A DNA stretch of 64,000 bases from a virus. This document shows, piece by piece, positions 1 through 64,000 of this stretch (its first letter is position 1; each line of letters starts with the position of its first letter). The notes beneath the pieces were generated by a model that searched no databases, was not told the DNA's origin, and saw nothing but the letters and a program-made list of their open reading frames with translations. The translations under genes were made by a program, and so were the position numbers. The stretch spans positions 113,649-177,648 of IMG/VR virus record IMGVR_UViG_3300042869_001172; one strand, 5' to 3'.

Positions 1-2
1 AT

Positions 3-1343
3 GGTGTGTTAAGTTTAACCATTACAGGGGGAACCTCACCATATTATTATTCGGCATCGACAGGGGATGTATCAATTTCATATTCTAACACATTTAGTAT
101 TAGTGGTTTATCTGCAGGACCTTATTCATTTCAAGTTACCGACGCAGGGTTATGCCAGACCTTTGCGACAACGACATTAGTGTCTCCATCAGGTATCCAA
201 TCAGTTACTATTAATGGGGTTAATTCAACTTGTTCAAGTAGTAATGGACAAATTACGGTATCTGTTGTTGGAGGTTCATCACCATTTACGTATACTTTAA
301 TTAATCCTGGTGGAAGTACTATTAATGTTAGTACTAATCAAACAACTCAAATATATACTAATTTAATTTCCGGAACTTATAGTGTTGCAGTTAGTGATAG
401 TTTAGGGTGTTCTTATGTTGAAGAAGTAACGATTATTGCGGAAAATAAATACACCATCTCAACTCAAGTTACGGGAACAACTTGTGGACAATCGAACGGC
501 TCAATTACTATAAGTACGACTTCAGGTGCTACATTACCAATTGATTACTCAATTGACAATGGTTTATATGATATTATTGATACTAGTTTAACATCAGTGA
601 CATTTAATAATTTAGTTGCTGGTAATCATGTTGTTACTGTTTCTGACGCAACTAATTGTATTCAAACAAGTAATGTTTTAATAAATGGGAGTGTTCCATT
701 AGATTTCTCACTTTATAGCACATCTTGTGGAACAGGGAGTTCAGGTAAAATTACTGCGTTTATTAATCAAGGTGTTCCCCCATTTAATTTTGATTGGTCA
801 GACAATGTCCCTGGCAACCCGCAACAAATCCAAGTTTCTGGATTAACAGGGGGAACTTATAGTTTAATTCTTGTCGGTGGAAATGGGTGTTCACTATCTC
901 GTACAACAACAATTAGTTGTTATGAAAATTTAACATCATATCAAACATATGTTATGGGGTCAGAAATTTTTAATATTACATCACCAACTAAATTCGGTTT
1001 ATTACAAATGTTAAATGAAGGTTTTTATGATTTAACATTGGATAACACTGGATGTGAATTAAATGGGGCGACTTTCACTGCTAAAGTCTCAGTAACACCA
1101 TTAAATTTAACCACAAGTGAAGAATTTTACACTTCAACGTCATTAATCGACGCTCCTCAAGATAACCTTTATTATGATACGATAACTCAATTACTGTTGA
1201 GTATACCCGGAGTTGGAAAGGTGGAAACTAACCCAACTGAAAATTTAATTACAATTGAGACTACAAGAGGTGATAATACATTGCAAGGTCAAGAAATTGT
1301 AATTGATTTGATAATTGAATATGATATAATTTGTTTGACATGA
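3..1343 (+). CDS. SprB-repeat adhesin or tail-fibre protein, 5' partial
   Basis: The reading frame is open to the window edge (GGT codon at 3-5), so the N-terminus is missing. The visible 447 codons carry about four SprB-type repeats of 60-75 residues. Each has a cysteine near its start, a G-x-x-P-(Y/F) turn, an aromatic strand, then L-x-x-G-x-Y-x-x-x-V-x-D and a terminal G-C or N-C. Such repeats occur in flavobacterial surface adhesins and in phage fibres of that host group. The last 130 residues are a separate domain with no repeat. Its stop overlaps the ATG of the next gene (ATGA), so the two are translationally coupled. Role in host recognition is inferred from the repeats and the fibre genes downstream. 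Confidence 0.75.
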   Translation, partial: GVLSLTITGGTSPYYYSASTGDVSISYSNTFSISGLSAGPYSFQVTDAGLCQTFATTTLVSPSGIQSVTINGVNSTCSSSNGQITVSVVGGSSPFTYTLINPGGSTINVSTNQTTQIYTNLISGTYSVAVSDSLGCSYVEEVTIIAENKYTISTQVTGTTCGQSNGSITISTTSGATLPIDYSIDNGLYDIIDTSLTSVTFNNLVAGNHVVTVSDATNCIQTSNVLINGSVPLDFSLYSTSCGTGSSGKITAFINQGVPPFNFDWSDNVPGNPQQIQVSGLTGGTYSLILVGGNGCSLSRTTTISCYENLTSYQTYVMGSEIFNITSPTKFGLLQMLNEGFYDLTLDNTGCELNGATFTAKVSVTPLNLTTSEEFYTSTSLIDAPQDNLYYDTITQLLLSIPGVGKVETNPTENLITIETTRGDNTLQGQEIVIDLIIEYDIICLT

Positions 1344-1651
1344 CACAAGTAAGAATAAATGAAATTTCGGGGGGTACATATCCTGTTGACATTTTCATTG
1401 CGGATGTTTATGGTAATAATAAATCTTTAATTGGTGCTATTCTTTCAGGACCAGTCCCTCCGACAGTATCTTATAATACTGTGATTCCTTCTATTTTCGA
1501 TACGGCGCCCGAAGTTATGTTATTAATGGTTGATTCTGTCGGATGTGAAGTTTTCAAAATTCTAAATTGTAGTGAGGGATGTGCATTTGAAATTACTATA
1601 ATATTGGCGGATTGTGAAATGAATGTGACTATCTCTAAGTTAAATCCGTGA
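1340..1651 (+). CDS. small SprB-like virion protein
   Basis: A 103-residue protein beginning M-T-Q-V-R-I-N-E-I. The longer frame starting at TTG 1331 is less likely, because ATG 1340 forms a 4-nt ATGA overlap with the preceding stop. The pattern V-x-I-x-x-I-x-G-G-x-x-P near the start and V-D-S-V-G-C later resembles a single SprB-like beta-sandwich, as in the 72-residue protein at 14305. There is no signal peptide or membrane segment. Probably a small virion or fibre-associated subunit. Function is inferred only from fold-like pattern and context. Confidence 0.6.
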   Translation: MTQVRINEISGGTYPVDIFIADVYGNNKSLIGAILSGPVPPTVSYNTVIPSIFDTAPEVMLLMVDSVGCEVFKILNCSEGCAFEITIILADCEMNVTISKLNP

Positions 1652-1701
1652 AACTAAATTTTTAAATTCAATTTTTAGTTGCTAAATTAAAACTTTTGAG
1701 G

Positions 1702-1708
1702 TATTTAT
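1702..1708 (+). promoter_or_regulatory. late-type promoter box TATTTAT
   Basis: TATTTAT lies 15 nt before the GTG start at 1724, in a 72-nt AT-rich gap. It matches the box found before many other genes of this window. Confidence 0.5.
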
Positions 1709-1723
1709 TATAAAATATTAATA

Positions 1724-2698
1724 GTGGCCATATATTCAATTACCGTAATTAATACCGCGTCCGGTTGTGATAATGAAATAGTACAAGCGTTGGCAGTAAC
1801 TTCATGTTCTTCTTATCTTATTAAGGTTAGTCCGGATTCTCCGGCGTTAGGCCCTTTTGACATTTACGTTAATGATATACTTTATTATTCCGGTGTAACA
1901 TTAGAAGAAATGTTAATTGGAGTAGTTATTGAGCTTCAATGTGTGACTCCGACAACTACTCCTACTCAAACCCCTACTCAAACTCCTACCCCTACTCAAA
2001 CTCCGACAAATACTCCGACAAATACTCCAACTCAAACAAATACTCCAACTCAAACAAATACTCCAACTCAAACACCAACACCAAGTGGGGCTGCGTTTTT
2101 AGGTTATATATTCCCTGAACCACAAGATAGTACTTCATTGAATGATTTAGGGTCATACATGTACAATACTGGTGCAACTGCATTCTTTGGGTGGGGTAAC
2201 AGTGGTACACCGGCAGGTTCCAGTTATGCTGACGATATGGCTTTATACGTACAATATTCGGGATGGACTGGTTCATCGGGTAATTTTGTTACAAATATAT
2301 CCACATTTTCGGGGACTATTATGCAATCATCAGGAGGTGGAACTGATTCATACGGGTGTCCTCAAAATCAATACACTTTAGGTAGTGTACCAATTTTACC
2401 ATCACAAATAAATTCGTCAATACAATACACCTATACCGTTTGGATTCCGCTTAATGGAGTTGGTGGTGCTCTTAATAATATGACTTTAGATGTTGGTATT
2501 GGAAGTGCTTGTTCAACTTCGATAATTAATGACGGAATTCCTGATGCGGTAAATGCATCTGTCAATGTTATAGTACCGTCAGGTTGTGTTATTCCTTCAG
2601 GGGTATATCGAATATTATGGATGATTGAATTATGTTCACAACCATCGTCGCCACCATTAACAAATACCCTATGGATTAAAGGGGATATTAAATCATAA
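1724..2698 (+). CDS. Pro/Thr-linker tail fibre protein
   Basis: A 324-residue protein with a GTG start (M-A-I-Y-S-I-T-V). The N-terminal 75 residues form a small cysteine-containing beta domain like the start of the protein at 14305. Residues about 75-121 are an almost pure P-T-x-T linker. The rest is a Gly/Ser/Thr/aromatic-rich beta domain of unknown family. The domain-linker-domain plan suggests an extended virion appendage with a distal binding module. A late-type TATTTAT box sits 15 nt upstream. The linker DNA is a degenerate repeat that may recombine with similar linkers in the genes at 8067, 11837 and 14626. No catalytic motif was seen. Confidence 0.65.
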   Translation: MAIYSITVINTASGCDNEIVQALAVTSCSSYLIKVSPDSPALGPFDIYVNDILYYSGVTLEEMLIGVVIELQCVTPTTTPTQTPTQTPTPTQTPTNTPTNTPTQTNTPTQTNTPTQTPTPSGAAFLGYIFPEPQDSTSLNDLGSYMYNTGATAFFGWGNSGTPAGSSYADDMALYVQYSGWTGSSGNFVTNISTFSGTIMQSSGGGTDSYGCPQNQYTLGSVPILPSQINSSIQYTYTVWIPLNGVGGALNNMTLDVGIGSACSTSIINDGIPDAVNASVNVIVPSGCVIPSGVYRILWMIELCSQPSSPPLTNTLWIKGDIKS

Positions 2699-2721
2699 TA
2701 ATTAAATAATAAAATAAAAAT

Positions 2722-4392
2722 ATGTCATTCCCTTATAAAAACCCTTTAACCTCAGCCCAATTATCCGGTACTCAAAGTGCTGATAGAACCAGTACTTTTG
2801 GTACAAATTTTTCAGTATTAAGTACTGGGGGGTATATGGAAGTTTACAATTTAAATGACCTTAATTTAATATTAACTGCATCGACATATCCATCAAATAT
2901 TCAATTATCTGCAAATACAATTCCAATAAATTTCACAAAAGGGTCTAACCCTTTATCCTCACCTGATTTTATTACTTTAAACTCAGATAATATTTCCTCA
3001 GGAAGAAGAAGACTTGGTATGTTAGTGTTTGTTCAAGAAACAAATACTGTTTACCAATATAATATACCGAATTATGAATCTTTATGGGCTGCGGTTAGCG
3101 GACAAACACCTGTAACAGTAACTGAATCAAATTATTCGACTATTGTTAGAAGTAATACCACGGAAGGAACTGCGTTTGTCAATGCTTGGACCGCATCAAC
3201 AATTGAAAATGTCAATGGTGTGTCAAGAAATGATGCTCGTTGGAAAATATTTTATGCGGGAGGAGCTCAAGTCTCAGGTGCGACTTATTTTTCCGCAACC
3301 TCAACATTAGAATTATATAATGTTACGGGAGGAACAGTACCTGTTACAGGATTTACAAGTGGTGAGATAAGTGTTTCTGCAAATACTGGGTTAGGTATTA
3401 GTGAGGGAACTATATTATATACAACCTATAATACTTTATTATCACCAACATTAGTGATGCCAACTGATGTAGGGGGAATTCCCTCCGGAACCACAGTTAG
3501 TAGTTTAAGTGGGAATACTTTTGTCAGTTTATTTAATGACTTATTATTTCCAACAGTACTACCAACATATACAATACCGACAATTTCAATAGGGGGGGTT
3601 TCTAATACTCTTGCTGAGGTGGGTTCAACTATCTCGTTATCATTGACGGCAACAGGTGTTAAAAATGATGCAGGACGATACACTCAATTACGATTATTAA
3701 GAGACGGTAATCCGATTTTCACTGACACAACTTTAACTAGTGGGTTTACAACTAATATACCTAGTCAATTCGGATATACAGACCCCAATAATCCAAATAT
3801 ATCATATACTATAAGTCCAACACCTTATTCTGAAGTGTATACACTACCGGCGCCTACAGGATTAAATACAACAACCTTAACTGTATATAAATCTGATGGT
3901 AATTATTTTACTGGATTGGCTAAACAAAATAATAAAGGCTCAACTGATGTCAGAGCTTCACAAGTTAGAAGTGTTAATGCACCACAATCCGCATCAACTA
4001 ATTACGATAGTACAACATTTACTTATAATAATATATACCCATTTTTTTGGGGGGTATCCACAACACAACCGACAACTTCAAGTATTGCGTCACTTATTTC
4101 AAGTGGGAGTGCTAATAAAATTTTATTAAGTGCTGCGGGAACGATAATAATACCATTTGCTGCGGTTTCGAAATATTTGTGGTTTGCAACATTTGATAAT
4201 TACCCGGATAAAACTAAATGGTATGTAGATGCGTTAAATAACGGGAATATAGGGGGGTTAACAAATTTATTTCAATCACCGGTTTTACAATCAGTAAATA
4301 GTCCTGATGGGTATTGGTCAGGAATAAATTTTGATATATATATTAGTAATTATCAAACAACTAACACATCAATGCAATTAAGAAACTTATAA
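2722..4392 (+). CDS. virion structural protein, probably tail fibre or baseplate
   Basis: A 556-residue protein rich in Ser, Thr, Asn and Gly, with no signal peptide and no membrane segment. The composition suggests an all-beta structural protein. It starts only 24 nt after the preceding fibre gene and ends 4 nt before the beta-roll fibre gene at 4397, so the three are probably co-transcribed. A middle stretch near residues 285-400 has Ig-like features (alternating hydrophobics, then G-R-Y-T-Q-L-R-L-L-R-D-G). I do not recognise a named family. The structural role is inferred from composition and position. Confidence 0.6.
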   Translation: MSFPYKNPLTSAQLSGTQSADRTSTFGTNFSVLSTGGYMEVYNLNDLNLILTASTYPSNIQLSANTIPINFTKGSNPLSSPDFITLNSDNISSGRRRLGMLVFVQETNTVYQYNIPNYESLWAAVSGQTPVTVTESNYSTIVRSNTTEGTAFVNAWTASTIENVNGVSRNDARWKIFYAGGAQVSGATYFSATSTLELYNVTGGTVPVTGFTSGEISVSANTGLGISEGTILYTTYNTLLSPTLVMPTDVGGIPSGTTVSSLSGNTFVSLFNDLLFPTVLPTYTIPTISIGGVSNTLAEVGSTISLSLTATGVKNDAGRYTQLRLLRDGNPIFTDTTLTSGFTTNIPSQFGYTDPNNPNISYTISPTPYSEVYTLPAPTGLNTTTLTVYKSDGNYFTGLAKQNNKGSTDVRASQVRSVNAPQSASTNYDSTTFTYNNIYPFFWGVSTTQPTTSSIASLISSGSANKILLSAAGTIIIPFAAVSKYLWFATFDNYPDKTKWYVDALNNGNIGGLTNLFQSPVLQSVNSPDGYWSGINFDIYISNYQTTNTSMQLRNL

Positions 4393-4396
4393 TAAT

Positions 4397-7300
4397 ATGG
4401 CAATTATAATTAATGACAATTTAGAAACATTTTCACCTAAATCATTAGACACTCGATACGGACCGTGGACTAGTACCACTGAAGCTAATAATAGTATTAT
4501 TATTGCAAATAGGTATATTGGTTTATCTGTTGGTATTATAACCGGAACAACAACATATAATGGAGGTAGATATGTAACCTCTAATACAGGAATATTAGAA
4601 TATTGGTATTATACAGGTATTACAAATACGGATTTAGTTATGAAAGTTAGTGCTGATACCCGTCCATCCGCGGTTATTATATCAGGAACTGGCACTAACT
4701 CATCAGTTAGATGTGGCGTTAGTAATATCGCGTCAGGTGCTTATTCTGCGTCTTTAGGTGGAAGTGGAAACACAACAAACGCTAGAATGTCATTTATTGG
4801 TGGTGGTAATAGAAACGTAATTCAATCACCAATAAATGAATGTTGTTCTTTGGGTACGACAATAGGTGGTGGTATTGGACACAATACTTCAGGTGGAACA
4901 TTTAATGCGACCACAGGTATTTTATCAGGAGTAATTACTTGTTGTAATGCTGGAAAATTATCAACGATAAGTGGTGGTTTAAGAAACTGTGCAACAGGAT
5001 ATATTTCAACAATATCAGGTGGTAATAACAATTCTGCAAGTGGAAGTAATGCAACAATTGGAGGTGGTTCTTTTAATACTGCTTCTGGTTGTCAGGCAAC
5101 AATAGGAGGTGGTAGTTCTAATAACGCTACTTCGAACCATTCATCAATTGGTGGTGGTGTATTAAATATTGCTTCTGGTTGTCGTTCAACAATTGCTGGT
5201 GGTTATTCCAATGATGCTACTGGTGCGTATTCAACAGTAGGTGGTGGTAGATGTAATTATGCTTCTGGAACAAATTCAACAGTTGGAGGTGGTGTTTGTA
5301 ATTTTACTTCTGATGGTTTTTCAACAATTGGAGGGGGAACAAATAATACCGCTTCTGCTACTTATTCAACAATTGGAGCTGGTTGTTGCAACATAACAAA
5401 TTCAAGATTTTCAGTTATTGCTGGAGGACAAAGAAACATAATTCAATCCCCTACAAATCCTTATTGCTCTTTAGGGGTAACAATTGGTGGCGGTATTGGT
5501 CATAATACTAATGGAGGAACATTTAATACTACTACTGGAAATTTAACTGGTGTAATTACTTGTTGTGATGCTGGTAGATTATCAACTATTGGGGGTGGAT
5601 TTAGAAACTGTGCAACAGGAGCTTGTTCAACAATTGGTGGAGGTAAATGTAACTCATCATCAGGTTACCAATCAACAATTGGTGGTGGTTATCAAAACTG
5701 TGCTTCAAATACTTATTCAACAGTTGGGGGGGGATTTAATAATATTGCGTCAAATCTTAATTCTACGATTAGTGGTGGATATAGTAATGATGCTACTGGA
5801 CTTAGTTCTACAATCGGTGGTGGTTCGTATAATACTTCTTCAAATAATTATTCAACAATTGGTGGAGGTAAATGTAACTCATCATCAGGTTACCAATCAA
5901 CAATTGGTGGTGGTTATTGTAATCTTTCATCCGGACAAAATTCATTCATTGGTGGTGGTCAATGTAACTCATCATCAGGGTTAACATCGTTTATCGGTGG
6001 CGGTTGTGGTAATACTTCTTCAAATAATTATTCAACAATTGGTGGTGGTTCTTGTAACACTGCTTGTGGTACTTATTCAACAATTGCTGGAGGTAATTAT
6101 AATATTGCAAATAATTGTTATTCGACAGTTGGGGGTGGCCAGGAAAACACCGCTTATGGTATCCGTTCAACAGTTAGTGGAGGGTTTTATAACAAGGCTT
6201 GTTGTACTCATTCAACCGTTGGTGGTGGTCGTCAAAATATTTCTAACGGATTTTGTTCAACAATCGGAGGAGGTTTTAATAATCTTGTTTCAGGGTCTAC
6301 CTCAACAATCAGTGGTGGTCGATGTAACTCATCATCAGGTACCACATCATTTATCGGTGGTGGTTATTCAAACAGAATTTTTCCATCTCAAAATTTTAAT
6401 TACTCTTACCCAAGAGTAGGTGATGTTATTAATGGTGGGAATAGGAATACTATTAATACTAATGTTTATAATAGTGTCGCAGCAAGTACTGGTGGTAATA
6501 CAATATCTGGAGGTTACTGTAATACTTCAACCCCTAATATTGGTTTCACAACCATTGGTGGGGGACGATGTAATCAAACTTTCGGTGATTTCTCAACAAT
6601 TGGTGGTGGTGGAGAAAACGGTACAACAGGGTATTATTCAACAATTGGTGGAGGTAAATGTAACTCATCATTAGGTTACCAATCAACAATTGGTGGTGGT
6701 TATTGTAATCTTTCATCCGGACAAAATTCATTCATTGGTGGTGGTCGATGTAACTCATCATTAGGGTTAACATCGTTTATCGGAGGCGGATATTGTAATA
6801 TTACAAACGCTAAATTCTCACAAATTGGTGGTGGACAAAGAAATATAATTCAATCAACGCCTAATGAATGTTGTTCATTAGGGGCGACAATTGGTGGAGG
6901 TATTGGACATAATACTTCAGGTGGAACATTTGATGCGACTACGGGAGATTTAACTGGGTCAATTAATTGTTGTAACGCCGGTAAACTATCGACAATTGGA
7001 GGTGGATTTAGAAACTGTGCAACAGCTGGTTATACTTTTATTGGCGGAGGTAGTTTTAACACATCACGAGGAGTTTACTCAACTATTGTCGGTGGTTGTC
7101 GTAATAGTGTGGGAGCAAGGTTCTCACAAATTGGTGGTGGACAAAGAAATATAATTCAATCAACGCCTAATGAATGTTGTTCATTAGGCGCAACAATTGG
7201 TGGTGGTATTGGACACAATACTTCGGGTGGAACATTTAATGTAACTACAGGTATATTATCAGGGGCAATTGTTTGTTGTAATGCCGGTAGACTATCGACA

Positions 7301-8056
7301 ATTGGAGGTGGATTTAGAAACTGTGCAACAGGGTACTTCTCAACAATTGGTGGAGGTAAATGTAATACCGCTTCCGGTTGCCAATCATTTGTTGGAGGTG
7401 GTAGTATCAACAGGTCTTTTGGTAATGGGTCAACAATTGGGGGTGGATATGGTAACAAAATTGATATAATTTCCTGCTATTCGACTATCGGAGGTGGATT
7501 TCAAAATAACATTTATTCAACAAATTCATCAATACTTGGAGGTATGTGCAATACAATCCCTTCATCATTTAATAATAGTCATATTATAGGTAATAATCTT
7601 ACGGCAAACAGAAGTTGTACAACATTTGTTAATAATCTTAATATTGATAAAAATAAAATATTTACAGTTCCAACTACTAATGGTGGTGCGGGAGAGGTCA
7701 TTTACTTCGGTTCTGGCACATTAGTTGCTGGTTCGGTTTATTATTACAGTTCAGGAGGTATTTGGACAGCAGCAAATGCAACTACTGTTTCTGGGTCGAC
7801 AGGATTATTAGGTATTGCTTTAGGCACTACAGTTGCTGATGGAATATTACTACGAGGTTATGCTAAATTTAGTACAACGTCATTTACTAGTATGACTTTA
7901 GGTTCTATACAATATGTGTCAACAACTGCGGGAGGGTTTAGCTCAACATCTCCACCGGCATCCGGTAATAATGTTAGAATCATTGGTTATTGTACCGACG
8001 CGATAAATGATATACTCTATTTCTGTCCGGATAATAGTTGGGTTGAAGTACTGTAA
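4397..8056 (+). CDS. giant beta-roll fibre protein with (S-T-I-G-G-G-x-x-N) repeats
   Basis: A 1219-residue fibre. Residues 1-100 form a non-repetitive N-terminal domain, probably the attachment to the virion. Residues about 105-1070 are tens of about 15-residue repeats of the type S-T-I-G-G-G-x-x-N-x-A-S-G-x-x. This resembles the left-handed beta-roll of trimeric autotransporter heads (YadA-like) and viral fibres. About four copies of a 65-residue insert, containing E-C-C-S-L-G and C-C-N-A-G, interrupt the regular repeats. The last 145 residues are a non-repetitive C-terminal domain ending in D-N-S-W-V-E-V, likely the trimerisation or tip module. Cysteine is unusually frequent for an extracellular repeat. 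The role as host-binding fibre is inferred. Confidence 0.75.
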   Translation: MAIIINDNLETFSPKSLDTRYGPWTSTTEANNSIIIANRYIGLSVGIITGTTTYNGGRYVTSNTGILEYWYYTGITNTDLVMKVSADTRPSAVIISGTGTNSSVRCGVSNIASGAYSASLGGSGNTTNARMSFIGGGNRNVIQSPINECCSLGTTIGGGIGHNTSGGTFNATTGILSGVITCCNAGKLSTISGGLRNCATGYISTISGGNNNSASGSNATIGGGSFNTASGCQATIGGGSSNNATSNHSSIGGGVLNIASGCRSTIAGGYSNDATGAYSTVGGGRCNYASGTNSTVGGGVCNFTSDGFSTIGGGTNNTASATYSTIGAGCCNITNSRFSVIAGGQRNIIQSPTNPYCSLGVTIGGGIGHNTNGGTFNTTTGNLTGVITCCDAGRLSTIGGGFRNCATGACSTIGGGKCNSSSGYQSTIGGGYQNCASNTYSTVGGGFNNIASNLNSTISGGYSNDATGLSSTIGGGSYNTSSNNYSTIGGGKCNSSSGYQSTIGGGYCNLSSGQNSFIGGGQCNSSSGLTSFIGGGCGNTSSNNYSTIGGGSCNTACGTYSTIAGGNYNIANNCYSTVGGGQENTAYGIRSTVSGGFYNKACCTHSTVGGGRQNISNGFCSTIGGGFNNLVSGSTSTISGGRCNSSSGTTSFIGGGYSNRIFPSQNFNYSYPRVGDVINGGNRNTINTNVYNSVAASTGGNTISGGYCNTSTPNIGFTTIGGGRCNQTFGDFSTIGGGGENGTTGYYSTIGGGKCNSSLGYQSTIGGGYCNLSSGQNSFIGGGRCNSSLGLTSFIGGGYCNITNAKFSQIGGGQRNIIQSTPNECCSLGATIGGGIGHNTSGGTFDATTGDLTGSINCCNAGKLSTIGGGFRNCATAGYTFIGGGSFNTSRGVYSTIVGGCRNSVGARFSQIGGGQRNIIQSTPNECCSLGATIGGGIGHNTSGGTFNVTTGILSGAIVCCNAGRLSTIGGGFRNCATGYFSTIGGGKCNTASGCQSFVGGGSINRSFGNGSTIGGGYGNKIDIISCYSTIGGGFQNNIYSTNSSILGGMCNTIPSSFNNSHIIGNNLTANRSCTTFVNNLNIDKNKIFTVPTTNGGAGEVIYFGSGTLVAGSVYYYSSGGIWTAANATTVSGSTGLLGIALGTTVADGILLRGYAKFSTTSFTSMTLGSIQYVSTTAGGFSSTSPPASGNNVRIIGYCTDAINDILYFCPDNSWVEVL
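6815..6882 (+). repeat. 68-nt exact direct repeat, copy A
   Basis: These 68 nt recur without a mismatch at 7121-7188, 306 nt downstream in frame. This indicates recent duplication within the fibre gene. Confidence 0.8.
7121..7188 (+). repeat. 68-nt exact direct repeat, copy B
   Basis: Second copy of the repeat at 6815-6882. The copies are offset by 306 nt (102 codons), so unequal recombination here would keep the frame. Confidence 0.8.
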
Positions 8057-8066
8057 ATTTAAATAA

Positions 8067-9584
8067 ATGACACAATTACTTAAAAAATTTGATGATGTGT
8101 TGTTAACCTCTATGAAAAGGGTTAACAACAATCTTATATCGAACACCATTAGAATTAATGGTGTTTTATTACCAGCTCCAACACCAACGGCAACACCGAC
8201 TAACACACAAACACCGACTAACACACAAACACCCACAAATACTCCAACAAATACAACGACACCCACAAATACTCAAACACCAACAAATACACCAACAAAT
8301 ACACCAACACAAACAGGAACTCCAACACAAACACCAACAAATACTTCAAGTCAAACGCCAACAAATACACCAACACAAACACAAACACCAACAAATACTT
8401 CAAGTCAAACACCAACAAATACACCAACACAAACACCAACAAATACTTCAAGTCAAACGCCAACAAATACACCAACACAAACACCAACCCAAACCCCAAC
8501 CCAAACACCGACAAATACTCCAAGTCAAACAGCGACTCCTACCCAAACACCAACAAATACCCCAAGTCAAACAGGAACTCCAACACAAACACCAACACAA
8601 ACACCAACACCAACTAATGTACCAATAATAAATGACGTGGATTATCTTGTTTTTAAATATAATTTTGAAATAACATCAGGGACGGATTTAGATACTTTAA
8701 CAACATTATATGTAAATGGAAATACGACGCCATATTCAAATAATAGTAATCCTGTGGGTTATTGTGTTAATGGTGTTTTAAATTCCGGTGTGTGGGTAGG
8801 CCCTAATTTATGGTGGGGGGGAGATAATAGAGGATATGGGACAGAAAGTGTTTATGTTGACGTTGAAACTTTAAGGATTAACGGACTTGTTGATAGTATT
8901 CAAATTAATTGCGAGGCTAATTGGTTTAGTACAGTAGGTGATGGTATGATTGGATTACAAATGTTTGCTTATTCGGGAGGTACAATGGTTAGTAATGGTG
9001 ATTACGGATTTAATAATGTTGGAGGAATCTTATTGGGTAATTATGATTTCCCTGATGTAGACATAACACTTTTTAATAATACATGTACCGGTACCCAGTG
9101 CGTTGGTTTATATGGGTATAATTTATTAACAGGGGTATTTACAGTTCAACCTTGTATTATCCCGCCAACTCCTACTCAAACTCAAACTCAAACTCAAACA
9201 CCAACACCAACACCAACAACGACCCCAACTCCTACAACTACATCAATAACTTCAACAGGACAAGTTTTTATTAATAATGTTGACACTTTTGGAAGTATTG
9301 GTGATGTACAAGTAAACTCAATTTCCATTATTACAACCTCAGGAACATTTCCAGTATTAGGAGGAGAAAATGCTATAGGGAATTATGGAGGTGCAATACC
9401 AGGACTTTCTACAGTAGGGGTATTTGTTTCTGTGTCAACAGATGCTCCCGTAAATCTTTCATTAAATACTGGGTACAATGAATGTATTTTAACTCCAGGT
9501 TATGTAGAATTTATAGGAGTAGATTTATCAACAAATGCGGATATAACAATAACTCTTCAGCCTCAAGGGTCAACATGTTTATAA
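8067..9584 (+). CDS. fibre protein with very long Pro/Thr linker
   Basis: A 505-residue protein. Residues 1-35 are a short N-terminal segment. Residues about 36-190 are a linker built from P-T-N-T, P-T-Q-T and S-S-Q-T units. Residues about 195-365 form a globular beta domain, followed by a second short P-T linker near 370-395 and a C-terminal beta domain of about 110 residues. The linkers should be extended and might be glycosylated, since a glycosyltransferase gene lies nearby. It follows the beta-roll gene by 10 nt. No enzyme motif was seen. A flexible multi-domain virion appendage is inferred. Confidence 0.65.
8179..8620 (+). repeat. low-complexity DNA encoding a Pro/Thr linker
   Basis: Roughly 440 nt of ACA/CCA/ACN/CAA triplets encode P-T-(N/Q)-T units. 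Long open frames on the opposite strand here are compositional shadows. Confidence 0.85.
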
Positions 9585-9686
9585 TAATAAAATGGTAATC
9601 ACTATGAGTGTAAAAAACATACGTATTAATTAATATTAATTAGAATAGAAACTGATTCTTAATTTATTTAAAATTGTTTACAATAT

Positions 9687-9722
9687 CCATTATCTTTTTA
9701 TTTTTAAACAAAAAGATAATGG
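9687..9722 (+). promoter_or_regulatory. perfect 13-bp inverted repeat containing a start codon
   Basis: The arm 9687-9699 is exactly complementary to 9710-9722, with a 10-nt loop. The ATG of the sulfotransferase gene (9719-9721) lies in the 3' arm, so in RNA this hairpin would bury the start codon. No U-run follows, so it is not a typical terminator. Confidence 0.6.
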
Positions 9723-10540
9723 GTAAAACAATTTTTTTTAATTCATCACTCCCACGAGCGGGTTCAACATTATTCCAAAACCTAATTGGTCAAAATCCGG
9801 AATTTTATGTTACTCCTACTTCAGGGTTGATTGAATTAATTTTCGGAGCAAAAAATCATTACAACAATTCCCAAGAGATTAGAGCTCAAGATGCGGATTT
9901 AATGGATAAAGCGTTTATTAATTTTTGTCGTGATGGGATGCAAGGTTTCTTTAAACCATTAACTGACAAACCTTTTGTTTTAGATAAAAGTCGAGGGTGG
10001 GGAATACATTACCAATTAATAAATCTTTTCCAAGAAAGACCAAAAATTGTGTGTATGGTGAGAGACATTAGAAGTATCTACTCTTCAATGGAAAAAAACT
10101 TTAGAAAAAACCCAACCAAAGAAAACCATGTTCAAAACCCTAACGAACTTATAGGGACAACCTTAAATAAAAGGATTGATATTTGGGGTGGAGGAGCACC
10201 GGTCGGTATCTCTGTTGACCGACTCCAAGATATAATCCAACAAGGATTGGATTCTAATATCTTATTTATCCGTTATGAAGACTTAATGGATAATCCTGAA
10301 GAGGAACTTAGAAAGTTTTACAATTACATTGAATTACCTTACTATGAAGGTCATAATTTTCAAACTATTGAACAAATTACTCACGAAAATGATGTGGTAC
10401 ATGGAATATATGGGGACCATAAACTCCGAACAGAATTTAAAAGAAAACCGGACGATTTTAATGAAATTTTAGGTTATGAAAATTGTGAAAGAATAAAACG
10501 ACATTATCAATGGTTTTACAACTATTTTGGTTATGTATAA
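9719..10540 (+). CDS. sulfotransferase (PAPS-dependent)
   Basis: A 273-residue protein of the P-loop-like sulfotransferase superfamily. These enzymes move the sulfuryl group of PAPS to hydroxyls or amines of glycans and other acceptors. Residues about 10-17 (S-L-P-R-A-G-S-T) match the 5'-phosphosulfate loop. The R-D-I-R-S-I-Y-S-S segment near 113-121 matches the 3'-phosphate-binding helix. The ATG at 9719 (M-G-K-T-I-F-F) is chosen because the 5'-phosphosulfate loop normally lies within the first 20 residues; the upstream TTG extension adds a hydrophobic leader from AT-rich spacer. The gene sits between fibre genes and a glycosyltransferase, so modification of virion or host surface sugars is a fair inference. 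The acceptor cannot be read from sequence. Confidence 0.8.
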   Translation: MGKTIFFNSSLPRAGSTLFQNLIGQNPEFYVTPTSGLIELIFGAKNHYNNSQEIRAQDADLMDKAFINFCRDGMQGFFKPLTDKPFVLDKSRGWGIHYQLINLFQERPKIVCMVRDIRSIYSSMEKNFRKNPTKENHVQNPNELIGTTLNKRIDIWGGGAPVGISVDRLQDIIQQGLDSNILFIRYEDLMDNPEEELRKFYNYIELPYYEGHNFQTIEQITHENDVVHGIYGDHKLRTEFKRKPDDFNEILGYENCERIKRHYQWFYNYFGYV

Positions 10541-10557
10541 TTAATAAAAAATAAGAA

Positions 10558-11433
10558 ATGAATATAATATTTACTATCGATGGTGGATTAGGAAAATCCA
10601 TTATGAGTACAGCGGTTTTAAGCGCAATAAAAAAACAATACTCTAATGCCTATATTATTGTTATTACTGGATATCCGGATGTTTTTATTGCAAATCCAAA
10701 TGTAAATAAAGTGTTAAATCATACACAAACCAACGGGATATATAAAAAATACATAATGAATAAAGATTGTAAGGTGTTTGTTTCTGACCCCTACAATACT
10801 AGTGATTACATTACAGAATCCAAACACTTAATTGAAATTTGGTGTGAGATGTTTGGTATTACTTATAACGGAGAACAACCCGAACTGTTCATCTCAAAAT
10901 CGGAAAGACAATATTTTGAAAATTTTTATAAGACGGACAAACCAATTTTCGCTATTCAAACTAATGGCGGTGGAGTAGGTCAACCATTACAATATAGTTG
11001 GACTCGAGATATTCCACAAACAGTTGTTGAAGAAATTATTAGTCAATTCAAAGACAAATACACAATTCTTCATATTAAACGAGAAGACCAATTATCTTAT
11101 CCGGATACTTTACAAGCGTTAGATTCTTTTAGAAGTATTGCAATTCTTTTAACCTTATCTGAAAAAAGGTTATTAATAGATTCAAGTGCGATGCATATGG
11201 CTCAGGCTCTTGGACTTTCATCTGTAGTTATGTGGGTAGGAACTAATCCAAAAATATTTGGATATGAAAATAACCAAAATATTGTTGCAAATGCTCCCAC
11301 AAGAGAAATAAATTTAGAACATAATTATTATGCTAAACATTTGTTGTTTGAAGATTTGGGGACCATTCCTTATAACGATTTGAATGAGATGTTTGATATA
11401 GATATAATCATTAACGCAATAAAATCCTTGTAA
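10558..11433 (+). CDS. glycosyltransferase family 9-like (ADP-heptosyltransferase type)
   Basis: A 291-residue protein with the two-domain GT-B layout of GT9 enzymes. It starts M-N-I-I-F-T-I-D-G-G-L-G-K-S-I-M, corresponding to the G-G-(I/L)-G-(D/K) loop of heptosyltransferases. The C-terminal half contains an I-D-S-S-A-M-H-M-A-Q-A-L-G segment, matching the nucleotide-sugar-binding D-(S/T)-x-x-x-H-x-A-x-A-x-G motif. It begins 17 nt after the sulfotransferase and is probably in the same operon. The family transfers heptose or other sugars from ADP- or UDP-donors. Here it may decorate virion fibres or host surface glycans; the substrate is unknown. Confidence 0.75.
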   Translation: MNIIFTIDGGLGKSIMSTAVLSAIKKQYSNAYIIVITGYPDVFIANPNVNKVLNHTQTNGIYKKYIMNKDCKVFVSDPYNTSDYITESKHLIEIWCEMFGITYNGEQPELFISKSERQYFENFYKTDKPIFAIQTNGGGVGQPLQYSWTRDIPQTVVEEIISQFKDKYTILHIKREDQLSYPDTLQALDSFRSIAILLTLSEKRLLIDSSAMHMAQALGLSSVVMWVGTNPKIFGYENNQNIVANAPTREINLEHNYYAKHLLFEDLGTIPYNDLNEMFDIDIIINAIKSL

Positions 11434-11487
11434 ACAATATAATTTTTAAAGATTTTAAGGGTGAAGTTAGTACATCAATGAAAAAAT

Positions 11488-11522
11488 AAAAAAGGGGTAG
11501 TAGCGAGCTTCCCCCTTTATTT
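11488..11522 (+). terminator. intrinsic terminator after the glycosyltransferase
   Basis: An A-run and GGGG are followed by a short loop and then CCCCC with TTTATTTT. The hairpin lies 55 nt after the glycosyltransferase stop and could also serve the convergent minus-strand gene. Confidence 0.6.
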
Positions 11523-11545
11523 TGTTACCATTACTGATAACGGTC

Positions 11546-11731
11546 CTAAATGTCCTCTTTAAGAGGTTTTCGATTTTCATTAACTTTATAAAATTTTAAA
11601 AGTTTTAATGAATCAATATATTGTTTCTCAAGTCTATCTAATTCGTCAATTGACGTAACGCCCTCACAAGCATTGTTATAATTTTCTTCAGATTCTTGAA
11701 TAATTTTCTGTATCGTGGAAAGAAGTTTCAT
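11546..11731 (-). CDS. small protein with capsid-targeting-like N-terminus
   Basis: A 61-residue protein starting M-K-L-L-S-T-I-Q-K-I-I-Q-E-S-E-E. The rest is a charged helical segment with the heptad look of a short coiled coil. It is the only minus-strand gene in the first 42 kb. On its own strand it has an ATATTTAT box 5 nt before the ATG, which supports it as a real gene. The N-terminal pattern, hydrophobic helix then I-x-E-(S/Q), resembles the T4 capsid-targeting peptide cleaved by the prohead protease. That match is by pattern only. Confidence 0.6.
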   Translation of the reverse strand: MKLLSTIQKIIQESEENYNNACEGVTSIDELDRLEKQYIDSLKLLKFYKVNENRKPLKEDI

Positions 11732-11736
11732 ATAAT

Positions 11737-11743
11737 ATAAATA
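11737..11743 (-). promoter_or_regulatory. late-type promoter box, minus strand
   Basis: The plus strand reads ATAAATA, that is TATTTAT on the minus strand, 5 nt before the start codon at 11731. Confidence 0.5.
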
Positions 11744-11813
11744 TTCCCTAACCCTGTCTTTATTTGTTTTTCAATAAAACTATATTTCTTTTGTATAAAA
11801 CTCACTATTGGGT

Positions 11814-11820
11814 TATTTAT
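11814..11820 (+). promoter_or_regulatory. late-type promoter box TATTTAT
   Basis: TATTTAT lies 16 nt before the ATG at 11837. A second box of this type points the other way at 11737-11743. Confidence 0.5.
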
Positions 11821-11836
11821 AGTAAAACAAATTTGA

Positions 11837-14305
11837 ATGGCTTGTAATTTTTATGACATAACGATAGGTGCCCTTGATTTAGCGGACGCGACAGGAAATT
11901 CCGACCCATTACTTAATGGTGTTGTATTTGTTGATTATTTTAATTGTGATAATATTAATCAGAATGGTTCATATTCCGAGGCGGGGGTTTATTTAAATAG
12001 TATATGTGCTAGTGATGTTCAAACTCCGGTAATTTATTATTATAAAGATAATTTAGGTTTAATTGCAACGAATAGTACTACGGACATACAAGGTCCTTGT
12101 GACATTGAAGTGACACCCACACCAACCACAACGACTACACCAACAAATACTCCAACCCCAACAAATACTCCAACCCCAACAAGTGGTAATATTGTTCAAT
12201 TTCAAAGTTGTAGTAATCCGTTAATTAAATTTAGGTTTGTCGATTTACCCTCAATTCTTGTTATTGGTACCACTTATTTAATTACAGATACTTTATTTAA
12301 TGAATGTGCAACTGTTATAACTTATGATGGTTCGGGTCCAATATATAATGGGACGGGAGTTAGTTTTGTACAAGTTTCTTCAGGTTGTGAGGATATTGCT
12401 TGTCCAACAACACCCGATTTACCTTGTCCTAATAGTATATATTGTTTTAACACAACATTACCCGCTTTAACGGGTTACAGTGGAAATTATACTGAGACGG
12501 GATACTATAATGATAAACAATATTACTCGGGAGATTCAATTACAACATCATTTATTTATTACACAGGAATATATTGGTGTTTAAGTGATAGTTTAGGTGG
12601 CGATTGTATTTTACAAGGTGCGACACCCTGTAAATCAATATGTCCCGACATTTCAGCAACGGATTTCAATGTAGGAGAGTGCCCACCTCCAACTCCATTA
12701 CCAATCGATTGTACGACATTTGATTTTGAAGCTTATTTTGATTGTGGTTGGGAACCAACACCAACATTAACCATTACTCCAACTAACACTCCAACTAACA
12801 CTCCAACTAACACTCCAACACCAACAAGTAATCCTTGTTTAGGTACCGCAGTATCGTTTAGTTTAAGTGGGTATACTCCGGTAAGTCCTACTGTGACAGT
12901 TACACCTACTGTCATGCCGACACCTAACATTCCTGTTGGAGGTCAAGTAACTTTTAATATGTTAGAAAGTGTCTTCAGTTGTGTGTCCGTTAAGGTATTA
13001 ATCATTTGTGAAACAGGGGTTGAGGTATATACCTCAGATAGTTTAGTTTATATGGGACTCCCAATTAGTGTAGGTACTACAATGTTGGCGATGGTGAACG
13101 GAGAACAAAAATGTATAACATATATTAGAGATGATTTCGACTACTCATCAAATACTACTGTTGGAGATATTTACAATGTTTATGGTAATTGTAGTAATTG
13201 TTCAATATTACCAACTCCAACTCCAACCCCAACAAATACTAATACTCAAACACCTACAAATACTCCCACCCCTACTCAAACACCCACCCCTAGCTCAACT
13301 TTTGGTACGACACCTCCCCCTACTCCAACAATAACGTCAACACCAACAAAAACCCCAACACCAACACCAAATTGGGTATATGTATTTCAAACTTGTCAAC
13401 CGGTATTTTTCCAAACACAGAATTCAATGGTAATACAAACATTACCTCACGGTTCATTAATTGTTGGTGAAACAATTAAAGATATTCTTGGTTCTTGTTG
13501 GACTTATCTTGGTAGATATAATACAGGATATATTCCACCTACAAATGTAATTTCAATTACATTCCAAGGGGATAATTTTAGTTCAATAACGACTAAATTT
13601 AGTGACTGTACCTCTTGTGGAGTTCCGGTTATTATACCTTCAACTAATAAGTTTTTATATGAAAGTTGTTATGTTATTTCAGGAAATGTTTATAAGACTC
13701 AAGTAGTTCAAACAGTACAACACCCTGGAATAACAACAATTGGGCAGGTAATTAAAAGCCCTGAGATTTTTGGGAATTGTTTTACATATTTAGGGGAAGT
13801 ACCTGAAACTTATACTATTCCGGGTAATTTTGTCCCTATTGTTCAAACCGGAGATTATTTTACAAGTTCAATTGGTGTATCTGATACTACCATATATCCT
13901 GATTGTAGTACCTGTTTTTATGTTGGTCCAATAGACCCTGGTCCGGGAGGAGGTACACAACAAAAAATCATATGTGATTTGTTATATCACCAAGGATACT
14001 TACCTAAAGAAATTTGGGAAGCGGATGAGAAGTTTGGTAGATTGATGTTAAAAACAAATAAAAAAGGAATGTTTGGATATTTGACTTGGGCTAAACCCGT
14101 GGTTAATTTCTTAACTAAGAACCCACAATATTCGAAATATTTCTATTTAATAACAAAACCTTGGTCTGAACACATGGCATATATGATGGGTGTATTACCT
14201 GAGGATAATAAACTTGGAAAAGTAATACATTATTTTGGTAATAAATTCTCACTTATGGTTTATGAATTTATCACATCTAAGAAAAAAAGAAGAAAAAATA
14301 AATAA
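11837..14305 (+). CDS. multi-linker fibre protein with helical C-terminal domain
   Basis: An 822-residue protein. The first 90 residues (M-A-C-N-F-Y-D-I-T-I-G-A) are closely paralogous to the start of the protein at 14626. P-T linkers near residues 92-116, 300-330 and 455-512 separate cysteine-containing beta modules. Two of these modules are related copies with F-Q-(T/S)-C near the start and W/F-T-Y-L-G later. The last 105 residues switch to a lysine-rich, probably helical domain with G-Y-L-P-K-E-I-W-E-A-D and a C-terminal K-K-K-R-R-K. That domain is unlike the rest and may bind the virion or another structural protein. Likely a virion appendage driven by the late-type box upstream. Confidence 0.65.
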   Translation: MACNFYDITIGALDLADATGNSDPLLNGVVFVDYFNCDNINQNGSYSEAGVYLNSICASDVQTPVIYYYKDNLGLIATNSTTDIQGPCDIEVTPTPTTTTTPTNTPTPTNTPTPTSGNIVQFQSCSNPLIKFRFVDLPSILVIGTTYLITDTLFNECATVITYDGSGPIYNGTGVSFVQVSSGCEDIACPTTPDLPCPNSIYCFNTTLPALTGYSGNYTETGYYNDKQYYSGDSITTSFIYYTGIYWCLSDSLGGDCILQGATPCKSICPDISATDFNVGECPPPTPLPIDCTTFDFEAYFDCGWEPTPTLTITPTNTPTNTPTNTPTPTSNPCLGTAVSFSLSGYTPVSPTVTVTPTVMPTPNIPVGGQVTFNMLESVFSCVSVKVLIICETGVEVYTSDSLVYMGLPISVGTTMLAMVNGEQKCITYIRDDFDYSSNTTVGDIYNVYGNCSNCSILPTPTPTPTNTNTQTPTNTPTPTQTPTPSSTFGTTPPPTPTITSTPTKTPTPTPNWVYVFQTCQPVFFQTQNSMVIQTLPHGSLIVGETIKDILGSCWTYLGRYNTGYIPPTNVISITFQGDNFSSITTKFSDCTSCGVPVIIPSTNKFLYESCYVISGNVYKTQVVQTVQHPGITTIGQVIKSPEIFGNCFTYLGEVPETYTIPGNFVPIVQTGDYFTSSIGVSDTTIYPDCSTCFYVGPIDPGPGGGTQQKIICDLLYHQGYLPKEIWEADEKFGRLMLKTNKKGMFGYLTWAKPVVNFLTKNPQYSKYFYLITKPWSEHMAYMMGVLPEDNKLGKVIHYFGNKFSLMVYEFITSKKKRRKNK

Positions 14306-14523
14306 TGGCAATACAAGTAACAATTAATAGTATAACAGGACAATCACCCTATAACCTTTACATATGTCAAAGTAATGGGAGTGGTTGTTTCTATGTGACA
14401 ACAATAACCACAACGCCGTATGTGTTTAATATACCATCACCATATGATACATCATCATCTTATATGTTGAAGGTGGTGGATGCAAATAACTGTACAATAA
14501 GCGGAATTGAAAGTGTAATATAA
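14305..14523 (+). CDS. small SprB-like virion protein
   Basis: A 72-residue protein starting M-A-I-Q-V-T-I-N-S-I-T-G. The A of its start codon is the last base of the previous stop (TAATG), so translation is coupled. The layout, S-P-Y-N-L-Y-I-C, then a C-rich strand, a P-turn, and V-V-D-A-N-N-C, is that of one SprB-like module. It resembles the proteins at 1340 and the N-terminus of 1724. Function unknown; probably a minor virion subunit. Confidence 0.55.
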   Translation: MAIQVTINSITGQSPYNLYICQSNGSGCFYVTTITTTPYVFNIPSPYDTSSSYMLKVVDANNCTISGIESVI

Positions 14524-14625
14524 GTCAATTAGTAGTAATAATACTATACTTGGGTTATTATATTATCATAAAAAAAAAATAAAGTTATAATTATAAAATA
14601 AGATGAATAAAATGAATAAAATATA

Positions 14626-16944
14626 ATGGCTTGTAGTTTTTATGACATAACGATAAGTGCTATTGATTTGGCAGACGCGACGGGCAATTCTGACCCATTA
14701 CTTAATGGAGTTGTATTTGTTAATTATTTTGATTGTGTTGATATTAATCAGGATGACCCATATACTGATAGTGGGTATTACCCAAATAGTATATGTGTTA
14801 GTGATGTACAAACTCCTGTAATTTTTTATTACAAAAATAATTCAGCGTCTTTTACCACAAATAGTACTGTGGAGATGACAAACCCTTGCTCTATTGGGGT
14901 AACTCCGACACCAACTAATACCTCGACACAAACACCAACTAATACGACAACAAACACACAAACACCAACTAATACACCAACACCAACTAATACACCAACA
15001 AACACGCAAACACCTTCAAGTCCCCCAATTATTTGCGGGTTAGGGATAACAACGGGAACGTATTATTATACGGATTGTTGTGGTATCTTTGTTCAAGGAA
15101 TCCAAATTGGTCTTGAAGTATCGTTTAATTATACTAAACCATTTGGAGGAGTAACGAAATTAAATACGAGAACAACGGTCATTTGTTCAACCCCGACCCC
15201 AACCCCAACTCCAACAATTACACCAACAAATACTGTAACACCAACAATTACGACGACAAATACTGTAACACCAACACCAACTAATACCTCTACCCCAACG
15301 CCATCAAATACTCCGGTAATAAGATTGAAGAATGAATGTGACGTTATCACTTTATTTGATATGGGTATTAGTTGTAATATAATACAATCGCCAACAAATA
15401 GCAATCCGTTAGGGGGGATTTTATCAATAAATGTTACAGGTGGTACGGCACCATATTCTTTCTTTTGGGAAGGAGGTCAACGAAGTCAAACTTTATTTGG
15501 GGTTCCGGCTGGTACTTATGAAGTTGTCGTTACAGATTATGATTGGCCTGACGGTAGTCCTGATTATACCGCAACAACAATTTGTGAATTACTCGGACCA
15601 ATTCCTTCATTAACTCCAACAATGACACCATCACCGACTCCAACATCACCAGTTCAATGTGTTGATTTATGTTTAATAGCAATTGGAACTGGCGTTCCAA
15701 ATTTCGGTCCAATACAATTTGTTTGTAATGGAACTCAAAATGGTCGATTTAAATGGTCAAGCGTTGGGTACGATATTGTTTGGAGTATTAATAATAATAG
15801 ATGGGAAATCTACATTATTGGTACAAACAATCCATTAACCTTGGGCGGTGGTGTAGTTATTAGCACTACTGTTGATGTAATACCTGATTCTGCTTGGGTC
15901 GTATTAGGAGGGGATGAACAATATTCCATAACAATGAGTAAAGGGGGATGTCCTCCGGTAATTCCATTACAAGTTAGTGTTAGTAAAACAAACAGTTCTT
16001 GTCAAGGAACCATAAATTGTAATGGTAGTATATCAATATTTGCTCAGAATGGAACTTCACCTTATTCATATAGTATTAATGGAGGGATAACATCTAATTC
16101 AAATAATACTTTTACCAATTTATGTCCAAACACATATACCGTAGTTGTTTATGATTCAGAAAATAATTCACAAACAACTACAGTGACAATTGGGTATGAT
16201 TCGATACCTGTAACTTATCAATTGTCATTGGCGAATGTTGGTGTTGCAACAACAACTTCAGTTCCAAATGTTTCTCAAACAGTTACTCAATTGATGACTT
16301 TAGTATCTAATCCACCTTTACCGGTTGGTGTTAGTGTGACTTTTAATTTAATATCTACCGCATTAATAACGGTAAACGGTCCGGGTAGTGGTAATTCATC
16401 TGTGGTATTTAATGTGACCAAAAATGGATTACCTATAACCACAACCGTTGGTCCAACAACTCCGGTATCTCAAGGGACAAGGCCGTTTTGTTCTCCAAAT
16501 ACCCAAATTATTACTTCAATTCAATATAGTAATTCAATAACAATAACCAATGGAGATATAATACAAATAAATTCAACGACTGTGGACACAATTACTGATG
16601 GGCAAGTTGCATCTCAATCAAACTGTACGACAAATATTATAACTCAAGTTTCTTCAGTGATATCAACACCAACAATTATTGGGGATAATTGTAGTTCTGT
16701 TATTGGAATCTCAAGACAAGTTCAAACAAATGATTTTATTTATGTACCGACAAGTACGATACCTGTATGTTCAAGTTATCAAAGTGCACCTTATGACGAG
16801 TTTTTTGAAATAACATATATAGATTGTGATGGAGTTCAACAAACAGACACAGAGTATTGCTTAAGCACTATATGTACATATAATGTATGTGCAAGAAGTA
16901 TTGTTAGTAGTACCGAAATAATGAATGTTATAGGTTCTTGTTAG
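14626..16944 (+). CDS. fibre protein with SprB repeats and Pro/Thr linkers
   Basis: A 772-residue protein. Residues 1-90 duplicate the N-terminal domain of the protein at 11837 (M-A-C-S-F-Y-D-I-T-I-S-A). P-T linkers lie near residues 92-128, 188-226 and 328-342. Two SprB-type repeats follow: one near 262-320 with G-G-T-A-P-Y-S-F and A-G-T-Y-E-V-V-V-T-D, another near 445-520 with S-S-C and S-P-Y-S-Y-S-I-N. The C-terminal 230 residues are a beta-rich domain of unknown type. Together with 11837 this is a pair of appendages sharing a mounting domain but differing in distal modules. Confidence 0.65.
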   Translation: MACSFYDITISAIDLADATGNSDPLLNGVVFVNYFDCVDINQDDPYTDSGYYPNSICVSDVQTPVIFYYKNNSASFTTNSTVEMTNPCSIGVTPTPTNTSTQTPTNTTTNTQTPTNTPTPTNTPTNTQTPSSPPIICGLGITTGTYYYTDCCGIFVQGIQIGLEVSFNYTKPFGGVTKLNTRTTVICSTPTPTPTPTITPTNTVTPTITTTNTVTPTPTNTSTPTPSNTPVIRLKNECDVITLFDMGISCNIIQSPTNSNPLGGILSINVTGGTAPYSFFWEGGQRSQTLFGVPAGTYEVVVTDYDWPDGSPDYTATTICELLGPIPSLTPTMTPSPTPTSPVQCVDLCLIAIGTGVPNFGPIQFVCNGTQNGRFKWSSVGYDIVWSINNNRWEIYIIGTNNPLTLGGGVVISTTVDVIPDSAWVVLGGDEQYSITMSKGGCPPVIPLQVSVSKTNSSCQGTINCNGSISIFAQNGTSPYSYSINGGITSNSNNTFTNLCPNTYTVVVYDSENNSQTTTVTIGYDSIPVTYQLSLANVGVATTTSVPNVSQTVTQLMTLVSNPPLPVGVSVTFNLISTALITVNGPGSGNSSVVFNVTKNGLPITTTVGPTTPVSQGTRPFCSPNTQIITSIQYSNSITITNGDIIQINSTTVDTITDGQVASQSNCTTNIITQVSSVISTPTIIGDNCSSVIGISRQVQTNDFIYVPTSTIPVCSSYQSAPYDEFFEITYIDCDGVQQTDTEYCLSTICTYNVCARSIVSSTEIMNVIGSC

Positions 16945-17063
16945 ATATTGGAATGGTCGTAATCTCGGTACTCCAATAGGGTGTACTTAATTAGAATAGA
17001 GGTTGGGATTACCACAAATAATAAAAACCTATTTTAATAACTTAATAAGAAAATAAAAAAAAA
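16945..17063. other. non-coding spacer
   Basis: No convincing gene. A weak inverted repeat pairs ATTGGA with TCCAAT near its left end, without a following U-run. The right end is A-rich and leads into the late-type box at 17064. Confidence 0.4.
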
Positions 17064-17070
17064 TATTTAT
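17064..17070 (+). promoter_or_regulatory. late-type promoter box TATTTAT
   Basis: TATTTAT sits 5 nt before the ATG at 17076, the short-spacing form. It would give a leaderless or nearly leaderless mRNA if the box acts as a -10 element. Confidence 0.5.
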
Positions 17071-17075
17071 AGATA

Positions 17076-18926
17076 ATGTCATATATAATTAAAAATACTG
17101 CGGGATTGATTAACACAAGATTAACTGATGTGGGTAGAAGATATCTATCACAAGGGAATTTTGATATTGCTTACTTTCAAATTGGTGATAGTGAGGTAAG
17201 TTATACTGCGGTTCCAAACTATAACCAAACAAATAATAACATTTTAATGCCGGCATTTAATGCTCAAAATGATACGGGTTCCCCTCAATCAAACAAACAG
17301 AATGTCAAGTATCCATATTATGTTCAAGGTAGTAATGGAGGCACCTATGGTATTCCATACATGGACAGTGTAGTTCAACCAATTTATAATTCTGCGGGTA
17401 ACAAAGGGTTTTTTATGACAGGAGGAACTCCCGGAAATTGGAATGTTCAAATAAGTTCTGCGTATACTATGACATCAAACTATCAAGTTGATATGACTAC
17501 TTTAGTTGGTCAAACAGTGATTGACATTACTTTAGATACATTAATTTGTTCACCAACTACAGGAACACCATCAATTAATGATATCATTACAATTATTTAC
17601 GATGGTAATGGTGGTTGTACTAATGTTGGAACATTTCCTGTTTTAACTTATAAAATACAAGATTTGAGCCCTACAACGGGGACTACGGGTACTACGACTT
17701 GGACATTGACTTTAGATAGGTCAGTTCCTGATTATACAGGAAAAGTTTTAGGTGGTGAAATGGCTCGTGTTTTAGTTTACCCATCGGGGATGACAGTAAT
17801 TTATGATACAATAACTCCGGCACCTTATTGGGAAACAGACGCATTTAATTTTGAAAGTCCTTGTGATGTATCACAAAGGGAAAATACTCCGATTTGGAAT
17901 ATGAATATTCCATGGACTGAAAGTCCTGCTGGGTTATTTAGTAATATTTATGAAAATTACACTCAATATGGTTCTGTCAGCTACATTGGTACTAAAGAAT
18001 ACTTAGGGTATAATAATGCTAGTGGGCAAACTGATACGAGTTTCGTAGGTTACTATAATTCATATCAAGAACCAATAATTGTTCCACCATCAAATCAAAA
18101 GGCAATTGCTATCATCCATTATACAAATCAAGATATTGACAATGTGTACGGTGAAAAATTTGCAACAACACCATACGACCCTCAAAACCCAACAGATAAT
18201 ACAGGGTTGGCAAGACACTTTAAATTAACTATCCCTACTCTAATGTGGCATAAATCCTCGGGTAGTTCAATAGGGCAAACATTTTGGATTGACCCACCAG
18301 GTAATTATGATTTATGTGTCCCTCAATATATCAAATCGACTAAAAATCTCGATATGAATGACCCGGGAATTAGATATTATCAATTATGGGATAACAATCC
18401 AAATACGAATGGTAAATTAAATCGGGTTGGTAAAGTTTTTCCTGACCAAGAAATTATTGTTATTGACGACGAAGAAATTATTGCTGCAATGTCGTACAAG
18501 TCAAATAGAAATTGGACTTTACCGGCACCAAAATTATCATTATTAACACCAAATATATGTTCACCTGGTGACACCCCTACTCAACCTTTAGTAACGAACA
18601 TTACTCAAAATGTTTGGGTGACATATCGATTCGATTCAACAGGGTTTACAGATTCATTACATTGTAATTATTATTCTAATATAAGGGCGGATAATACCGT
18701 AACTACTGACCCTAAAAATGTTGCAGTTAGATTTGGTTCAGAATTTAAATTTTTAAATCAACCTTTGAATACATATACAAGTGCTGATTTGAGTGGATAT
18801 TCGGCTAATTCAATGAAATTATTAGTTCAAGTGACAACAGGTGACACTAGACCATTAACAACCGCTTGGAGAGAAATTGATGTGACATCTGATTTAACAG
18901 GTAGTTCAATGGGTATATTACTATGA
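17076..18926 (+). CDS. baseplate or tail structural protein
   Basis: A 616-residue protein. The N-terminus (R-L-T-D-V-G-R-R-Y-L-S-Q-G-N-F, then F-Q-I-G-D-S-E-V-S-Y) fits a pattern I associate with tail or baseplate proteins of large bacteroidete phages. In that pattern a helix is followed by a 'G-D-S-E' strand. The rest is beta-rich with aromatic and Asn/Thr content and no membrane segment. Its stop overlaps the next ORF by 4 nt (ATGA), so the two products are probably made together and may form a complex. Placement at the end of the fibre cluster supports a virion role. A late-type box precedes it. Confidence 0.65.
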   Translation: MSYIIKNTAGLINTRLTDVGRRYLSQGNFDIAYFQIGDSEVSYTAVPNYNQTNNNILMPAFNAQNDTGSPQSNKQNVKYPYYVQGSNGGTYGIPYMDSVVQPIYNSAGNKGFFMTGGTPGNWNVQISSAYTMTSNYQVDMTTLVGQTVIDITLDTLICSPTTGTPSINDIITIIYDGNGGCTNVGTFPVLTYKIQDLSPTTGTTGTTTWTLTLDRSVPDYTGKVLGGEMARVLVYPSGMTVIYDTITPAPYWETDAFNFESPCDVSQRENTPIWNMNIPWTESPAGLFSNIYENYTQYGSVSYIGTKEYLGYNNASGQTDTSFVGYYNSYQEPIIVPPSNQKAIAIIHYTNQDIDNVYGEKFATTPYDPQNPTDNTGLARHFKLTIPTLMWHKSSGSSIGQTFWIDPPGNYDLCVPQYIKSTKNLDMNDPGIRYYQLWDNNPNTNGKLNRVGKVFPDQEIIVIDDEEIIAAMSYKSNRNWTLPAPKLSLLTPNICSPGDTPTQPLVTNITQNVWVTYRFDSTGFTDSLHCNYYSNIRADNTVTTDPKNVAVRFGSEFKFLNQPLNTYTSADLSGYSANSMKLLVQVTTGDTRPLTTAWREIDVTSDLTGSSMGILL

Positions 18927-19300
18927 GTGGTATTACAAATACTACTTTCCAAATTGACCGGGTTATGTATGATTCGGCACCTATCTATAATTTGGCTAAT
19001 TATATTGACCTTCCACAGAATGGGCAATCAAATAATTTAAATTTTGGCGATGAGTATTATCTGTATGCGAATCTTGAAACCGATATATCTGCGACCATAT
19101 ATGAAATGAAATATCTTGTAAATTTAGGTAGGAATCAGTTTTCTAATACATCGAATCCAACTTGGATGTCAGGTACAACTTCATATGTAACGGAGATTGG
19201 GTTATATAATTCACAAAAAGACCTTATGGTTGTATCTAAATTGCAATCACCTGAATTACGACAAGGAATCCAATCTTATGTGATAAAACTTGATTTTTAA
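18923..19300 (+). CDS. small tail or baseplate protein
   Basis: A 125-residue protein whose ATG overlaps the preceding stop. It contains F-G-D-E-Y-Y-L-Y-A-N-L-E-T-D-I, N-P-T-W and V-T-E-I-G-L-Y-N-S-x-K-D-L-M-V-V-S-K-L. The latter resembles the T-E-I-G-L-Y strand of tail-fibre and baseplate wedge proteins. Beta-rich, no signal peptide. Probably a partner of the 616-residue protein, given coupling and matching length to known two-gene modules. Confidence 0.6.
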   Translation: MSGITNTTFQIDRVMYDSAPIYNLANYIDLPQNGQSNNLNFGDEYYLYANLETDISATIYEMKYLVNLGRNQFSNTSNPTWMSGTTSYVTEIGLYNSQKDLMVVSKLQSPELRQGIQSYVIKLDF

Positions 19301-19306
19301 TTTATT

Positions 19307-20107
19307 ATGGATACAAAAAAATGTAATAAATGCGCCTTTGAAAAAAATGTTGAATATTTTTTTAAGAATAGTCGTATGGAAGATGGGTATAATAATATTT
19401 GTAAAGAATGTAGAAAAAATGTTAGTAAAAAATATTATGACAAAAATATTGAAAAAATAAAAAAATATCGAGAAAGTAAAAAAGATGTTACTAAGTTATA
19501 TTTTAAAGATTATTATGTTAATAATTTAGAGGGTAGGAAAGAATATATAGAAAAAAATAAGGAAATTCTTTTAATAAAAAGGAAAGAGTATTATACTAAA
19601 AATAGGGAAATTCTTATTGAGAAGTCAAGACAAAGAAATACGAATAATAAAGAAAAAAGGGGTGAATATAATAAAAATTATAGAAAAAATAATATTGAAA
19701 AAGAAACAAAAAGATGGAAAGAATATTACGATAAAAATAAAAAAGATTTAATTAATAAGTCGGTTACAAATTCGTTAAATAAACGAAAAAAATGTCCAAT
19801 CGAAAGATTAAAACATAATCTTAGAAATAGGTTACTTTTTTATGTTAAATTAAAAGATGTAAGAAAAAATAATAAAAGTTTTAACATTATAGGTTGTTCT
19901 CCTGAATTTTTGAAAGAACATTTAGAACAAAAATTTAATGAAGGAATGTCATGGGATAATTACGGATATTATGGATGGCATATTGACCACAAAATACCAT
20001 TATCAAGTGCCAAAACTGAGGAAGAACTTTACAATCTCTGTCATTTTACTAACTTACAACCAATGTGGGCTATCGACAATATAAAAAAAGGTAGTAAAAT
20101 TATTTAA
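19307..20107 (+). CDS. HNH homing endonuclease with N-terminal zinc finger
   Basis: A 266-residue protein. The N-terminus has a treble-clef-like finger, C-N-K-C ... C-K-E-C, near residues 5-33. The middle is a very lysine/asparagine-rich helical stretch. The C-terminus has the HNH core G-W-H-I-D-H-K-I-P followed by T-N-L-Q-P-M-W-A-x-D-N-I. It is related to the HNH protein at 21509, which has two tandem fingers. It sits 6 nt after a tail gene and 1 nt before a RuvC-like gene, typical of a free-standing homing endonuclease inserted between phage genes. No dedicated promoter or ribbon-helix-helix partner precedes this copy. Confidence 0.8.
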   Translation: MDTKKCNKCAFEKNVEYFFKNSRMEDGYNNICKECRKNVSKKYYDKNIEKIKKYRESKKDVTKLYFKDYYVNNLEGRKEYIEKNKEILLIKRKEYYTKNREILIEKSRQRNTNNKEKRGEYNKNYRKNNIEKETKRWKEYYDKNKKDLINKSVTNSLNKRKKCPIERLKHNLRNRLLFYVKLKDVRKNNKSFNIIGCSPEFLKEHLEQKFNEGMSWDNYGYYGWHIDHKIPLSSAKTEEELYNLCHFTNLQPMWAIDNIKKGSKII

Positions 20108-20108
20108 T

Positions 20109-20711
20109 ATGACAAAAAACATTAAGAAAGATTCCCCAAAAGTCCTTGGATTAGATGTGTCAACCAAAACAGTTGGAGTTGCGTTATTTGATATTCAAAG
20201 TCAAGAATTATTAGAATTAACTCATGTTTCACCGGTCCCAAAACCAAAAGTTGAAAACAAGATTGAAGAGTTAATGCTTAAAAGTGATATCTTCAAACAA
20301 AAATTGGAGAGTTATGTTGGGATGGGTATTAAATATGTTGTTATTGAGGAACCTTTATTGAACTCAAATAATGTGTATACTGTTGGAACTTTATTGAGAT
20401 TTAATACCTTAGTATGTAAAGAAGTTTACGATATTTTAGGTGTCGTACCTCAATTTATCTCAACATATAATTCAAGAAAATTTGCATTCCCGGAATTAGT
20501 TCAAGAGAATGATAAAAATAAGTTTGTTCTTTTCGGTGGATTACCAAAAACTATTGACAAGAAACAAATTATATGGGACTTAGTTGCTAAAAAAGAACCT
20601 CAAATTAATTGGATATATACTAGAAATAGTACTCTCAAAAAAGAAAATTTTGATATGACAGATAGTTACACTTGTGCGTTAGGTTATATGAAAATGATGG
20701 GAATTTGGTAG
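20109..20711 (+). CDS. RuvC-like Holliday junction resolvase
   Basis: A 200-residue protein of the RNase H-fold resolvase family, which cuts branched recombination intermediates. The first acidic residue is D16 in L-G-L-D-V-S-T-K-T. E80 or E81 lies in Y-V-V-I-E-E-P-L. The C-terminal acid is D182 or D185 in F-D-M-T-D-S-Y. These match the catalytic D-E-D of RuvC-type nucleases, at the family's usual length. It stands with primase, a RecB-like nuclease and gp46/gp47, so a role in resolving replication or packaging branches, as T4 gp49 does, is a reasonable inference. Confidence 0.75.
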   Translation: MTKNIKKDSPKVLGLDVSTKTVGVALFDIQSQELLELTHVSPVPKPKVENKIEELMLKSDIFKQKLESYVGMGIKYVVIEEPLLNSNNVYTVGTLLRFNTLVCKEVYDILGVVPQFISTYNSRKFAFPELVQENDKNKFVLFGGLPKTIDKKQIIWDLVAKKEPQINWIYTRNSTLKKENFDMTDSYTCALGYMKMMGIW

Positions 20712-20735
20712 ATTGAAAAAAATGTTATATCTTTG
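20704..20735 (+). promoter_or_regulatory. host-type (Bacteroidota) promoter
   Basis: TTTG at 20704-20707, a 20-nt spacer, then TATCTTTG at 20728-20735. This matches the bacteroidete -33 TTTG / -7 TAnnTTTG consensus. It lies at the 3' end of the resolvase gene and reads into 20755. Confidence 0.65.
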
Positions 20736-20754
20736 CCGAACAAATTAATGTGAA

Positions 20755-21159
20755 GTGAATGATTTTGACAGAATGAATACAATTCGAAGAGATACTGAAA
20801 CCAAAAATCTTAGAAAAACAATTTTAAAATATTCGAAAGACATCCCTGTTGTTGGAAAACGATATAGGGGTGTCTTTTCCATTACGGGATATAGGGTTTA
20901 TGATACAACACCTAATTCTTGTTATAATGAAATTGATGTAGTGTTTGATGGTGAATTAAATGTGGTGGTTGTAACTTCTGCAAATCAAAGTAAATGGTAT
21001 AGGTCGGATATAAAAACAGATAAATCTCATAAGGTTTCACCGATTAAACTTGGTATCTTTTTGAGAAATAGTTTATTAACGGACATTAATCAACATCTGG
21101 CTTATTTTGCGGTAAGTATTGATAATAATTGGAAAATAAAAACAATAAAATGGAAATAG
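20755..21159 (+). CDS. conserved-looking phage protein of unknown function
   Basis: A 134-residue protein with a GTG start; an ATG at 20773 is the alternative. It has a basic helical N-terminus, then a beta-rich region (R-G-V-F-S-I-T-G-Y-R-V-Y-D ... I-D-V-V-F-D-G-E-L-N-V-V-V-V). No catalytic motif was recognised. A well-formed host-type promoter ends 19 nt upstream, marking it as the first gene of an early or housekeeping-type transcript. Its 3' end overlaps a small membrane-protein gene. Confidence 0.55.
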   Translation: MNDFDRMNTIRRDTETKNLRKTILKYSKDIPVVGKRYRGVFSITGYRVYDTTPNSCYNEIDVVFDGELNVVVVTSANQSKWYRSDIKTDKSHKVSPIKLGIFLRNSLLTDINQHLAYFAVSIDNNWKIKTIKWK

Positions 21160-21296
21160 TATTTTTTATAATTTGGTGTGTAATTGCGTTGTCATGGTTA
21201 TTAATTTTTCCAATAGACAAACGGATTGAAAAACTTAATGACAATAGTCGTTTAAAAAAATGGTGGAAGAAACACATTGTAGATTTGGAACCATAA
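21150..21296 (+). CDS. small single-span membrane protein
   Basis: A 48-residue ORF overlapping the preceding gene by 10 nt. It begins M-E-I-V-F-F-I-I-W-C-V-I-A-L-S-W with one hydrophobic helix of about 20 residues, then a strongly basic tail (K-K-W-W-K-K-H). The membrane helix and coupling suggest a real gene. Topology would be N-out or hairpin-free with the basic tail inside. Function unknown; superinfection exclusion or host-membrane proteins of phages often look like this. Confidence 0.5.
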   Translation: MEIVFFIIWCVIALSWLLIFPIDKRIEKLNDNSRLKKWWKKHIVDLEP

Positions 21297-21355
21297 TTAG
21301 GGTAAATTAAATTAATTTTATTATAAAAAAAATGATACTTTAACAAAAAGTAATA

Positions 21356-21362
21356 TATTTAT
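21356..21362 (+). promoter_or_regulatory. late-type promoter box TATTTAT
   Basis: TATTTAT lies 4 nt before the ATG of the ribbon-helix-helix gene at 21367. The short spacing matches the other cassette at 43910-43916. Confidence 0.5.
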
Positions 21363-21366
21363 TGAA

Positions 21367-21525
21367 ATGGGACGTAAACAAATAAAGTTAGAAGAAAAGA
21401 AAATTAGGATGTCTATCACTATAGACCCTAATATTGAAAAAATTGTTAGAGATAAATCTATTAATTTGTCGTCATTGGTTAATAAATTATTAATAAAGTA
21501 TTTTAGTAATGAGAAAAATATGTAG
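21367..21525 (+). CDS. small ribbon-helix-helix-like protein of a homing cassette
   Basis: A 52-residue basic protein (M-G-R-K-Q-I-K-L, then M-S-I-T-I-D-P, then S-L-V-N-K-L-L-I-K-Y). The layout of one beta strand followed by two helices ending in S-x-L-V-N-K-L is that of MetJ/Arc-type DNA-binding proteins. It overlaps the HNH homing-endonuclease gene by 17 nt. A protein of the same plan (52-53 residues) overlaps the LAGLIDADG gene at 44067 by exactly 17 nt as well. I infer a repressor or DNA-targeting partner of the nuclease. Fold assignment is by pattern only. Confidence 0.6.
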   Translation: MGRKQIKLEEKKIRMSITIDPNIEKIVRDKSINLSSLVNKLLIKYFSNEKNM

Positions 21526-22198
21526 TAAATGTTTAATTGAAAAAGATGTTTGTGAATTTCATTATCATATTAGGGAGAAAGATGGACGATATTATCAATG
21601 CAAAGAATGTCGTAAAATTATTAGTAAGAAGGAATATCATACAAATAGGAAAAATAAAAAGATTGTTATAAATAGTAAAACTTGTTCTATTTGTTTAATT
21701 GAAAAAGGTGTTGGTGAATTTCATAAACATATTAGTAGTAAAGATGGTTATAGGTCTGTCTGTAAAAAATGTCGTAGTGATAAATTTAAATATAATTATA
21801 ATAATTTTTCAGGGTTTTCTGAGACACATAAAAAAAGAGTTAAAAACTATTCGAAAAATAATCATGAAAAACTTAACGAATACTACAAAAAAAGATATAT
21901 TAGGTACCCTCACATATATGCTTGGAGAAGTATGTTAGGTTCGGTTATTAGACGACTTGGCAGTAAAAAAGAGTCATCTACCTACGATATTTTAGGATAT
22001 TCAGCGGTAGAATTAAAAAATCATCTGGAAAATTTATTTACTGAAGGAATGTCTTGGGATAATTGGGGTAAGTGGCATATTGACCATATAATCCCTGTTA
22101 GTAAGTTTGAAAAAGGTTCTGACCCTAAAATTGTGAATTCGTTAAATAATTTACAACCTTTATGGGCTACAGATAATATACGTAAAGGTAATGATTAA
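21509..22198 (+). CDS. HNH homing endonuclease with tandem zinc fingers
   Basis: A 229-residue protein. Two successive fingers, C-S-K-C ... C-K-E-C near residues 4-33 and C-S-I-C ... C-K-K-C near 56-87, are clear internal duplicates. A basic linker follows, then an HNH core with W-H-I-D-H-I-I-P and N-N-L-Q-P-L-W-A-T-D-N-I. It is a relative of the HNH protein at 19307, which has one finger. Its start lies inside the upstream ribbon-helix-helix gene, so the two are coupled. The cassette sits between the 21150 gene and primase with no obvious interruption of either. Confidence 0.8.
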   Translation: MRKICSKCLIEKDVCEFHYHIREKDGRYYQCKECRKIISKKEYHTNRKNKKIVINSKTCSICLIEKGVGEFHKHISSKDGYRSVCKKCRSDKFKYNYNNFSGFSETHKKRVKNYSKNNHEKLNEYYKKRYIRYPHIYAWRSMLGSVIRRLGSKKESSTYDILGYSAVELKNHLENLFTEGMSWDNWGKWHIDHIIPVSKFEKGSDPKIVNSLNNLQPLWATDNIRKGND

Positions 22199-22239
22199 AT
22201 TAATTTGGATAATGGTGTTTTATTCTTATAATTGTGTTT

Positions 22240-23136
22240 ATGGTAGATGATAAAGACATACTTTTAGATATTTTATGTGAAATTTTGGGAGACCCTGAAA
22301 AGACGTATGATTCAAAATTACAATATGGGTATAATTGTCCTGAATGTGGGGTTGGTCAAAAAAAAGGTAATTTGGAAATTTCATTAGAAAAACATTTATT
22401 TCATTGTTGGTCTTGTGATGATGAAAATAATATGCACGGACCTCTGGGTAGATTATTTGATAGATATGGAACTAAAGAACAAAAAAAGATTTATAACTTA
22501 GTAAAACCCGAGGAATTAAAAATTAAAGAATCCAAAAAAACTCAATTAAAACTTCCTGAGGGGTACACCCAATTCAAAGATTCCAACCCAAGATTCATTC
22601 CACACGCGGAGGCTTATAGATATTTAACTTCTCGAGGGATTACGGATGAAATAATTGAGAAATATCAAATAGGTTATACAGTGAGTGGTGAATTTGCGTA
22701 TAGAGTTATCGTGCCATCATTTGATAAAAATAATAAGTTAAATTATTTTGTTGCTCGTTCGTGGGTTAATGGTAGAATGAAATATAAAAATCCAACGGCT
22801 GAAAAAAATCAAATAATTTTTAATGAAAATCGTATTGATTGGTTTAAAGATGTTTATCTGGTTGAGGGAGCTTTTGATGGATTTTTCTTGGATAATTCAA
22901 TAGTGATGTTAGGTAAGCAAATGAGTGATTTATTATTTGAAACTTTATATGAGAAGGCATTGGGTAAAATTATTATTTGTCTTGATGAAGACGCTTTTCA
23001 AGATGGATTAAAATTATATCACGAACTCAATGGCGGTCGATTGTATAATAAAATAAAAATAATTAAACCACCTAAAGATATGGATGTTGCGGACTTAAGA
23101 GGTCAAATTGATGAATATTATTTTGAAATATTATAA
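22240..23136 (+). CDS. DnaG-type DNA primase
   Basis: A 298-residue primase. The N-terminus has a zinc-binding site, C-P-E-C near residue 30 and C-W-S-C near 53-56 (with a preceding His). The TOPRIM core has V-E-G-A-F-D-G near residues 207-213 and D-E-D-A near 246-249. These are the acidic metal-binding motifs that catalyse RNA primer synthesis. It is short relative to bacterial DnaG, lacking a C-terminal helicase-binding domain, as in phage primases. ATG 22240 is preferred over the GTG two codons upstream. It leads the replication and recombination block 22240-30698. Confidence 0.8.
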   Translation: MVDDKDILLDILCEILGDPEKTYDSKLQYGYNCPECGVGQKKGNLEISLEKHLFHCWSCDDENNMHGPLGRLFDRYGTKEQKKIYNLVKPEELKIKESKKTQLKLPEGYTQFKDSNPRFIPHAEAYRYLTSRGITDEIIEKYQIGYTVSGEFAYRVIVPSFDKNNKLNYFVARSWVNGRMKYKNPTAEKNQIIFNENRIDWFKDVYLVEGAFDGFFLDNSIVMLGKQMSDLLFETLYEKALGKIIICLDEDAFQDGLKLYHELNGGRLYNKIKIIKPPKDMDVADLRGQIDEYYFEIL

Positions 23137-23142
23137 GAAATA

Positions 23143-23174
23143 TTTGGAAGTATAAAAAAAATGTTGTTAATTTG
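23143..23174 (+). promoter_or_regulatory. probable host-type promoter, imperfect -7
   Basis: TTTG at 23143-23146, a 20-nt spacer, then TTAATTTG at 23167-23174, one base off TAnnTTTG. It reads into the small gene at 23198. Confidence 0.4.
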
Positions 23175-23197
23175 TACCATAAATAATAAAAATAACT

Positions 23198-23362
23198 ATG
23201 TCAAATACACTTTCAGTTGATAAATCAACATTTTCAAGATTAAAAAACGAGTATCAAAACGCCGTTAATACTTCAAAAGATACTTTCATGTTTGATGGTC
23301 ACGAATTATTAACTAACTACGCAAAATATCTAATTGAGTATTTTACACCAATGTTTAAATAA
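23198..23362 (+). CDS. small hypothetical protein
   Basis: A 54-residue ORF (M-S-N-T-L-S-V-D-K-S) that fills most of the gap between primase and the RecB-like nuclease. It has an ATG start, a plausible promoter and mixed helical composition with aromatic residues near the C-terminus (Y-L-I-E-Y-F). It ends 6 nt before the nuclease gene. No known family is recognised. Confidence 0.5.
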   Translation: MSNTLSVDKSTFSRLKNEYQNAVNTSKDTFMFDGHELLTNYAKYLIEYFTPMFK

Positions 23363-23368
23363 AAAAAT

Positions 23369-24214
23369 ATGATAGAATTAAAAACTATTGCACAAGAAAT
23401 AAGAGAATTAGTCGCTCAAAGACAAAAATCATTGGGATTGACGTTTGAGGAGGAAGAGCACATTTATACAATGAATGGTAAAACTGATTACCCTTCGGTG
23501 TCAAAAGTGTTAAAGAAGTTTTATACTGAGTTTCCTGTTGAGGAGGCGTCCTACACTAAAGCCAAGGGCGACCCACAAAAACAAAAAGAATTACTTGAGG
23601 AGTGGGCAGCAGCGGGACTCTATTCGACCAATATGGGTAGTAGAGTTCATTATGAACTTGAAAAAGAGCTCATCAATAGAAATGGCTCGTATAAAGAAGT
23701 CCGACAACCAATTTTTGAATGTGACAATGTCCAATTATTTAAAAGTGATAATATGATTGTTGCGGGAAAAAAGTTTCTTGATTTGATGGAAGAACGTGGT
23801 GCTGTCTTACTTGATACTGAGATGATATTGGGTGACCCGGAATTGGGGTACGTAGGTCAGCCTGATAAAGCGTGGTTAATTATGAATATTCATCAAAATG
23901 AATTTGGTTTAGTTATTACTGACTACAAGACTAACAAACCAAAAAACTTCCTTGAGACAAGATACACAAAAAGAATGTTGGAACCATATCAAAAACAACC
24001 TGACAATGCGTTGGGGCACTACTTTGTCCAATTACCATTATATGGTAAATTACTAATCAAAATGTTGGAAGGTACTAAATACGAAAATATTAAGTTATAT
24101 GGGTGTATTGTAACTCACTTAAAAGAAGATGCGGAATTTGACGAATATCGGGTTCCGAAAGAAGTTATTACAACAACTTTGGAGATGGATACAAACAAAT
24201 ATTTGGGTAAGTAA
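23369..24214 (+). CDS. RecB/Cas4-like PD-(D/E)XK nuclease
   Basis: A 281-residue protein of the PD-(D/E)XK superfamily. Visible motifs in order: G-S-R-V-H-Y-E-L-E near residues 89-97 (His motif I), E in L-L-D-T-E-M near 152, the catalytic D in G-Q-P-D-K near 169, D-Y-K in V-I-T-D-Y-K-T near 189-191, and a Q-L-P-L-Y motif near 226-230. That order is typical of RecB-family exonucleases used by phages to process DNA ends. It sits between primase and gp47/gp46, suggesting a role in end resection during recombination-dependent replication or in host DNA breakdown. Confidence 0.75.
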   Translation: MIELKTIAQEIRELVAQRQKSLGLTFEEEEHIYTMNGKTDYPSVSKVLKKFYTEFPVEEASYTKAKGDPQKQKELLEEWAAAGLYSTNMGSRVHYELEKELINRNGSYKEVRQPIFECDNVQLFKSDNMIVAGKKFLDLMEERGAVLLDTEMILGDPELGYVGQPDKAWLIMNIHQNEFGLVITDYKTNKPKNFLETRYTKRMLEPYQKQPDNALGHYFVQLPLYGKLLIKMLEGTKYENIKLYGCIVTHLKEDAEFDEYRVPKEVITTTLEMDTNKYLGK

Positions 24215-24232
24215 AAAACTTATTTACCTTTA
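24202..24232 (+). promoter_or_regulatory. probable host-type promoter, imperfect -7
   Basis: TTTG at 24202-24205, a 19-nt spacer, then TACCTTTA at 24225-24232, one base off TAnnTTTG. It reads into the gene at 24253. Confidence 0.4.
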
Positions 24233-24252
24233 TCTCCACTAAATAAATAAAC

Positions 24253-25140
24253 ATGTCAAAAATAGATGAATTAAAAGTTAAGTATTGGTCGTTAAAGATA
24301 GAAACTTTCAATAGATTAGTTAATGGTGATAAAACACCAACAAGAAAATATACCGAATTTTTATTAAAATCTTGGACTCACCGAAATAGTAACGGGTGTG
24401 TTAGAACAATTGATATGTTAATTGATTTGGTTAATCGATTTGATGAGGTATTACCTTATATTCAAGACAAAGACATCTACGATAAAAAATATGGTCATAT
24501 TCCTACTTTAAAAGAAATTGTGGATAAAGCAGAAACTGATAAAGAATTAAAAGGGTTCTGTCGGGAAGAACATGCTGAAGTTTTATATGAAGACGATAAA
24601 GTTCTTTTTATTATTCCAAAAACACATAAAGGTTCATTAAAATATGGTGCGGGAACTAGATGGTGCACTGCATCAAAAAATGACATATCAACATTCAATA
24701 ACTACTCAAAAAATGCTTTACTCGCTTATTTGATTGATAAAACTGATGATAAAACAATATCGTATAGAAAGATTGCTTTTTATATGAAATGGTCAGAGAC
24801 AGGAATTAACAGTCCTGTCGTTATTTACAATGCTAGTGACAATACTATTGATGATAAATCAATAATTAGATATGGTTGGGATGAAGAATTACTTTTTAAA
24901 TTGATGACAATTTATCGAGTTAGATTTATAACTTATAAGAAAATTAAAGATTCTGTTGACGCTATTAATGCGTTTAGTCGTACATTGAAGAATTTAAATT
25001 TCGATTTGTTAAAAGATAGTTTGGAAAAACTTGAAGAATCGGTAGAACCTTCGTATATTTCTAATCTAAAGGAAAACATTGATGGTTTTCTTAAAAAACT
25101 TAATACAAAACAATATGGAATTACAACAACCGAAAATTAA
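24253..25140 (+). CDS. G-T-R-W-C-T-A family protein
   Basis: A 295-residue protein. Its centre, residues about 110-200, holds the family core: L-Y-E-D-D-K-V-L-F-I-I-P, then Y-G-A-G-T-R-W-C-T-A near 133-142, F-N-N-Y, a hydrophobic L-A-Y-L-I-D strand and a later basic strand. Two other proteins here (45783, 53043) share this core, and a PcfJ-like protein (47536) has a similar Cys-centred arrangement. The invariant W-C suggests a catalytic cysteine, but no function is established from sequence. Unlike the other two it has no capsid-targeting-like N-terminus and lies in the early-type replication block. Confidence 0.6.
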   Translation: MSKIDELKVKYWSLKIETFNRLVNGDKTPTRKYTEFLLKSWTHRNSNGCVRTIDMLIDLVNRFDEVLPYIQDKDIYDKKYGHIPTLKEIVDKAETDKELKGFCREEHAEVLYEDDKVLFIIPKTHKGSLKYGAGTRWCTASKNDISTFNNYSKNALLAYLIDKTDDKTISYRKIAFYMKWSETGINSPVVIYNASDNTIDDKSIIRYGWDEELLFKLMTIYRVRFITYKKIKDSVDAINAFSRTLKNLNFDLLKDSLEKLEESVEPSYISNLKENIDGFLKKLNTKQYGITTTEN

Positions 25141-25351
25141 TTTAAAAGAGTGTCCAACGATAAAATGTGAGTCTTGTGATGGAATTTACTTTAGAGAGGT
25201 AATCTTCCTAAAGAGAGTCCCAAAACTAATGACAGGTTCAACGGAAGACACTACAGTACCGTTCCCAATTTACAAATGTGATTCTTGTGGACATATAAAC
25301 AAAGGGTTTAATCCATTTGAGGAAGAAGAAAAAATTTTAATTAAAGAATAA
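25115..25351 (+). CDS. zinc-ribbon protein
   Basis: A 78-residue protein starting M-E-L-Q-Q-P-K. Two C-x-x-C knuckles, C-E-S-C near 18-21 and C-D-S-C near 55-58, suggest a zinc ribbon. The ATG at 25115 is preferred over a start 36 nt upstream because that leader lies inside the previous gene. It overlaps the previous gene by 26 nt and the gp47 start by 1 nt, so it belongs to the gp47/gp46 operon. Function unknown. Confidence 0.55.
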   Translation: MELQQPKINLKECPTIKCESCDGIYFREVIFLKRVPKLMTGSTEDTTVPFPIYKCDSCGHINKGFNPFEEEEKILIKE

Positions 25352-26136
25352 TGATAAACAGAATTATACATTTCTCTGATTTACACCTCAAACTATTTAA
25401 AGACCACGATTTATACCGTGAAATTCTTCAATTAGCACTGAACGAGTGGAAAACATTACAACCGGACAGAATTACCTTCACCGGAGATTTACTACACTCA
25501 AAAAATCAACTAACGCCTGAAGTAATTGAGGTTGCGTCTTGGTTATTGACCGAATGTGCTAAGATTGCGAAAACTGTATTGATTGCGGGTAATCATGATG
25601 CTCTTATTAATAATAATGATAGATTGGATAGTTTAACCCCGATTATTTCTAACTTAAATAACCCTAATATTGTTTATTATAAAGATAGGGGGATTTATGA
25701 AGATGAGAATGTGTCTTGGTGTGTATATTCACAATTCCAAGGAAACATTCCTCCGGAAATTGATACTGCGACTGGATTTAAAATAGGGTTATTTCATGAC
25801 CCGGTTGTAGGATTAACTACGGATTTAGGGTTTGACTTTGGTTCTCATGCATACGATATTGAAAAATTTAATGGGCTAGACCTTATTCTATGTGGAGATA
25901 TTCACAAACGTGCGACCTTTAATATCCCAAATGGGAAAAGAGGTGTTATGATTGGGTCAACAATACAACAAAATTTTGGTGAGAGTGTTGGTAAACATGG
26001 ATACGGAGTTTACGACATTGATACTGATAAGTACTCTTTTGTTGATTTACCTAACTCAAAACCATATCTTAAATTTTCGATAGACTCGTTTGACTGTATT
26101 GAAAAAGGAACTGAAAAACTTATGAATAATGGATAA
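25351..26136 (+). CDS. gp47: gp47/SbcD/Mre11-like recombination nuclease subunit
   Basis: A 261-residue calcineurin-like phosphoesterase. Metal-binding motifs in order: F-S-D-L-H-L near residues 8-13, G-D near 46-47, G-N-H-D near 80-83, an F-H-D strand near 149-151, and G-D-I-H-K near 184-188. With gp46 (28326) it should form an Mre11-Rad50-type complex for DNA-end processing in recombination-dependent replication and host DNA degradation, as in T4. The two subunits are separated here by five small genes. Confidence 0.85.
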   Translation: MINRIIHFSDLHLKLFKDHDLYREILQLALNEWKTLQPDRITFTGDLLHSKNQLTPEVIEVASWLLTECAKIAKTVLIAGNHDALINNNDRLDSLTPIISNLNNPNIVYYKDRGIYEDENVSWCVYSQFQGNIPPEIDTATGFKIGLFHDPVVGLTTDLGFDFGSHAYDIEKFNGLDLILCGDIHKRATFNIPNGKRGVMIGSTIQQNFGESVGKHGYGVYDIDTDKYSFVDLPNSKPYLKFSIDSFDCIEKGTEKLMNNG

Positions 26137-26683
26137 CAAGATTTACGAATACATAAGAAATGGTATTACAATTGGTGGTAATCCAACTGATGGGTATAAG
26201 GTTTTTACAATTCCAACTCAATGGTTTCATATTGATAGTTTACATCAATTAACTCCGGAAACTTTTGAAAGAGAAATTAAAAAACAAAAAGAACACGATG
26301 AATTAACTTCTGAGATATTCAAAGAAGTTCAAAAAGAAATTGACCAAGAGATTCTAAATCAATTACGAGGTGGTGAACCGAATCCGGATATTATTCCGAT
26401 GAATACAACAGATAGGTTATTTCACACATTTTTGGATACTCCTGACCCGGATGCTGACCCCGATTTAATTTGGGATAAATGGCAATTTATTGATAAATTA
26501 TTATTTGACGATGACTTCTACCAAAAGTGGGGTGGGAATTGTTGTGAGGAATTGACTTACGAAGAAAGATATAGGAAATGGTTTGGTAATAACTATCAAA
26601 CTGGGATGCAATATACACCAACTATCGAACCTGATTGGGATAATGATTATTATGAGCCAACACCTAAAAGAAAATTAAAATGA
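26129..26683 (+). CDS. hypothetical acidic protein
   Basis: A 184-residue protein overlapping gp47 by 8 nt and the next gene by 4 nt. It is acidic and aromatic-rich, with a helical middle (E-R-E-I-K-K-Q-K-E-H-D-E) and a C-terminal half full of D, W and Y. No membrane segment and no known motif were seen. It belongs to the recombination operon by position only. Confidence 0.55.
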   Translation: MDNKIYEYIRNGITIGGNPTDGYKVFTIPTQWFHIDSLHQLTPETFEREIKKQKEHDELTSEIFKEVQKEIDQEILNQLRGGEPNPDIIPMNTTDRLFHTFLDTPDPDADPDLIWDKWQFIDKLLFDDDFYQKWGGNCCEELTYEERYRKWFGNNYQTGMQYTPTIEPDWDNDYYEPTPKRKLK

Positions 26684-27198
26684 ATATCAATCTTGAACTA
26701 ACCTCCGGAGAACACAAGGACTTATTAAGTTATTGTAAACTTAATAAGTTTAACCCTGAAGAGATTATTAAGAAATGTTATTCAGAAGGATTTTCAATTG
26801 AGAAGTACGGACTATTGTCAGGTTCGGGGAATGTTTTTGAAAAAGAAGTTATCAAAGAAGTTATCAAGTATGTTGAGGTTCCTGTGGTTGAAGAAAAAGA
26901 AGTTGTCAAGATTGAATATGTTGAGATTGAGAAACTTGTTGAAGTGATAAAAGAGGTTCCGATAGAAAAGATAGTTGAGGTAAATAAAGAAGTTATTGTT
27001 GAAAAAGAGACATCCGACAATAAATTAAAACTTAAATTAGATGCTCTCCAAAACACAGTTGAAAAATTAAAACTTGATAATATTGAGAAGGACCGAACAA
27101 TAAAAGAATATGAGAAAACAATTCAAGATATTCAAAAATATAATGAAGGAACCAAAGCGATGTATTTGAAAGGTTCAAATTTAGATAATAAAATTTAA
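26680..27198 (+). CDS. coiled-coil protein with Val-Glu repeats
   Basis: A 172-residue protein. After a helical N-terminal domain of about 50 residues come imperfect V-(E/P)-V-x-x-(E/K) repeats near residues 55-108, alternating hydrophobic and charged residues as in an extended beta or coiled rod. A leucine-zipper-like coiled coil follows (L-K-L-K-L-D-A-L-Q ... near 112-150). Such V-E-K repeats are common in phage and bacterial scaffold-like proteins. Possibly an oligomeric partner of gp46/gp47; not established. Confidence 0.55.
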   Translation: MNINLELTSGEHKDLLSYCKLNKFNPEEIIKKCYSEGFSIEKYGLLSGSGNVFEKEVIKEVIKYVEVPVVEEKEVVKIEYVEIEKLVEVIKEVPIEKIVEVNKEVIVEKETSDNKLKLKLDALQNTVEKLKLDNIEKDRTIKEYEKTIQDIQKYNEGTKAMYLKGSNLDNKI

Positions 27199-27214
27199 AA
27201 AAAAAATAGAAAAT

Positions 27215-27559
27215 ATGACTAACATTTTAACTTGGTTCATTTTAAGTTACGGGCTTATGAATATTATGGTATACGGGTCAATCTTTCAAGGGGTTAGGGA
27301 CTTCTTTAAAAAATGGGGTGATAATATATACACACCACTCAATGGATTAGGACACTTCATCTCAGGTATATTAACCTGTCCAATGTGCTTTTCTTTTCAC
27401 GGAGGTTGGTTCCTATCATTAACCGTATTCTCACCAACATCTGTATTGTTTGGAACTCCACTATGGATTGGTTGGTTTTTTGACGGGATTCTATCATCAG
27501 GTGCGGTATGGGTGATAAACGCAATAGTAGAATGGTTTGAAGAGAACCGACCAAAATAA
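27215..27559 (+). CDS. membrane protein with C-P-M-C motif
   Basis: A 114-residue protein with about three hydrophobic helices, near residues 3-22, 45-72 and 76-100. Between the first two lies G-I-L-T-C-P-M-C-F-S-F-H. The C-P-x-C followed by an aromatic helix is a pattern I have seen in small phage and bacterial membrane proteins of unknown function. No homologous enzyme is recognised. It may act at the host inner membrane. Confidence 0.55.
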   Translation: MTNILTWFILSYGLMNIMVYGSIFQGVRDFFKKWGDNIYTPLNGLGHFISGILTCPMCFSFHGGWFLSLTVFSPTSVLFGTPLWIGWFFDGILSSGAVWVINAIVEWFEENRPK

Positions 27560-27560
27560 G

Positions 27561-28088
27561 ATGGAAAAACTAAATGAATTTATTATAAAACAACTTAGCG
27601 ATAGTAAAGTCCAAAGATGGATTATTAAAGCAACCGATTTGTTTGCTTTATGTAATAACATGGGAATTCTTGATGATGATGAACTTATGATTGACATTAT
27701 CGAGTATTTGGAGAATAATGAAATTGATATTAATTTTATAGGTGGTGACCAATTTTACAAAGATTTTGTTCGACTTGAGAATAAAGTTAAGATGGGTCGA
27801 ATGTTAAGAGGAAGTAAAACAGAAGTCCAACTGATGATTGAAAAAATAGATTCAATTAAAGTCCCGGAAAGACCGACATGGTTAAATAATTACATGGATG
27901 ATGAAGAGGACCCTAATAAAAAGGCAACAATTAACGAGGATAATAATCAGTATCAAAGAATTACTGATATGTTAACTCAAAGACTTCGAGACCAAGTTGA
28001 GAATGAACCGGGAATAACTTTAGAGGATTTACAACGAGAAATTGATAATGAAATTAACACAGGTGATATAACCGGTGAAGGATTTTAA
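27561..28088 (+). CDS. hypothetical protein
   Basis: A 175-residue acidic, mainly helical protein beginning M-E-K-L-N-E-F-I. The ATG at 27561 is chosen because it falls 1 nt after the upstream stop. The longer frame would overlap the membrane-protein gene. Contains R-P-T-W-L-N-N-Y-M-D-D-E-E near residue 100 and a charged helical C-terminus. No family recognised. Operon position between gp47 and gp46. Confidence 0.55.
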   Translation: MEKLNEFIIKQLSDSKVQRWIIKATDLFALCNNMGILDDDELMIDIIEYLENNEIDINFIGGDQFYKDFVRLENKVKMGRMLRGSKTEVQLMIEKIDSIKVPERPTWLNNYMDDEEDPNKKATINEDNNQYQRITDMLTQRLRDQVENEPGITLEDLQREIDNEINTGDITGEGF

Positions 28089-28124
28089 CTTAGAAAAAAT
28101 AAACATTAATAAATAAAAACAATT

Positions 28125-28319
28125 ATGGGAGTATCGAAAAAAAGAGGTGGAGTAAGGGCTCACGCAAAGAAAGTTCAAGAGAGAAATAATAGACTTAAAG
28201 GGGAATCAAAAGCATTTCAAACAATCATGAATCAACAAATGGAAGAGTTGAAGAAGAAATATGCTGAAGCTCAAGCCCAAAGTGGAAACACTCAAAATGT
28301 TGAGTTAGTATCACAATAA
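28125..28319 (+). CDS. small basic protein
   Basis: A 64-residue protein with a strongly basic N-terminus (M-G-V-S-K-K-R-G-G-V-R) and an amphipathic helix. It lies 6 nt before gp46. Basic charge suggests nucleic-acid binding, but no motif confirms this. Confidence 0.5.
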   Translation: MGVSKKRGGVRAHAKKVQERNNRLKGESKAFQTIMNQQMEELKKKYAEAQAQSGNTQNVELVSQ

Positions 28320-28325
28320 TAAACT

Positions 28326-30698
28326 ATGGATTTATTCAATCCACCACCAATTTTTAATTTAAAAGAAATGCAACACAATTTAGATGTGGATACATTAGAT
28401 AATCCATACATTCAGGTTGTTTGGGAAGATACACCGGAAAACTTCACTCAAGAGAGAATTAAGTCGACAAAACAATACTTTACCAAAAAGTATAACTCAA
28501 CCAATGTGAATGTAATTACGAAGGTTAAAACGACCGAGGACACTCAACAAACGATTGATGTGTCTGTAAATATCCTGGATAAGAACTATCAAAAGGAACT
28601 TATCAAATCATTACTTGAAAGTAAGGGTCAAGAACAATACTTGGACCAAGTAATGAGTATTGATAGTATGGTTGAAAACCGAATGGCAGCCAACGAAGTT
28701 GAGGTGACACCATTTAAAAAATGGTACATCAAGAAAATTGAGTTTAGTAATTTCTTATCTTATGGAGATAATCAAGTTATTGATTTTGATAAGTGTGAGG
28801 GAATTACGGTGGTGGAATCCGACCCCCCAAACTTTGGTGGTAAAACGGTTCTAACTGTGGATTTACTATTGTTCTTATTCTTTAACACAACAACTAAGAC
28901 ACAGAAAGCCGAAGAAATCTTCAACAGGTTTACCGACAAGAACAAAGTTAGTGTTCGTGGGGATATTCTTATCGATGGTGAGGAGTATATCATTGCTCGT
29001 CAAATTGAAAGAAAGATGTCCAAGGCTGGCGAATGGAATGTAAAGACGGAGTTAGAGTTCTTTAAAAAACTATCTGATGGTCAATTACAAAATTTCACTG
29101 GTGAGCAAAGGAGAGAGACGGAAGCGTTTATGAAAAGGTCTATTGGGACAATGGACGATTTCTTAATGACCATTCTAACCACGGCATCTAACTTGGAGGA
29201 CTTATTGGAGTCAAAACCAACTGCGAGAGGTCAGGTATTATCAAGATTCCTGGGACTTGAGTTCTTGAAAAAGAAAGAAGAAACCGGAAAAGAAATCTAT
29301 TCAGAGTTCTCGAAAGGGATGATTTCCAATGTATATAACACGGAGACCCTGAAACAAGATAATGAGACATCAACGACTGAAATCGAAAGATTAAAGGGTG
29401 AGATTACAACAGCAACCGAAAGTATTGGTGAAGTAGATAATTCATTGAAAAAAGGTCAAGATTATAAAGATGGATTATTGAATTCAAAACATGCTGATTT
29501 GAGTCAGGAACTTATTATTTTGGACCCGGTTAAACTACAGACAGAGATTACCACTTATGTTTCAAATAGTAAAACCATCCAACTACAAATTGATAATATT
29601 AAGGTTGTTGAACCAAGTGGGTATTACCATGAGGATAAACACGATGCGGTTAAAGAATTATTAACCAATCATAAGATTCAATTAGGAAATACAACACATA
29701 AGGTTGGTGAAATTGAAGACCTTGTTAAAAAGTTTGGTGACGGTATTCAATGTGAGCATTGTGGGATTAAATTGATGGACGCTGAAATCACCAAAAAGAA
29801 GATTGGGGAACTTGACGGAAGAAAAGAAGAAGTTAAAATTCTTAATGGGTTGATTGAAGAATTGGATAAAGAAGAAAAGACTTATGTCCAACTTAAGAAA
29901 GAATTCGATGAGTATGAAAGAAACAAACTTATTAAAGAGAAACATGAAGTGTCTTTGGAGTCAAATAACTTGAAATTAGAGGCGATAAGGTTGAAACTAA
30001 CAAGATACGAAGAAGTTCAGGATAAGATTAAACAGAACAACGATATTGACTCCAAATTGATTAAGGCGAACCTTCGTATTGATGAGTTGATTAGTCAAAA
30101 GAGAGGGTATGAGAAAATTCAAAGTACCAATCAAAATCAAATTGATAATCTCTTGTCTCGTATTGAAAAGAACCATGGTCTTGTGTTAAAGATTGCCGAA
30201 GAATTTGAAAAAGAAAAAATCTATAAAATCTATAATGAGATTTTTGGAAAGAATGGTATAAGTAAGATTATTATGAAGACAATGATGCCAGTGATTAACG
30301 CTGAACTTCAGAGGTTACTTCAAGATTCTTGTTTATTCAACTTAGAGATTCGAATTAACGATAAGAATGAGGTGGACTTTATTATGATTGATAACTCTAC
30401 CGGAATTGAACGACCAATTACATCAGGTTCGGGTTATGAGAAGACGGTGGGGGCGTTGGCCATCCGGGCGGTGTTGTCCAAAGTCTGTTCTTTACCAAAA
30501 CCACAATTATCGGTTTACGATGAGGTTTGGGGTAAGGTTGCGAATGATAATCTCGATATGGTTGGGGAATTTTTTGATAAATTAAAAACCTACTTTGAAA
30601 AGATATTTGTCATATCACATAACCCAATGATATCAAATTGGGCCAATACGGTCGTCAAGATTACAAAAACAGAAAATGTTTCAAAAGTCTCCCAATAA
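28326..30698 (+). CDS. gp46: gp46/SbcC/Rad50-like recombination ATPase
   Basis: A 790-residue SMC-type ATPase. An N-terminal extension of about 140 residues precedes the ATP-binding head (F-S-N-F-L-S-Y-G-D-N). The P-loop reads D-P-P-N-F-G-G-K-T near residues 163-171, with Pro where the first Gly of the classical motif stands. Long coiled coils flank a zinc-hook C-E-H-C near 478-481. The C-terminal head has the signature S-G-S-G-Y-E-K-T and Walker B near L-S-V-Y-D-E-V. With gp47 it processes DNA ends. Length is greater than T4 gp46 (560 residues) because of the N-terminal extension. Confidence 0.85.
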   Translation: MDLFNPPPIFNLKEMQHNLDVDTLDNPYIQVVWEDTPENFTQERIKSTKQYFTKKYNSTNVNVITKVKTTEDTQQTIDVSVNILDKNYQKELIKSLLESKGQEQYLDQVMSIDSMVENRMAANEVEVTPFKKWYIKKIEFSNFLSYGDNQVIDFDKCEGITVVESDPPNFGGKTVLTVDLLLFLFFNTTTKTQKAEEIFNRFTDKNKVSVRGDILIDGEEYIIARQIERKMSKAGEWNVKTELEFFKKLSDGQLQNFTGEQRRETEAFMKRSIGTMDDFLMTILTTASNLEDLLESKPTARGQVLSRFLGLEFLKKKEETGKEIYSEFSKGMISNVYNTETLKQDNETSTTEIERLKGEITTATESIGEVDNSLKKGQDYKDGLLNSKHADLSQELIILDPVKLQTEITTYVSNSKTIQLQIDNIKVVEPSGYYHEDKHDAVKELLTNHKIQLGNTTHKVGEIEDLVKKFGDGIQCEHCGIKLMDAEITKKKIGELDGRKEEVKILNGLIEELDKEEKTYVQLKKEFDEYERNKLIKEKHEVSLESNNLKLEAIRLKLTRYEEVQDKIKQNNDIDSKLIKANLRIDELISQKRGYEKIQSTNQNQIDNLLSRIEKNHGLVLKIAEEFEKEKIYKIYNEIFGKNGISKIIMKTMMPVINAELQRLLQDSCLFNLEIRINDKNEVDFIMIDNSTGIERPITSGSGYEKTVGALAIRAVLSKVCSLPKPQLSVYDEVWGKVANDNLDMVGEFFDKLKTYFEKIFVISHNPMISNWANTVVKITKTENVSKVSQ

Positions 30699-30715
30699 TG
30701 GGGGACTTTTTTTTG
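30683..30715 (+). terminator. strong intrinsic terminator after gp46
   Basis: AAAAGTCTCCC and GGGGGACTTTT pair around a 6-nt loop, followed by TTTT. The left arm overlaps the last codons of gp46, and the hairpin closes the recombination operon. Confidence 0.8.
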
Positions 30716-30725
30716 TTTTATCAAA

Positions 30726-30772
30726 ATATTTTTGTATTTTAGTATTTATAATTCATATAAAAATACAAATAT
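30726..30772. promoter_or_regulatory. AT-rich inverted repeat upstream of the RM gene
   Basis: A TTTGTATTTT-like arm pairs with AAAATACAAA about 25 nt later. It could be an operator or a second hairpin before the gene at 30825. No protein is known to bind it. Confidence 0.35.
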
Positions 30773-30799
30773 AGTTGTATTTATCATGAATAATAACTA

Positions 30800-30806
30800 T
30801 ATTTAT
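30800..30806 (+). promoter_or_regulatory. late-type promoter box TATTTAT
   Basis: TATTTAT lies 18 nt before the ATG at 30825, which supports that ATG as the real start. Further TATTTAT copies lie upstream at about 30742 and 30776. Confidence 0.45.
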
Positions 30807-30824
30807 AGTATAAAATTAAAATTT

Positions 30825-33128
30825 ATGAGCGAAGCGAAAACTGAAAGAATATTTGAAAGAATAGTTGATATTAATTTAACTAATGATGATTTGATTATTG
30901 AATATCAAACATCAAATTATGAAAGTATTAGAAATTTACTAAAAGGTGCGTCAAAAACAAATAAAGGTGGTACCGGAAAACCGGAACACATTATACAACA
31001 TAAGCTAACACCCGATTTATTAATTATTACTGAAGGAAAAAAAAATAATTTAAAACATGAAAGTAATGAATTAAATTACCCTGTAGAATACGCGGTTGAC
31101 GGAGTTATTCATTATTCATCATTTGTTTCTAAAGAATACGATGTAATCTCAATTGCGTTTTCAGGAGATAAAGAAAGTAATTTAAAGATAAGTTATTTTT
31201 TTCAACCTAAAAATTGTAAAATAGAAAAAATTGAAACAAATGTACCATTAACAATAGAAGAATTAATTCAAAATTATAAAAAAAGTGAGTATAAACTATC
31301 TCAAGATTATGATAAGTTATTAAAATATTTAGGTGAACTGAATAATCAACTACATGGTAAGAAAATCATGGAAATGCAGAGAAGTTTTTTAATTTCCGCC
31401 GTTTTAATTGCTTTGGACAATAAAGAATTTAGAGATAATTTTATATGTTATAACGAAAATCTTCCTGACCTTTTAATTCAATCTGTTGATTTAATATTAG
31501 GTAAATTAAAGATTAATGATTTTCAAAAACAAAAATTAATATCTCATCTTAATTTTATTAAAGATGATGGGTTATTTAATTATTCAATCTTAAAAGACAT
31601 TATTATTGGTGTTGAAAAAAATATTAAAAGATATGTTGAAACTTATAAATATAATGACATATTAATGGACTTTCATAATCAAACTCTACAATATGCTAAT
31701 AATGAAAAAGGTCTTGGAATTGTTTTAACTCCTCATCATTACACTGATTTTTTATGTGATATTCTTGATGTTAATGAAAATTCAATATTACTTGATGGAT
31801 GTTGTGGAACTGCAGGATTTTTAATTAGTGGATTAAAAAAAATGAGGACTCAAAATCCAAATAAACCACTTGAAGAATTTAGTGAAAATTTTATTGGAAT
31901 CGAGTATCAACCACATATATGGGCTTTATCTATGTTTAATTTTATATTACATGGGGTTATATCACCATATATTTACAGTGGAGATACTTTCGATGAGGAA
32001 ATCATAAAAAAAGTCTCAAAGATAAAACCAGACATTGGATTCCTTAATCCTCCTTATAAATCAGATAAAAAAAATGATAGAGAGGAATTAGAATTTGTTA
32101 TAAATCAATTAGAGGAAATGAGAAGTGGTGGTGTTGTTGCTGCGGTTTTACCTATGAGTAGTGCTTTAAATCCAAATGGAAAAATTACGGAGTTAAAAAA
32201 ACGATTATTATCTAAACATAAACTGTTGGCTTGTTTTTCAAATCCGGATGAACTTTTCTATAATACAACTGCAACTGTTGTTACTTGTGTTATGATTTTT
32301 CAGGCTCACATTCCACATCCAAAAAATTACAAAACTTTCTTTGGGTATTTTAAAGATGATGGGTTTGAAAAAAGAAAAAATAAAGGAAGGATTGATGTTA
32401 ATAAAAAATGGGAAAAAATAAAAGAATTTTGGGTTAGTACTTATAGAAATAGAGAAGAGAAGTTAGGTATATCTGTTTTTAAAGAAATTTCGTTTGATGA
32501 CGATTGGTGTGCTGAAGCTCACTTACCTACAGATATTTCTAAATTAAATAATAATATCTTTAGTCAAAGACTTCGCAATTACCTTTCTTTTTTAATTAAA
32601 GAAAATCATTTTGATTTGTTTGACAATATTGCTATAAGTTCACAATTGGATGAAATTTGTATTTCTGGAGTAAAATCTTGGAAAGAATTTAATTTATCTG
32701 ATTTATTTGAGATTAATAAAGGAAAAAGGTTAACTAAATTTCAAATGAATCCTGGCAATAATTATTTTATAAGTTCTTCGGAATTTAACAATGGGTTGAC
32801 AGGTAAAATTTCTGAAGAACCAATTTTCAGTGGTAATTGTTTGACTGTAAATTATGATGGTTCAGTTGCGGAGTCTTTTTACCAACCTTTCAATTTTTGG
32901 GCACTAGATAGTGTTAATGTGTTATACTCAAAATTTGAATTAAATACTCTAAGAGGTATTTTTATTTCATCCATAATAACAAATGAAAAGTTTAGATTTA
33001 ACTATGGTAGGAAATGGACAAGTGGGTTAATGAAAAAAAGTAAAATATTTCTTCCATCAACTAACGGAGATGTCGATTTTGAATTTATTGATGAGTTTAT
33101 GAATAATTTAAATTATAGGAAAAGATGA
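30825..33128 (+). CDS. probable single-chain type IIG-like restriction-modification enzyme
   Basis: A 767-residue fusion. Residues about 30-110 resemble the PD-(D/E)XK nuclease domain seen before N6-adenine methylases. They read G-K-P-E-H-I-I, then I-I-T-E-G-K-K near 66-72, K-H-E-S and Y-A-V-D-G-V-I-H-Y. The methylase core has motif I as D-G-C-C-G-T-A-G-F near 325-333 and the catalytic N-P-P-Y near 409-412. The last 150 residues (F-N-L-S-D-L-F-E-I-N-K-G-K-R-L) look like an HsdS-type target-recognition domain. Such an enzyme both modifies and cuts at its own site, with specificity set by the C-terminal domain. ATG 30825 fits the promoter box; longer starts lie in AT-rich leader. Whether the nuclease is active is unknown. 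Confidence 0.7.
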   Translation: MSEAKTERIFERIVDINLTNDDLIIEYQTSNYESIRNLLKGASKTNKGGTGKPEHIIQHKLTPDLLIITEGKKNNLKHESNELNYPVEYAVDGVIHYSSFVSKEYDVISIAFSGDKESNLKISYFFQPKNCKIEKIETNVPLTIEELIQNYKKSEYKLSQDYDKLLKYLGELNNQLHGKKIMEMQRSFLISAVLIALDNKEFRDNFICYNENLPDLLIQSVDLILGKLKINDFQKQKLISHLNFIKDDGLFNYSILKDIIIGVEKNIKRYVETYKYNDILMDFHNQTLQYANNEKGLGIVLTPHHYTDFLCDILDVNENSILLDGCCGTAGFLISGLKKMRTQNPNKPLEEFSENFIGIEYQPHIWALSMFNFILHGVISPYIYSGDTFDEEIIKKVSKIKPDIGFLNPPYKSDKKNDREELEFVINQLEEMRSGGVVAAVLPMSSALNPNGKITELKKRLLSKHKLLACFSNPDELFYNTTATVVTCVMIFQAHIPHPKNYKTFFGYFKDDGFEKRKNKGRIDVNKKWEKIKEFWVSTYRNREEKLGISVFKEISFDDDWCAEAHLPTDISKLNNNIFSQRLRNYLSFLIKENHFDLFDNIAISSQLDEICISGVKSWKEFNLSDLFEINKGKRLTKFQMNPGNNYFISSSEFNNGLTGKISEEPIFSGNCLTVNYDGSVAESFYQPFNFWALDSVNVLYSKFELNTLRGIFISSIITNEKFRFNYGRKWTSGLMKKSKIFLPSTNGDVDFEFIDEFMNNLNYRKR

Positions 33129-33652
33129 AACAACTAACATATAATAGAAAAGGGGAGTCACATACTCCCCTCCTTTACTGGCAAACTGATGATAAAACAA
33201 CAATTGCAATTTATCAAGGTGTTAGAGGTGAGAACCCGGACCTTGATTTTATTGTAAAATACAAGGAGGAGGGTAAGAGATTAAGAACTCCATCCCACAC
33301 TCATTGGATTGTCGATTTACTTGTTAAGTGTGAATATAATAAGACGATTGTTTTAAATTATGTTAATGATTTGATTGAGTTGTACGATAATACCGTACCT
33401 GTGAGTTCTGTTCAAGAGAGGGATGAGTATGTTTTGAGACATCATACGGTTGCTAATGATAAGTATAACGTATTGAATCAACATGGGTATTATAGCGTTT
33501 CAACACTAACGGCTTTCATTGAATTATTTTCAATATGTGAAAAACAAACAACGGGAGCATTTATGTTCAGAGGATTACTAACATTAGTAAAAGAATACTG
33601 TGAAGGAAAGAAAGATTTTTACCAAATTGTTGGGTATTCCAAAAGAGTTTAA
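33125..33652 (+). CDS. hypothetical protein coupled to the RM gene
   Basis: A 175-residue protein overlapping the RM stop by 4 nt (ATGA). It opens with a basic/polar segment (Y-N-R-K-G-E-S-H-T-P-L-L-Y-W), then a beta strand and a helical C-terminus. No known motif. Coupling could mean a partner or control protein of the RM enzyme, but the composition is equally that of an ordinary phage gene. Confidence 0.5.
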   Translation: MKQLTYNRKGESHTPLLYWQTDDKTTIAIYQGVRGENPDLDFIVKYKEEGKRLRTPSHTHWIVDLLVKCEYNKTIVLNYVNDLIELYDNTVPVSSVQERDEYVLRHHTVANDKYNVLNQHGYYSVSTLTAFIELFSICEKQTTGAFMFRGLLTLVKEYCEGKKDFYQIVGYSKRV

Positions 33653-33661
33653 TTACCTTTG
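33630..33661 (+). promoter_or_regulatory. host-type promoter
   Basis: TTG at 33630-33632, a 21-nt spacer, then TACCTTTG at 33654-33661. The -7 box overlaps a TTG that could be mistaken for a start codon, and places the true start of the next gene at ATG 33686. Confidence 0.6.
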
Positions 33662-33685
33662 TCAAATAAAATTAATACAATAAAT

Positions 33686-34219
33686 ATGAATTACTACTTA
33701 TTATCTGTCACCGATAATTTTGCGTCTGAAGAGATGTGTAAAGAAATTGCCTTATCGATTAGTCCAATTGTTGACTCACCGAATTTAAAGTTTCATTATA
33801 CAAGAAACCAAATTATATTTTCGTTTGGAACTGAAACACCAAAAGACGAAATATTTGAATACATTAAGGGAATTCTACATGGTCTTGTTGAAATATTTAT
33901 TTTAACTGAAGTTGTTGATGATTTTTCAATATCTTTACCTGATGACATTAAAGACCATCTTTTTGATTTAGAAAATGTCGGTGAAAACGTAACAATGAAA
34001 TTAGATATGGAACGAATAAAGAAAAATTTAGATTTTTCTTTTGATGATGAAGACGATGATGAAGACGATGCTGCTGATATTATGTCATTAATCTTCAAAA
34101 ATAAAACCACTGACCCCAACCCTACCTTAGACCAAATATTAGACAAGTTATACTCGGAGGGAATTGATTCCTTGAGTTCAAAAGAAAAAAATATATTAGA
34201 AACTTATAGTCAAAACTAA
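33686..34219 (+). CDS. hypothetical protein with acidic tract
   Basis: A 177-residue protein starting M-N-Y-Y-L-L-S-V-T-D. The start is set by the host-type promoter whose -7 box ends at 33661. A compact mixed alpha/beta N-terminal domain is followed by an Asp/Glu-rich stretch (D-D-E-D-D-D-E-D-D) near 116-128 and a short helical C-terminus. The acidic tract is DNA-mimic-like or linker-like. It leads directly into the sigma-factor gene (3-nt gap), so the two share a promoter. Confidence 0.55.
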   Translation: MNYYLLSVTDNFASEEMCKEIALSISPIVDSPNLKFHYTRNQIIFSFGTETPKDEIFEYIKGILHGLVEIFILTEVVDDFSISLPDDIKDHLFDLENVGENVTMKLDMERIKKNLDFSFDDEDDDEDDAADIMSLIFKNKTTDPNPTLDQILDKLYSEGIDSLSSKEKNILETYSQN

Positions 34220-34222
34220 ATT

Positions 34223-35020
34223 ATGAAGGAAAAAGCAGGGATGCCAATCAATCAGGAAGAAATTAGTCATTATCTTAAGGATATCCGTAAGATAAAGGTT
34301 ATGACACCTGAAAGAGAACGACACTTATCCGAAAGAATACTATCGGATAATATCACGGAAAGTGAAATAAAAAAAATCCATAAGGAGTTATTGGAGGGTA
34401 ATTTGAGATTTGTTATTACCGTTGCAAAACAGTATCAAAACCAAGGATTAGATTTTCCGGATTTAATTGCGGAAGGGAATCTTGGTCTTATGAAGGCAAT
34501 TGAAAATTTTGATTGGTCTAAAAAATTAAGGTTTATCTCTTACGCTGTTTGGTGGGTGAGACAATCGATATTACAATCGTTAAATGAAAATGCCCGTACC
34601 ATTCGTCTCCCGGTTAATGTGGTTCAAGAGTTACATAAAGCGAAAAAAGAGTTAGAGAGAGGTGGAATGGAATTACCTGATAAATTTGCGAATTTACCTT
34701 ATACCATTAATTTGGATAACCCACTAAATGAGGAAGGTGATACTTTGGTTGATATCTTGAATAATCCAAATGCTGAGGCTCCGGATGCGGGTCTATCAAC
34801 AGAGGACACTTTAAAGGATAAATTATTGAATATGTTGGATGTATTAGACGATAGAGAGAAGACAATCATACAAGATTATTTCGGGTTATCGGGTTCGACA
34901 AGAACATTAGAGGATATTGGTAATGATTTTAATTTAACAAAAGAGAGGGTACGACAGATAAAAGAGAAATCCCTTAGAAAATTAAGGAATGAGACTGCGG
35001 ACTTATTTGAATACTTATAA
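34223..35020 (+). CDS. RpoD-family sigma factor
   Basis: A 265-residue sigma-70 factor with regions 1.2 (start), 2, 3 and 4. Region 2 has N-L-R-F-V-I-T-V-A-K-Q-Y-Q-N-Q-G and I-S-Y-A-V-W-W-V-R-Q-S-I-L-Q, nearly the form seen in Bacteroidota housekeeping RpoD. Region 4 has the helix-turn-helix T-L-E-D-I-G-N-D-F-N-L-T-K-E-R-V-R-Q-I. It is much closer to a host sigma factor than to the small T4 gp55, so acquisition from a host lineage is a fair inference. It could redirect host RNA polymerase to the ATATTTAT late-type boxes, or to variants of the host promoter. A terminator follows it. Confidence 0.85.
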   Translation: MKEKAGMPINQEEISHYLKDIRKIKVMTPERERHLSERILSDNITESEIKKIHKELLEGNLRFVITVAKQYQNQGLDFPDLIAEGNLGLMKAIENFDWSKKLRFISYAVWWVRQSILQSLNENARTIRLPVNVVQELHKAKKELERGGMELPDKFANLPYTINLDNPLNEEGDTLVDILNNPNAEAPDAGLSTEDTLKDKLLNMLDVLDDREKTIIQDYFGLSGSTRTLEDIGNDFNLTKERVRQIKEKSLRKLRNETADLFEYL

Positions 35021-35032
35021 AATAAATTAAAG

Positions 35033-35057
35033 GGTGTATTTATATGATACACCTTTT
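35033..35057 (+). terminator. intrinsic terminator after the sigma-factor gene
   Basis: GGTGTAT and ATACACC form a 7-bp stem with a 7-nt loop, followed by TTTT, 12 nt after the sigma gene stop. Confidence 0.65.
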
Positions 35058-35089
35058 ATATTTAAAGATAAATAAAAAAAAACATACTT

Positions 35090-35374
35090 ATGAAAAATTT
35101 CATTCAAAAAAACTTCATTGTTATTGTGTTAGTAATTACACTTCTAACCTTCTTTAAAGGATGTGGAGACTCAAGAGAATTATCTAAACTAAGAAAAGAA
35201 GTTGAAACTATTAATGATTCTACTTACACTAAAAAAGAATTAAACATTGAATTAAAACTTATGGGATTAGAAGCTGAAAAGAGAATGATTCAAGCAACTG
35301 ACCGAAAACTGCTGGACGTTCAAAGACAAACTCAAATCGAGGAAGAGATAAAAAAACTAAAAACAAACAAATAA
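35090..35374 (+). CDS. membrane-anchored coiled-coil protein, lysis region
   Basis: A 94-residue protein: one N-terminal hydrophobic helix near residues 8-24, a K-G-C-G-D segment, then a charged coiled coil. This is the layout of an inner-membrane spanin (Rz-like). The Cys after the helix does not sit in a clear lipobox. It overlaps the next gene by 1 nt and starts a set of membrane and lysis-like genes. A spanin or holin-associated role is a context-based inference. Confidence 0.5.
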   Translation: MKNFIQKNFIVIVLVITLLTFFKGCGDSRELSKLRKEVETINDSTYTKKELNIELKLMGLEAEKRMIQATDRKLLDVQRQTQIEEEIKKLKTNK

Positions 35375-36117
35375 TGAATTGGTTTCAAAAAAATTTTAAA
35401 TCGATAATTTATGTTGCGTTCTTAGTACCGATACTAACAGTCGCATTCGTTTCAATATCACATGTTACTTCGTGGTATGGTTTATCGAACCCTTTTAGTT
35501 GGGCAATTTATTTATCTGTTGGTATTGAGATTGCTGCGTTGTCCGCTCTTGCAGCAATATCTGCACAGATGGGTAAAAAAGTTTATTTCCCATTTGGAAT
35601 TGTGACCTTAATTCAATTTATTGGTAATATTTTCTTCGCTTATCAATATATTAATGTTGACTCTCAATCTTTTAAAGATTGGATGGATTTAGTTGACCCT
35701 ATTGTAAGTTTCTTGGGTGTTGAATCAGGAGACCCTCTTGGTCATAAAAGATTCTTATCATTATTTTCCGGGGGAATGCTCCCAATAATCTCATTGTCTT
35801 TTTTACATATGTTAGTAAAATTTGAAGAAGAAGATAAAAAAAAAGAAGTTCACCCCCCAAAAGAAATTAATATTGAGGAGTTAAGTACTGTCATTGGTAA
35901 ACAAGAGGCTGAGTTTGATAAAGAAAAATATACTCCAACCATAGAAGAATTGGAGAAATTGGAAATTGAGTTAATAAAATTAAATGAACAAAAATTTGGA
36001 GTTCTTGAAGAAGGACCAATTGGGAATAATGATTCTGATAATTCGTCTCTTTTTGAAGTAGGGGAGATTCCAACTAATGAAATTAAAAGATTAAGTTATT
36101 TAAGAAGGGATGCCTAA
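35374..36117 (+). CDS. multi-span membrane protein, possible holin
   Basis: A 247-residue protein with about four hydrophobic helices near residues 10-30, 40-65, 75-95 and 125-150. A long charged cytoplasmic tail rich in Glu and Lys follows. It lies directly before the amidase gene, overlapping it by 8 nt. Four helices then a soluble tail is unusual for a holin, so a holin role is only suggested by location; a transport or signalling role is possible. Confidence 0.5.
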   Translation: MNWFQKNFKSIIYVAFLVPILTVAFVSISHVTSWYGLSNPFSWAIYLSVGIEIAALSALAAISAQMGKKVYFPFGIVTLIQFIGNIFFAYQYINVDSQSFKDWMDLVDPIVSFLGVESGDPLGHKRFLSLFSGGMLPIISLSFLHMLVKFEEEDKKKEVHPPKEINIEELSTVIGKQEAEFDKEKYTPTIEELEKLEIELIKLNEQKFGVLEEGPIGNNDSDNSSLFEVGEIPTNEIKRLSYLRRDA

Positions 36118-36715
36118 CATAATCCAATTTGGAAATTTTATACCAAAAGGTAAACAAAAAAGGAAAAAACAAATAATCCTGTGTCATACTACGAGGGAGG
36201 TTCAAGAATATTTAACCTCCCTTAAACATAGGTATAATGGTCATTATGATAAAATACCGAATTATGTTTTAACTAGAAAGGGTGAGATACTACAACTATT
36301 ACCCGACAATACCTATTCAAACTATACCAATAATGAACAAATTAATAAGAACTCAATTATTATCTGTTTGGAAAATTTAGGTTGGTTAGAAAAGAAACCA
36401 TTAACAAACTATTATATTAACTGGAAAGGAAGTATTTATAATGAGAAAGCGTTTGAAAAAAAATGGAGAGATTTCTTTTTTTGGCAACCATATACACCGA
36501 TTCAGATAGAAATGACTGCTGAGTTATGTAAACATTTGTCAGAATCCCTTAACATTGAAAAAAGATGTGTTGGTCACAATACCCGGTTCGAAGGGGTGTC
36601 TAACTACGAGGGAATTGTAAGTAAGAGTAATTATGACTCAACCTATACGGATTTAAATCCATCATTCAATTTTGAAACCTTTATAAAACATTTAGAAAAT
36701 GAGCAATTTAATTAA
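36110..36715 (+). CDS. N-acetylmuramoyl-L-alanine amidase-like endolysin
   Basis: A 201-residue protein with the Amidase_2/PGRP plan. First zinc ligand is the His of I-I-L-C-H-T-T near residue 25. Then comes a Y-V-L-T-R-K-G-E-I strand with substrate-binding look, and a later H-N-T in C-V-G-H-N-T-R near 160-163. It should cleave the amide between N-acetylmuramic acid and the stem peptide. No signal peptide, so it would need a holin. It lies among membrane and spanin-like genes, which supports an endolysin role. Confidence 0.65.
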   Translation: MPNIIQFGNFIPKGKQKRKKQIILCHTTREVQEYLTSLKHRYNGHYDKIPNYVLTRKGEILQLLPDNTYSNYTNNEQINKNSIIICLENLGWLEKKPLTNYYINWKGSIYNEKAFEKKWRDFFFWQPYTPIQIEMTAELCKHLSESLNIEKRCVGHNTRFEGVSNYEGIVSKSNYDSTYTDLNPSFNFETFIKHLENEQFN

Positions 36716-37274
36716 CGAAAGATACGATGAAATGAAATCTCTGTTACAAAAATCAAGAATGATTATAGAACAGGGCGGACAAATAAATGTTGCGAAAGAT
36801 GTGGAATCACGTCTTCAACAAGACCAAGAATATGAAACTGCGGACAATGGAGTTGAAATAGGTGATGAAATATCGTCACCAAGAGATAAACAACAGAAAT
36901 ATAGAATATCAGGAGGGATATTGGCTCTTCACGGGAAAGACCGAAGTGAATTAGATATAACTACTGATGAGAAATTGGCGTTTCAAGAAACTATGGATGA
37001 ATTTCTTGATGAAGTATCCGGACTTGTAGATTTTAATACTTTGAATGTTTATCCTATTAATGTTGAATGGTCCGGTAAATTAATTGATGAAGATATTGAC
37101 TTTATTTTTACAATTGGTGAAGATAGTGGGGTGTATATTAATGGTCAAATGATTAAATTAGATAAAGACTTCATAGATACAATTAATAAACTTCAACAAT
37201 ATTACCAAAAATTCAAATCTAAATGGGGTAGAGTTTTGTCTAATAGAAAGAAAACATCAGAATCACCTGAATAA
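36699..37274 (+). CDS. hypothetical protein, possibly head-associated
   Basis: A 191-residue protein overlapping the amidase by 17 nt. The N-terminus (M-K-S-L-L-Q-K-S-R-M-I-I-E-Q-G-G near residues 11-26) has the hydrophobic helix and I-I-E-Q pattern of the capsid-targeting-like group. The rest is an alpha/beta domain with several acidic patches (F-L-D-E-V-S-G-L-V-D-F) and a helical C-terminus. No named family. Head association is an inference from the N-terminal pattern only. Confidence 0.5.
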   Translation: MSNLINERYDEMKSLLQKSRMIIEQGGQINVAKDVESRLQQDQEYETADNGVEIGDEISSPRDKQQKYRISGGILALHGKDRSELDITTDEKLAFQETMDEFLDEVSGLVDFNTLNVYPINVEWSGKLIDEDIDFIFTIGEDSGVYINGQMIKLDKDFIDTINKLQQYYQKFKSKWGRVLSNRKKTSESPE

Positions 37275-37621
37275 TGAAAGATATTGTAAGTAATAACAAG
37301 CAAAATATATTATTAATTATCGTTATTGTGTTGGCGGGATGGAATATTTTGACAACTAATGGTGTTAAAACAGATGTTAAATTATACAAAAAACAGATTG
37401 AATCAATCCAAAAGGATGTTGATTCTGCTAAGGCGGTTAATAAAGGAATTGATATTAAAATTGATTCGGTAAAAGGTAACGTGTTTAAAATTACAAAAGA
37501 AATTCACCAAATAGATAATAACATAACAATAATTAAAAAACAAACGAATGAAAAAGTTAATAGTGTTGACACTCTTACTACTAACGAGCTTGAGCAGTTT
37601 TTCACAAACAGATACGACTAA
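37274..37621 (+). CDS. membrane-anchored coiled-coil protein, inner-spanin candidate
   Basis: A 115-residue protein with one transmembrane helix near residues 11-28 (L-L-I-I-V-I-V-L-A-G-W) and a long coiled-coil ectodomain, the plan of an Rz-type inner-membrane spanin. Its last 74 nt overlap the start of the next gene in another frame, as in Rz/Rz1 pairs. It starts at the 1-nt stop-start junction with the previous gene. Spanin role is an inference from architecture and neighbours. Confidence 0.55.
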   Translation: MKDIVSNNKQNILLIIVIVLAGWNILTTNGVKTDVKLYKKQIESIQKDVDSAKAVNKGIDIKIDSVKGNVFKITKEIHQIDNNITIIKKQTNEKVNSVDTLTTNELEQFFTNRYD

Positions 37622-37952
37622 GGTTAGGTTAAAAGTTCCGGTTGCTAAATTAGCAATAAAAGATATTATTAAAGGTGATGGATGTCAGTTGGAGTTGAAA
37701 GAAACTCAAAAAAAATTAATCAAAACGGAAGAAAGAGAAAAAGAAAAAGATTCTCATATTGTTTTTCTTGAAGAGAAAGATAAGAATAATAATTTTATGT
37801 TAGGTAAAAAAGACGAACAATTAAAAGTGTCTGAAGAATTAACAAATAGTTTACATAAAGAACTTAAAGGCCAGAGAAATAAAACTTTCTTATGGAAAGT
37901 TGGGACTTTTCTTGGAGTTATAACAACAACATATCTAATAATAGTTAAATAA
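37548..37952 (+). CDS. secreted protein with C-terminal membrane helix, outer-spanin candidate
   Basis: A 134-residue protein with a clear signal peptide (M-K-K-L-I-V-L-T-L-L-L-L-T-S-L-S-S-F-S-Q), whose S-F-S-Q end is typical of Bacteroidota export signals. A coiled-coil middle follows and then a C-terminal hydrophobic helix near residues 114-133. It overlaps the upstream inner-spanin candidate by 74 nt. The N-export plus C-anchor plan recalls single-protein u-spanins, but there is no lipobox Cys. Lysis role is inferred. Confidence 0.55.
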   Translation: MKKLIVLTLLLLTSLSSFSQTDTTKVRLKVPVAKLAIKDIIKGDGCQLELKETQKKLIKTEEREKEKDSHIVFLEEKDKNNNFMLGKKDEQLKVSEELTNSLHKELKGQRNKTFLWKVGTFLGVITTTYLIIVK

Positions 37953-37954
37953 TT

Positions 37955-38200
37955 ATGGCGTTAACAACCACGGATAAGAAAGAAATTGAGACAATGATTC
38001 GTAAAGAAATTAGAGACTTTATGGGTAATAGTACTTTAAAACAATTTGAGGACAAATTGTTGGATAGAATTGGTCGAGAAATAAAACGAGGAAAGCTCGA
38101 AGGTGATGTTAAAGACATCACATTAAGAATGTTCCGTGAGTTCTATCAATTTATGTGGATGAATAGAAGTTATTGGGAACCAAGATTAAAAAATGCGTAA
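37955..38200 (+). CDS. small helical protein
   Basis: An 81-residue helical protein (M-A-L-T-T-T-D-K-K-E-I) with a Lys/Glu-rich first half and R-M-F-R-E-F-Y-Q-F-M-W-M then R-S-Y-W-E-P-R-L-K-N near the end. The aromatic C-terminus looks conserved and protein-binding. It overlaps the next gene by 8 nt. I recall similar small proteins in T4-like environmental phages, without function. Confidence 0.55.
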   Translation: MALTTTDKKEIETMIRKEIRDFMGNSTLKQFEDKLLDRIGREIKRGKLEGDVKDITLRMFREFYQFMWMNRSYWEPRLKNA

Positions 38201-39254
38201 CATGGATTCATCAGCTAATTTATTTAAAAAAAGTTTGGAAAAGGCCTATACCAGTCCGGGGATGTCATTAAATAGTGATACAATGAAAGATATAACAAAA
38301 TACAAACAATCATTCAAAGAGAATGACGATGAAGGAGAAAAAGAAACAAAATATTTAGACATTCAAGATATGATACCTTTATTAAGAAAACAACTCATGA
38401 AAGGTACTAAGGTTGACCAAGAACAAAAAAAAGAAAGGGCTAAATCTAAAGGGGAACCTAATGAAGCTACTGGCTCAGGCTCATCAGGGGCTTATTCAGC
38501 TCCAATGTTTTCTGGGGAAGAACCTAATTTAGATAAAGTTGAAACAAAGGAATCTCCAAATGGACGTATAAGCCCTATTGGGTTTTCTGATGAATATATT
38601 AAGAAAAGTAATTCTGAGAAAAAAGGAGTTACTGAGGACCTTGGGCGATGGTTTAAAGAAAAATGGGTTGATGTTAGTAAAAAAGTTGATGGTAAACATC
38701 CTCCTTGTGGGAGAAAAGATGCTGACGGTAAGTCATACCCTAAATGTAGACCATCTAAAAAAGTATCCAAAGATACTCCAAAAGTCGTATCATCCTATGA
38801 TAAAGATGAGAAAGAAAAAATGACTCAACAAAAAAGAAGAGCGGAGAGAAAAAACCCAAAAATTGGTAAAGGTAACAAACCAACCATGACTCATTATGAT
38901 GAGTCAATCAATGTTAAAGAACAAATTGAAAAGGTCGAAGCAACAGAAGCGACAGGTTCAGGTTCAAGTGGTGGTTATGAGAGTCCCGCTATGTGGGCAA
39001 AATCGACTAAGAAAAAAGATTGGGGACCAAGTAGAAAGACTCAAATACCTGGTGGGGGTTTTGTTAAAGTTAAGAAAAAGTGTACTAAGTTCCCATATTG
39101 TAACCAAGGGGATATCAACGCACTTAAAATAACTAAAAATGAATCAGTTAAAGAGGCTATCAAACAAGTTGCAAGTAAAATGGGGGTTAATGAAAACATT
39201 ATTATAACTATTTTGGAACACGAATACGAAAAAGTTAATAAAAGACACAAATAA
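38193..39254 (+). CDS. Lys-rich protein with DUF5872-like segment, candidate head protein
   Basis: A 353-residue basic, mostly disordered protein. Two copies of E-A-T-G-S-G-S-S-G-(A/G)-Y lie near residues 90-100 and 251-261. Near residues 149-190 is a segment resembling DUF5872: E-K-W-V-D-V, P-C-G-R, then Y-P-K-C-R-P-S-K. The C-terminus is helical. Composition (Lys, Gly, Ser) suggests nucleic-acid or scaffold binding. Adjacent genes carry capsid-targeting-like motifs, so a head-internal role is possible. Not established. Confidence 0.55.
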   Translation: MRNMDSSANLFKKSLEKAYTSPGMSLNSDTMKDITKYKQSFKENDDEGEKETKYLDIQDMIPLLRKQLMKGTKVDQEQKKERAKSKGEPNEATGSGSSGAYSAPMFSGEEPNLDKVETKESPNGRISPIGFSDEYIKKSNSEKKGVTEDLGRWFKEKWVDVSKKVDGKHPPCGRKDADGKSYPKCRPSKKVSKDTPKVVSSYDKDEKEKMTQQKRRAERKNPKIGKGNKPTMTHYDESINVKEQIEKVEATEATGSGSSGGYESPAMWAKSTKKKDWGPSRKTQIPGGGFVKVKKKCTKFPYCNQGDINALKITKNESVKEAIKQVASKMGVNENIIITILEHEYEKVNKRHK

Positions 39255-39257
39255 AGA

Positions 39258-39264
39258 TATTTAT
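39258..39264 (+). promoter_or_regulatory. late-type promoter box TATTTAT
   Basis: GATATTTATT context; the box lies 16 nt before the ATG at 39281. Confidence 0.55.
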
Positions 39265-39280
39265 TAAATAAAATACACGA

Positions 39281-40408
39281 ATGGATAATTTTAAAAATCA
39301 TATTGATAAGTTAGTTTCAAAAGTACTTAATGAGGAAATTGAAAGTAAAGTTAAACAAATCACCCAAGAGATGAGTGGGGAATGGACTGAAATTGAAATG
39401 GGAGAAGGTCTTAAAGGTGGTCAAAAGAAACTTGATGTTGCAAAACCAAAAGGTAAAATAACAGGGGCTGATTTTAAAAAACTTAGAAAAACTAAGGAAT
39501 CTGAAGTTAGTAAGAAATATGGTGGTAAATACGGTATGGGAGAACAAGAAACAGAAGAAGGAAACGCTTTTTCAGGGGCTTTGGCAGATGCAAAGAAAAG
39601 CGGTAAAGATTCTTTTGAAGTTGACGGTAAAAAATATTCGGTTAAAGAAAATAAAGGGTCGTTGAAATTAACTGAAAATGAGTTAATAGATATGATTGAA
39701 AAAATAGTAATGGAACAGAAAGTTAAGGATATTGATGAGAAAGAAAATATTAGTAAAAAAACACCTCAAGGATTAAAAGACACTGATAGAGTTTTAACAC
39801 AAAATAAAAAGGTAAATGATGACCACACAAAGGAAGTTGTTAAAAAGATGAAAGAATATCTTAAAGATATGACTAAAGCGGATTACAATGAGAATCCTGA
39901 AGATTTCCCACGAAGTAATTATGATATTGACAAAGATGAAAAGGTTATGAAATATAATCCATCGGATGCGGTTGAAGAATATATTGAAGCGTTTTCATAT
40001 CCTGGTATGACAAATCTTGTTTATGATGAAATTAAACCGGATGATGAAAAGATAGATAAATACCTTAAGGGTGACTCAACAACTGGAAACGCTGTAACAG
40101 ATAAAGATGGTAAGGCTTTGGGTAATGTTACTAAAAGTAAAGTTGGGGATAGATTTAAAAAGAACTATGATGAAAACTTATATGGGGCGGAACAAATGAA
40201 CGGTTCGTATAAAAGAGTGCCACAACCTGTAGATGTTGCTGGTGAAAAAACTGAAAGTGGTTCGTTAAGTTCAAAAAAAGGTTCAGTTGCTAAGGCTAAT
40301 AGTATTTTAAACAAACTCGAATCAACTGAAAACAAAAAAGACAAAATTGTTTCTGAAGAGATGGCTAAGATGAAAAACTTAATCGGGTACAATAGAAAAA
40401 CACAATAA
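39281..40408 (+). CDS. candidate capsid-packaged protein with repeated targeting-like motif
   Basis: A 375-residue Lys/Glu/Asp-rich protein. The N-terminus (I-D-K-L-V-S-K-V-L-N-E-E-I) is an amphipathic helix ending in acidic residues. A second motif near residues 128-146, L-T-E-N-E-L-I-D-M-I-E-K-I-V-M-E-Q, is nearly the N-terminus of the LysM protein at 59422. Both resemble T4 capsid-targeting or prohead-protease sites. A late-type box lies 16 nt upstream. Low hydrophobic content suggests a disordered internal head or scaffold protein. All of this is inference from pattern. Confidence 0.55.
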   Translation: MDNFKNHIDKLVSKVLNEEIESKVKQITQEMSGEWTEIEMGEGLKGGQKKLDVAKPKGKITGADFKKLRKTKESEVSKKYGGKYGMGEQETEEGNAFSGALADAKKSGKDSFEVDGKKYSVKENKGSLKLTENELIDMIEKIVMEQKVKDIDEKENISKKTPQGLKDTDRVLTQNKKVNDDHTKEVVKKMKEYLKDMTKADYNENPEDFPRSNYDIDKDEKVMKYNPSDAVEEYIEAFSYPGMTNLVYDEIKPDDEKIDKYLKGDSTTGNAVTDKDGKALGNVTKSKVGDRFKKNYDENLYGAEQMNGSYKRVPQPVDVAGEKTESGSLSSKKGSVAKANSILNKLESTENKKDKIVSEEMAKMKNLIGYNRKTQ

Positions 40409-40436
40409 AAATTCACATTTCGAATGATTATACTAT

Positions 40437-40471
40437 ATTCTCCATAGATGACCTCTATGGAGAATTTTTTT
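40437..40471 (+). terminator. intrinsic terminator that spans the next ORF's ATG
   Basis: A perfect 12-bp stem (40437-40448 with 40454-40465), a 5-nt loop and seven T residues. It ends the 39281 gene. The ATG at 40448 and the ATG at 40457 of the next ORF both lie within it. Confidence 0.8.
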
Positions 40472-40915
40472 AATTATATGACCAAGACAATACCAAAAGA
40501 CGAAATAATAATTTGGTTTAATATACATAATATGTATTATGAAAAAATCGAATTATATGGTGACATATTTAAATCACTAAATTATATTATTGTTGGGACT
40601 TATATGGGAGATGAGCACCGTGAAACTAAAATTATCTTAACTAAAGAAGATAATGAAAATCATTTTGCATGGTGTTGGATTAAAATGATTGATGATTTTC
40701 GTAAAGAAAATATTATAATTGATGAGTATGGTGAACATAGAGACTATTTTATATCTTTTTTCCATGACACTTTTTATAATCAATCAGATAAAAAAGTTCG
40801 AGAGTCTATTGATACTTTTTTAATAGATATTTTTAATGTTGATAAAACTTTTGTTAAACCTGATTTAGATATATTAACTGAATTTTATAAAATACTCCAA
40901 AGGTATGTTGATTAA
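40448..40915 (+). CDS. hypothetical protein, start within a terminator hairpin
   Basis: A protein of up to 155 residues (M-T-S-M-E-N-F-F-N-Y-M). Mixed alpha/beta, with aromatic N-terminal half (I-I-W-F-N-I-H-N-M-Y-Y) and W-C-W-I-K-M near residue 75. Starts are possible at 40448, 40457 or 40478. The first two lie in a 12-bp terminator stem, so translation probably depends on read-through, or uses 40478. No family recognised. Possible regulation by the hairpin is discussed under findings. Confidence 0.5.
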   Translation: MTSMENFFNYMTKTIPKDEIIIWFNIHNMYYEKIELYGDIFKSLNYIIVGTYMGDEHRETKIILTKEDNENHFAWCWIKMIDDFRKENIIIDEYGEHRDYFISFFHDTFYNQSDKKVRESIDTFLIDIFNVDKTFVKPDLDILTEFYKILQRYVD

Positions 40916-40996
40916 AAAAAAACCTTATTGGTATTTACACCAGAGTAAAAAAACTTAATATTCCTCTATAACAATAAACAAAATAACTTTTTAAAA

Positions 40997-41182
40997 ATGG
41001 AAACATTAGAAAAAATCAAAGCGTTGACAGAACAATTATCAGTAGACGCGACAAAATTCTATAACGGAAATAAAAGTGCTGGTACAAGAACTAGAAAATC
41101 CGCTCAAGAATTAAAAACCTTACTTCAAGAATTTAGAATTGAGATACTTGAACATAGTAAAAAAGGGGATGTGAATGCATAA
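40997..41182 (+). CDS. histone H1-like (Hc1-type) protein
   Basis: A 61-residue helical protein. The pattern of acidic N-terminal helix, D-A-T-K-F-Y, then a glycine/basic turn (N-G-N-K-S-A-G-T-R-T-R-K) and Q-E-L-K-T-L-L-Q-E-F-R matches the histone H1-like Hc1 family found in Bacteroidota and Chlamydiae. Those proteins bind and compact DNA. A phage copy may condense its genome or alter host nucleoid. It overlaps the next small membrane-protein gene by 8 nt. Confidence 0.65.
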   Translation: METLEKIKALTEQLSVDATKFYNGNKSAGTRTRKSAQELKTLLQEFRIEILEHSKKGDVNA

Positions 41183-41360
41183 TATTGAAACAATATATCT
41201 TTTTATATTTGTGTTTACAATATTGGTGGTGTTAAAAAACATCACAAAGTTTATAAGAGCCCTGTTATCATCAGAACCAAAACTATTGGTTTATAATAAT
41301 AGGGAACTTATTTTCCTTGGATTATCATTAAGTTATTTAATTACATACATATTACAATGA
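41175..41360 (+). CDS. small membrane protein
   Basis: A 61-residue protein with two hydrophobic helices near residues 6-22 and 44-60, joined by a short basic stretch, so a hairpin topology. It overlaps its neighbours by 8 and 4 nt. No known family. Confidence 0.5.
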   Translation: MHNIETIYLFIFVFTILVVLKNITKFIRALLSSEPKLLVYNNRELIFLGLSLSYLITYILQ

Positions 41361-41815
41361 GTTTTTATAAAGAATTAGCGCCATTTGTGCAATACATACA
41401 TTCAATAAGAAAATTAGAGAACTATTTGAGTTTCGACATGGTATTTCCAACTAAATGGTCATTACCTAAAAGTATAATTGAAGAGGGGCAATCAATTTCA
41501 TTTAATGTTGAGAACCAAAATTCAAAAGGAATAACTTTTGTTTCTCAGATTAATGAGAATGATATTTCAACGATGTTGATTAAAATTGCTAAAATAATTA
41601 AATTGAACAAGGAAAGAGAGTTGAAAGAACAACTTTTTAAACAGACAATTGACCAATTAAAACAAACATTTGAGAAAAATGATTTGGATAAATTACAAAA
41701 TCTTTATTTTGATTTTGAAACGGATACCACACCAAATTTAGATTTAGATGAGCAAAACGGACAAGAGCCAACAACTATTGAATTGGTTGACGAGCGAGAA
41801 GAAGAAGGACGATAG
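41357..41815 (+). CDS. hypothetical protein
   Basis: A 152-residue protein: an N-terminal alpha/beta domain (F-V-Q-Y-I-H-S-I-R-K-L) then a long charged helix and an acidic C-terminal tail (E-E-E-G-R). It overlaps the previous gene by 4 nt and the next by 68 nt. Function unknown. Confidence 0.5.
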   Translation: MSFYKELAPFVQYIHSIRKLENYLSFDMVFPTKWSLPKSIIEEGQSISFNVENQNSKGITFVSQINENDISTMLIKIAKIIKLNKERELKEQLFKQTIDQLKQTFEKNDLDKLQNLYFDFETDTTPNLDLDEQNGQEPTTIELVDEREEEGR

Positions 41816-41942
41816 ACAACTTGAAAATAGTAAGAAACGACTTATTTGGGAGATTAAAAATATAAAGAAAGAGGATATGTTTCCTCAACCTAAAAAAATA
41901 ACATTATGGACGAAAATAAAAATATTGCTCTTGGGGAGTTAG
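41748..41942 (+). CDS. small basic protein
   Basis: A 64-residue basic protein ending in a hydrophobic helix (L-W-T-K-I-K-I-L-L-L-G). It overlaps the upstream gene by 68 nt in another frame and the next by 37 nt. Real-gene status rests on its position in a tight chain of overlapping genes. Confidence 0.45.
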   Translation: MSKTDKSQQLLNWLTSEKKKDDRQLENSKKRLIWEIKNIKKEDMFPQPKKITLWTKIKILLLGS

Positions 41943-42136
41943 AAAAATTGGCGTTAATTGCTGAGTCATGTCAATCTATTTTTAGTGGGAAAGGGACGAT
42001 AGTCTTTGAATTACCAATCGGTGAGTACACTAGCGTAATTAATCATTTTAGAGAAATAGATAGGCATCACAAACAATTTTCCTTAGACATTTCCGGAACC
42101 GAATTCCATTTTATTTTGACTGAAGTGGAGAAGTAA
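41906..42136 (+). CDS. hypothetical protein
   Basis: A 76-residue alpha/beta protein (M-D-E-N-K-N-I-A-L-G) with a clear central strand (G-K-G-T-I-V-F-E-L-P). It overlaps tail to tail (26 nt) with the minus-strand gene that follows. No recognised family. Confidence 0.5.
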   Translation: MDENKNIALGELEKLALIAESCQSIFSGKGTIVFELPIGEYTSVINHFREIDRHHKQFSLDISGTEFHFILTEVEK

Positions 42137-42755
42137 ATTTTCGATATAATATTTTCTTATCAATACCATAAGATTCTAACACACTAAAAAGGTATTTTCT
42201 TTGAGCGGAGGAGTGGTCTTTAACAAAAAGACAATCTCCTCTTTTTATTTTAAAAAAGTACGATGAAAGACTATCGATAAATCTTAACGATTCGAATTCC
42301 GATTTTAAAGTGAAAAGGTTAATTTTCTCATCCTCTTGGATAATAATTTTATTATTGAGACTTGATATCATTTTTAACCCATCTCCTTTTAAATAAGTTT
42401 TAATTAGTTGTTGAGTAGTTATTTTTTTGTTTTTAGTTAAGTCATAAACCCTTTCTTCTTTTTTATAATACCCAATATTAAATAATGTCATCCCATCCTC
42501 TTCAAGTTTAACTTTAGAACTTCTACCATATTCGTCAGTCATATATACAGGGATAAATTGATTATCGCTCAACTCAATTAAACCTAATTCATATCTGGTG
42601 TCCATACCATTTTCAATTTCAACATTAAAAATGACATCATTTGATTCTTTTAATAATTTGTCGTAATATTGTTTAGCTCGTGAAAAGGTTACGAACTTAT
42701 TTATTATTTTTTTACGTTTCTTATTTTTAAACAAGACAACAACATAGTTTACCAT
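42111..42755 (-). CDS. hypothetical protein divergent from dnaJ
   Basis: A 214-residue protein starting M-V-N-Y-V-V-V-L-F. The longer frame from 42803 would enter dnaJ, so ATG 42755 is chosen. The start codon is only 2 nt from that of dnaJ (42758). Alpha/beta composition with a basic N-terminus and several strands; no catalytic motif. Any promoter must lie inside dnaJ. Confidence 0.5.
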   Translation of the reverse strand: MVNYVVVLFKNKKRKKIINKFVTFSRAKQYYDKLLKESNDVIFNVEIENGMDTRYELGLIELSDNQFIPVYMTDEYGRSSKVKLEEDGMTLFNIGYYKKEERVYDLTKNKKITTQQLIKTYLKGDGLKMISSLNNKIIIQEDEKINLFTLKSEFESLRFIDSLSSYFFKIKRGDCLFVKDHSSAQRKYLFSVLESYGIDKKILYRKFTSPLQSK

Positions 42756-42757
42756 AT

Positions 42758-43681
42758 ATGAAAGATTACTACAAAATTTTAGAAGTTGAAGAGAAAGCTT
42801 CACAACAAGATATAAAAAAGAGTTATCGTACTCTATCTAAGAAATATCACCCGGATATAAATCCTGAGGGTGGAGAACAATTTAAAGATATTGCTGAAGC
42901 TTATGATATAATAGGTGATGTGCAAAAACGGGCGCAATATGACCAAACTAAGAATAATCCATTTGCAAATACCGGAGGTCATACATTTGAAGACATATTT
43001 AATCAAATGTTTAATCGAGGTAACGCTCAAAGAACTCGAAGAAAATCTGTACCTGATAAACTAGTTAAAGTGTTTATAGACCCCATTGAATCATATCAAG
43101 GGATTGAAAAGAAAATACAATATTTGAAGGATATCCAATGTGGGGGATGTAGTGGTAATGGTGGACAACAACAAACTTGTACCGGATGTAACGGTGCCGG
43201 ATTTCAAATTAAAACATTTGGAACCGGATTTATGGTTCAACAAATAAGACAATCATGTACGAGTTGTGGTGGTCGAGGTTATACTTTAGTCCATAAATGT
43301 CAAACTTGTAATGGACATGGAACTAAGAGTGAAATGAGTACCGTTAATTTTAAATTACCTAAAGGGGTTGATAGTGGTCAATTTTTAAAATTAGAAAACT
43401 TTGGGGATTTTAAAAATGGAGAAATTGGTGACTTAGTTATTCAAATAGAATTAATTGAAAAAGATGGGTTTGAAAAAATGAATAATGACTTAATTTATAG
43501 TCTATTTCTTGACTTAGAAGGAATAAAAGACGATAAATTAAAAGTACCTCACCCGGATGGTGAATTAATGATAGGTCAACCTAAAATATTTGATACGTCA
43601 AAACCATTAAGACTGAAAGGTAAGGGATATAATGGCGGTGATATGTATGTTAAACTAAATGTGAAATTTGAAAGAAATTAA
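42758..43681 (+). CDS. dnaJ: DnaJ (Hsp40) co-chaperone
   Basis: A 307-residue type I Hsp40. The J domain (residues 1-65) has the H-P-D motif at 31-33. A short Gly/Phe region follows. Then come cysteine repeats C-x-x-C-x-G-x-G near residues 127-195, binding two zincs, and a substrate-binding C-terminal domain. It recruits host DnaK for folding or disassembly; no DnaK gene is in the window. Length is shorter than bacterial DnaJ (about 375) because the C-terminal part is reduced. Divergent from 42111 by 2 nt. Confidence 0.85.
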   Translation: MKDYYKILEVEEKASQQDIKKSYRTLSKKYHPDINPEGGEQFKDIAEAYDIIGDVQKRAQYDQTKNNPFANTGGHTFEDIFNQMFNRGNAQRTRRKSVPDKLVKVFIDPIESYQGIEKKIQYLKDIQCGGCSGNGGQQQTCTGCNGAGFQIKTFGTGFMVQQIRQSCTSCGGRGYTLVHKCQTCNGHGTKSEMSTVNFKLPKGVDSGQFLKLENFGDFKNGEIGDLVIQIELIEKDGFEKMNNDLIYSLFLDLEGIKDDKLKVPHPDGELMIGQPKIFDTSKPLRLKGKGYNGGDMYVKLNVKFERN

Positions 43682-43682
43682 T

Positions 43683-43874
43683 ATGGAAACAGTTGAAGGA
43701 AAAATTATTGAAGAGAACGAAGTTAATCGAGATGGTGGAGGATGTTCATCTTGTAAACAAAAAGGTATTAAAAAGGGGCAAATGGGGTCAGTTATTTTAG
43801 GAATTTATATTATGGGTGCTGCGGTTTATGGTACTATTGTGATGATAAAAAATTTATTATCGTTGTTTAATTAA
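43683..43874 (+). CDS. small membrane protein with C-S-S-C motif
   Basis: A 63-residue protein. Residues about 21-27 carry C-S-S-C-K-Q-K, then a hydrophobic helix near 37-57. The ATG at 43683 falls 1 nt after the dnaJ stop, so it probably shares its transcript. The longer frame from 43668 is less likely. Function unknown. Confidence 0.5.
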   Translation: METVEGKIIEENEVNRDGGGCSSCKQKGIKKGQMGSVILGIYIMGAAVYGTIVMIKNLLSLFN

Positions 43875-43909
43875 TTTACTTTTTAACGCACTTTTACTAT
43901 ACTTTGTGA

Positions 43910-43916
43910 TATTTAT
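43910..43916 (+). promoter_or_regulatory. late-type promoter box TATTTAT
   Basis: TGATATTTATAA context; the box is 5 nt before the ATG at 43922. Confidence 0.55.
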
Positions 43917-43921
43917 AATAT

Positions 43922-44083
43922 ATGGGAAAGATAGGACGACCTAATAAAGAAGACAAAGATAAAAAAGTTAAATATGGGATAAGTATTGACCGATATCTTT
44001 TCGATAAAATGAAAAACGAGGGGGGTAGTATCTCCAAGTTTATTCAAAAATTAGTTAAAGAGTATTATGAGAAAATTGACTGA
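43922..44083 (+). CDS. small ribbon-helix-helix-like protein of a homing cassette
   Basis: A 53-residue basic protein (M-G-K-I-G-R-P-N-K-E ... Y-G-I-S-I-D ... S-I-S-K-F-I-Q-K-L-V-K-E-Y). Strand-helix-helix plan as in MetJ/Arc repressors. The same plan and length occur at 21367. It overlaps the LAGLIDADG gene by 17 nt, exactly as the other overlaps its HNH gene. A shared control or targeting part of two mobile cassettes is inferred. Confidence 0.6.
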   Translation: MGKIGRPNKEDKDKKVKYGISIDRYLFDKMKNEGGSISKFIQKLVKEYYEKID

Positions 44084-44846
44084 AATTGATTGTAGTCGTA
44101 TTTGTGATGATTATTTGTTAGGTTTGTCCTATAATTTATTATCAGAAAAATATAATATTTGTACTTGGAGTATTGGTAATGTTTTAAGAAAAAATAATAT
44201 TAAAAGTCGAATCCGTAAACATAGTTGTAATGAAAATTATTTTGAAAAAATAAATAGTAATGAGAAGGCGTATTGGTTAGGTTTGTTATTTGCGGACGGG
44301 TGTGTTAGAAAACGAAAACAATTTAATGGGAAACACAAACAAGGTGGAATTGTTGGGATATCATTAAAAAATGGGGATGAATATTTGTTAGAGAAATTAA
44401 TTATTGACTTGGAGTCAACATATAAACTCACTAAACAAATTAAAGATGAATTTTTAAGTTATAAGTTAGAAGTTAATAGCTCAAAAATGACCGATGATTT
44501 GATTAATTTAGGTTGTGTCCCAAATAAAAGTTTAGTATTATTACCCCCTAATTTAACTGATGATTTTATCCCTCATTTTATTAGAGGTTATTTTGACGGT
44601 GACGGGTCTATTGGTAGATACAATGGAAGACTTAAATTTAGTTTATTGGGGACAAATGATTTGTTAAGTTGGATTTTAAATTTTTTTAAAAATAAAGGAA
44701 TGAAAACAACCCCCAAAATTAGTAAAAATAAAAATATCCATTCAATTCAAGTAAATTCAAAATCGGATATTGAACTAATTCAAAATATTTTATATACTTC
44801 ATCTAATGATTATTACCTAAAAAGAAAAAAAGAAAAATTTAAATAA
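44067..44846 (+). CDS. LAGLIDADG homing endonuclease
   Basis: A 259-residue protein. An N-terminal helix-turn-helix-like part (residues 1-50) precedes two LAGLIDADG motifs: W-L-G-L-L-F-A-D-G-C near residues 70-79 and I-R-G-Y-F-D-G-D-G-S near 173-182. The acidic residue in each binds the catalytic metal. Two motifs in one chain indicate a monomeric enzyme that cuts a long target. It ends 1 nt before the Dam-type gene, so the cassette looks inserted between dnaJ-region genes and this methyltransferase. Confidence 0.8.
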   Translation: MRKLTEIDCSRICDDYLLGLSYNLLSEKYNICTWSIGNVLRKNNIKSRIRKHSCNENYFEKINSNEKAYWLGLLFADGCVRKRKQFNGKHKQGGIVGISLKNGDEYLLEKLIIDLESTYKLTKQIKDEFLSYKLEVNSSKMTDDLINLGCVPNKSLVLLPPNLTDDFIPHFIRGYFDGDGSIGRYNGRLKFSLLGTNDLLSWILNFFKNKGMKTTPKISKNKNIHSIQVNSKSDIELIQNILYTSSNDYYLKRKKEKFK

Positions 44847-44847
44847 T

Positions 44848-45699
44848 ATGTGTGTATCTTATGTCGGGGGTAAATCTAAAATCGCCCCACAATTAATAAT
44901 CCCAAATATTCCAAAAGATATTGAAATATTTGTTGAACCTTTTAGTGGTCAATTTTGGACATTTTTTAAAATGAAATTAGAAGATTATCCAAATCTTAAA
45001 ACAGTAGTTTATAATGATTTTAATCCATTAAATTATAATATGTATCAATGTTTACAAAACCATCAAAGATTGTTAGAAGAATGTGAAAAACTAATAGTTC
45101 AAGAAAAAGATGTATTCCCAACAAATCCAATCTGTGAGGAGACGTTTATTAGGTTTCAGTCTGAAATATTTGATGAAAATTTTAAAGTACATCCTTACGA
45201 TTACGTTGTTGCTGCAAAATATGTTTATGTTTTAACCCAAGTATTTTCAGGTGCTAACCCATCTAAATCAAAATTTATTGATTTAAAAGGTAAGTATCAC
45301 TCAAAATTTACTTCATTTAAAAACAAATTAAAAAAACCGGAATGGCAAAAAATGTTTGAAAGAATTACTTTTGTGGAAAATATGGATTTTCAGGAAGTGA
45401 TTAAAAAATATGATGGTCCAACAACTTATTTTTATGTTGACCCACCCTACCACATCGTAGGGGAAGGTAGTTATTATTCAAATCACGATTTTGGAAGACA
45501 AGACCATGTAAGATTAGCAAATTGTCTAAAAGGTGTCCAAGGTAAGTTCTCACTATCATATTATGACTTTCCCCAACTACATGAGTGGTTTCCTGAAGAT
45601 GAATTTAGATGGGAGAGAAAAGAATTTTCTAAAGCCGCTGGGGCAAAAAAAGGCCAAAGTCAAACTAAAGGTGAAGAACTTTTAATTATGAATTATTAA
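44848..45699 (+). CDS. D12-class (Dam-type) N6-adenine DNA methyltransferase
   Basis: A 283-residue protein. Motif I is Y-V-G-G-K-S-K near residues 5-11 followed by F-V-E-P-F-S-G near 29-35. The catalytic motif IV is D-P-P-Y near residue 199-202. That order is typical of Dam/D12-class enzymes, which methylate adenine within a short target (GATC in Dam). The target here is not readable. Probably protects phage DNA from host restriction. It overlaps no gene and precedes a promoter pair at 45719-45765. Confidence 0.8.
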   Translation: MCVSYVGGKSKIAPQLIIPNIPKDIEIFVEPFSGQFWTFFKMKLEDYPNLKTVVYNDFNPLNYNMYQCLQNHQRLLEECEKLIVQEKDVFPTNPICEETFIRFQSEIFDENFKVHPYDYVVAAKYVYVLTQVFSGANPSKSKFIDLKGKYHSKFTSFKNKLKKPEWQKMFERITFVENMDFQEVIKKYDGPTTYFYVDPPYHIVGEGSYYSNHDFGRQDHVRLANCLKGVQGKFSLSYYDFPQLHEWFPEDEFRWERKEFSKAAGAKKGQSQTKGEELLIMNY

Positions 45700-45718
45700 A
45701 AAAAAAAAGAAGTAAACG

Positions 45719-45749
45719 ATTGTAGGTAATAAATTATTGATTATATTTG
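45719..45749 (+). promoter_or_regulatory. host-type promoter
   Basis: ATTG at 45719-45722, 19-nt spacer, then TATATTTG at 45742-45749. The next gene also has a late-type box, so it may be expressed in both phases. Confidence 0.55.
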
Positions 45750-45758
45750 CATTCGATA

Positions 45759-45765
45759 TATTTAT
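45759..45765 (+). promoter_or_regulatory. late-type promoter box TATTTAT
   Basis: TATTTATAA lies 17 nt before the ATG at 45783. Confidence 0.55.
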
Positions 45766-45782
45766 AATTAAATTAAAATAAC

Positions 45783-47111
45783 ATGAAATTCACACCGATA
45801 TTAAAGTCAATTATTTTAGAACAATCAAAAAAAACAAGATTTGAAATACTATATGACGCCCTTACTCAACCTTCACTTGATAAGCAAGGTAAAAAACAAA
45901 AACCAAAATTAACAAAAAAAGAATTAAACGATTTAGTTTTAGCTGACCCAACAACAAGATTAAATGATGTTGAGTTGGATAGTATGTCTAAAGAAGATTT
46001 TAATAAAATCAAGGCGGGTAAATATGTCGAATGGTTAATTAGACAATATTTGACTCTTAAAACTGAAAGACAACCGGGAGAAAACGGATATGACCGTGAA
46101 CTTGCAAACGTGAGAGAAACTTTCATGGAAGACCTTTATAAAGTTACGGATGACTTGAAGAAATTTGAAAGATTTAAAAATAGAATCCAAGGGGAGAAAG
46201 ATATTAATAAATTAACTGTGGACCAATTATATGATGCGGTTAAAGATTTTGATTTAACATTAGCGTCAACAACTAAGTCGGAGAGAAAGTCTGCGGATGT
46301 TCATCCTGGGTCTAAGTTAGTCTACGATGGGTCTGATTGGAGAGTTATTGAAATTGAAGATAAAGGACCGGTAGGTAAAGAGGCAGCTTGTTTCTATGGA
46401 GGTAATAACGTAGAAACTAGGTGGTGTACCTCAACTCCGGGAACTGACCAATGGTTTAATAGATATATTAAAGATGGTCCATTATATGTTATTTATAATC
46501 CTAATGATACTGACATCTCAACAACAACAGGTTTACCTAAAAATAGATATCAGTTTCACTTTCCATCAAATCAGTTTATGGATAAGGATGACCGTCAACA
46601 AGATTTAGTTCAGTTATTGACTGGTCCTATGTCTGAATTGAAAGACTTCTTCAAACCCGAGTTCGCTAAAGGGCTTACAGTCGGTGGTGAGAAATTAGTT
46701 ATTGATAGTTTCACTCACGGTGCTGTTGGTAAATTCATCGCACTTTATGGATTAGAAGATTTAATTGGTAATTTACCTGCAACTTTGAAAGAATTCCAAA
46801 TCCAAAATAAAGATGCTAATAATAATATTGTTATCACTATTCCCGAAGATATTGGAAGATTTAAAGATTTAAATATGATTATGTTGGATAATTGTGTTGA
46901 TAGTATTCCGGATTCTGTTTGTAACTTACCAAAACTTAAGTTTTTAGCTTTGATTAATAATAAACAACTTAAATCAATTCCTGAATGTGTTTCAAACTTA
47001 CCAGCATTATTATTCCTTAACTTGAAAGGTAGTCCAAATGTTGATGTACCTCAAGCTATTAGAGAAAAAGGAACCGACATGGGCGGTGGTATGTGGGATT
47101 TACAAGACTAA
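45783..47111 (+). CDS. T-R-W-C-T-S family protein with leucine-rich repeat tail
   Basis: A 442-residue protein. The N-terminus (M-K-F-T-P-I-L-K-S-I-I-L-E-Q-S-K) resembles a capsid-targeting peptide. The core at residues about 175-275 shares the family motif (E-T-R-W-C-T-S near 213-219, F-N-R-Y, L-Y-V-I-Y) with proteins at 24253 and 53043. The C-terminus, from about residue 340, is a leucine-rich repeat array (I-P-E-D-I-G-R-F-K-D-L, then L-P-K-L-K-F-L). It is preceded by a host-type promoter and a late-type box. I infer a packaged effector that may bind a host protein by its LRR. Not established. Confidence 0.6.
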   Translation: MKFTPILKSIILEQSKKTRFEILYDALTQPSLDKQGKKQKPKLTKKELNDLVLADPTTRLNDVELDSMSKEDFNKIKAGKYVEWLIRQYLTLKTERQPGENGYDRELANVRETFMEDLYKVTDDLKKFERFKNRIQGEKDINKLTVDQLYDAVKDFDLTLASTTKSERKSADVHPGSKLVYDGSDWRVIEIEDKGPVGKEAACFYGGNNVETRWCTSTPGTDQWFNRYIKDGPLYVIYNPNDTDISTTTGLPKNRYQFHFPSNQFMDKDDRQQDLVQLLTGPMSELKDFFKPEFAKGLTVGGEKLVIDSFTHGAVGKFIALYGLEDLIGNLPATLKEFQIQNKDANNNIVITIPEDIGRFKDLNMIMLDNCVDSIPDSVCNLPKLKFLALINNKQLKSIPECVSNLPALLFLNLKGSPNVDVPQAIREKGTDMGGGMWDLQD

Positions 47112-47124
47112 TTAAGAAAAAAAT

Positions 47125-47472
47125 ATGAATGTAGATATTGAAGTATATTTAAGTGGATTAATTAAATTCTTTAAGGATAATCCAAAGGATTTACTCAGTT
47201 TAGTTCCTAAAGATAAAGAAAGTGATTTTTACTCTATGTTGAGAAAATTCTCATGTGACAATCATGATAAAGGACACGACTATGTTTTAACCCGGAATCA
47301 AATACTTGAAATATGTGTCCAGTTAAGTGATTCGAAAAATATTTTAGTTTTTCCTAAATTAATTGATGAGAATGAGTTGGATGAATTAAAGTTAATACTT
47401 GATAAAGAACTCAATGATGAAAATTATGAAGAGGCTGCGAAAATTAGGGATAAAATAAAAGAAATATCATAA
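47125..47472 (+). CDS. small protein with UVR-like helical C-terminus
   Basis: A 115-residue protein (M-N-V-D-I-E-V-Y-L). The C-terminal 35 residues (L-K-L-I-L-D-K-E-L-N-D-E-N-Y-E-E-A-A-K-I) resemble the UVR interaction motif of UvrB and UvrC. That motif mediates protein contacts. The N-terminal half is a helical domain of unknown type. It is followed by a terminator. Confidence 0.55.
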   Translation: MNVDIEVYLSGLIKFFKDNPKDLLSLVPKDKESDFYSMLRKFSCDNHDKGHDYVLTRNQILEICVQLSDSKNILVFPKLIDENELDELKLILDKELNDENYEEAAKIRDKIKEIS

Positions 47473-47477
47473 AATAA

Positions 47478-47515
47478 TAAAAAAAAAGGAGAACAAATTT
47501 GTTCTCCTTTTTTAT
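47478..47515 (+). terminator. intrinsic terminator overlapping the next promoter
   Basis: GGAGAAC and GTTCTCC form a stem, with A-run before and T-run after. The -33 TTTG of the promoter at 47498 lies in the hairpin. Confidence 0.75.
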
Positions 47516-47530
47516 TTTTTACTATCTTTG
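47498..47530 (+). promoter_or_regulatory. host-type promoter, near-leaderless
   Basis: TTTG at 47498-47501, 21-nt spacer, then TATCTTTG at 47523-47530. The ATG at 47536 follows the -7 box by 5 nt, so the transcript would start at or near the start codon. Confidence 0.6.
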
Positions 47531-47535
47531 CTCTT

Positions 47536-49227
47536 ATGAAACAAGAGATAATAAAATTTCAGCATGAAGAGTACCATACTATTATTCATAAGAGTTCAAA
47601 CCCTATTGATTATAAGGAACCTCGAACAATTCCTACCGATATTTGGTTGGATGAGGATGATTTATTTGGTTGCAATAATAAACCTGAAGAAAAACCGGAT
47701 TCAAGATATTCGGCCAAGAAACCATTATATATTGTAGACAAAATTAATAACGATGAACAAGTCTATGTTGAAAATTACGGTAATCCAATTTGCACTGTTA
47801 GGAAGGATTATGTTATGGTTGTTATTGAAAGGGATGAGGATAAGATTGCGATGAAGTTATTTTATGGAGGTAAAGTAAGAACCAAAGGGACCAAATACTT
47901 TAAAGTTAATAAAAATGTTGAATATATTACCGTTAATGTAAAGACTGGTGATGTGTATAGTGGATACTTGAAAGGATTCCAAAAGAAGAGAAATTATAGT
48001 AAAAAAATTCGTCGAAATTATTTTATGGAATCTTCGTTGGATTGGATGAAAAGTAAAATACGGAACTATTTAAATTTATATAAAATTGAAAACTCGACCA
48101 GTATTGCAACTGACCTTGTCAATAGATTTATAGATGAAATAGATAAAAACCGATATGAAGATTTGACTATTGATGATAGACTATTCAAATTTTATTTGGA
48201 TAAGAGAGGTATTAAATATCCTAATAATTTTGGGTCTTATATGAATCATTTAATTGGACCATCAATTAGAAAAAAATTAAAAAAGAACGGGGGTAAACTA
48301 GTTGACGCCTTCATGGATGAATTTAAATTACAAGGTAAAGTTTTAAAAAAATCATTACATGAATGTAAAAGATTAAATCTTGAAACATATAATTACGCTA
48401 AAGATATGTTTGGTGATGATAGATTAAATCAAGACCCCGGAGTAATAGTTTCATTACTAGAAACAACTAATCATGTTAATAACCAACAATCGGGAACCTC
48501 ATTAAAAGAACTAATGATGAATAGTGAGTTGGATAAATACTATAAGGCGTTTAAAGAAGTATTTGTAAATTTAAATATGGACACTTATACTTTGGCAGAC
48601 CATGTTAGAATGTATTTGGAATTACGAAGATATGGTTTGGATGTAAAATGGATGACAGATGGAACAGATAGAGATGCTTTCCATAATGAACATCTTGATT
48701 GGACGGATAAACTATCTCATTATAAAAATGGTACTTATACTAGAATTTATCCGGAAATACTCCATAAGTTATTAACTGAAAAGATTGGAGATTGTGTACC
48801 AGTATTATTAACGACATCTGAAGAATATAATGAAGAAAGTTTAACACAATCAAATTGTGTTAAAGGATATGTGGGAAGACCCGAATCAATTATTGTTTCA
48901 TTAAGAAATGGTGATGAGCGTGCGACTATCGAATACCAAGTTAAATTAATTGATGAAAAAATTACAATTAATCGAGTTCAATCTTTAGGTAAGCGTAATC
49001 AAACCTTAACTACTGATTGGGATGATGTTATGTTGAGTTTAGATAAAATAATGTTATCATTCATTAAAGATAAAAATTTTGAATTGGTTAAGGTTATTAA
49101 AGAAAATGGTATGGGGATGAAGATTAGTTCTGATTCTAAATGGGTGTTGACTAGTTGGGGGTCAACTCAATTAGAATGGGAAAATCCAAGAATATCTAAT
49201 AATGATAGTTTTTTATGGTTTATTTAA
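47536..49227 (+). CDS. PcfJ-like protein
   Basis: A 563-residue protein. The N-terminal half is a mixed domain with basic stretches (R-N-Y-S-K-K-I-R-R-N). The C-terminal part near residues 430-500 has N-C-V-K-G-Y, G-R-P-E-S-I-I-V-S-L-R-N-G, T-I-E-Y and R-V-Q-S-L-G-K-R-N. This order (H/N-C-V-x-x-Y ... S-L-R ... T-x-E ... Q-x-x-G-x-x-N) matches the PcfJ-like family found on mobile elements. Function of the family is not established; a Cys-centred active site is suggested. It resembles the G-T-x-W-C-T group in motif order. Confidence 0.6.
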   Translation: MKQEIIKFQHEEYHTIIHKSSNPIDYKEPRTIPTDIWLDEDDLFGCNNKPEEKPDSRYSAKKPLYIVDKINNDEQVYVENYGNPICTVRKDYVMVVIERDEDKIAMKLFYGGKVRTKGTKYFKVNKNVEYITVNVKTGDVYSGYLKGFQKKRNYSKKIRRNYFMESSLDWMKSKIRNYLNLYKIENSTSIATDLVNRFIDEIDKNRYEDLTIDDRLFKFYLDKRGIKYPNNFGSYMNHLIGPSIRKKLKKNGGKLVDAFMDEFKLQGKVLKKSLHECKRLNLETYNYAKDMFGDDRLNQDPGVIVSLLETTNHVNNQQSGTSLKELMMNSELDKYYKAFKEVFVNLNMDTYTLADHVRMYLELRRYGLDVKWMTDGTDRDAFHNEHLDWTDKLSHYKNGTYTRIYPEILHKLLTEKIGDCVPVLLTTSEEYNEESLTQSNCVKGYVGRPESIIVSLRNGDERATIEYQVKLIDEKITINRVQSLGKRNQTLTTDWDDVMLSLDKIMLSFIKDKNFELVKVIKENGMGMKISSDSKWVLTSWGSTQLEWENPRISNNDSFLWFI

Positions 49228-49232
49228 TTGAT

Positions 49233-49556
49233 ATGAAGAAGTCGAATTACATTGAAAGAATTGAGGTAGATGAAGGAAATAATTTTTCAGTCATGAATTT
49301 ACCGTGTGCTAATATTGAGTTTGAAAAATTTATTGATGGTAAATTTGAATTAGTTCATAGTATTTCAGATATTGGACAAAATTTTAAAATCACCTTCAAA
49401 GAGAAACTTTATAAAACAAAACAAGAATTTTATTTATATTTAATAATAACTGAGAATGACAGTATTCAAAGTGTAGTCTATTATAAACAGAAACAATTAG
49501 ACGAACTTAGATTAATCGTCGGACAAATTTTAAAACAAACAAATTTATGGAAATGA
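49233..49556 (+). CDS. hypothetical protein
   Basis: A 107-residue protein. ATG 49233 (M-K-K-S-N-Y-I-E-R) is chosen as it falls just after the previous stop. An earlier ATG at 49215 would overlap. All-beta N-terminal half, helical end. No family. Confidence 0.45.
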   Translation: MKKSNYIERIEVDEGNNFSVMNLPCANIEFEKFIDGKFELVHSISDIGQNFKITFKEKLYKTKQEFYLYLIITENDSIQSVVYYKQKQLDELRLIVGQILKQTNLWK

Positions 49557-49576
49557 TTTTTTGGGTTACTTGGTGA

Positions 49577-49583
49577 TATTTAT
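49577..49583 (+). promoter_or_regulatory. late-type promoter box TATTTAT
   Basis: TGATATTTATAA context, 14 nt before the ATG at 49598. This precedes a GIY-YIG homing nuclease, as in T4, where such genes have late promoters. Confidence 0.55.
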
Positions 49584-49597
49584 AATAAAAGACACCA

Positions 49598-50266
49598 ATG
49601 AGCGTAGAAAAAGGGAGAATATATAAAATAACAAATAAAGAAAATGGTTTAATTTATATAGGTTGTACTATATCGTCATTAGATAAAAGGTTTAAGGAAC
49701 ATTTATCAAGATGTTTTACCTCAAATTATAAATCAAAGTTATATAACTCAATGAAAAAATATGGTCAAGAAAATTTTACCATAGAATTGATTGAAGAATG
49801 TGATTTTAATTTTATTTACGAAACAGAAAAAAAATATATAGACCAATATAATTCATATAATAATGGGTTAAACGCTACAATAGGTGGTGAAGGTTGTTTA
49901 GGGTATGTTCACTCTCCGGAAATGAGGGTTAAAATATCTGAGGCAGTTAAAAATGGTAATTCTCATAAAGGTAAAACATATGAGGAACTATATGGTGATA
50001 AAGCAGATGAACAACGAGAAAAACGACGATTATCAGTTAAAAAAGGTTGGGTGTCAATTTCTGATGATGAAAAAGAAAAACGAGTTAATAAAGGAAAAGA
50101 AACTAAACAAAAAAACTCTAAGTATGGTGTTGAATTAGTTAAAGAGATTAAACAAAAAATAAATGAAGGGTTAAAAGTTAAGCAATTAAAAGAACTTTAC
50201 CCTCAAGTCAGAGAAAATTTTTTCTATGAATTAAAAAATGGTAGAAGTTGGTCTAATATAAATTAA
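49598..50266 (+). CDS. GIY-YIG homing endonuclease
   Basis: A 222-residue protein. GIY-YIG catalytic domain at residues about 5-90: the first motif is G-R-I-Y-K-I then L-I-Y-I-G near 18-22, a catalytic Arg in L-D-K-R-F-K near 30, and a Glu in Y-E-T-E-K near 74. The rest has NUMOD-like DNA-binding stretches (H-S-P-E-M-R-V-K-I-S-E-A-V-K-N-G) and a basic C-terminus. It is a free-standing seg-like homing nuclease, placed between 49233 and the thioredoxin gene. Confidence 0.8.
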   Translation: MSVEKGRIYKITNKENGLIYIGCTISSLDKRFKEHLSRCFTSNYKSKLYNSMKKYGQENFTIELIEECDFNFIYETEKKYIDQYNSYNNGLNATIGGEGCLGYVHSPEMRVKISEAVKNGNSHKGKTYEELYGDKADEQREKRRLSVKKGWVSISDDEKEKRVNKGKETKQKNSKYGVELVKEIKQKINEGLKVKQLKELYPQVRENFFYELKNGRSWSNIN

Positions 50267-50270
50267 AACT

Positions 50271-50591
50271 ATGGAAATTACACAAGAAGAATTAAAACAA
50301 AAAATTAAAAATGGGGATAAACTTATTATTGACTTTTGGGCAAAATTTTGCGGACCGTGCAAAGTTATGAAACCGGCTTTTGATAAAGTATCTGAGGAAC
50401 TAAGAGAAGGTAACTCGGAAGTTCAGTTATATACCTTAGATGTGGAAGAGAATCGAGATTTAGCAGTAGAATTAGGTGTTAGAGCCGTACCAACATTAAA
50501 ATCTTTTTCAAACGGGAAAGAAGTCTATTCTCAACCGGGAATGAAAATGGAATCTCAAATTAAACAATTAGTTGAAGATTTGTTGAATTAA
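50271..50591 (+). CDS. thioredoxin
   Basis: A 106-residue thioredoxin, the usual length. The active site W-A-K-F-C-G-P-C has cysteines at 27 and 30, in the normal position after the second strand. The cis-Pro lies in V-P-T-L near residue 76-79. It could serve as electron donor for a ribonucleotide reductase, although none is in the window. Adjacent to a glutaredoxin gene (2-nt gap), so the pair is co-expressed. Confidence 0.85.
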   Translation: MEITQEELKQKIKNGDKLIIDFWAKFCGPCKVMKPAFDKVSEELREGNSEVQLYTLDVEENRDLAVELGVRAVPTLKSFSNGKEVYSQPGMKMESQIKQLVEDLLN

Positions 50592-50593
50592 TC

Positions 50594-50893
50594 ATGAAAG
50601 ATTTAAATGTTATAGTCTACACAATGAAGGGATGTCCTTTCTGTGTAGATTTCAAAAAAATACTAACCAAGGAAGGTATAGAATTTTTTGACCGGGATAT
50701 TGATAAATACAAAGATGAGTATGATACTTTCACTCAAATAACAGAAAATGATATGATTCCAGCCTTACTGATTATTGAGGGGGATGATACCAACTACGAA
50801 TCGTTCTTGTATACTCCGGAGAGAAACTATAACGAATTAACTGAAGCGGTTGATATTATTAATCAACATAGAAAGAAAATTGGTATAATTTAA
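50594..50893 (+). CDS. glutaredoxin-like protein
   Basis: A 99-residue protein with the active site C-P-F-C at residues 14-17 after a Y-T-M-K-G-C turn, the Grx/NrdH form. A later P-A-L-L-I near residue 56-60 fits the cis-Pro region, although the T-V-P motif is not canonical. Probable redox partner of the thioredoxin gene next door. Overlaps the minus-strand gene tail to tail by 4 nt. Confidence 0.7.
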   Translation: MKDLNVIVYTMKGCPFCVDFKKILTKEGIEFFDRDIDKYKDEYDTFTQITENDMIPALLIIEGDDTNYESFLYTPERNYNELTEAVDIINQHRKKIGII

Positions 50894-51651
50894 AGTATTA
50901 CTAAATTTTTATTAATTTTTTTAATAAAATCATAATCATCAAGTGGATTGAGTAGTTCAAAGCTCCAATCCACTTTTTTTATTTCTTTTTCTAACCAAGC
51001 CATATCAAAATCAAACACATCAAGTATTGATGAGGTTAGAGTTTTATCTAATGAAGGTATGTATGTATCGGTTTTCTTTACTGAAAATATTGGTTCACCA
51101 TCTTCAGTTTTATTTTTAGACATATTGAAAATAAGGGTGTTTACGGGATAGTTTGGTGGAATACTATAAAAGATATGTTTACCATAATAATAATGTAACC
51201 TGCCTTGTCCTAATGAATAACCATGAGGAAACTCAGAAACGGAAACCATCTCATCATCAGTTATTTCTGTAATGATATGATTATAGTCGTATGATGACTT
51301 TTTATTTTGATATGATTCTATTTGAAAATGACTATAAGAACAATTAGAAGTGTCGTGATAAACAAATTCAAAATCAATGGGTTTGGACATTTTGACTTCA
51401 TATTCAATTAAGTCTACAGTATGTGAAAGTTTGACTTTACCGATAAGGTCTTCATATTTTTTGAGGAATTCCTCTAATATTATTGGTAAATCCAATACTT
51501 GGTTATAACTTGTTTTCCCTTTAATTACGAAGAAATTTTTACAATCAACTACTTTGATTATTGTCTCTTCATTATGTGGTATTTTTGATATTATGAAATC
51601 GGCAAATAAATTGGTAATTAATATTCTACTACCTATATTTTTTAAAACCAT
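50890..51651 (-). CDS. hypothetical protein
   Basis: A 253-residue protein starting M-V-L-K-N-I-G-S-R. Mixed alpha/beta with a long strand-rich middle. An imperfect box (CATTTAT) lies 11 nt upstream on its strand. No recognised family. Confidence 0.5.
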   Translation of the reverse strand: MVLKNIGSRILITNLFADFIISKIPHNEETIIKVVDCKNFFVIKGKTSYNQVLDLPIILEEFLKKYEDLIGKVKLSHTVDLIEYEVKMSKPIDFEFVYHDTSNCSYSHFQIESYQNKKSSYDYNHIITEITDDEMVSVSEFPHGYSLGQGRLHYYYGKHIFYSIPPNYPVNTLIFNMSKNKTEDGEPIFSVKKTDTYIPSLDKTLTSSILDVFDFDMAWLEKEIKKVDWSFELLNPLDDYDFIKKINKNLVIL

Positions 51652-51715
51652 GTTAAATTATGATAAATGTTTAATGTTTTGGGAATTATAAACAATTCTA
51701 AAAAATAAAGAAATA

Positions 51716-51748
51716 GAAAAGGGATTCGTTTTGAATCCCTTTTTTTTA
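51716..51748 (-). terminator. intrinsic terminator of the minus-strand gene at 51746
   Basis: GGGATTC and GAATCCC around GTTTT; on the minus strand it ends the gene whose stop is at 51746. The A/T runs on both sides make it potentially bidirectional. Confidence 0.7.
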
Positions 51749-52729
51749 TATGTAATCACCAAATATTTCGTTGATGTTCTTTTTTATCTCAGTCCAACTT
51801 GGATAGTCAGGAGCCCAATAAGATAAACAATCACCATTATCATCAAGAATATTAATAAAGTCTCCAAAATATTCTAAAGTTTGACTACTTCCTTTACTAT
51901 TATATAAATAATCTTCGATTGGAGTGTAAAAATCCCTAATAGGCATCTCAAGTACTTCAATCTGAGTGTCTTTTTTATATGGATGTTGTTGATATTCGTA
52001 TTTACGGTTTTCAACATCAAATAAATTATCAAGTTTATCCCATACTCCTTTATACACATCGGATTCATAAGCACTGTTATATGCATTTGAATGGATTGAA
52101 GTTAATTCGCTATCTAAATCGGGTAAATCGTGGTCTAATAAATAACCCATTGTCTCTGAGTCATTAACAACTGATGCAACATTTTCCATATTAATGGTCG
52201 CATAATCGGTATTTTGTTGAGATGAAATATCCTGAAGTAAATCAGTTTGAACATCTATTTCAATACCGTCCAAATTTGTAACAATATAATTGTATAAATG
52301 TTTTAAATTTTCTTCATTGAGTTCTTCAATAACATCTCTATAAACATCATCGGTCGTGTCCCAATATCTATCAAAATCAGATTCACCTGAAAGAATTTCA
52401 CCAATTGTGTCTTGACTAATATCATTTCTACCACCGTCACAAAAAAGTTTTTTTAAGTCAGTTGAATCTCTCAAGATTAAAACAGGTGGTTTACCTTCTT
52501 CAAATCTAACATCACTAATTTGTCTTGCAACCTCTTCTCTAAATTTCTCAGTGTTAGTTTCTGATAAATAAAGAAGGTAATCATTTTTCATATAATTGTT
52601 TTCCAAATTAAGTTCGTCTAAGCGACCTCTTTTATCCATTATTTTAAAAAATGTTTCGGAGTCATTAAAATATTTCTCAATATCTAAATCACCATCATTG
52701 TATAATTCTATTATTTCATCTATATCCAT
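51746..52729 (-). CDS. hypothetical acidic protein
   Basis: A 327-residue acidic protein starting M-D-I-D-E-I-I-E-L-Y. The N-terminus is an acidic helix. The rest has no motif I know. On its strand an ATATTTAT box lies 4 nt before the start. Followed by a terminator. Confidence 0.5.
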   Translation of the reverse strand: MDIDEIIELYNDGDLDIEKYFNDSETFFKIMDKRGRLDELNLENNYMKNDYLLYLSETNTEKFREEVARQISDVRFEEGKPPVLILRDSTDLKKLFCDGGRNDISQDTIGEILSGESDFDRYWDTTDDVYRDVIEELNEENLKHLYNYIVTNLDGIEIDVQTDLLQDISSQQNTDYATINMENVASVVNDSETMGYLLDHDLPDLDSELTSIHSNAYNSAYESDVYKGVWDKLDNLFDVENRKYEYQQHPYKKDTQIEVLEMPIRDFYTPIEDYLYNSKGSSQTLEYFGDFINILDDNGDCLSYWAPDYPSWTEIKKNINEIFGDYI

Positions 52730-52733
52730 ATCT

Positions 52734-52740
52734 ATAAATA
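52734..52740 (-). promoter_or_regulatory. late-type promoter box, minus strand
   Basis: ATAAATA on the plus strand; TATTTAT lies 4 nt upstream of the start codon at 52729 on the minus strand. Confidence 0.55.
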
Positions 52741-52741
52741 T

Positions 52742-52775
52742 AAAAAAAGGAACAAATTTAATGTTCCTTTTTTAT
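52742..52775 (-). terminator. intrinsic terminator of the 52794-52955 gene
   Basis: GGAAC and GTTCC arms with A/T runs. On the minus strand it ends the small gene at 52955 just before the late-type box of the next gene. Confidence 0.65.
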
Positions 52776-52793
52776 TTTTTAACTCCTTGAAGA

Positions 52794-52955
52794 TTAATTT
52801 GAGGTTTTATTCACATTGTAATACTTCTCAACCGTCTTCTTAATTGCAGCTTTTACACTCTCTGTTTGTTGTTGTTTAACAGCTTGTGCTTGTTGAATTT
52901 GAACGACTTGTTGTTCTGGTGTTTGATTTTGTTTACCCTTGCATCCACAACCCAT
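52794..52955 (-). CDS. small cysteine-start protein (M-G-C-G-C-K-G-K)
   Basis: A 53-residue protein with an N-terminal C-G-C-K-G-K motif and a glutamine-rich helix, then a basic helix. Similar small M-G-C-G-C proteins are, to my recollection, widespread in bacteroidete-phage genomes. The cysteines could bind metal or become lipidated. It is divergent from the gene at 53043. Confidence 0.55.
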   Translation of the reverse strand: MGCGCKGKQNQTPEQQVVQIQQAQAVKQQQTESVKAAIKKTVEKYYNVNKTSN

Positions 52956-53021
52956 CTTGATAATTTTTAATTGTTTATTACTATAAATAGTGATTATGGT
53001 TTAATTATAATATAAAAACGA

Positions 53022-53028
53022 TATTTAT
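53022..53028 (+). promoter_or_regulatory. late-type promoter box TATTTAT
   Basis: CGATATTTATTA context, 14 nt before the ATG at 53043. Confidence 0.55.
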
Positions 53029-53042
53029 TAAATAAAAGATTT

Positions 53043-54803
53043 ATGCAATTTTCAGAATTAATTATAGAAAGTAGAGAAGATGACTTCAAAAAGAAGTATT
53101 CGAAGAAATTTTCACCACAAAACTTAGAAAAAATTACAAAAGATGTCGCCCCAAAATACCTAGATTGGGTTGGAAAGGTTATTGACGAAATAAATTTTGA
53201 TGAAACATTTTCAAAATTGGTTCCTACCGTAAACAGATTTCAAAATATCTCAACAAATCTACCTCAAACGGATATTAACCAATACAAAAGTTTTGATGAG
53301 TTATATGATTCCATTACAAGTTATGATAGTCGTATTAGAAGAGAAGTAAAACAAGTTAAAGGTGGTAATGTAGTTTACGATGATGGAGTTTACTTTGTTG
53401 TTAATCCGCTAAACTATGAATCATCTTGTTATTATGGTAAAGGGACAAAATGGTGTACTGCTGCTGAAACAGACTCTCATTTTAAAAGATATAATGAGGA
53501 TGGTAAATTATTTTATATTATAGACCGAACAAAGGCGAGTAACGACCCAAATTATAAAGTTGCGTTATTAAAGAAATTCGATGGTGACATATCGTTTTGG
53601 GATGCGAAGGATGATAGAGTTATAAATGTCGAAAGTATTTTTGGAGAAAAAAAATATAATGAAATTATGTCATCTGTAGACCAATTCTTGGGGGAGGTAT
53701 ACCCAGAACAAGTTAAACTATATGCTGATAAAGCCGCGGCTAAAAAAGAAAAAGAACGACTTGAAAGATTAAGAATTGAGAGAGAAACACGAGAAAAGAG
53801 AGAACAGGCCCAAGATAGGAGAGAAGAAGGTGAATGGGGTGGAACATATGAAAATATGGATGAGGAAGGATTAAAAGCTCATGCTTTATTAGATTGGTTG
53901 GTAAACAATAGTGATGTTGAGGCAATAACCAATGAAGATAGGGTTGAAATTACAAGATTGGAGAATGAGATTGAACGATTAGACCAAGAATATGATAATA
54001 GCGAAGACCCAAGACCGGAGTTACTTGACCAAAAATTTGAATTAGAGGATGAGTTAGAAGAATTAAGAAACAAGATTGATGTTTATAATATTATACCAAC
54101 AGGTAATTTTTGGCATTGTAGCGAATTTGAGGTTATTGATGCTGGGTTAGACGACAGAAGATATGCGGTTGGGGATGAAGATGATATGAGTAGAAGTGCT
54201 TATGAAAGTGTTGAAAATTTAATTGATGATATAGGGTATGAAGGATTTAATAAATCATTCGCAATGAATTATTTAGACACAGAAGCTATTGTTGATTATG
54301 CTGAAGAACTGTTTAATTATGATATTAATGATTCTCCGGAAAGTTATTTTGATGATGACCAACGAGAATTATCGGATAGACAAGAAGAGGATATTAAAGT
54401 TGCTAGACTTTTTATTGAGAGAGCGGAAAATCAAATATCCATGATGGAAGACCAAATGGATGGAGATAATGATGACGAGATTCAAGAAAAAATTGATGAG
54501 TTAAAAGAATCTATTGAAACCTATGAAGAAGAAATTACGGAAATTGAGGAAAATCCTGAAGGTGATTTCCCCGATGACTTAATTGAAAATATGGTTCATG
54601 ACAGAGTTAGAGAGGTTAGAGATGACCCTGAAGAATTTTTAAATGAATATGGATTGGAATGGGATAACTATATTGATAAAGATGATTTTATTGAAGGTGT
54701 TGTAAATGAAGATGGATATGGGACCACACTCAATCATTATGATGGAAATGTCGACGAAATTAAAGTTGGAGACCAATGGTTTTATGTAATGAGGATTGAT
54801 TAA
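53043..54803 (+). CDS. G-T-K-W-C-T-A family protein with coiled-coil C-terminus
   Basis: A 586-residue protein. N-terminus M-Q-F-S-E-L-I-I-E-S-R is capsid-targeting-like. The family core at residues about 105-195 includes Y-D-D-G-V-Y-F-V-V, G-K-G-T-K-W-C-T-A near 134-142, F-K-R-Y and L-F-Y-I-I-D. The C-terminal two thirds is charged, with coiled coils and an acidic D-E-rich region. Preceded by a late-type box. Together with 45783 this suggests packaged effector proteins; this is inference. Confidence 0.6.
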   Translation: MQFSELIIESREDDFKKKYSKKFSPQNLEKITKDVAPKYLDWVGKVIDEINFDETFSKLVPTVNRFQNISTNLPQTDINQYKSFDELYDSITSYDSRIRREVKQVKGGNVVYDDGVYFVVNPLNYESSCYYGKGTKWCTAAETDSHFKRYNEDGKLFYIIDRTKASNDPNYKVALLKKFDGDISFWDAKDDRVINVESIFGEKKYNEIMSSVDQFLGEVYPEQVKLYADKAAAKKEKERLERLRIERETREKREQAQDRREEGEWGGTYENMDEEGLKAHALLDWLVNNSDVEAITNEDRVEITRLENEIERLDQEYDNSEDPRPELLDQKFELEDELEELRNKIDVYNIIPTGNFWHCSEFEVIDAGLDDRRYAVGDEDDMSRSAYESVENLIDDIGYEGFNKSFAMNYLDTEAIVDYAEELFNYDINDSPESYFDDDQRELSDRQEEDIKVARLFIERAENQISMMEDQMDGDNDDEIQEKIDELKESIETYEEEITEIEENPEGDFPDDLIENMVHDRVREVRDDPEEFLNEYGLEWDNYIDKDDFIEGVVNEDGYGTTLNHYDGNVDEIKVGDQWFYVMRID

Positions 54804-54825
54804 TTTTTTTTAGTTTATATATTAG
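54796..54825 (+). promoter_or_regulatory. probable host-type promoter, imperfect -7
   Basis: TTG at 54796-54798, 19-nt spacer, then TATATTAG at 54818-54825, one base off TAnnTTTG. It reads into 54830. Confidence 0.4.
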
Positions 54826-54829
54826 TCTT

Positions 54830-55609
54830 ATGGGTAGAAAAAAGAAATTGTCCTTCAAATTAAATCCTGAGTGGATGTTGAAGGAACCATTAGATTTTGA
54901 ATATAACAAATATACTTTGTTAGATTATATTCAAAAATGTGAAAAAGGATTTGACAAGTTGGAGATTTATCCTGACTTTGTTGAAATTTCATTGCACTTA
55001 GCAAATTTACAATCATTAGTTAAAGAAAATACATTATTATTAACAAATAAGAAATTTGAATCTTGTGATGATGAAATTTTAGTTAAGGAACTTACACCGA
55101 AAAAACCAAGGGATTTAACGAAAGAAGAAGAAGAGGAACTAGTAAAAACTTTAAAGTTCTCGAATTCAAGATTATTTGATGCATTTAATATTGCAAAATC
55201 AATATGGAATTTGGCTTACGACAATATTGACTTGTATATCAAGAAGAATAGAAAATCAATTGCAACTGGACATGGTTATGTTTTTTATCATAATAAATTA
55301 GATACAAAAATATTCGTATGGGAATATGAAATTAAAAAATCTAAAGAAGACAGACATAGCCATAAAACATATGTTACTTCGATTTATAGTGGTTCTTCAG
55401 AAGATTTACTAGTCCCTGAAATAATCGAAGCCTTTTCAACTTGGAATCAAACGGATTATTTTAAAGACCTCCCAATATTTGAAATACAATCTTCACAAAA
55501 TTTTCCAATGGAACAAACTTTAGTTCCTATCATGAAGAGAAAACTTACTTCATATATTTATCAAATTGTTAATTCAGAAAAGTTAAATAACTTTGACTTT
55601 GAAAAATAA
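54830..55609 (+). CDS. hypothetical protein
   Basis: A 259-residue protein starting M-G-R-K-K-K-L-S-F-K. Basic N-terminus, helical middle, and a strand-rich C-terminal half (T-K-I-F-V-W-E-Y-E-I). No catalytic motif. It starts only 4 nt after an imperfect host-type -7 box, which would make the transcript near-leaderless. Confidence 0.5.
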   Translation: MGRKKKLSFKLNPEWMLKEPLDFEYNKYTLLDYIQKCEKGFDKLEIYPDFVEISLHLANLQSLVKENTLLLTNKKFESCDDEILVKELTPKKPRDLTKEEEEELVKTLKFSNSRLFDAFNIAKSIWNLAYDNIDLYIKKNRKSIATGHGYVFYHNKLDTKIFVWEYEIKKSKEDRHSHKTYVTSIYSGSSEDLLVPEIIEAFSTWNQTDYFKDLPIFEIQSSQNFPMEQTLVPIMKRKLTSYIYQIVNSEKLNNFDFEK

Positions 55610-55627
55610 TTTGATTATTATTCCCTT

Positions 55628-55837
55628 GTGGGATTTAACAAAAGATATATAACAAAACAATCATCTTTAGAGGCTCTCAACTGTAATGGATTAAAACTCT
55701 ATTATGGTCGGGCCGATACGATGATATTTGAAGATGACCTTAGTGAAATCATTTATGACTTATACTTGTCCGGGAAACCCGAACAGGAAATACTAAACAT
55801 TATTAATTTAAACACGGAAAAAGATGAAGTGCATTAA
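55628..55837 (+). CDS. small hypothetical protein
   Basis: A 69-residue protein with a GTG start (M-G-F-N-K-R-Y-I-T). It contains A-L-N-C-N-G-L-K-L-Y-Y-G-R-A-D. I recall related short proteins in T4-like environmental phages, function unknown. Overlaps the next gene by 14 nt. Confidence 0.5.
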   Translation: MGFNKRYITKQSSLEALNCNGLKLYYGRADTMIFEDDLSEIIYDLYLSGKPEQEILNIINLNTEKDEVH

Positions 55838-56054
55838 AACAATTAAAAAAACCAACTCAAGAGAGATTGGAGAAGTAATCAGAACTGAAGAAAAAGATGC
55901 TGACATAAGAGTGAGTACAGGTGTTTGGGCGTATTGTCCAAAGAGTGAATGGAAAGCGTTAACAAGGAGAGTTAAACCTGTTATTAAGAAAGAAACTGAA
56001 GAAGGTTCTGAGGATAAACCTATTACCAAAAGAGGTAAGAATAATATTCAGTAA
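55824..56054 (+). CDS. small hypothetical protein
   Basis: A 76-residue protein (M-K-C-I-K-T-I-K-K-T) with a V-S-T-G-V-W-A-Y-C-P-K-S-E-W motif and a basic C-terminus. Function unknown. Confidence 0.5.
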   Translation: MKCIKTIKKTNSREIGEVIRTEEKDADIRVSTGVWAYCPKSEWKALTRRVKPVIKKETEEGSEDKPITKRGKNNIQ

Positions 56055-56059
56055 TTATT

Positions 56060-56278
56060 ATGACTAAAGAAATGGTGAACAACCCTGACCATTATGGGGG
56101 CGTAGATAACCCATATGAGGCTATTAAGGTGATAGAAAATTGGTCTTTAGATTTTCATTTGGGTAATACTGTAAAGTATATCTCAAGGGCCGGTAAAAAA
56201 AATCCTGATAAAGAAATTGAAGATTTGAAAAAAGCGATGTTTTATTTGGATAGAAAGATAAAAAATTTAGAAAAATGA
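56060..56278 (+). CDS. DUF3310 protein (SaV-like)
   Basis: A 72-residue protein matching the DUF3310 pattern: N-N-P-D-H-Y-G-G, Y-E-A-I-K-V-I-E, then F-H-L-G-N-T-V-K-Y-I-S-R-A-G-K-K and a Lys-rich helix. Many phages carry this nucleotide-kinase-associated domain. It overlaps the kinase-like gene by 4 nt, so co-expression is likely. Confidence 0.75.
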   Translation: MTKEMVNNPDHYGGVDNPYEAIKVIENWSLDFHLGNTVKYISRAGKKNPDKEIEDLKKAMFYLDRKIKNLEK

Positions 56279-56721
56279 TATATTATTTAGTCGGACAACC
56301 TCACGCTGGTAAGACCACATTGTCCAAATTATTAAAAGACCATTTATCCTCGCAAAACATTATTCAAATAGATGGGGATGATATCAGAGACATCTTTCAA
56401 AATAAAGATTACTCTGAAGAAGGTAGAAGAAAAAATATTCAAAGAGCTCAAGACATTGCAACGTTTTTAAATGTTAAGGGGTTTAATGTCATAATATCAT
56501 TAGTTTCACCTTATAAAGATTTGAGGGATGAATTAAAAGAAAAAAGTGAAGTAGTTGAAATTTATATTCATACAACGGATATCCGAGGTAGAGAAAATTT
56601 TCATGTTGAGAATTATGAAAAACCAACTGAAAATTATATAGACATTGACACCACAGGTATTTCTGAATTCGATTCAATTGGTGAATTAATAGATAAAATT
56701 GACGAACATATTAGTAAGTAA
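56275..56721 (+). CDS. adenylylsulfate kinase-like P-loop kinase
   Basis: A 148-residue protein. Walker A G-Q-P-H-A-G-K-T-T near residues 7-15, then I-D-G-D-D-I-R near 33-39 and E-G-R-R-K-N-I-Q-R near 50-58, as in CysC-type APS kinases. These phosphorylate APS to PAPS, the donor of the sulfotransferase at 9719. Substrate is not certain: related phage kinases act on other small molecules or polynucleotide ends. It overlaps the next gene by 1 nt. Confidence 0.65.
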   Translation: MIYYLVGQPHAGKTTLSKLLKDHLSSQNIIQIDGDDIRDIFQNKDYSEEGRRKNIQRAQDIATFLNVKGFNVIISLVSPYKDLRDELKEKSEVVEIYIHTTDIRGRENFHVENYEKPTENYIDIDTTGISEFDSIGELIDKIDEHISK

Positions 56722-57131
56722 TGGAAAATTGGGAAAGAAAAAAACACGTACAAGCTGCGTTTGCTTCATCATCAACAAATAAAAAATATTCAATGTTTGT
56801 TGGAAGATGGCAACCATGGCACCATGGACACAGAGCCTTGATTGACCAACAACTTAATTTAGACAAAAATGTATTACTTTGTGTAAGAGATGTTGAGATT
56901 GACGATAAAAACCCATTTTCGACTGAATGGGTTGTGAATAATTTAAACAATGAATTAAAAGAATTAATTGAAGAAGGTCGATTGGTAATTCAAGTCATTC
57001 CGGACATTGATAGTATTAATATTGGTCGAGGTGTTGGATATGATGTAATTGAACATTTCCCACCGGATGAGATTAAGAATATTTCTGCAACCAAAATTAG
57101 GGAACAGATGAAAAAGGATGGTAAGTTATGA
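56721..57131 (+). CDS. HxGH nucleotidyltransferase (NMNAT-like)
   Basis: A 136-residue protein of the HxGH superfamily. The active site is G-R-W-Q-P-W-H-H-G-H near residues 28-37, and I-S-A-T-K-I-R near 121-127 is the second motif. The superfamily transfers AMP or CMP: NMN adenylyltransferase, FMN adenylyltransferase, cytidylyltransferases, ATP sulfurylase. Best guess is NAD-salvage NMNAT type by motif shape. Coupled with the kinase, so the two may act on the same pathway. Confidence 0.65.
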   Translation: MENWERKKHVQAAFASSSTNKKYSMFVGRWQPWHHGHRALIDQQLNLDKNVLLCVRDVEIDDKNPFSTEWVVNNLNNELKELIEEGRLVIQVIPDIDSINIGRGVGYDVIEHFPPDEIKNISATKIREQMKKDGKL

Positions 57132-57424
57132 CAGTAGATATTGACCAATACGCGGAAGGTGCGGTTTTATTAGATGGGTTAGAGGACGCAATTATTGGGA
57201 TTGTTGAGGATTTTGGTTCTCCGGGAAGAAAAATGTTATATTCTAAACCAAGAATATTACACATCCTACAAGAAAGAGATTTAATGACTTATGGTGAAGC
57301 TGAAGAGTTTTATGATTATAATATATTAGGTTTATATGCGGGCGAATTAACACCAGTATTTTTAGATTTAGAGATTACACCAATAAAAAAAGAAGATGGT
57401 TGGGAATACCAATTAATAGAATAG
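57128..57424 (+). CDS. hypothetical protein
   Basis: A 98-residue protein (M-T-V-D-I-D-Q-Y) with A-E-G-A-V-L-L-D-G-L-E-D-A and an acidic helix (Y-G-E-A-E-E-F-Y-D-Y-N). Overlaps the nucleotidyltransferase gene by 4 nt. No family named. Confidence 0.5.
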   Translation: MTVDIDQYAEGAVLLDGLEDAIIGIVEDFGSPGRKMLYSKPRILHILQERDLMTYGEAEEFYDYNILGLYAGELTPVFLDLEITPIKKEDGWEYQLIE

Positions 57425-57425
57425 T

Positions 57426-58277
57426 ATGATAGAAACAGGAAAGATTATAAATGGTGAGTGTGTTGAGGTTATGGGAACATTTCCTGAAGGTTGTGTGGAT
57501 TTAGTGGTGACTAGTCCTCCATATTCAGTTAACATCAAATACGATGTCTATAACGATAGTATTCCAATGGATGAATATTGGGATTTTACAACAAAATGGT
57601 TAACTGAAGCGTATAGAGTATTAAAGGATGACGGAAGAATTGCTATCAATGTTCCAATAGAAGTGAATGTTCAAGAAAGAGGTGGGAGAATACTATTCAA
57701 CGCTGAATTTTGGATGAAGATGAAGGAAGTCGGGTTTAAGTTCTACGGGATGGTTGATTTAACTGAAGATTCACCACATAGAGTGAGACAAACCGCTTGG
57801 GGTTCGTGGATGTCAGCATCCAGTCCCTATATCTATAACCCAAAAGAATGTATTATATTGGCTTATAAGAAGACAAGTAAAAAATTAACCAAAGGTGAAT
57901 CTCAATGGACGGGAAACCCAACTAAAGTAATTCAAGAAGACGGAACCATTAAAAATAAAATGGTTTATAAAGATGAGGATAAGAAAGAGTTTATGAACTT
58001 GGTTTTTGGAAGGTGGGAATACTTTGCAGATACTAAATCATTAACCAAGGCAACATTTAGTTTAGACATTCCGAGCAAAGCGATTAAGATATTATCTTAT
58101 AAGAACGATATTGTTCTTGACCCCTTCATGGGTAGCGGGACTTCGGCGGTCAGTGCTGAAACGTTGGGCCGCAGATGGATTGGAATTGAAGTATCTCCGG
58201 GTTATTGTGAGGTCGCAAGAAATAGAATTAAAAATTTTATTAGAGAACGAGAACAAATTGAATTAGAATTAAAATAG
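57426..58277 (+). CDS. site-specific DNA methyltransferase (TSPPY type)
   Basis: A 283-residue beta-class (circularly permuted) enzyme: the catalytic T-S-P-P-Y near residues 29-33 comes first, and the AdoMet-binding D-P-F-M-G-S-G-T near 237-244 comes near the C-terminus. The S-P-P-Y form is used by N4-cytosine and some N6-adenine enzymes. This is the third DNA methyltransferase here, and it likely protects phage DNA from host restriction. Followed by a strong terminator. Confidence 0.85.
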   Translation: MIETGKIINGECVEVMGTFPEGCVDLVVTSPPYSVNIKYDVYNDSIPMDEYWDFTTKWLTEAYRVLKDDGRIAINVPIEVNVQERGGRILFNAEFWMKMKEVGFKFYGMVDLTEDSPHRVRQTAWGSWMSASSPYIYNPKECIILAYKKTSKKLTKGESQWTGNPTKVIQEDGTIKNKMVYKDEDKKEFMNLVFGRWEYFADTKSLTKATFSLDIPSKAIKILSYKNDIVLDPFMGSGTSAVSAETLGRRWIGIEVSPGYCEVARNRIKNFIREREQIELELK

Positions 58278-58304
58278 AAAAGGGTCGTAAGACCCTTTTT
58301 TTGT
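58278..58304 (+). terminator. intrinsic terminator after the methyltransferase
   Basis: AAAAGGGTC and GACCCTTTT pair around GTAA, followed by T-run. Confidence 0.85.
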
Positions 58305-58313
58305 TTGTATTGA

Positions 58314-58320
58314 TATTTAT
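58314..58320 (+). promoter_or_regulatory. late-type promoter box TATTTAT
   Basis: TGATATTTATAA context, 14 nt before the ATG at 58335, directly after a terminator. Confidence 0.6.
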
Positions 58321-58334
58321 AATTAAAATAAAAA

Positions 58335-59393
58335 ATGAAGAATATCATTATAACAGAATCTCATTTGAAATCCATCCAAGAAAGATATATCGGTGGGGAA
58401 TCATTATATGATGAAAACACCCAAATGTTAAACGAAGAATGGTGGAACACTCTTGGAGATGTTGTGGGTATTTTCGACCCAACAGGAGTTGTTGATTTGG
58501 TTAATGGTCTTGATTATATTCGTCAAGGGGAATATTTATTTGGGTTTTTGTCTATGATAGCAATTGTTCCTTATGTTGGAGATGTAATTGCCAAACCACT
58601 TATGGGGGTATCGAAAGGTAGTAAAGCTATGAGAGGTGTAAATGAGGCGATGGGTATTGTAAAAAATGGGGGTAATGTTGCAGACGCTAGTAAAATATTA
58701 TCTGATGCAGGAAAGGCTTCACCACTATTTAGTAAATTGTTAAACACTTCAATTAGTTGGGGAGGTAAATTAAGACAAATTATTGATAGAATCCCTGGCG
58801 GAAAATTAACTGCGGGGTTAAGAAAAACATTAATAGATTGGATTGACCTTTTTACTGGTGTAGCTAGACAAAGAAAAAATGTTACTAAAGTAACTGCAAA
58901 TTTTGCTAAAAGAATTAAAGCGGCTGACCCGGCAACTGCAACTGCATTGGTAAAACAATTAAAAACACAGTTAGGTAAAAGTAGTAGGACATTAAGAGAT
59001 TATAAAATGACTGACCCTTCATTTATGGCTAAATATGTTTGGCCTGGAGTTTCACTTAGAAATAGAGAATTAACCGGATTAATGAGAAAAACTAAATTCT
59101 ATGCGGGATTGCTTGATTATTTGGGTGTTGGAAACTTTGTTGGACCTGAAGAATTATCTGAAAAGATGGGAGAAGAGAATGTAAAACAAAAAATGATTGA
59201 ATATTCAAAAACTCAGGAAGGTCAGAAAAATTGGGGTGAAGATATGAGTGGAGTGTCACAAGAAACAACTACACCAACACCTCCTGCACCTCCCACACAA
59301 CCAAGTTCGGATAATGGTATTAAAGACGACCCATTTAATCAAATGTTGAAAGGGATTCTTATGGGTAAATTAAACCCAATACCGGGAATGTAA
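58335..59393 (+). CDS. candidate packaged or membrane-active virion protein
   Basis: A 352-residue protein starting M-K-N-I-I-I-T-E-S-H-L-K-S-I, a capsid-targeting-like start. A hydrophobic region near residues 40-90 (D-V-V-G-I-F-D-P-T-G-V-V-D-L and F-L-S-M-I-A-I-V-P-Y-V-G-D-V) could insert in membrane. A basic helical middle follows. The tail has Pro/Thr stretches. Late-type box and isolated operon suggest a virion protein. Function unknown. Confidence 0.55.
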   Translation: MKNIIITESHLKSIQERYIGGESLYDENTQMLNEEWWNTLGDVVGIFDPTGVVDLVNGLDYIRQGEYLFGFLSMIAIVPYVGDVIAKPLMGVSKGSKAMRGVNEAMGIVKNGGNVADASKILSDAGKASPLFSKLLNTSISWGGKLRQIIDRIPGGKLTAGLRKTLIDWIDLFTGVARQRKNVTKVTANFAKRIKAADPATATALVKQLKTQLGKSSRTLRDYKMTDPSFMAKYVWPGVSLRNRELTGLMRKTKFYAGLLDYLGVGNFVGPEELSEKMGEENVKQKMIEYSKTQEGQKNWGEDMSGVSQETTTPTPPAPPTQPSSDNGIKDDPFNQMLKGILMGKLNPIPGM

Positions 59394-59395
59394 TA

Positions 59396-59403
59396 TATAA
59401 ATA
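59396..59403 (+). promoter_or_regulatory. T4-late-like TATAAATA box
   Basis: TATAAATA lies 18 nt before the ATG at 59422. This is the T4 late consensus in its usual orientation. Elsewhere here the box reads TATTTAT on the coding strand. Confidence 0.45.
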
Positions 59404-59421
59404 ATAATAAAAAAAATACAC

Positions 59422-59769
59422 ATGACAAAGATTATAAGATTAACTGAATCAGATTTAACAAATATTGTTAGAAGAGTTATTGAAGAACAAATGAATACTC
59501 AATCACCGATTGATATTCAAATGACTAAAATTAAACCTGAAATGGGTGGAAAATATTGTTTTGGGAACCCACAACGAATGAAATCAACTTACGGAAATAA
59601 TGTTGTATTACATAAAGTTAGAACTGGTGATACATTAAGTGGTATTGCATCGAAATATCCTGGTGTTAGTAGTGTTGACGAAATAATTGCAACTAATAAA
59701 AGTTGTCAATTATCAAAAGGGTTAAAAGGTGGGGATGTGATTGCTATTATAATGACACCTTCAGTGTGA
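59422..59769 (+). CDS. LysM-domain protein with capsid-targeting-like N-terminus
   Basis: A 115-residue protein. The N-terminus L-T-E-S-D-L-T-N-I-V-R-R-V-I-E-E-Q is nearly identical in pattern to a motif within the 39281 protein. A LysM domain at residues about 63-110 (H-K-V-R-T-G-D-T-L-S-G-I-A ... I-I-A-T-N) binds N-acetylglucosamine in peptidoglycan. A packaged protein released at infection to act on the cell wall is a possible role; inferred. Confidence 0.65.
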   Translation: MTKIIRLTESDLTNIVRRVIEEQMNTQSPIDIQMTKIKPEMGGKYCFGNPQRMKSTYGNNVVLHKVRTGDTLSGIASKYPGVSSVDEIIATNKSCQLSKGLKGGDVIAIIMTPSV

Positions 59770-59814
59770 TATGAAAAAAAGTGAATAACGTTAAATCAGA
59801 ACGATTAAAGAAAA

Positions 59815-60057
59815 ATGTTTAAGATTATAAAGTATCGATGTAGGGGTTTCCATATATCGGCAACAACATTATCTTTCAATACAATTGAGGTAGTATGTTC
59901 AAACATAGGTCTTATGGTAGATATACCCCATTTAGAAATAATCCTGATGAGGGTTTTTTTATTATGTCGTAGCCATTGGGTTTTGTTCAAGTATCTTGTA
60001 ATCTTTTCAAGAAGGGGAAGAAATACAAGAACACCTGAGGGGCAAAAATTAGAGTAA
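59815..60057 (+). CDS. doubtful small ORF
   Basis: An 80-residue frame (M-F-K-I-I-K-Y-R-C-R) that starts 45 nt after the LysM stop. It overlaps the DUF192 gene tail to tail by 9 nt. Composition is cysteine- and isoleucine-rich without a clear domain. The opposite strand carries an equally weak frame. The rest of this 279-nt gap shows no convincing gene. Confidence 0.25.
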   Translation: MFKIIKYRCRGFHISATTLSFNTIEVVCSNIGLMVDIPHLEIILMRVFLLCRSHWVLFKYLVIFSRRGRNTRTPEGQKLE

Positions 60058-60396
60058 GTATTCTATAACATCACCCGCTTCGATATTTAAATATTCACAG
60101 GTTCCACCTTCAAGTTCTAGTACGATATTACCGTTACCACAATAACTTGAACATTCTTCACCTTCACATGGAGGACAGTTGTGGTGGATATTTACAATAA
60201 CATTATTACGGATGATTATGATATCCAAATTGGTTATACAATTCTTCATCCAAAAACATTGTTTGTTACCTCCCATTAGGAATAACAAACCTTCAAAAGA
60301 TTTGTCAAATGTTTTTCCCATCATGCCAATCGCTTGAGATTTCTTATCAATTAGGGTTTTGACTTTGAAGATATTTTGATTAATTTTTACATTCAT
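60049..60396 (-). CDS. DUF192 family protein
   Basis: A 115-residue protein. The DUF192 signature F-W-M-K-N-C-I-T-N-L-D-I-I-I-I is present near residues 48-62. It has no signal peptide, unlike most cellular members. An acidic/Cys insert (C-P-P-C-E-G-E-E-C) lies after it. Divergent from the Nudix gene by 12 nt. Function of DUF192 is not established. Confidence 0.75.
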   Translation of the reverse strand: MNVKINQNIFKVKTLIDKKSQAIGMMGKTFDKSFEGLLFLMGGNKQCFWMKNCITNLDIIIIRNNVIVNIHHNCPPCEGEECSSYCGNGNIVLELEGGTCEYLNIEAGDVIEYLL

Positions 60397-60400
60397 AACA

Positions 60401-60407
60401 ATAAATA
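60401..60407 (-). promoter_or_regulatory. late-type promoter box, minus strand
   Basis: ATAAATA on the plus strand, 4 nt upstream of the minus-strand start at 60396. It fills most of the 12-nt gap between two divergent start codons. Confidence 0.5.
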
Positions 60408-60408
60408 T

Positions 60409-60831
60409 ATGGAAATTACAAGGTATGCTGGTGTTTTAGTAAAATGTGGTGATAAAGTTTTACTATGTAAGAGAAACGCCAAAGGATTATATCCCGGAAT
60501 GTGGTCATTACCCGGAGGTCATCTTGAAGATGGGGAGACAACAATGGATTGTGCAAAAAGAGAACATTTCGAAGAAACGGATATTGATATTGACGATTAC
60601 GATTTAACCTTTATCGGTGTTGTACCAAGGACAAATCGTGACGGTACGAAAATCAGGGGTATAATGTATGTTTATCAATTGGATACTGATAAAGAATTAA
60701 AGCCTGATTTTGATAATGCTATGTCAGGTGATGAACATAGCAATTGGGAATACTTCACACTCAATCAAATCAAACCGGAACAGACCGGAGTGAACTTACA
60801 CAAACTTATTTCGATAGTAATGAAAAAATAA
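60409..60831 (+). CDS. Nudix hydrolase
   Basis: A 140-residue protein with the Nudix box G-G-H-L-E-D-G-E ... R-E-H-F-E-E-T near residues 38-58. Family members hydrolyse nucleoside diphosphate derivatives, for example dNTP damage products, ADP-ribose or capped RNA ends. ATG 60409 is chosen, as the upstream extension overlaps the divergent gene. Substrate not readable. Confidence 0.8.
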   Translation: MEITRYAGVLVKCGDKVLLCKRNAKGLYPGMWSLPGGHLEDGETTMDCAKREHFEETDIDIDDYDLTFIGVVPRTNRDGTKIRGIMYVYQLDTDKELKPDFDNAMSGDEHSNWEYFTLNQIKPEQTGVNLHKLISIVMKK

Positions 60832-60842
60832 TTCATTTTTTA

Positions 60843-60873
60843 TTTGGAGGTACCAAAATTAATAGTATCTTTG
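60843..60873 (+). promoter_or_regulatory. host-type promoter
   Basis: TTTG at 60843-60846, 19-nt spacer, then TATCTTTG at 60866-60873. It places the start of the next gene at ATG 60895 rather than at the TTG in its -33 region. Confidence 0.7.
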
Positions 60874-60894
60874 TACTCACAAAACGATAAAGAT

Positions 60895-61149
60895 ATGGCT
60901 AAAGAGAAATTGTATAGAAGTGTTAACGGAGAGTATTTGTACTTATTCAATTGGATAGGTGGAGGATTTAATGATGTGTGGGCTTCAAGTAAAAGGGAGG
61001 CTTATGCTAAGGTGATGAGAGAAAGAAGAGAAAGTGCGAAGAAATATCCAACACATGTTAAGTTGACTCCGGACTACAATTCAATGAGGAAATGTACCTA
61101 CACTGAGTATCAAGCGCAAAACCGAATGGGATGGATGATGTCAATGTAA
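60895..61149 (+). CDS. hypothetical basic protein
   Basis: An 84-residue protein starting M-A-K-E-K-L-Y-R-S-V. Basic helical middle (R-E-A-Y-A-K-V-M-R-E-R-R). The start is set by the promoter. Overlaps the next gene by 19 nt. Confidence 0.55.
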   Translation: MAKEKLYRSVNGEYLYLFNWIGGGFNDVWASSKREAYAKVMRERRESAKKYPTHVKLTPDYNSMRKCTYTEYQAQNRMGWMMSM

Positions 61150-61598
61150 ATGAGTTAAGTGGGCAAGGTCCTATAACGGCTTACAATAAATTCTTTAATG
61201 GTAAGATATACGACGGATACAAAAATGTAAATGGACTTCCCTTTATAGTTTCTTTCCGGGTGAGAACAATAACATTAGATTATGGCGGTGGATATCGAAT
61301 TCGGTGTGATATATTATCTTTACAGTATGATGGTGAGAATAAGATTAACACTTCTAAAATGAATCTTTTACAGTCCTACATTAAGAGAGAACTGAAGAGT
61401 GATTTGAATTTGTGTTCGATAGATAATGAAGATATTGTTATATCAAACCGAAATAAGTTTGAATATGAACTTCCTAACAAAAATATTTTACTTGGAGGTG
61501 ATTATAGTCTTTATGAGAAAAGTATTAGTAAGTATTCTTATACTTCACCTAAAGATGAGATTAGTAGACTAACAGGTTACAAATTAAAAATTTATTAA
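61131..61598 (+). CDS. hypothetical protein
   Basis: A 155-residue beta-rich protein (I-V-S-F-R-V-R-T-I-T-L-D-Y-G-G-G-Y-R-I). No motif. Its start lies inside the previous gene, so coupled. Confidence 0.5.
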   Translation: MDDVNVNELSGQGPITAYNKFFNGKIYDGYKNVNGLPFIVSFRVRTITLDYGGGYRIRCDILSLQYDGENKINTSKMNLLQSYIKRELKSDLNLCSIDNEDIVISNRNKFEYELPNKNILLGGDYSLYEKSISKYSYTSPKDEISRLTGYKLKIY

Positions 61599-61601
61599 GA
61601 T

Positions 61602-61703
61602 ATGACGGAATTAGGGGACGCATTCTTTACGGGAGTTATTGTGGGAATTGTTTTAGGAGTTGTGTTAATGGTTGGATTAGTGTCCAATAATAAAGAGAAA
61701 TAA
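61602..61703 (+). CDS. tiny single-span membrane protein
   Basis: A 33-residue ORF: M-T-E-L-G-D-A-F-F-T, then a Gly/Val/Leu helix and a polar end. It starts 3 nt after the previous stop. Small phage membrane peptides like this are common, and function is not known. Confidence 0.45.
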   Translation: MTELGDAFFTGVIVGIVLGVVLMVGLVSNNKEK

Positions 61704-61854
61704 AAACTACTTGAGTAAGTGGGAGTGGTCAATCAACAACCCAAAGAAGTTTCAGGTAAAACTATATATAAACGGGATGGCTGCGCCCATATAGGTAATA
61801 AGGAAGTTAATGGTTTTTAGGGGGATTGGACTAGTTTTTAACATTAACGAAAAT
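61704..61854. other. non-coding stretch before the first tRNA-like element
   Basis: No supported gene. A short frame from TTG 61711 (27 codons, S-K-W-E-W-S-I-N-N-P) reads protein-like but is too short to call. A GGG-CCC hairpin near 61777-61790 is weak. Confidence 0.3.
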
Positions 61855-61947
61855 AGTCAGGTTGGATACAAGGTCGGTTCGAGTCCGATGGAAGGTTATG
61901 GATGACGGGTAGCTCCCTGTAGAGAGGTTCGATTCCTCTCCTGACTA
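61855..61947 (+). ncRNA. tRNA-like element 1 (93 nt)
   Basis: Acceptor AGTCAGG (61855-61861) pairs with CCTGACT (61940-61946) plus a discriminator A. The T arm AGAGG-TTCGATT-CCTCT is canonical. A variable-arm-like hairpin (ACGGG/CCCTGT) precedes it. The D and anticodon regions do not fold canonically and contain a second T-loop-like hairpin (CGG-TTCGAGT-CCG at 61875-61887). No anticodon can be assigned. Confidence 0.45.
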
Positions 61948-61962
61948 CAAAGATTAAATTAA

Positions 61963-62244
61963 ATGGAATTACCAACGGATTACACAAAACTAGCGCCTAA
62001 ACAAAGAAGAGAGGTTAGGATACAATACATAAAGGAACAGAACAATCTGTGTATGTATTGCGGGGAGACTTTAGATGAGGTTGCACCCAATAGAATAACA
62101 GGTAAACCGATTAATTGGAAGTTGTTCCCGGAGGGATTTTTACAACATCCGATACATCTTCAACATTGTCATAAAACAAATATGACCGAAGGTGCGGTAC
62201 ACGCTTATTGTAATGCTGTTTTATGGCAATATGAGGGAAGATAA
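61963..62244 (+). CDS. HNH endonuclease (endonuclease VII-like)
   Basis: A 93-residue protein. C-M-Y-C-G near residues 28-32, then H-L-Q-H-C-H near 67-72, then V-H-A-Y-C-N-A near 81-87 fit the HNH/endonuclease VII plan with a structural zinc. It is shorter than T4 gp49 (157 residues) and lacks its dimerisation part. It lies within the tRNA-like cluster, which suggests a mobile or processing role, or a second resolvase. Confidence 0.6.
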   Translation: MELPTDYTKLAPKQRREVRIQYIKEQNNLCMYCGETLDEVAPNRITGKPINWKLFPEGFLQHPIHLQHCHKTNMTEGAVHAYCNAVLWQYEGR

Positions 62245-62262
62245 AAAAAAACAAGAATTTAG

Positions 62263-62291
62263 TTGTTATATTAAAAAAAGTATTATCTTTG
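62263..62291 (+). promoter_or_regulatory. host-type promoter
   Basis: TTG at 62263-62265, 18-nt spacer, then TATCTTTG at 62284-62291. Reads into 62316. Confidence 0.6.
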
Positions 62292-62315
62292 TGCCATAAA
62301 AATAAATAAAAAATT

Positions 62316-62831
62316 ATGATTTCAGAAGAACAATTTTTGTTAGGTTTGATGATTACATTATCAATTGGTTTAGTGGTTTTATTCAAAAAGTTAGATACAG
62401 ATGATGAATTTCCATCATTCTTACGTTGGTCTTGTGCGATTGTTAGTTCATTGTTATTAATAATTGCCATCTTCCCGATTGTTAGATGGATTGATTCTGA
62501 TAGTACTGAGTATTACTCACGTAGAGTTAACATCCAATCAATTAAGAATAGTGATGAGGTTGGAGGACATTTTATGTTGGGTTGTGGTAATATAGAACAG
62601 ACAGAGTATTACTACTACTATTACAAATCAGTGGAAGGTTATGTTAGAGGTAAGAAACCGGTTGATGAGACTTTTATTGTTGAAACAACAAATGATAAAC
62701 CACACGTTGAGGTTAAGATAACTCATTATGAATCAAAGTCGGGGTTATTTAGATATTTGGATGTGGAAAATAGTAAATATAAAATAATTGTACCCAAAGG
62801 TACTGTTGTTAATAGATTTGAGGTATACTAA
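62316..62831 (+). CDS. membrane protein
   Basis: A 171-residue protein with two hydrophobic helices near residues 6-24 and 36-56, and a C-terminal soluble domain with a Tyr run (Y-Y-Y-Y-Y-Y near 93-98). Function unknown. The next element is a tRNA-like gene 9 nt downstream, perhaps co-transcribed. Confidence 0.55.
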   Translation: MISEEQFLLGLMITLSIGLVVLFKKLDTDDEFPSFLRWSCAIVSSLLLIIAIFPIVRWIDSDSTEYYSRRVNIQSIKNSDEVGGHFMLGCGNIEQTEYYYYYYKSVEGYVRGKKPVDETFIVETTNDKPHVEVKITHYESKSGLFRYLDVENSKYKIIVPKGTVVNRFEVY

Positions 62832-62839
62832 ACTCAGAT

Positions 62840-62914
62840 AGTCATGATTATAAGGTCGAGCTCTTTTAGAGTGGATGGGACTTATGTCTGTGGGTTCGAG
62901 TCCCACCATGACTA
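62840..62914 (+). ncRNA. tRNA-like element 2 (75 nt)
   Basis: Acceptor AGTCATG (62840-62846) with CATGACT and discriminator A at 62914. T arm GTGGG-TTCGAGT-CCCAC is perfect. Length is tRNA-like, but the core folds best as one long stem (ATAAG-TC with GA-CTTAT) over a CTC-GAG hairpin, not as D and anticodon arms. No anticodon can be assigned. Confidence 0.45.
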
Positions 62915-62979
62915 CAAGGGGTGTTGGTAGCTCCTGACGGGTTTAGACGTGTAACTTTCCCTCCAACAACCAACCTTGT
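62914..62979 (+). ncRNA. long hairpin following tRNA-like element 2
   Basis: ACAAGG (62914-62919) pairs with CCTTGT (62974-62979), and TGTTGG (62922-62927) with CCAACA (62963-62968). The loop holds a G-G-T-A-G-C-T-C stretch like a tRNA D arm. Possibly a tRNA remnant or a processing signal. Confidence 0.35.
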
Positions 62980-63050
62980 AATTATTTACACGCAATTGGA
63001 TTAATATAGAAACAACTCTTCGTAAGGTTATCAGATTAAACGTTACAAAC

Positions 63051-63194
63051 AGTCAGGTGGCGGAAAGCTTATAATGTGAGAAATCCTGTTATAACGAGGT
63101 AGACGCTCACAGGTTGGTATTGTAAAAGAGGGTTTAACCTCCATCTCCACGTTTTAGTGGTTATACCTTACAGGTTCGAGTCCTGTCCTGACTA
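63051..63194 (+). ncRNA. tRNA-like element 3 (144 nt, expanded core)
   Basis: Acceptor AGTCAGG (63051-63057) and CCTGACT (63187-63193) with A. T arm ACAGG-TTCGAGT-CCTGT is identical to element 4. The D arm starts TG-GCGG-AA and resumes GGTAGACGC after about 30 extra nt, in part flanked by TTATAA direct repeats. A GAGG-GTTTAAC-CTCC hairpin and a CCAC-GTGG hairpin could be anticodon and variable arms. An extra insertion precedes the former. Class II (Leu-like) ancestry is likely. Confidence 0.45.
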
Positions 63195-63208
63195 CTAAAC
63201 AAAACAAT

Positions 63209-63445
63209 ATGCCACACACAGAAACATTTTTTGTATCGACAAAGAGTAATAAAGTTAAACCTGTTAATGAAAACCCAACTTCATACTTTAATCCCGATTC
63301 GAAAAGTAAAAATTTAGGAAAAGCGAAGTATATTATTGAGGTATTTGGTTATAATCATCAAAAAGTTGCTGAGGAAATCCGTGATGTTATTGATGAAAAA
63401 CGATTAAGTGATAAATTATTTCGTATAAGAGTAGAAACAAGATAA
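63209..63445 (+). CDS. hypothetical protein
   Basis: A 78-residue protein (M-P-H-T-E-T-F-F-V-S-T-K), with a basic loop and an alpha/beta C-terminus (K-Y-I-I-E-V-F-G-Y). It lies between tRNA-like elements 3 and 4. No known family. Confidence 0.45.
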   Translation: MPHTETFFVSTKSNKVKPVNENPTSYFNPDSKSKNLGKAKYIIEVFGYNHQKVAEEIRDVIDEKRLSDKLFRIRVETR

Positions 63446-63450
63446 ACAAT

Positions 63451-63537
63451 AGTCAGGTGGCGGAATTGGAGAGACGCAACTCTATTAAGGAGTGGAGATG
63501 AAATAAACTCATACAGGTTCGAGTCCTGTCCTGACTA
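63451..63537 (+). tRNA. class II tRNA, probably tRNA-Leu (UAA)
   Basis: Acceptor AGTCAGG with CCTGACT and discriminator A. The D arm GCGG-AATTGGAGAGA-CGC is Leu-like. The variable arm ATGA-AATAAAC-TCAT and T arm ACAGG-TTCGAGT-CCTGT are good. Counting from the D arm gives loop ATTAAGG and anticodon TAA (Leu), but that stem has two mismatches. The stronger stem ACTC/GAGT shifts the loop and loses U33. Identity is therefore tentative. Confidence 0.55.
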
Positions 63538-63589
63538 CGAATTAAAAAAAAAAATAACAAAGGTATTGACTTTTGGTGATGTTATGAGA

Positions 63590-63618
63590 TATTTATTATC
63601 TCACGGTTCGAGAGAACC
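63590..63618 (+). other. T-loop-like hairpin region
   Basis: A TATTTAT within GAGATA/TATCTC is followed by the perfect hairpin GGTTC-GAGA-GAACC. Flanking TTTTGGT and ACCAAAA can pair. It may be another tRNA relic. Confidence 0.3.
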
Positions 63619-63648
63619 AAAACACCCCAACAAAAGTTTCATAAAAAA

Positions 63649-63680
63649 TTTGATAGTAACAAAACTATTACTTACCTTTG
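63649..63680 (+). promoter_or_regulatory. host-type promoter without an ORF
   Basis: TTTG at 63649-63652, 20-nt spacer, then TACCTTTG at 63673-63680. A terminator follows within 60 nt and no ORF lies between. Confidence 0.6.
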
Positions 63681-63685
63681 TGAAA

Positions 63686-63740
63686 CATATATCCCACAGA
63701 TGTATGTTCGAGAGAATTTATGTATGTGGGTTTTTTTTTT
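63686..63740 (+). ncRNA. possible small RNA of about 50 nt
   Basis: The expected transcript from the promoter at 63649-63680 starts near 63686. It carries the repeated TTCGAGAGAA element and ends at the hairpin CCCACA/TGTGGG plus ten T. Confidence 0.4.
63693..63740 (+). terminator. intrinsic terminator
   Basis: CCCACA at 63693-63698 pairs with TGTGGG at 63725-63730, and ten T follow. The 26-nt loop is unusually long. Confidence 0.6.
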
Positions 63741-63759
63741 GAAAAAAGTTTGATTGGTG

Positions 63760-63790
63760 TTTGGATATTAAAAATAAAGTATTATCTTTG
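63760..63790 (+). promoter_or_regulatory. host-type promoter
   Basis: TTTG at 63760-63763, 19-nt spacer, then TATCTTTG at 63783-63790. Reads into 63813. Confidence 0.65.
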
Positions 63791-63812
63791 TACTCGAATT
63801 AAAACAAAAAAC

Positions 63813-64000
63813 ATGAAAGACATATTATTGGTAATTGTATTGAGATTATTCTTTTTCACTGTAATAGTATCTTTAGTAAGTTGTAGTCCTGACTATATTC
63901 CATCATCTGATGAGGTACAACACACCATTCATATATCAAATGAAGGTAAACCTTTTGAGTATTGGTTGAATAAAGTTCACTACGATAGTGAGGGACAAGA
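63813..64000 (+). CDS. putative lipoprotein, 3' partial
   Basis: The frame is open to the window edge (62 codons visible). It begins M-K-D-I-L-L-V-I-V-L-R-L with a hydrophobic signal and a lipobox-like L-V-S-C at residues 21-24, followed by polar residues. A phage lipoprotein may act in superinfection exclusion or lysis. Served by the host-type promoter 22 nt upstream. Confidence 0.55.
   Translation, partial: MKDILLVIVLRLFFFTVIVSLVSCSPDYIPSSDEVQHTIHISNEGKPFEYWLNKVHYDSEGQ

What the first reader, a model, noticed from the sequence alone, without database searches (positions are those of the whole stretch)
21367..44846. Twin mobile cassettes: ribbon-helix-helix protein plus homing endonuclease with the same 17-nt overlap
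At 21367-22198 and 43922-44846, small basic proteins of 52 and 53 residues (strand-helix-helix plan) precede homing endonucleases of unrelated families, HNH and LAGLIDADG. In both, the nuclease ATG lies inside the upstream gene with exactly 17 nt overlap, and a TATTTAT box sits 4-5 nt before the first ATG. This suggests a reusable leader module that can join different nucleases, with the RHH protein acting as repressor, target-finder or antidote. The overlaps, box spacing and lengths are seen directly; the RHH fold and the module idea are inference.
Basis: partly seen in the sequence, partly recalled or inferred. Interest (0 to 1): 0.8.

Follow-up and report, generated by a model that had tools for sequence, protein, structure and literature searches.

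The report
Swappable nucleases behind phage regulator gene
Giant uncultivated phages carry small insertable cassettes in which a tiny, probably DNA-binding protein gene stays put while unrelated DNA-cutting enzymes are swapped in behind it, perhaps so that the cutter comes with its own control switch.

Summary
The window is part of a 177.6-kb virus record; G001 (309 kb) is near-identical, G002 related. At three insertion sites sampled without using the small protein, 229 informative loci give 49 small gene plus overlapping nuclease, 2 small gene plus broken nuclease, 1 nuclease alone, 4 nuclease remnants, 173 neither. At the window's second site one small-protein clade pairs with LAGLIDADG (21 loci) or HNH (3 loci). 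In the best pair, leader and small gene are 95-100% identical up to the nuclease ATG, unrelated after it. So the overlap is an exchange seam; its usual lengths (11, 14, 17, 20, 23 nt) fit the nuclease start supplying the other frame's stop, and 17 in both is coincidence. TATTTAT belongs to a general promoter-like box; ACTTT upstream of it marks cassette leaders (24/27 against 8/82 controls). Best reading: a ribbon-helix-helix autoregulator controls whichever homing nuclease is plugged in, laid out like C-protein operons of restriction systems. The pairing was reported in 2025 (moraphages); I found no report of nuclease exchange.

The parts
21337..21341 (+). ACTTT element of cassette 1, starting 18 nt before the start of the box
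   Evidence: sequence; enrichment in cassette leaders
21355..21362 (+). ATATTTAT promoter-like box, 4 nt before the ATG (leaderless arrangement, inferred)
21367..21525 (+). small ribbon-helix-helix-like protein, 52 aa (P0001)
21509..21525 (+). 17-nt overlap: nuclease ATG inside the small gene; exchange seam by comparison with other cassettes
21509..22198 (+). HNH / endonuclease VII-type homing nuclease, 229 aa (P0002)
22234..23136 (+). DNA primase, downstream flank of cassette site 1
   Evidence: primase-anchored scan
42758..43681 (+). DnaJ, upstream neighbourhood of cassette site 2
   Evidence: DnaJ C-part within 2.9 kb upstream in 69 of 75 D12 loci
43884..43895 (+). TAACGCACTTTT: element conserved in the D12-site leaders, with the common ACTTT core
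43909..43916 (+). ATATTTAT promoter-like box, 5 nt before the ATG
43922..44083 (+). small ribbon-helix-helix-like protein, 53 aa (P0003)
44067..44083 (+). 17-nt overlap: nuclease ATG inside the small gene; exchange seam by comparison with other cassettes
44067..44846 (+). LAGLIDADG homing nuclease, 259 aa (P0004)
44848..45699 (+). D12-class adenine methylase, downstream flank of cassette site 2
   Evidence: D12-anchored scan
19307..20107 (+). third HNH nuclease of the same family (266 aa), without small protein and without box: comparison case

Best explanation
Each cassette is a self-contained, presence/absence homing element: a promoter-like leader, a 50-55-residue ribbon-helix-helix (RHH) regulator, and an overlapping homing nuclease that can be exchanged. 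Shown by comparison: cassettes are present in some phages and absent in others at fixed sites; close RHH genes with their leaders stay with a site while nucleases of unrelated families are replaced at, or within four codons of, the nuclease start codon; RHH genes are under purifying selection. Inferred: the RHH protein binds the ACTTT element beside the ATATTTAT box and autoregulates the operon, so that nuclease is made in a burst when the cassette meets a naive genome and is then shut down; the overlap keeps nuclease translation at or below RHH translation. In layout this is a nuclease-independent control head like the C-protein/endonuclease operons of restriction-modification systems.
For: Site-anchored samples chosen without the RHH gene, 229 informative loci: RecA/UvsX-like site 18 RHH+nuclease, 1 nuclease alone, 57 neither (of 76); primase site 7, 1 nuclease remnant, 70 neither (of 78); D12 site 24, 2 RHH with broken nuclease, 3 nuclease remnants, 46 neither (of 75). 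A box 3-8 nt before an ATG follows uvsX in 17 of 18 RHH loci and 0 of 58 others (p 5e-16). Seam: L424 (LAGLIDADG) against L444 (HNH): RHH proteins 50 of 52 identical, DNA 0.95-1.0 per 20 nt from -40 to +140, then divergent right after the nuclease ATG; L116 (HNH) against L105 (NUMOD3/TnsA-like): same up to the fourth nuclease codon. An unoccupied counterpart of one G001 cassette exists in G002. ACTTT within 35 nt before the box in 24 of 27 non-redundant cassette leaders against 8 of 82 other leaderless box promoters (p 3e-14); at 18-19 nt exactly 21 of 27 against 2 of 82. All 31 intact primase and D12 cassettes have ACTTT within 50 nt of the ATG. Strand position 3 is K/R in 92 RHH-leader combinations, 88 with ACTTT, and N/T/S in 3, none with ACTTT (p 2.5e-4; comparison chosen after seeing the table). 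RHH median dN/dS 0.137 over 1163 pairs. Pfam/PHROG matches are to RHH antitoxins and Arc-like repressors.
Against: No binding, expression or cleavage data. RHH is dispensable for some nucleases of this phage: G001 95138, 196219, window 19307 and the nuclease-like ORF at G001 188739 lack it, and 188739 keeps an ACTTT leader. L260 is a nuclease at the uvsX site with neither RHH nor box. RHH without intact nuclease occurs in 4 of 90 unique RHH-anchored cassettes (L106, L168, L180, L211) and in L461/L462. ACTTT is not unique to cassettes: it is on the + strand in 19 of 38 unique unoccupied D12 upstream regions (7.4 by shuffling), apparently in the methylase's own promoter. Leader similarity follows the rest of the RHH protein (partial 0.51) more than the DNA-facing strand (0.37), so descent explains much. 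No palindrome was evident by eye. Fold comparison failed. In PvuII a similar overlap does not couple translation (PMC2997769, abstract).
Confidence: 0.5

Rival explanations
1. Address factor: the RHH protein binds the insertion site and recruits whichever nuclease is encoded behind it, so that unrelated nucleases can home to the same place.
For: All 8 RHH groups (90% identity) with two or more members keep one upstream neighbour where it is known, and wider clades keep the downstream neighbour by eye. Two unrelated nuclease families share one site behind one RHH clade. ACTTT is enriched upstream of unoccupied D12 methylases (19 of 38 against 7.4 shuffled).
Against: In-place exchange of nucleases by recombination between homologous RHH and homologous flank explains the same pattern. 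The clade-specific form CGCACTT is in 0 of 38 unoccupied D12 regions of 90 nt and 1 of 38 within 600 nt. ACTTT on the + strand is not enriched at unoccupied uvsX (3 of 42, 3.7 shuffled) or primase sites (6 of 48, 7.7 shuffled). One nuclease occupies the uvsX site without RHH (L260).
Confidence: 0.16
2. Toxin-antitoxin-like pair: RHH protein neutralises the nuclease protein by direct contact, as CcdA does with CcdB.
For: CcdA is the commonest Pfam match (24 of 42 members); regulator-then-effector order with overlap resembles such operons; antitoxin roles are discussed for moraphages (PMC12619734, section 13). Intact RHH beside a broken nuclease (L461) and no intact nuclease beside a broken RHH was noticed.
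Against: Nucleases of unrelated folds sit behind near-identical RHH proteins, hard to square with one specific contact surface. P0001 matches only CcdA positions 3-39 of 71. The last residues are encoded by the overlap and differ with the nuclease. Several nucleases of the family have no RHH.
Confidence: 0.11
3. Expression tag only: the RHH gene is a passenger that supplies a leaderless promoter and a translation start, with no regulatory role.
For: The box is a general promoter-like element of the phage; the nuclease starts inside the small gene; some nucleases carry the box directly.
Against: Purifying selection on RHH, conserved residues of the RHH strand, and a leader element rarer at other leaderless box promoters.
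Confidence: 0.13

Closest known systems
Moraphage CcdA/HicB-like antitoxin plus PacI-like putative homing endonuclease modules (PMC12619734, Arch Virol 2025; abstract, section 13 and search passages read)
   Same: Association of a small antitoxin-like gene with putative homing nucleases in several copies in jumbo phages with predicted Bacteroidota hosts, genomes up to 307 kb; regulation proposed there by analogy with I-TevI. G001 and G002 are about 309 kb and encode Hc1; the window encodes DnaJ.
   Different: In what I read, that paper gives one nuclease group and no overlap, promoter, seam, site occupancy or exchange between nuclease families. Membership of this phage in the moraphages was not tested; Hc1 also occurs in LR756502.
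C protein / restriction endonuclease operons (PvuII type; PMC2997769, abstract read)
   Same: Small regulator gene overlapping by about 20 nt the start of a nuclease gene, one promoter for both, control of a dangerous nuclease on entry into a new cell.
   Different: C proteins activate and are, from memory, helix-turn-helix; no cognate methylase belongs to this cassette; the nucleases are homing-type and exchangeable.
I-TevI autorepression in phage T4 (PMC2988022, search passages and section 13 read)
   Same: Homing nuclease expression controlled at an operator overlapping its phage promoter.
   Different: In T4 the nuclease itself is the repressor; here a separate small protein is proposed.
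T4 free-standing nucleases overlapping an upstream ORF (segC 20, segF 11, mobA 23, mobC 24 bp; PMC2988022 section 13)
   Same: Overlap lengths of the same size; low-level initiation near the upstream stop is suggested there.
   Different: In the passages I read the upstream ORF is not described as a regulator or as part of a mobile cassette.
Rhizobium phage 16-3 p099/p100
   Same: Small gene annotated as transcriptional regulator overlapping an endonuclease VII-like gene (47 nt).
   Different: 69-aa regulator of a different, helix-turn-helix-like sequence type (my reading); one case.

Membership tests
Ribbon-helix-helix DNA-binding proteins | strand-helix-helix plan in a domain of about 45-50 residues | tested here: inconclusive
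   AlphaFold2: P0001 extended N-terminus, helices 21-30 and 34-47 (pLDDT 80, pTM 0.43); P0003 helices 24-32 and 37-49 (pLDDT 76, pTM 0.43); no strand assigned in the monomer models
Ribbon-helix-helix DNA-binding proteins | profile match to a known RHH family | tested here: met
   At E up to 0.01: CcdA 24/42 (best E 1.6e-5), BrnA 5/42, RHH_3 4/42; PHROG Arc-like repressor families 11, 5 and 1 of 42. P0001 is below Pfam's cut-off and P0003 had no Pfam match; P0003 matches an Arc-like PHROG only at E 0.036
Ribbon-helix-helix DNA-binding proteins | fold match to a solved RHH structure | tested here: inconclusive
   Foldseek gave one meaningless match for P0001 and no chain for P0003; VIA-align nothing
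Homing endonucleases (free-standing) | known nuclease family | tested here: met
   HNH (weak Pfam, strong PHROG), LAGLIDADG, NUMOD3/TnsA-like N profiles. The G001 266860 partner matches NUMOD motifs and PHROG homing endonuclease; Pfam GIY-YIG only at E 0.44
Homing endonucleases (free-standing) | present/absent polymorphism at a fixed site | tested here: met
   50 of 229 loci hold an intact nuclease (49 with RHH), 6 hold broken or remnant nuclease, 173 neither
Homing endonucleases (free-standing) | cleavage of the unoccupied site and gene conversion | not testable with these tools
   needs enzyme or coinfection assay
Type II toxin-antitoxin modules | antitoxin with toxin-binding C-terminal region | tested here: inconclusive
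   P0001 matches CcdA positions 3-39 of 71 only; tails are short and differ with each nuclease. Another way of binding is not excluded
C-controlled restriction-modification operons | cognate methylase as part of the element | tested here: not met
   methylases next to some cassettes are present without the cassette too (D12 site; cytosine methylase directly after uvsX in e.g. L255)

The most novel reading that the evidence does not exclude
The RHH protein, not the nuclease, gives the element its address: it marks one genomic site, and interchangeable nucleases of unrelated folds are plugged in behind it at the start codon, a nuclease-independent homing system.
Probability: 0.13. Interest if true: 0.88.

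Novelty: new variant of a known kind. Interest (0 to 1): 0.62.

Why it matters
Homing nucleases are usually treated as single-gene selfish elements. Here the stable part of the element at a site is a small regulator-like gene with its leader, and the cutting enzyme is replaceable across superfamilies at a defined seam. That makes the question of how selfish nucleases keep their expression in check directly testable, and suggests a layout shared with restriction systems: regulator first, overlapping nuclease second. The natural nuclease exchanges at one site also give ready-made pairs for testing which protein determines the target.

Tried and rejected
TATTTAT as a cassette mark: rejected. Identical 17-nt overlap as a signature: rejected. 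Palindromic operator: looked for by eye in printed leaders, nothing consistent; no test was run. Free recombination of RHH with nuclease within the HNH family: not supported (Spearman 0.60 over pairs of 70 cassettes; no pair with RHH 98% or more and nuclease under 45%, none with RHH under 60% and nuclease over 70%). It is the middle of the HNH nuclease that varies (mean identity 0.39, lowest 0.20, in 157 pairs with RHH at least 95% identical).

Fold comparison: nothing usable. Solved-structure sequence search: only designed or spurious matches. Bacterial genomes with the RHH profile: 111 candidate stretches, none confirmed. Phage records collection: no RHH relative except a weak hit (E 0.4) in the 735-kb record LR756501 and its duplicate LR756503.

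Generality: three huge-phage records (LR756501, LR756502, LR745206) hold 7 clear HNH relatives, 3 with a 49-51-aa ORF overlapping by 14 or 17 nt; a weaker match in LR745206 (E 2e-4) was left out. One of these three small proteins matched an Arc-like family (E 0.0012), the other two nothing convincing. Of 11 loci found with P0002 in viral contigs, 6 have the RHH gene, 4 more distant ones do not, 1 begins at the contig end. Six HNH relatives in smaller phages show no small annotated gene overlapping the nuclease start (picked from 40 listed of 128 records; in AP-16-3 a 61-aa gene ends 29 nt before it, not examined). Four LAGLIDADG relatives show none either (picked from 40 listed of 175 records).

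Limits of the counts. One search covers 234 loci: those of the RHH scans (80, 19 and 80 loci, the two 80s capped and best-first, partly the same loci) and everything fetched before, so it favours close relatives. The three site-anchored scans keep the best 80 loci each; 4, 2 and 5 loci with too little flank were dropped. My first classification missed broken genes; a later tblastn check and reading moved 6 loci (L375, L422, L426, L427, L461, L462) out of 'neither'. Two 'neither' primase loci (L381, L382) show a nuclease match about 1.1 kb further upstream. A weak RHH-like hit in L423 (34% over 41 aa) I judged spurious. In one search, 2 of 84 leaders without a box at 3-9 nt were dropped, controls come from G001 and G002 only, and two of the eight ACTTT controls are themselves nuclease or nuclease-like genes (266848, 188739). 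In one search, 4 of 99 RHH-leader combinations were dropped for lack of a recognised box. The dN/dS uses 42 codons of proteins starting MGRK, MGRH or MGRR, pairs 60% or more identical, dS under 1.5. Two further seam pairs are less clean than L424/L444: L441/L428 (44 of 54 residues) and L473/L482 (40 of 54). 'uvsX' rests on a Pfam RecA match below cut-off (E 1.7e-4) and my reading.

Prior description was searched; only PMC12619734 described the pairing. I read its abstract, section 13 and passages, not the whole text or supplements. PMC10853773: passages seen, not used.


Full report
What is there. The window is bases 113,649-177,648 of a 177.6-kb virus record. G001 (309 kb) is near-identical over the ORFs compared and G002 (308.6 kb) is related. 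Both encode Hc1, and the window a DnaJ, traits described for the moraphages, jumbo phages with predicted Bacteroidota hosts (PMC12619734); membership was not tested, and Hc1 also occurs in LR756502. The two cassettes are as described: 52-aa small protein, 229-aa HNH/endonuclease-VII-type nuclease, then primase; and 53-aa small protein, 259-aa LAGLIDADG nuclease, then a D12 adenine methylase.

The small proteins form one family. An iterated profile finds 8 members in G001 plus G002 (5 and 3; two of the G001 ones are identical to the window's), with a wide gap to the next hit (E 1e-24 against 0.11). 8 of 8 are followed by an overlapping nuclease: 6 HNH, 2 LAGLIDADG; overlaps 11, 11, 17, 17, 17, 20, 20, 23 nt. 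A more distant RHH-like protein at G001 266860 overlaps by 14 nt a nuclease that I read as GIY-YIG (Pfam GIY-YIG only E 0.44; NUMOD3 8e-9; PHROG homing endonuclease 1e-19). A mechanical screen for a 40-60-aa ORF overlapping a long ORF by 8-30 nt returns 9 cases in G001, 6 of them these pairs, and 5 in G002, 3 of them these. Members match RHH families weakly but repeatedly (CcdA 24 of 42, BrnA 5, RHH_3 4, Arc-like PHROGs 11, 5 and 1), and models show two helices after an extended N-terminus. The RHH fold is probable, not shown.

Wider set. Three RHH-anchored scans with the earlier loci give 90 unique small-protein/partner pairs; 88 have a partner ORF and 84 of 90 overlap by 11, 14, 17, 20 or 23 nt. 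Partners of the 88: 75 HNH-type, 8 LAGLIDADG, 2 NUMOD3/TnsA-like, 2 cytosine methylases with an intein, 1 without Pfam match. The two methylases, the last partner (L168) and one truncated nuclease (L211) are cases where the RHH gene stands without an intact nuclease.

Site-anchored, RHH-independent samples. I used neighbouring genes as bait: the RecA/UvsX-like gene, the primase and the D12 methylase. After a first classification and a check for broken genes: uvsX, of 76 informative loci 18 RHH plus nuclease, 1 nuclease alone (L260), 57 neither; primase, of 78, 7 RHH plus HNH, 1 nuclease remnant, 70 neither; D12, of 75, 21 RHH plus LAGLIDADG, 3 RHH plus HNH, 2 RHH plus broken HNH (L461, L462), 3 nuclease remnants, 46 neither. 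Together 49, 2, 1, 4 and 173 of 229. In 69 of 75 D12 loci the DnaJ gene lies within 2.9 kb upstream, including 49 of the 51 first called unoccupied, so the context is the same. At uvsX a box 3-8 nt before an ATG accompanies RHH in 17 of 18 loci and is absent in 58 of 58 without RHH. Full, broken, remnant and empty states side by side are what a homing life cycle would leave (inference). Between G001 and G002 there is one unoccupied counterpart (G002 219104-219126) and one site holding different cassettes.

The seam. In the RHH-anchored set, all 8 RHH groups (90% identity) with two or more members keep one upstream neighbour where it is known, while the nuclease behind them changes. L424 and L444 at the D12 site have RHH proteins identical at 50 of 52 residues and DNA identity 0.95-1.0 per 20 nt from -40 to +140; identity collapses right after the nuclease ATG, where one continues as LAGLIDADG and the other as HNH. 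L116 and L105 at uvsX show the same for HNH against NUMOD3/TnsA-like, with the first four nuclease codons still shared. With the join at the nuclease start, the RHH frame runs into the new nuclease until the first stop in that frame. This explains the usual overlaps, all 2 modulo 3, and the different RHH tails; the shared 17 nt in the window is coincidence. Within the HNH family RHH and nuclease otherwise travel together (Spearman 0.60); where RHH is at least 95% identical the nuclease's middle averages 0.39 identity against 0.86 for the last 80 residues.

Control region. ATATTTAT occurs 103 and 123 times in G001 and G002, often 4-7 nt or 12-20 nt before an ATG: a promoter-like box, in the first case implying leaderless mRNA (inference). 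RHH leaders have ACTTT within 35 nt upstream of it in 24 of 27 non-redundant cases against 8 of 82 controls, at 18-19 nt in 21 of 27 against 2 of 82. Site clades extend it in their own way (TRACGCACTTT at D12, ATGATACTTT at the primase). The third strand residue, which would face DNA if hydrophobic residues alternate inward (inference), is K/R in 92 of 95 combinations, 88 with ACTTT; in the 3 with N, T or S it is absent (a comparison chosen after seeing the table). Strand and leader correlate at 0.37 given the rest (p 0.001), but the rest correlates at 0.51 given the strand, so descent contributes. RHH genes are under purifying selection (median dN/dS 0.137, 1163 pairs). Against: ACTTT also stands in 19 of 38 unoccupied D12 upstream regions (7.4 shuffled), apparently in the methylase's own promoter; it is not enriched at unoccupied uvsX (3 of 42) or primase (6 of 48) sites.

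Mechanism. The simplest account is an autoregulated nuclease operon: RHH made first from a leaderless start, nuclease from a start inside the RHH gene, RHH acting back on the promoter, giving a burst in a naive genome and quiet afterwards. Binding, sign of regulation and coupling are inferred. The layout matches C-protein operons, where the abstract of PMC2997769 gives an overlap of about 20 nt but reports that translation there is not coupled. A site-addressing role for RHH is the boldest reading left open: one RHH clade per site with unrelated nucleases is what it predicts, though in-place recombination predicts it too, and the clade-specific CGCACTT is missing from unoccupied D12 regions (0 of 38 in 90 nt).

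Relation to print. Pairing of CcdA/HicB-like genes with PacI-like homing nucleases, and the regulation idea, were published for moraphages in 2025 (PMC12619734, section 13). I found no description of nuclease exchange across families, the start-codon seam, the leader element or site occupancy in searches. Hence: new variant of a known kind.

Noticed in passing
G001 (L036-L052) and G002 (L053-L069): Genome-wide promoter-like box ATATTTAT with two spacings, 4-7 nt and 12-20 nt before ATG, some copies just after terminator-like sequences; suggests many leaderless mRNAs in this phage type.
   Followed up: partly
window 19307-20107: A third HNH nuclease of the same family without RHH gene and without box, 6 nt after an upstream ORF that ends at 19300.
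   Followed up: partly
L106 and L180, uvsX locus: Cytosine methylase interrupted by an intein (Pfam intein and LAGLIDADG_3 in L106) in the two cassette lineages where the RHH gene has no nuclease behind it; at L105 and L116 the methylase ORF is short (337 and 354 aa) and a nuclease is present.
   Followed up: no
G000:60024-60482 and G000:92746-92910 (outside the window): LAGLIDADG_3 matches inside open frames of 962 and 813 aa, perhaps inteins, not examined.
   Followed up: no
L186 2986-5540: Two different RHH-nuclease cassettes flank one primase gene, one on each side.
   Followed up: partly
L235 1495-2365 (LR756501, 735-kb phage): 54-aa RHH-like ORF (CcdA only E 0.07) followed after 1 nt by a nuclease matching phage homing-endonuclease families: similar pairing in a very different huge phage.
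   Followed up: partly
L461 2394-2988: Intact RHH gene followed by a frame-broken HNH nuclease before the D12 methylase: a decaying cassette; L422, L426, L427 and L375 keep only nuclease remnants.
   Followed up: partly
L442-L466 group, 90 nt upstream of the D12 methylase: Unoccupied methylase loci share a conserved upstream stretch with ACTTT twice in some, looking like a promoter of another type.
   Followed up: no
L002 1299-2259 (Rhizobium phage 16-3): Small transcriptional regulator gene overlapping an endonuclease VII-like gene by 47 nt.
   Followed up: no
G001:188739 (+): Nuclease-like ORF starting METK (my reading, not profile-tested) with box and ACTTT leader directly before it and no RHH gene: possible RHH-deletion derivative.
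   Followed up: no
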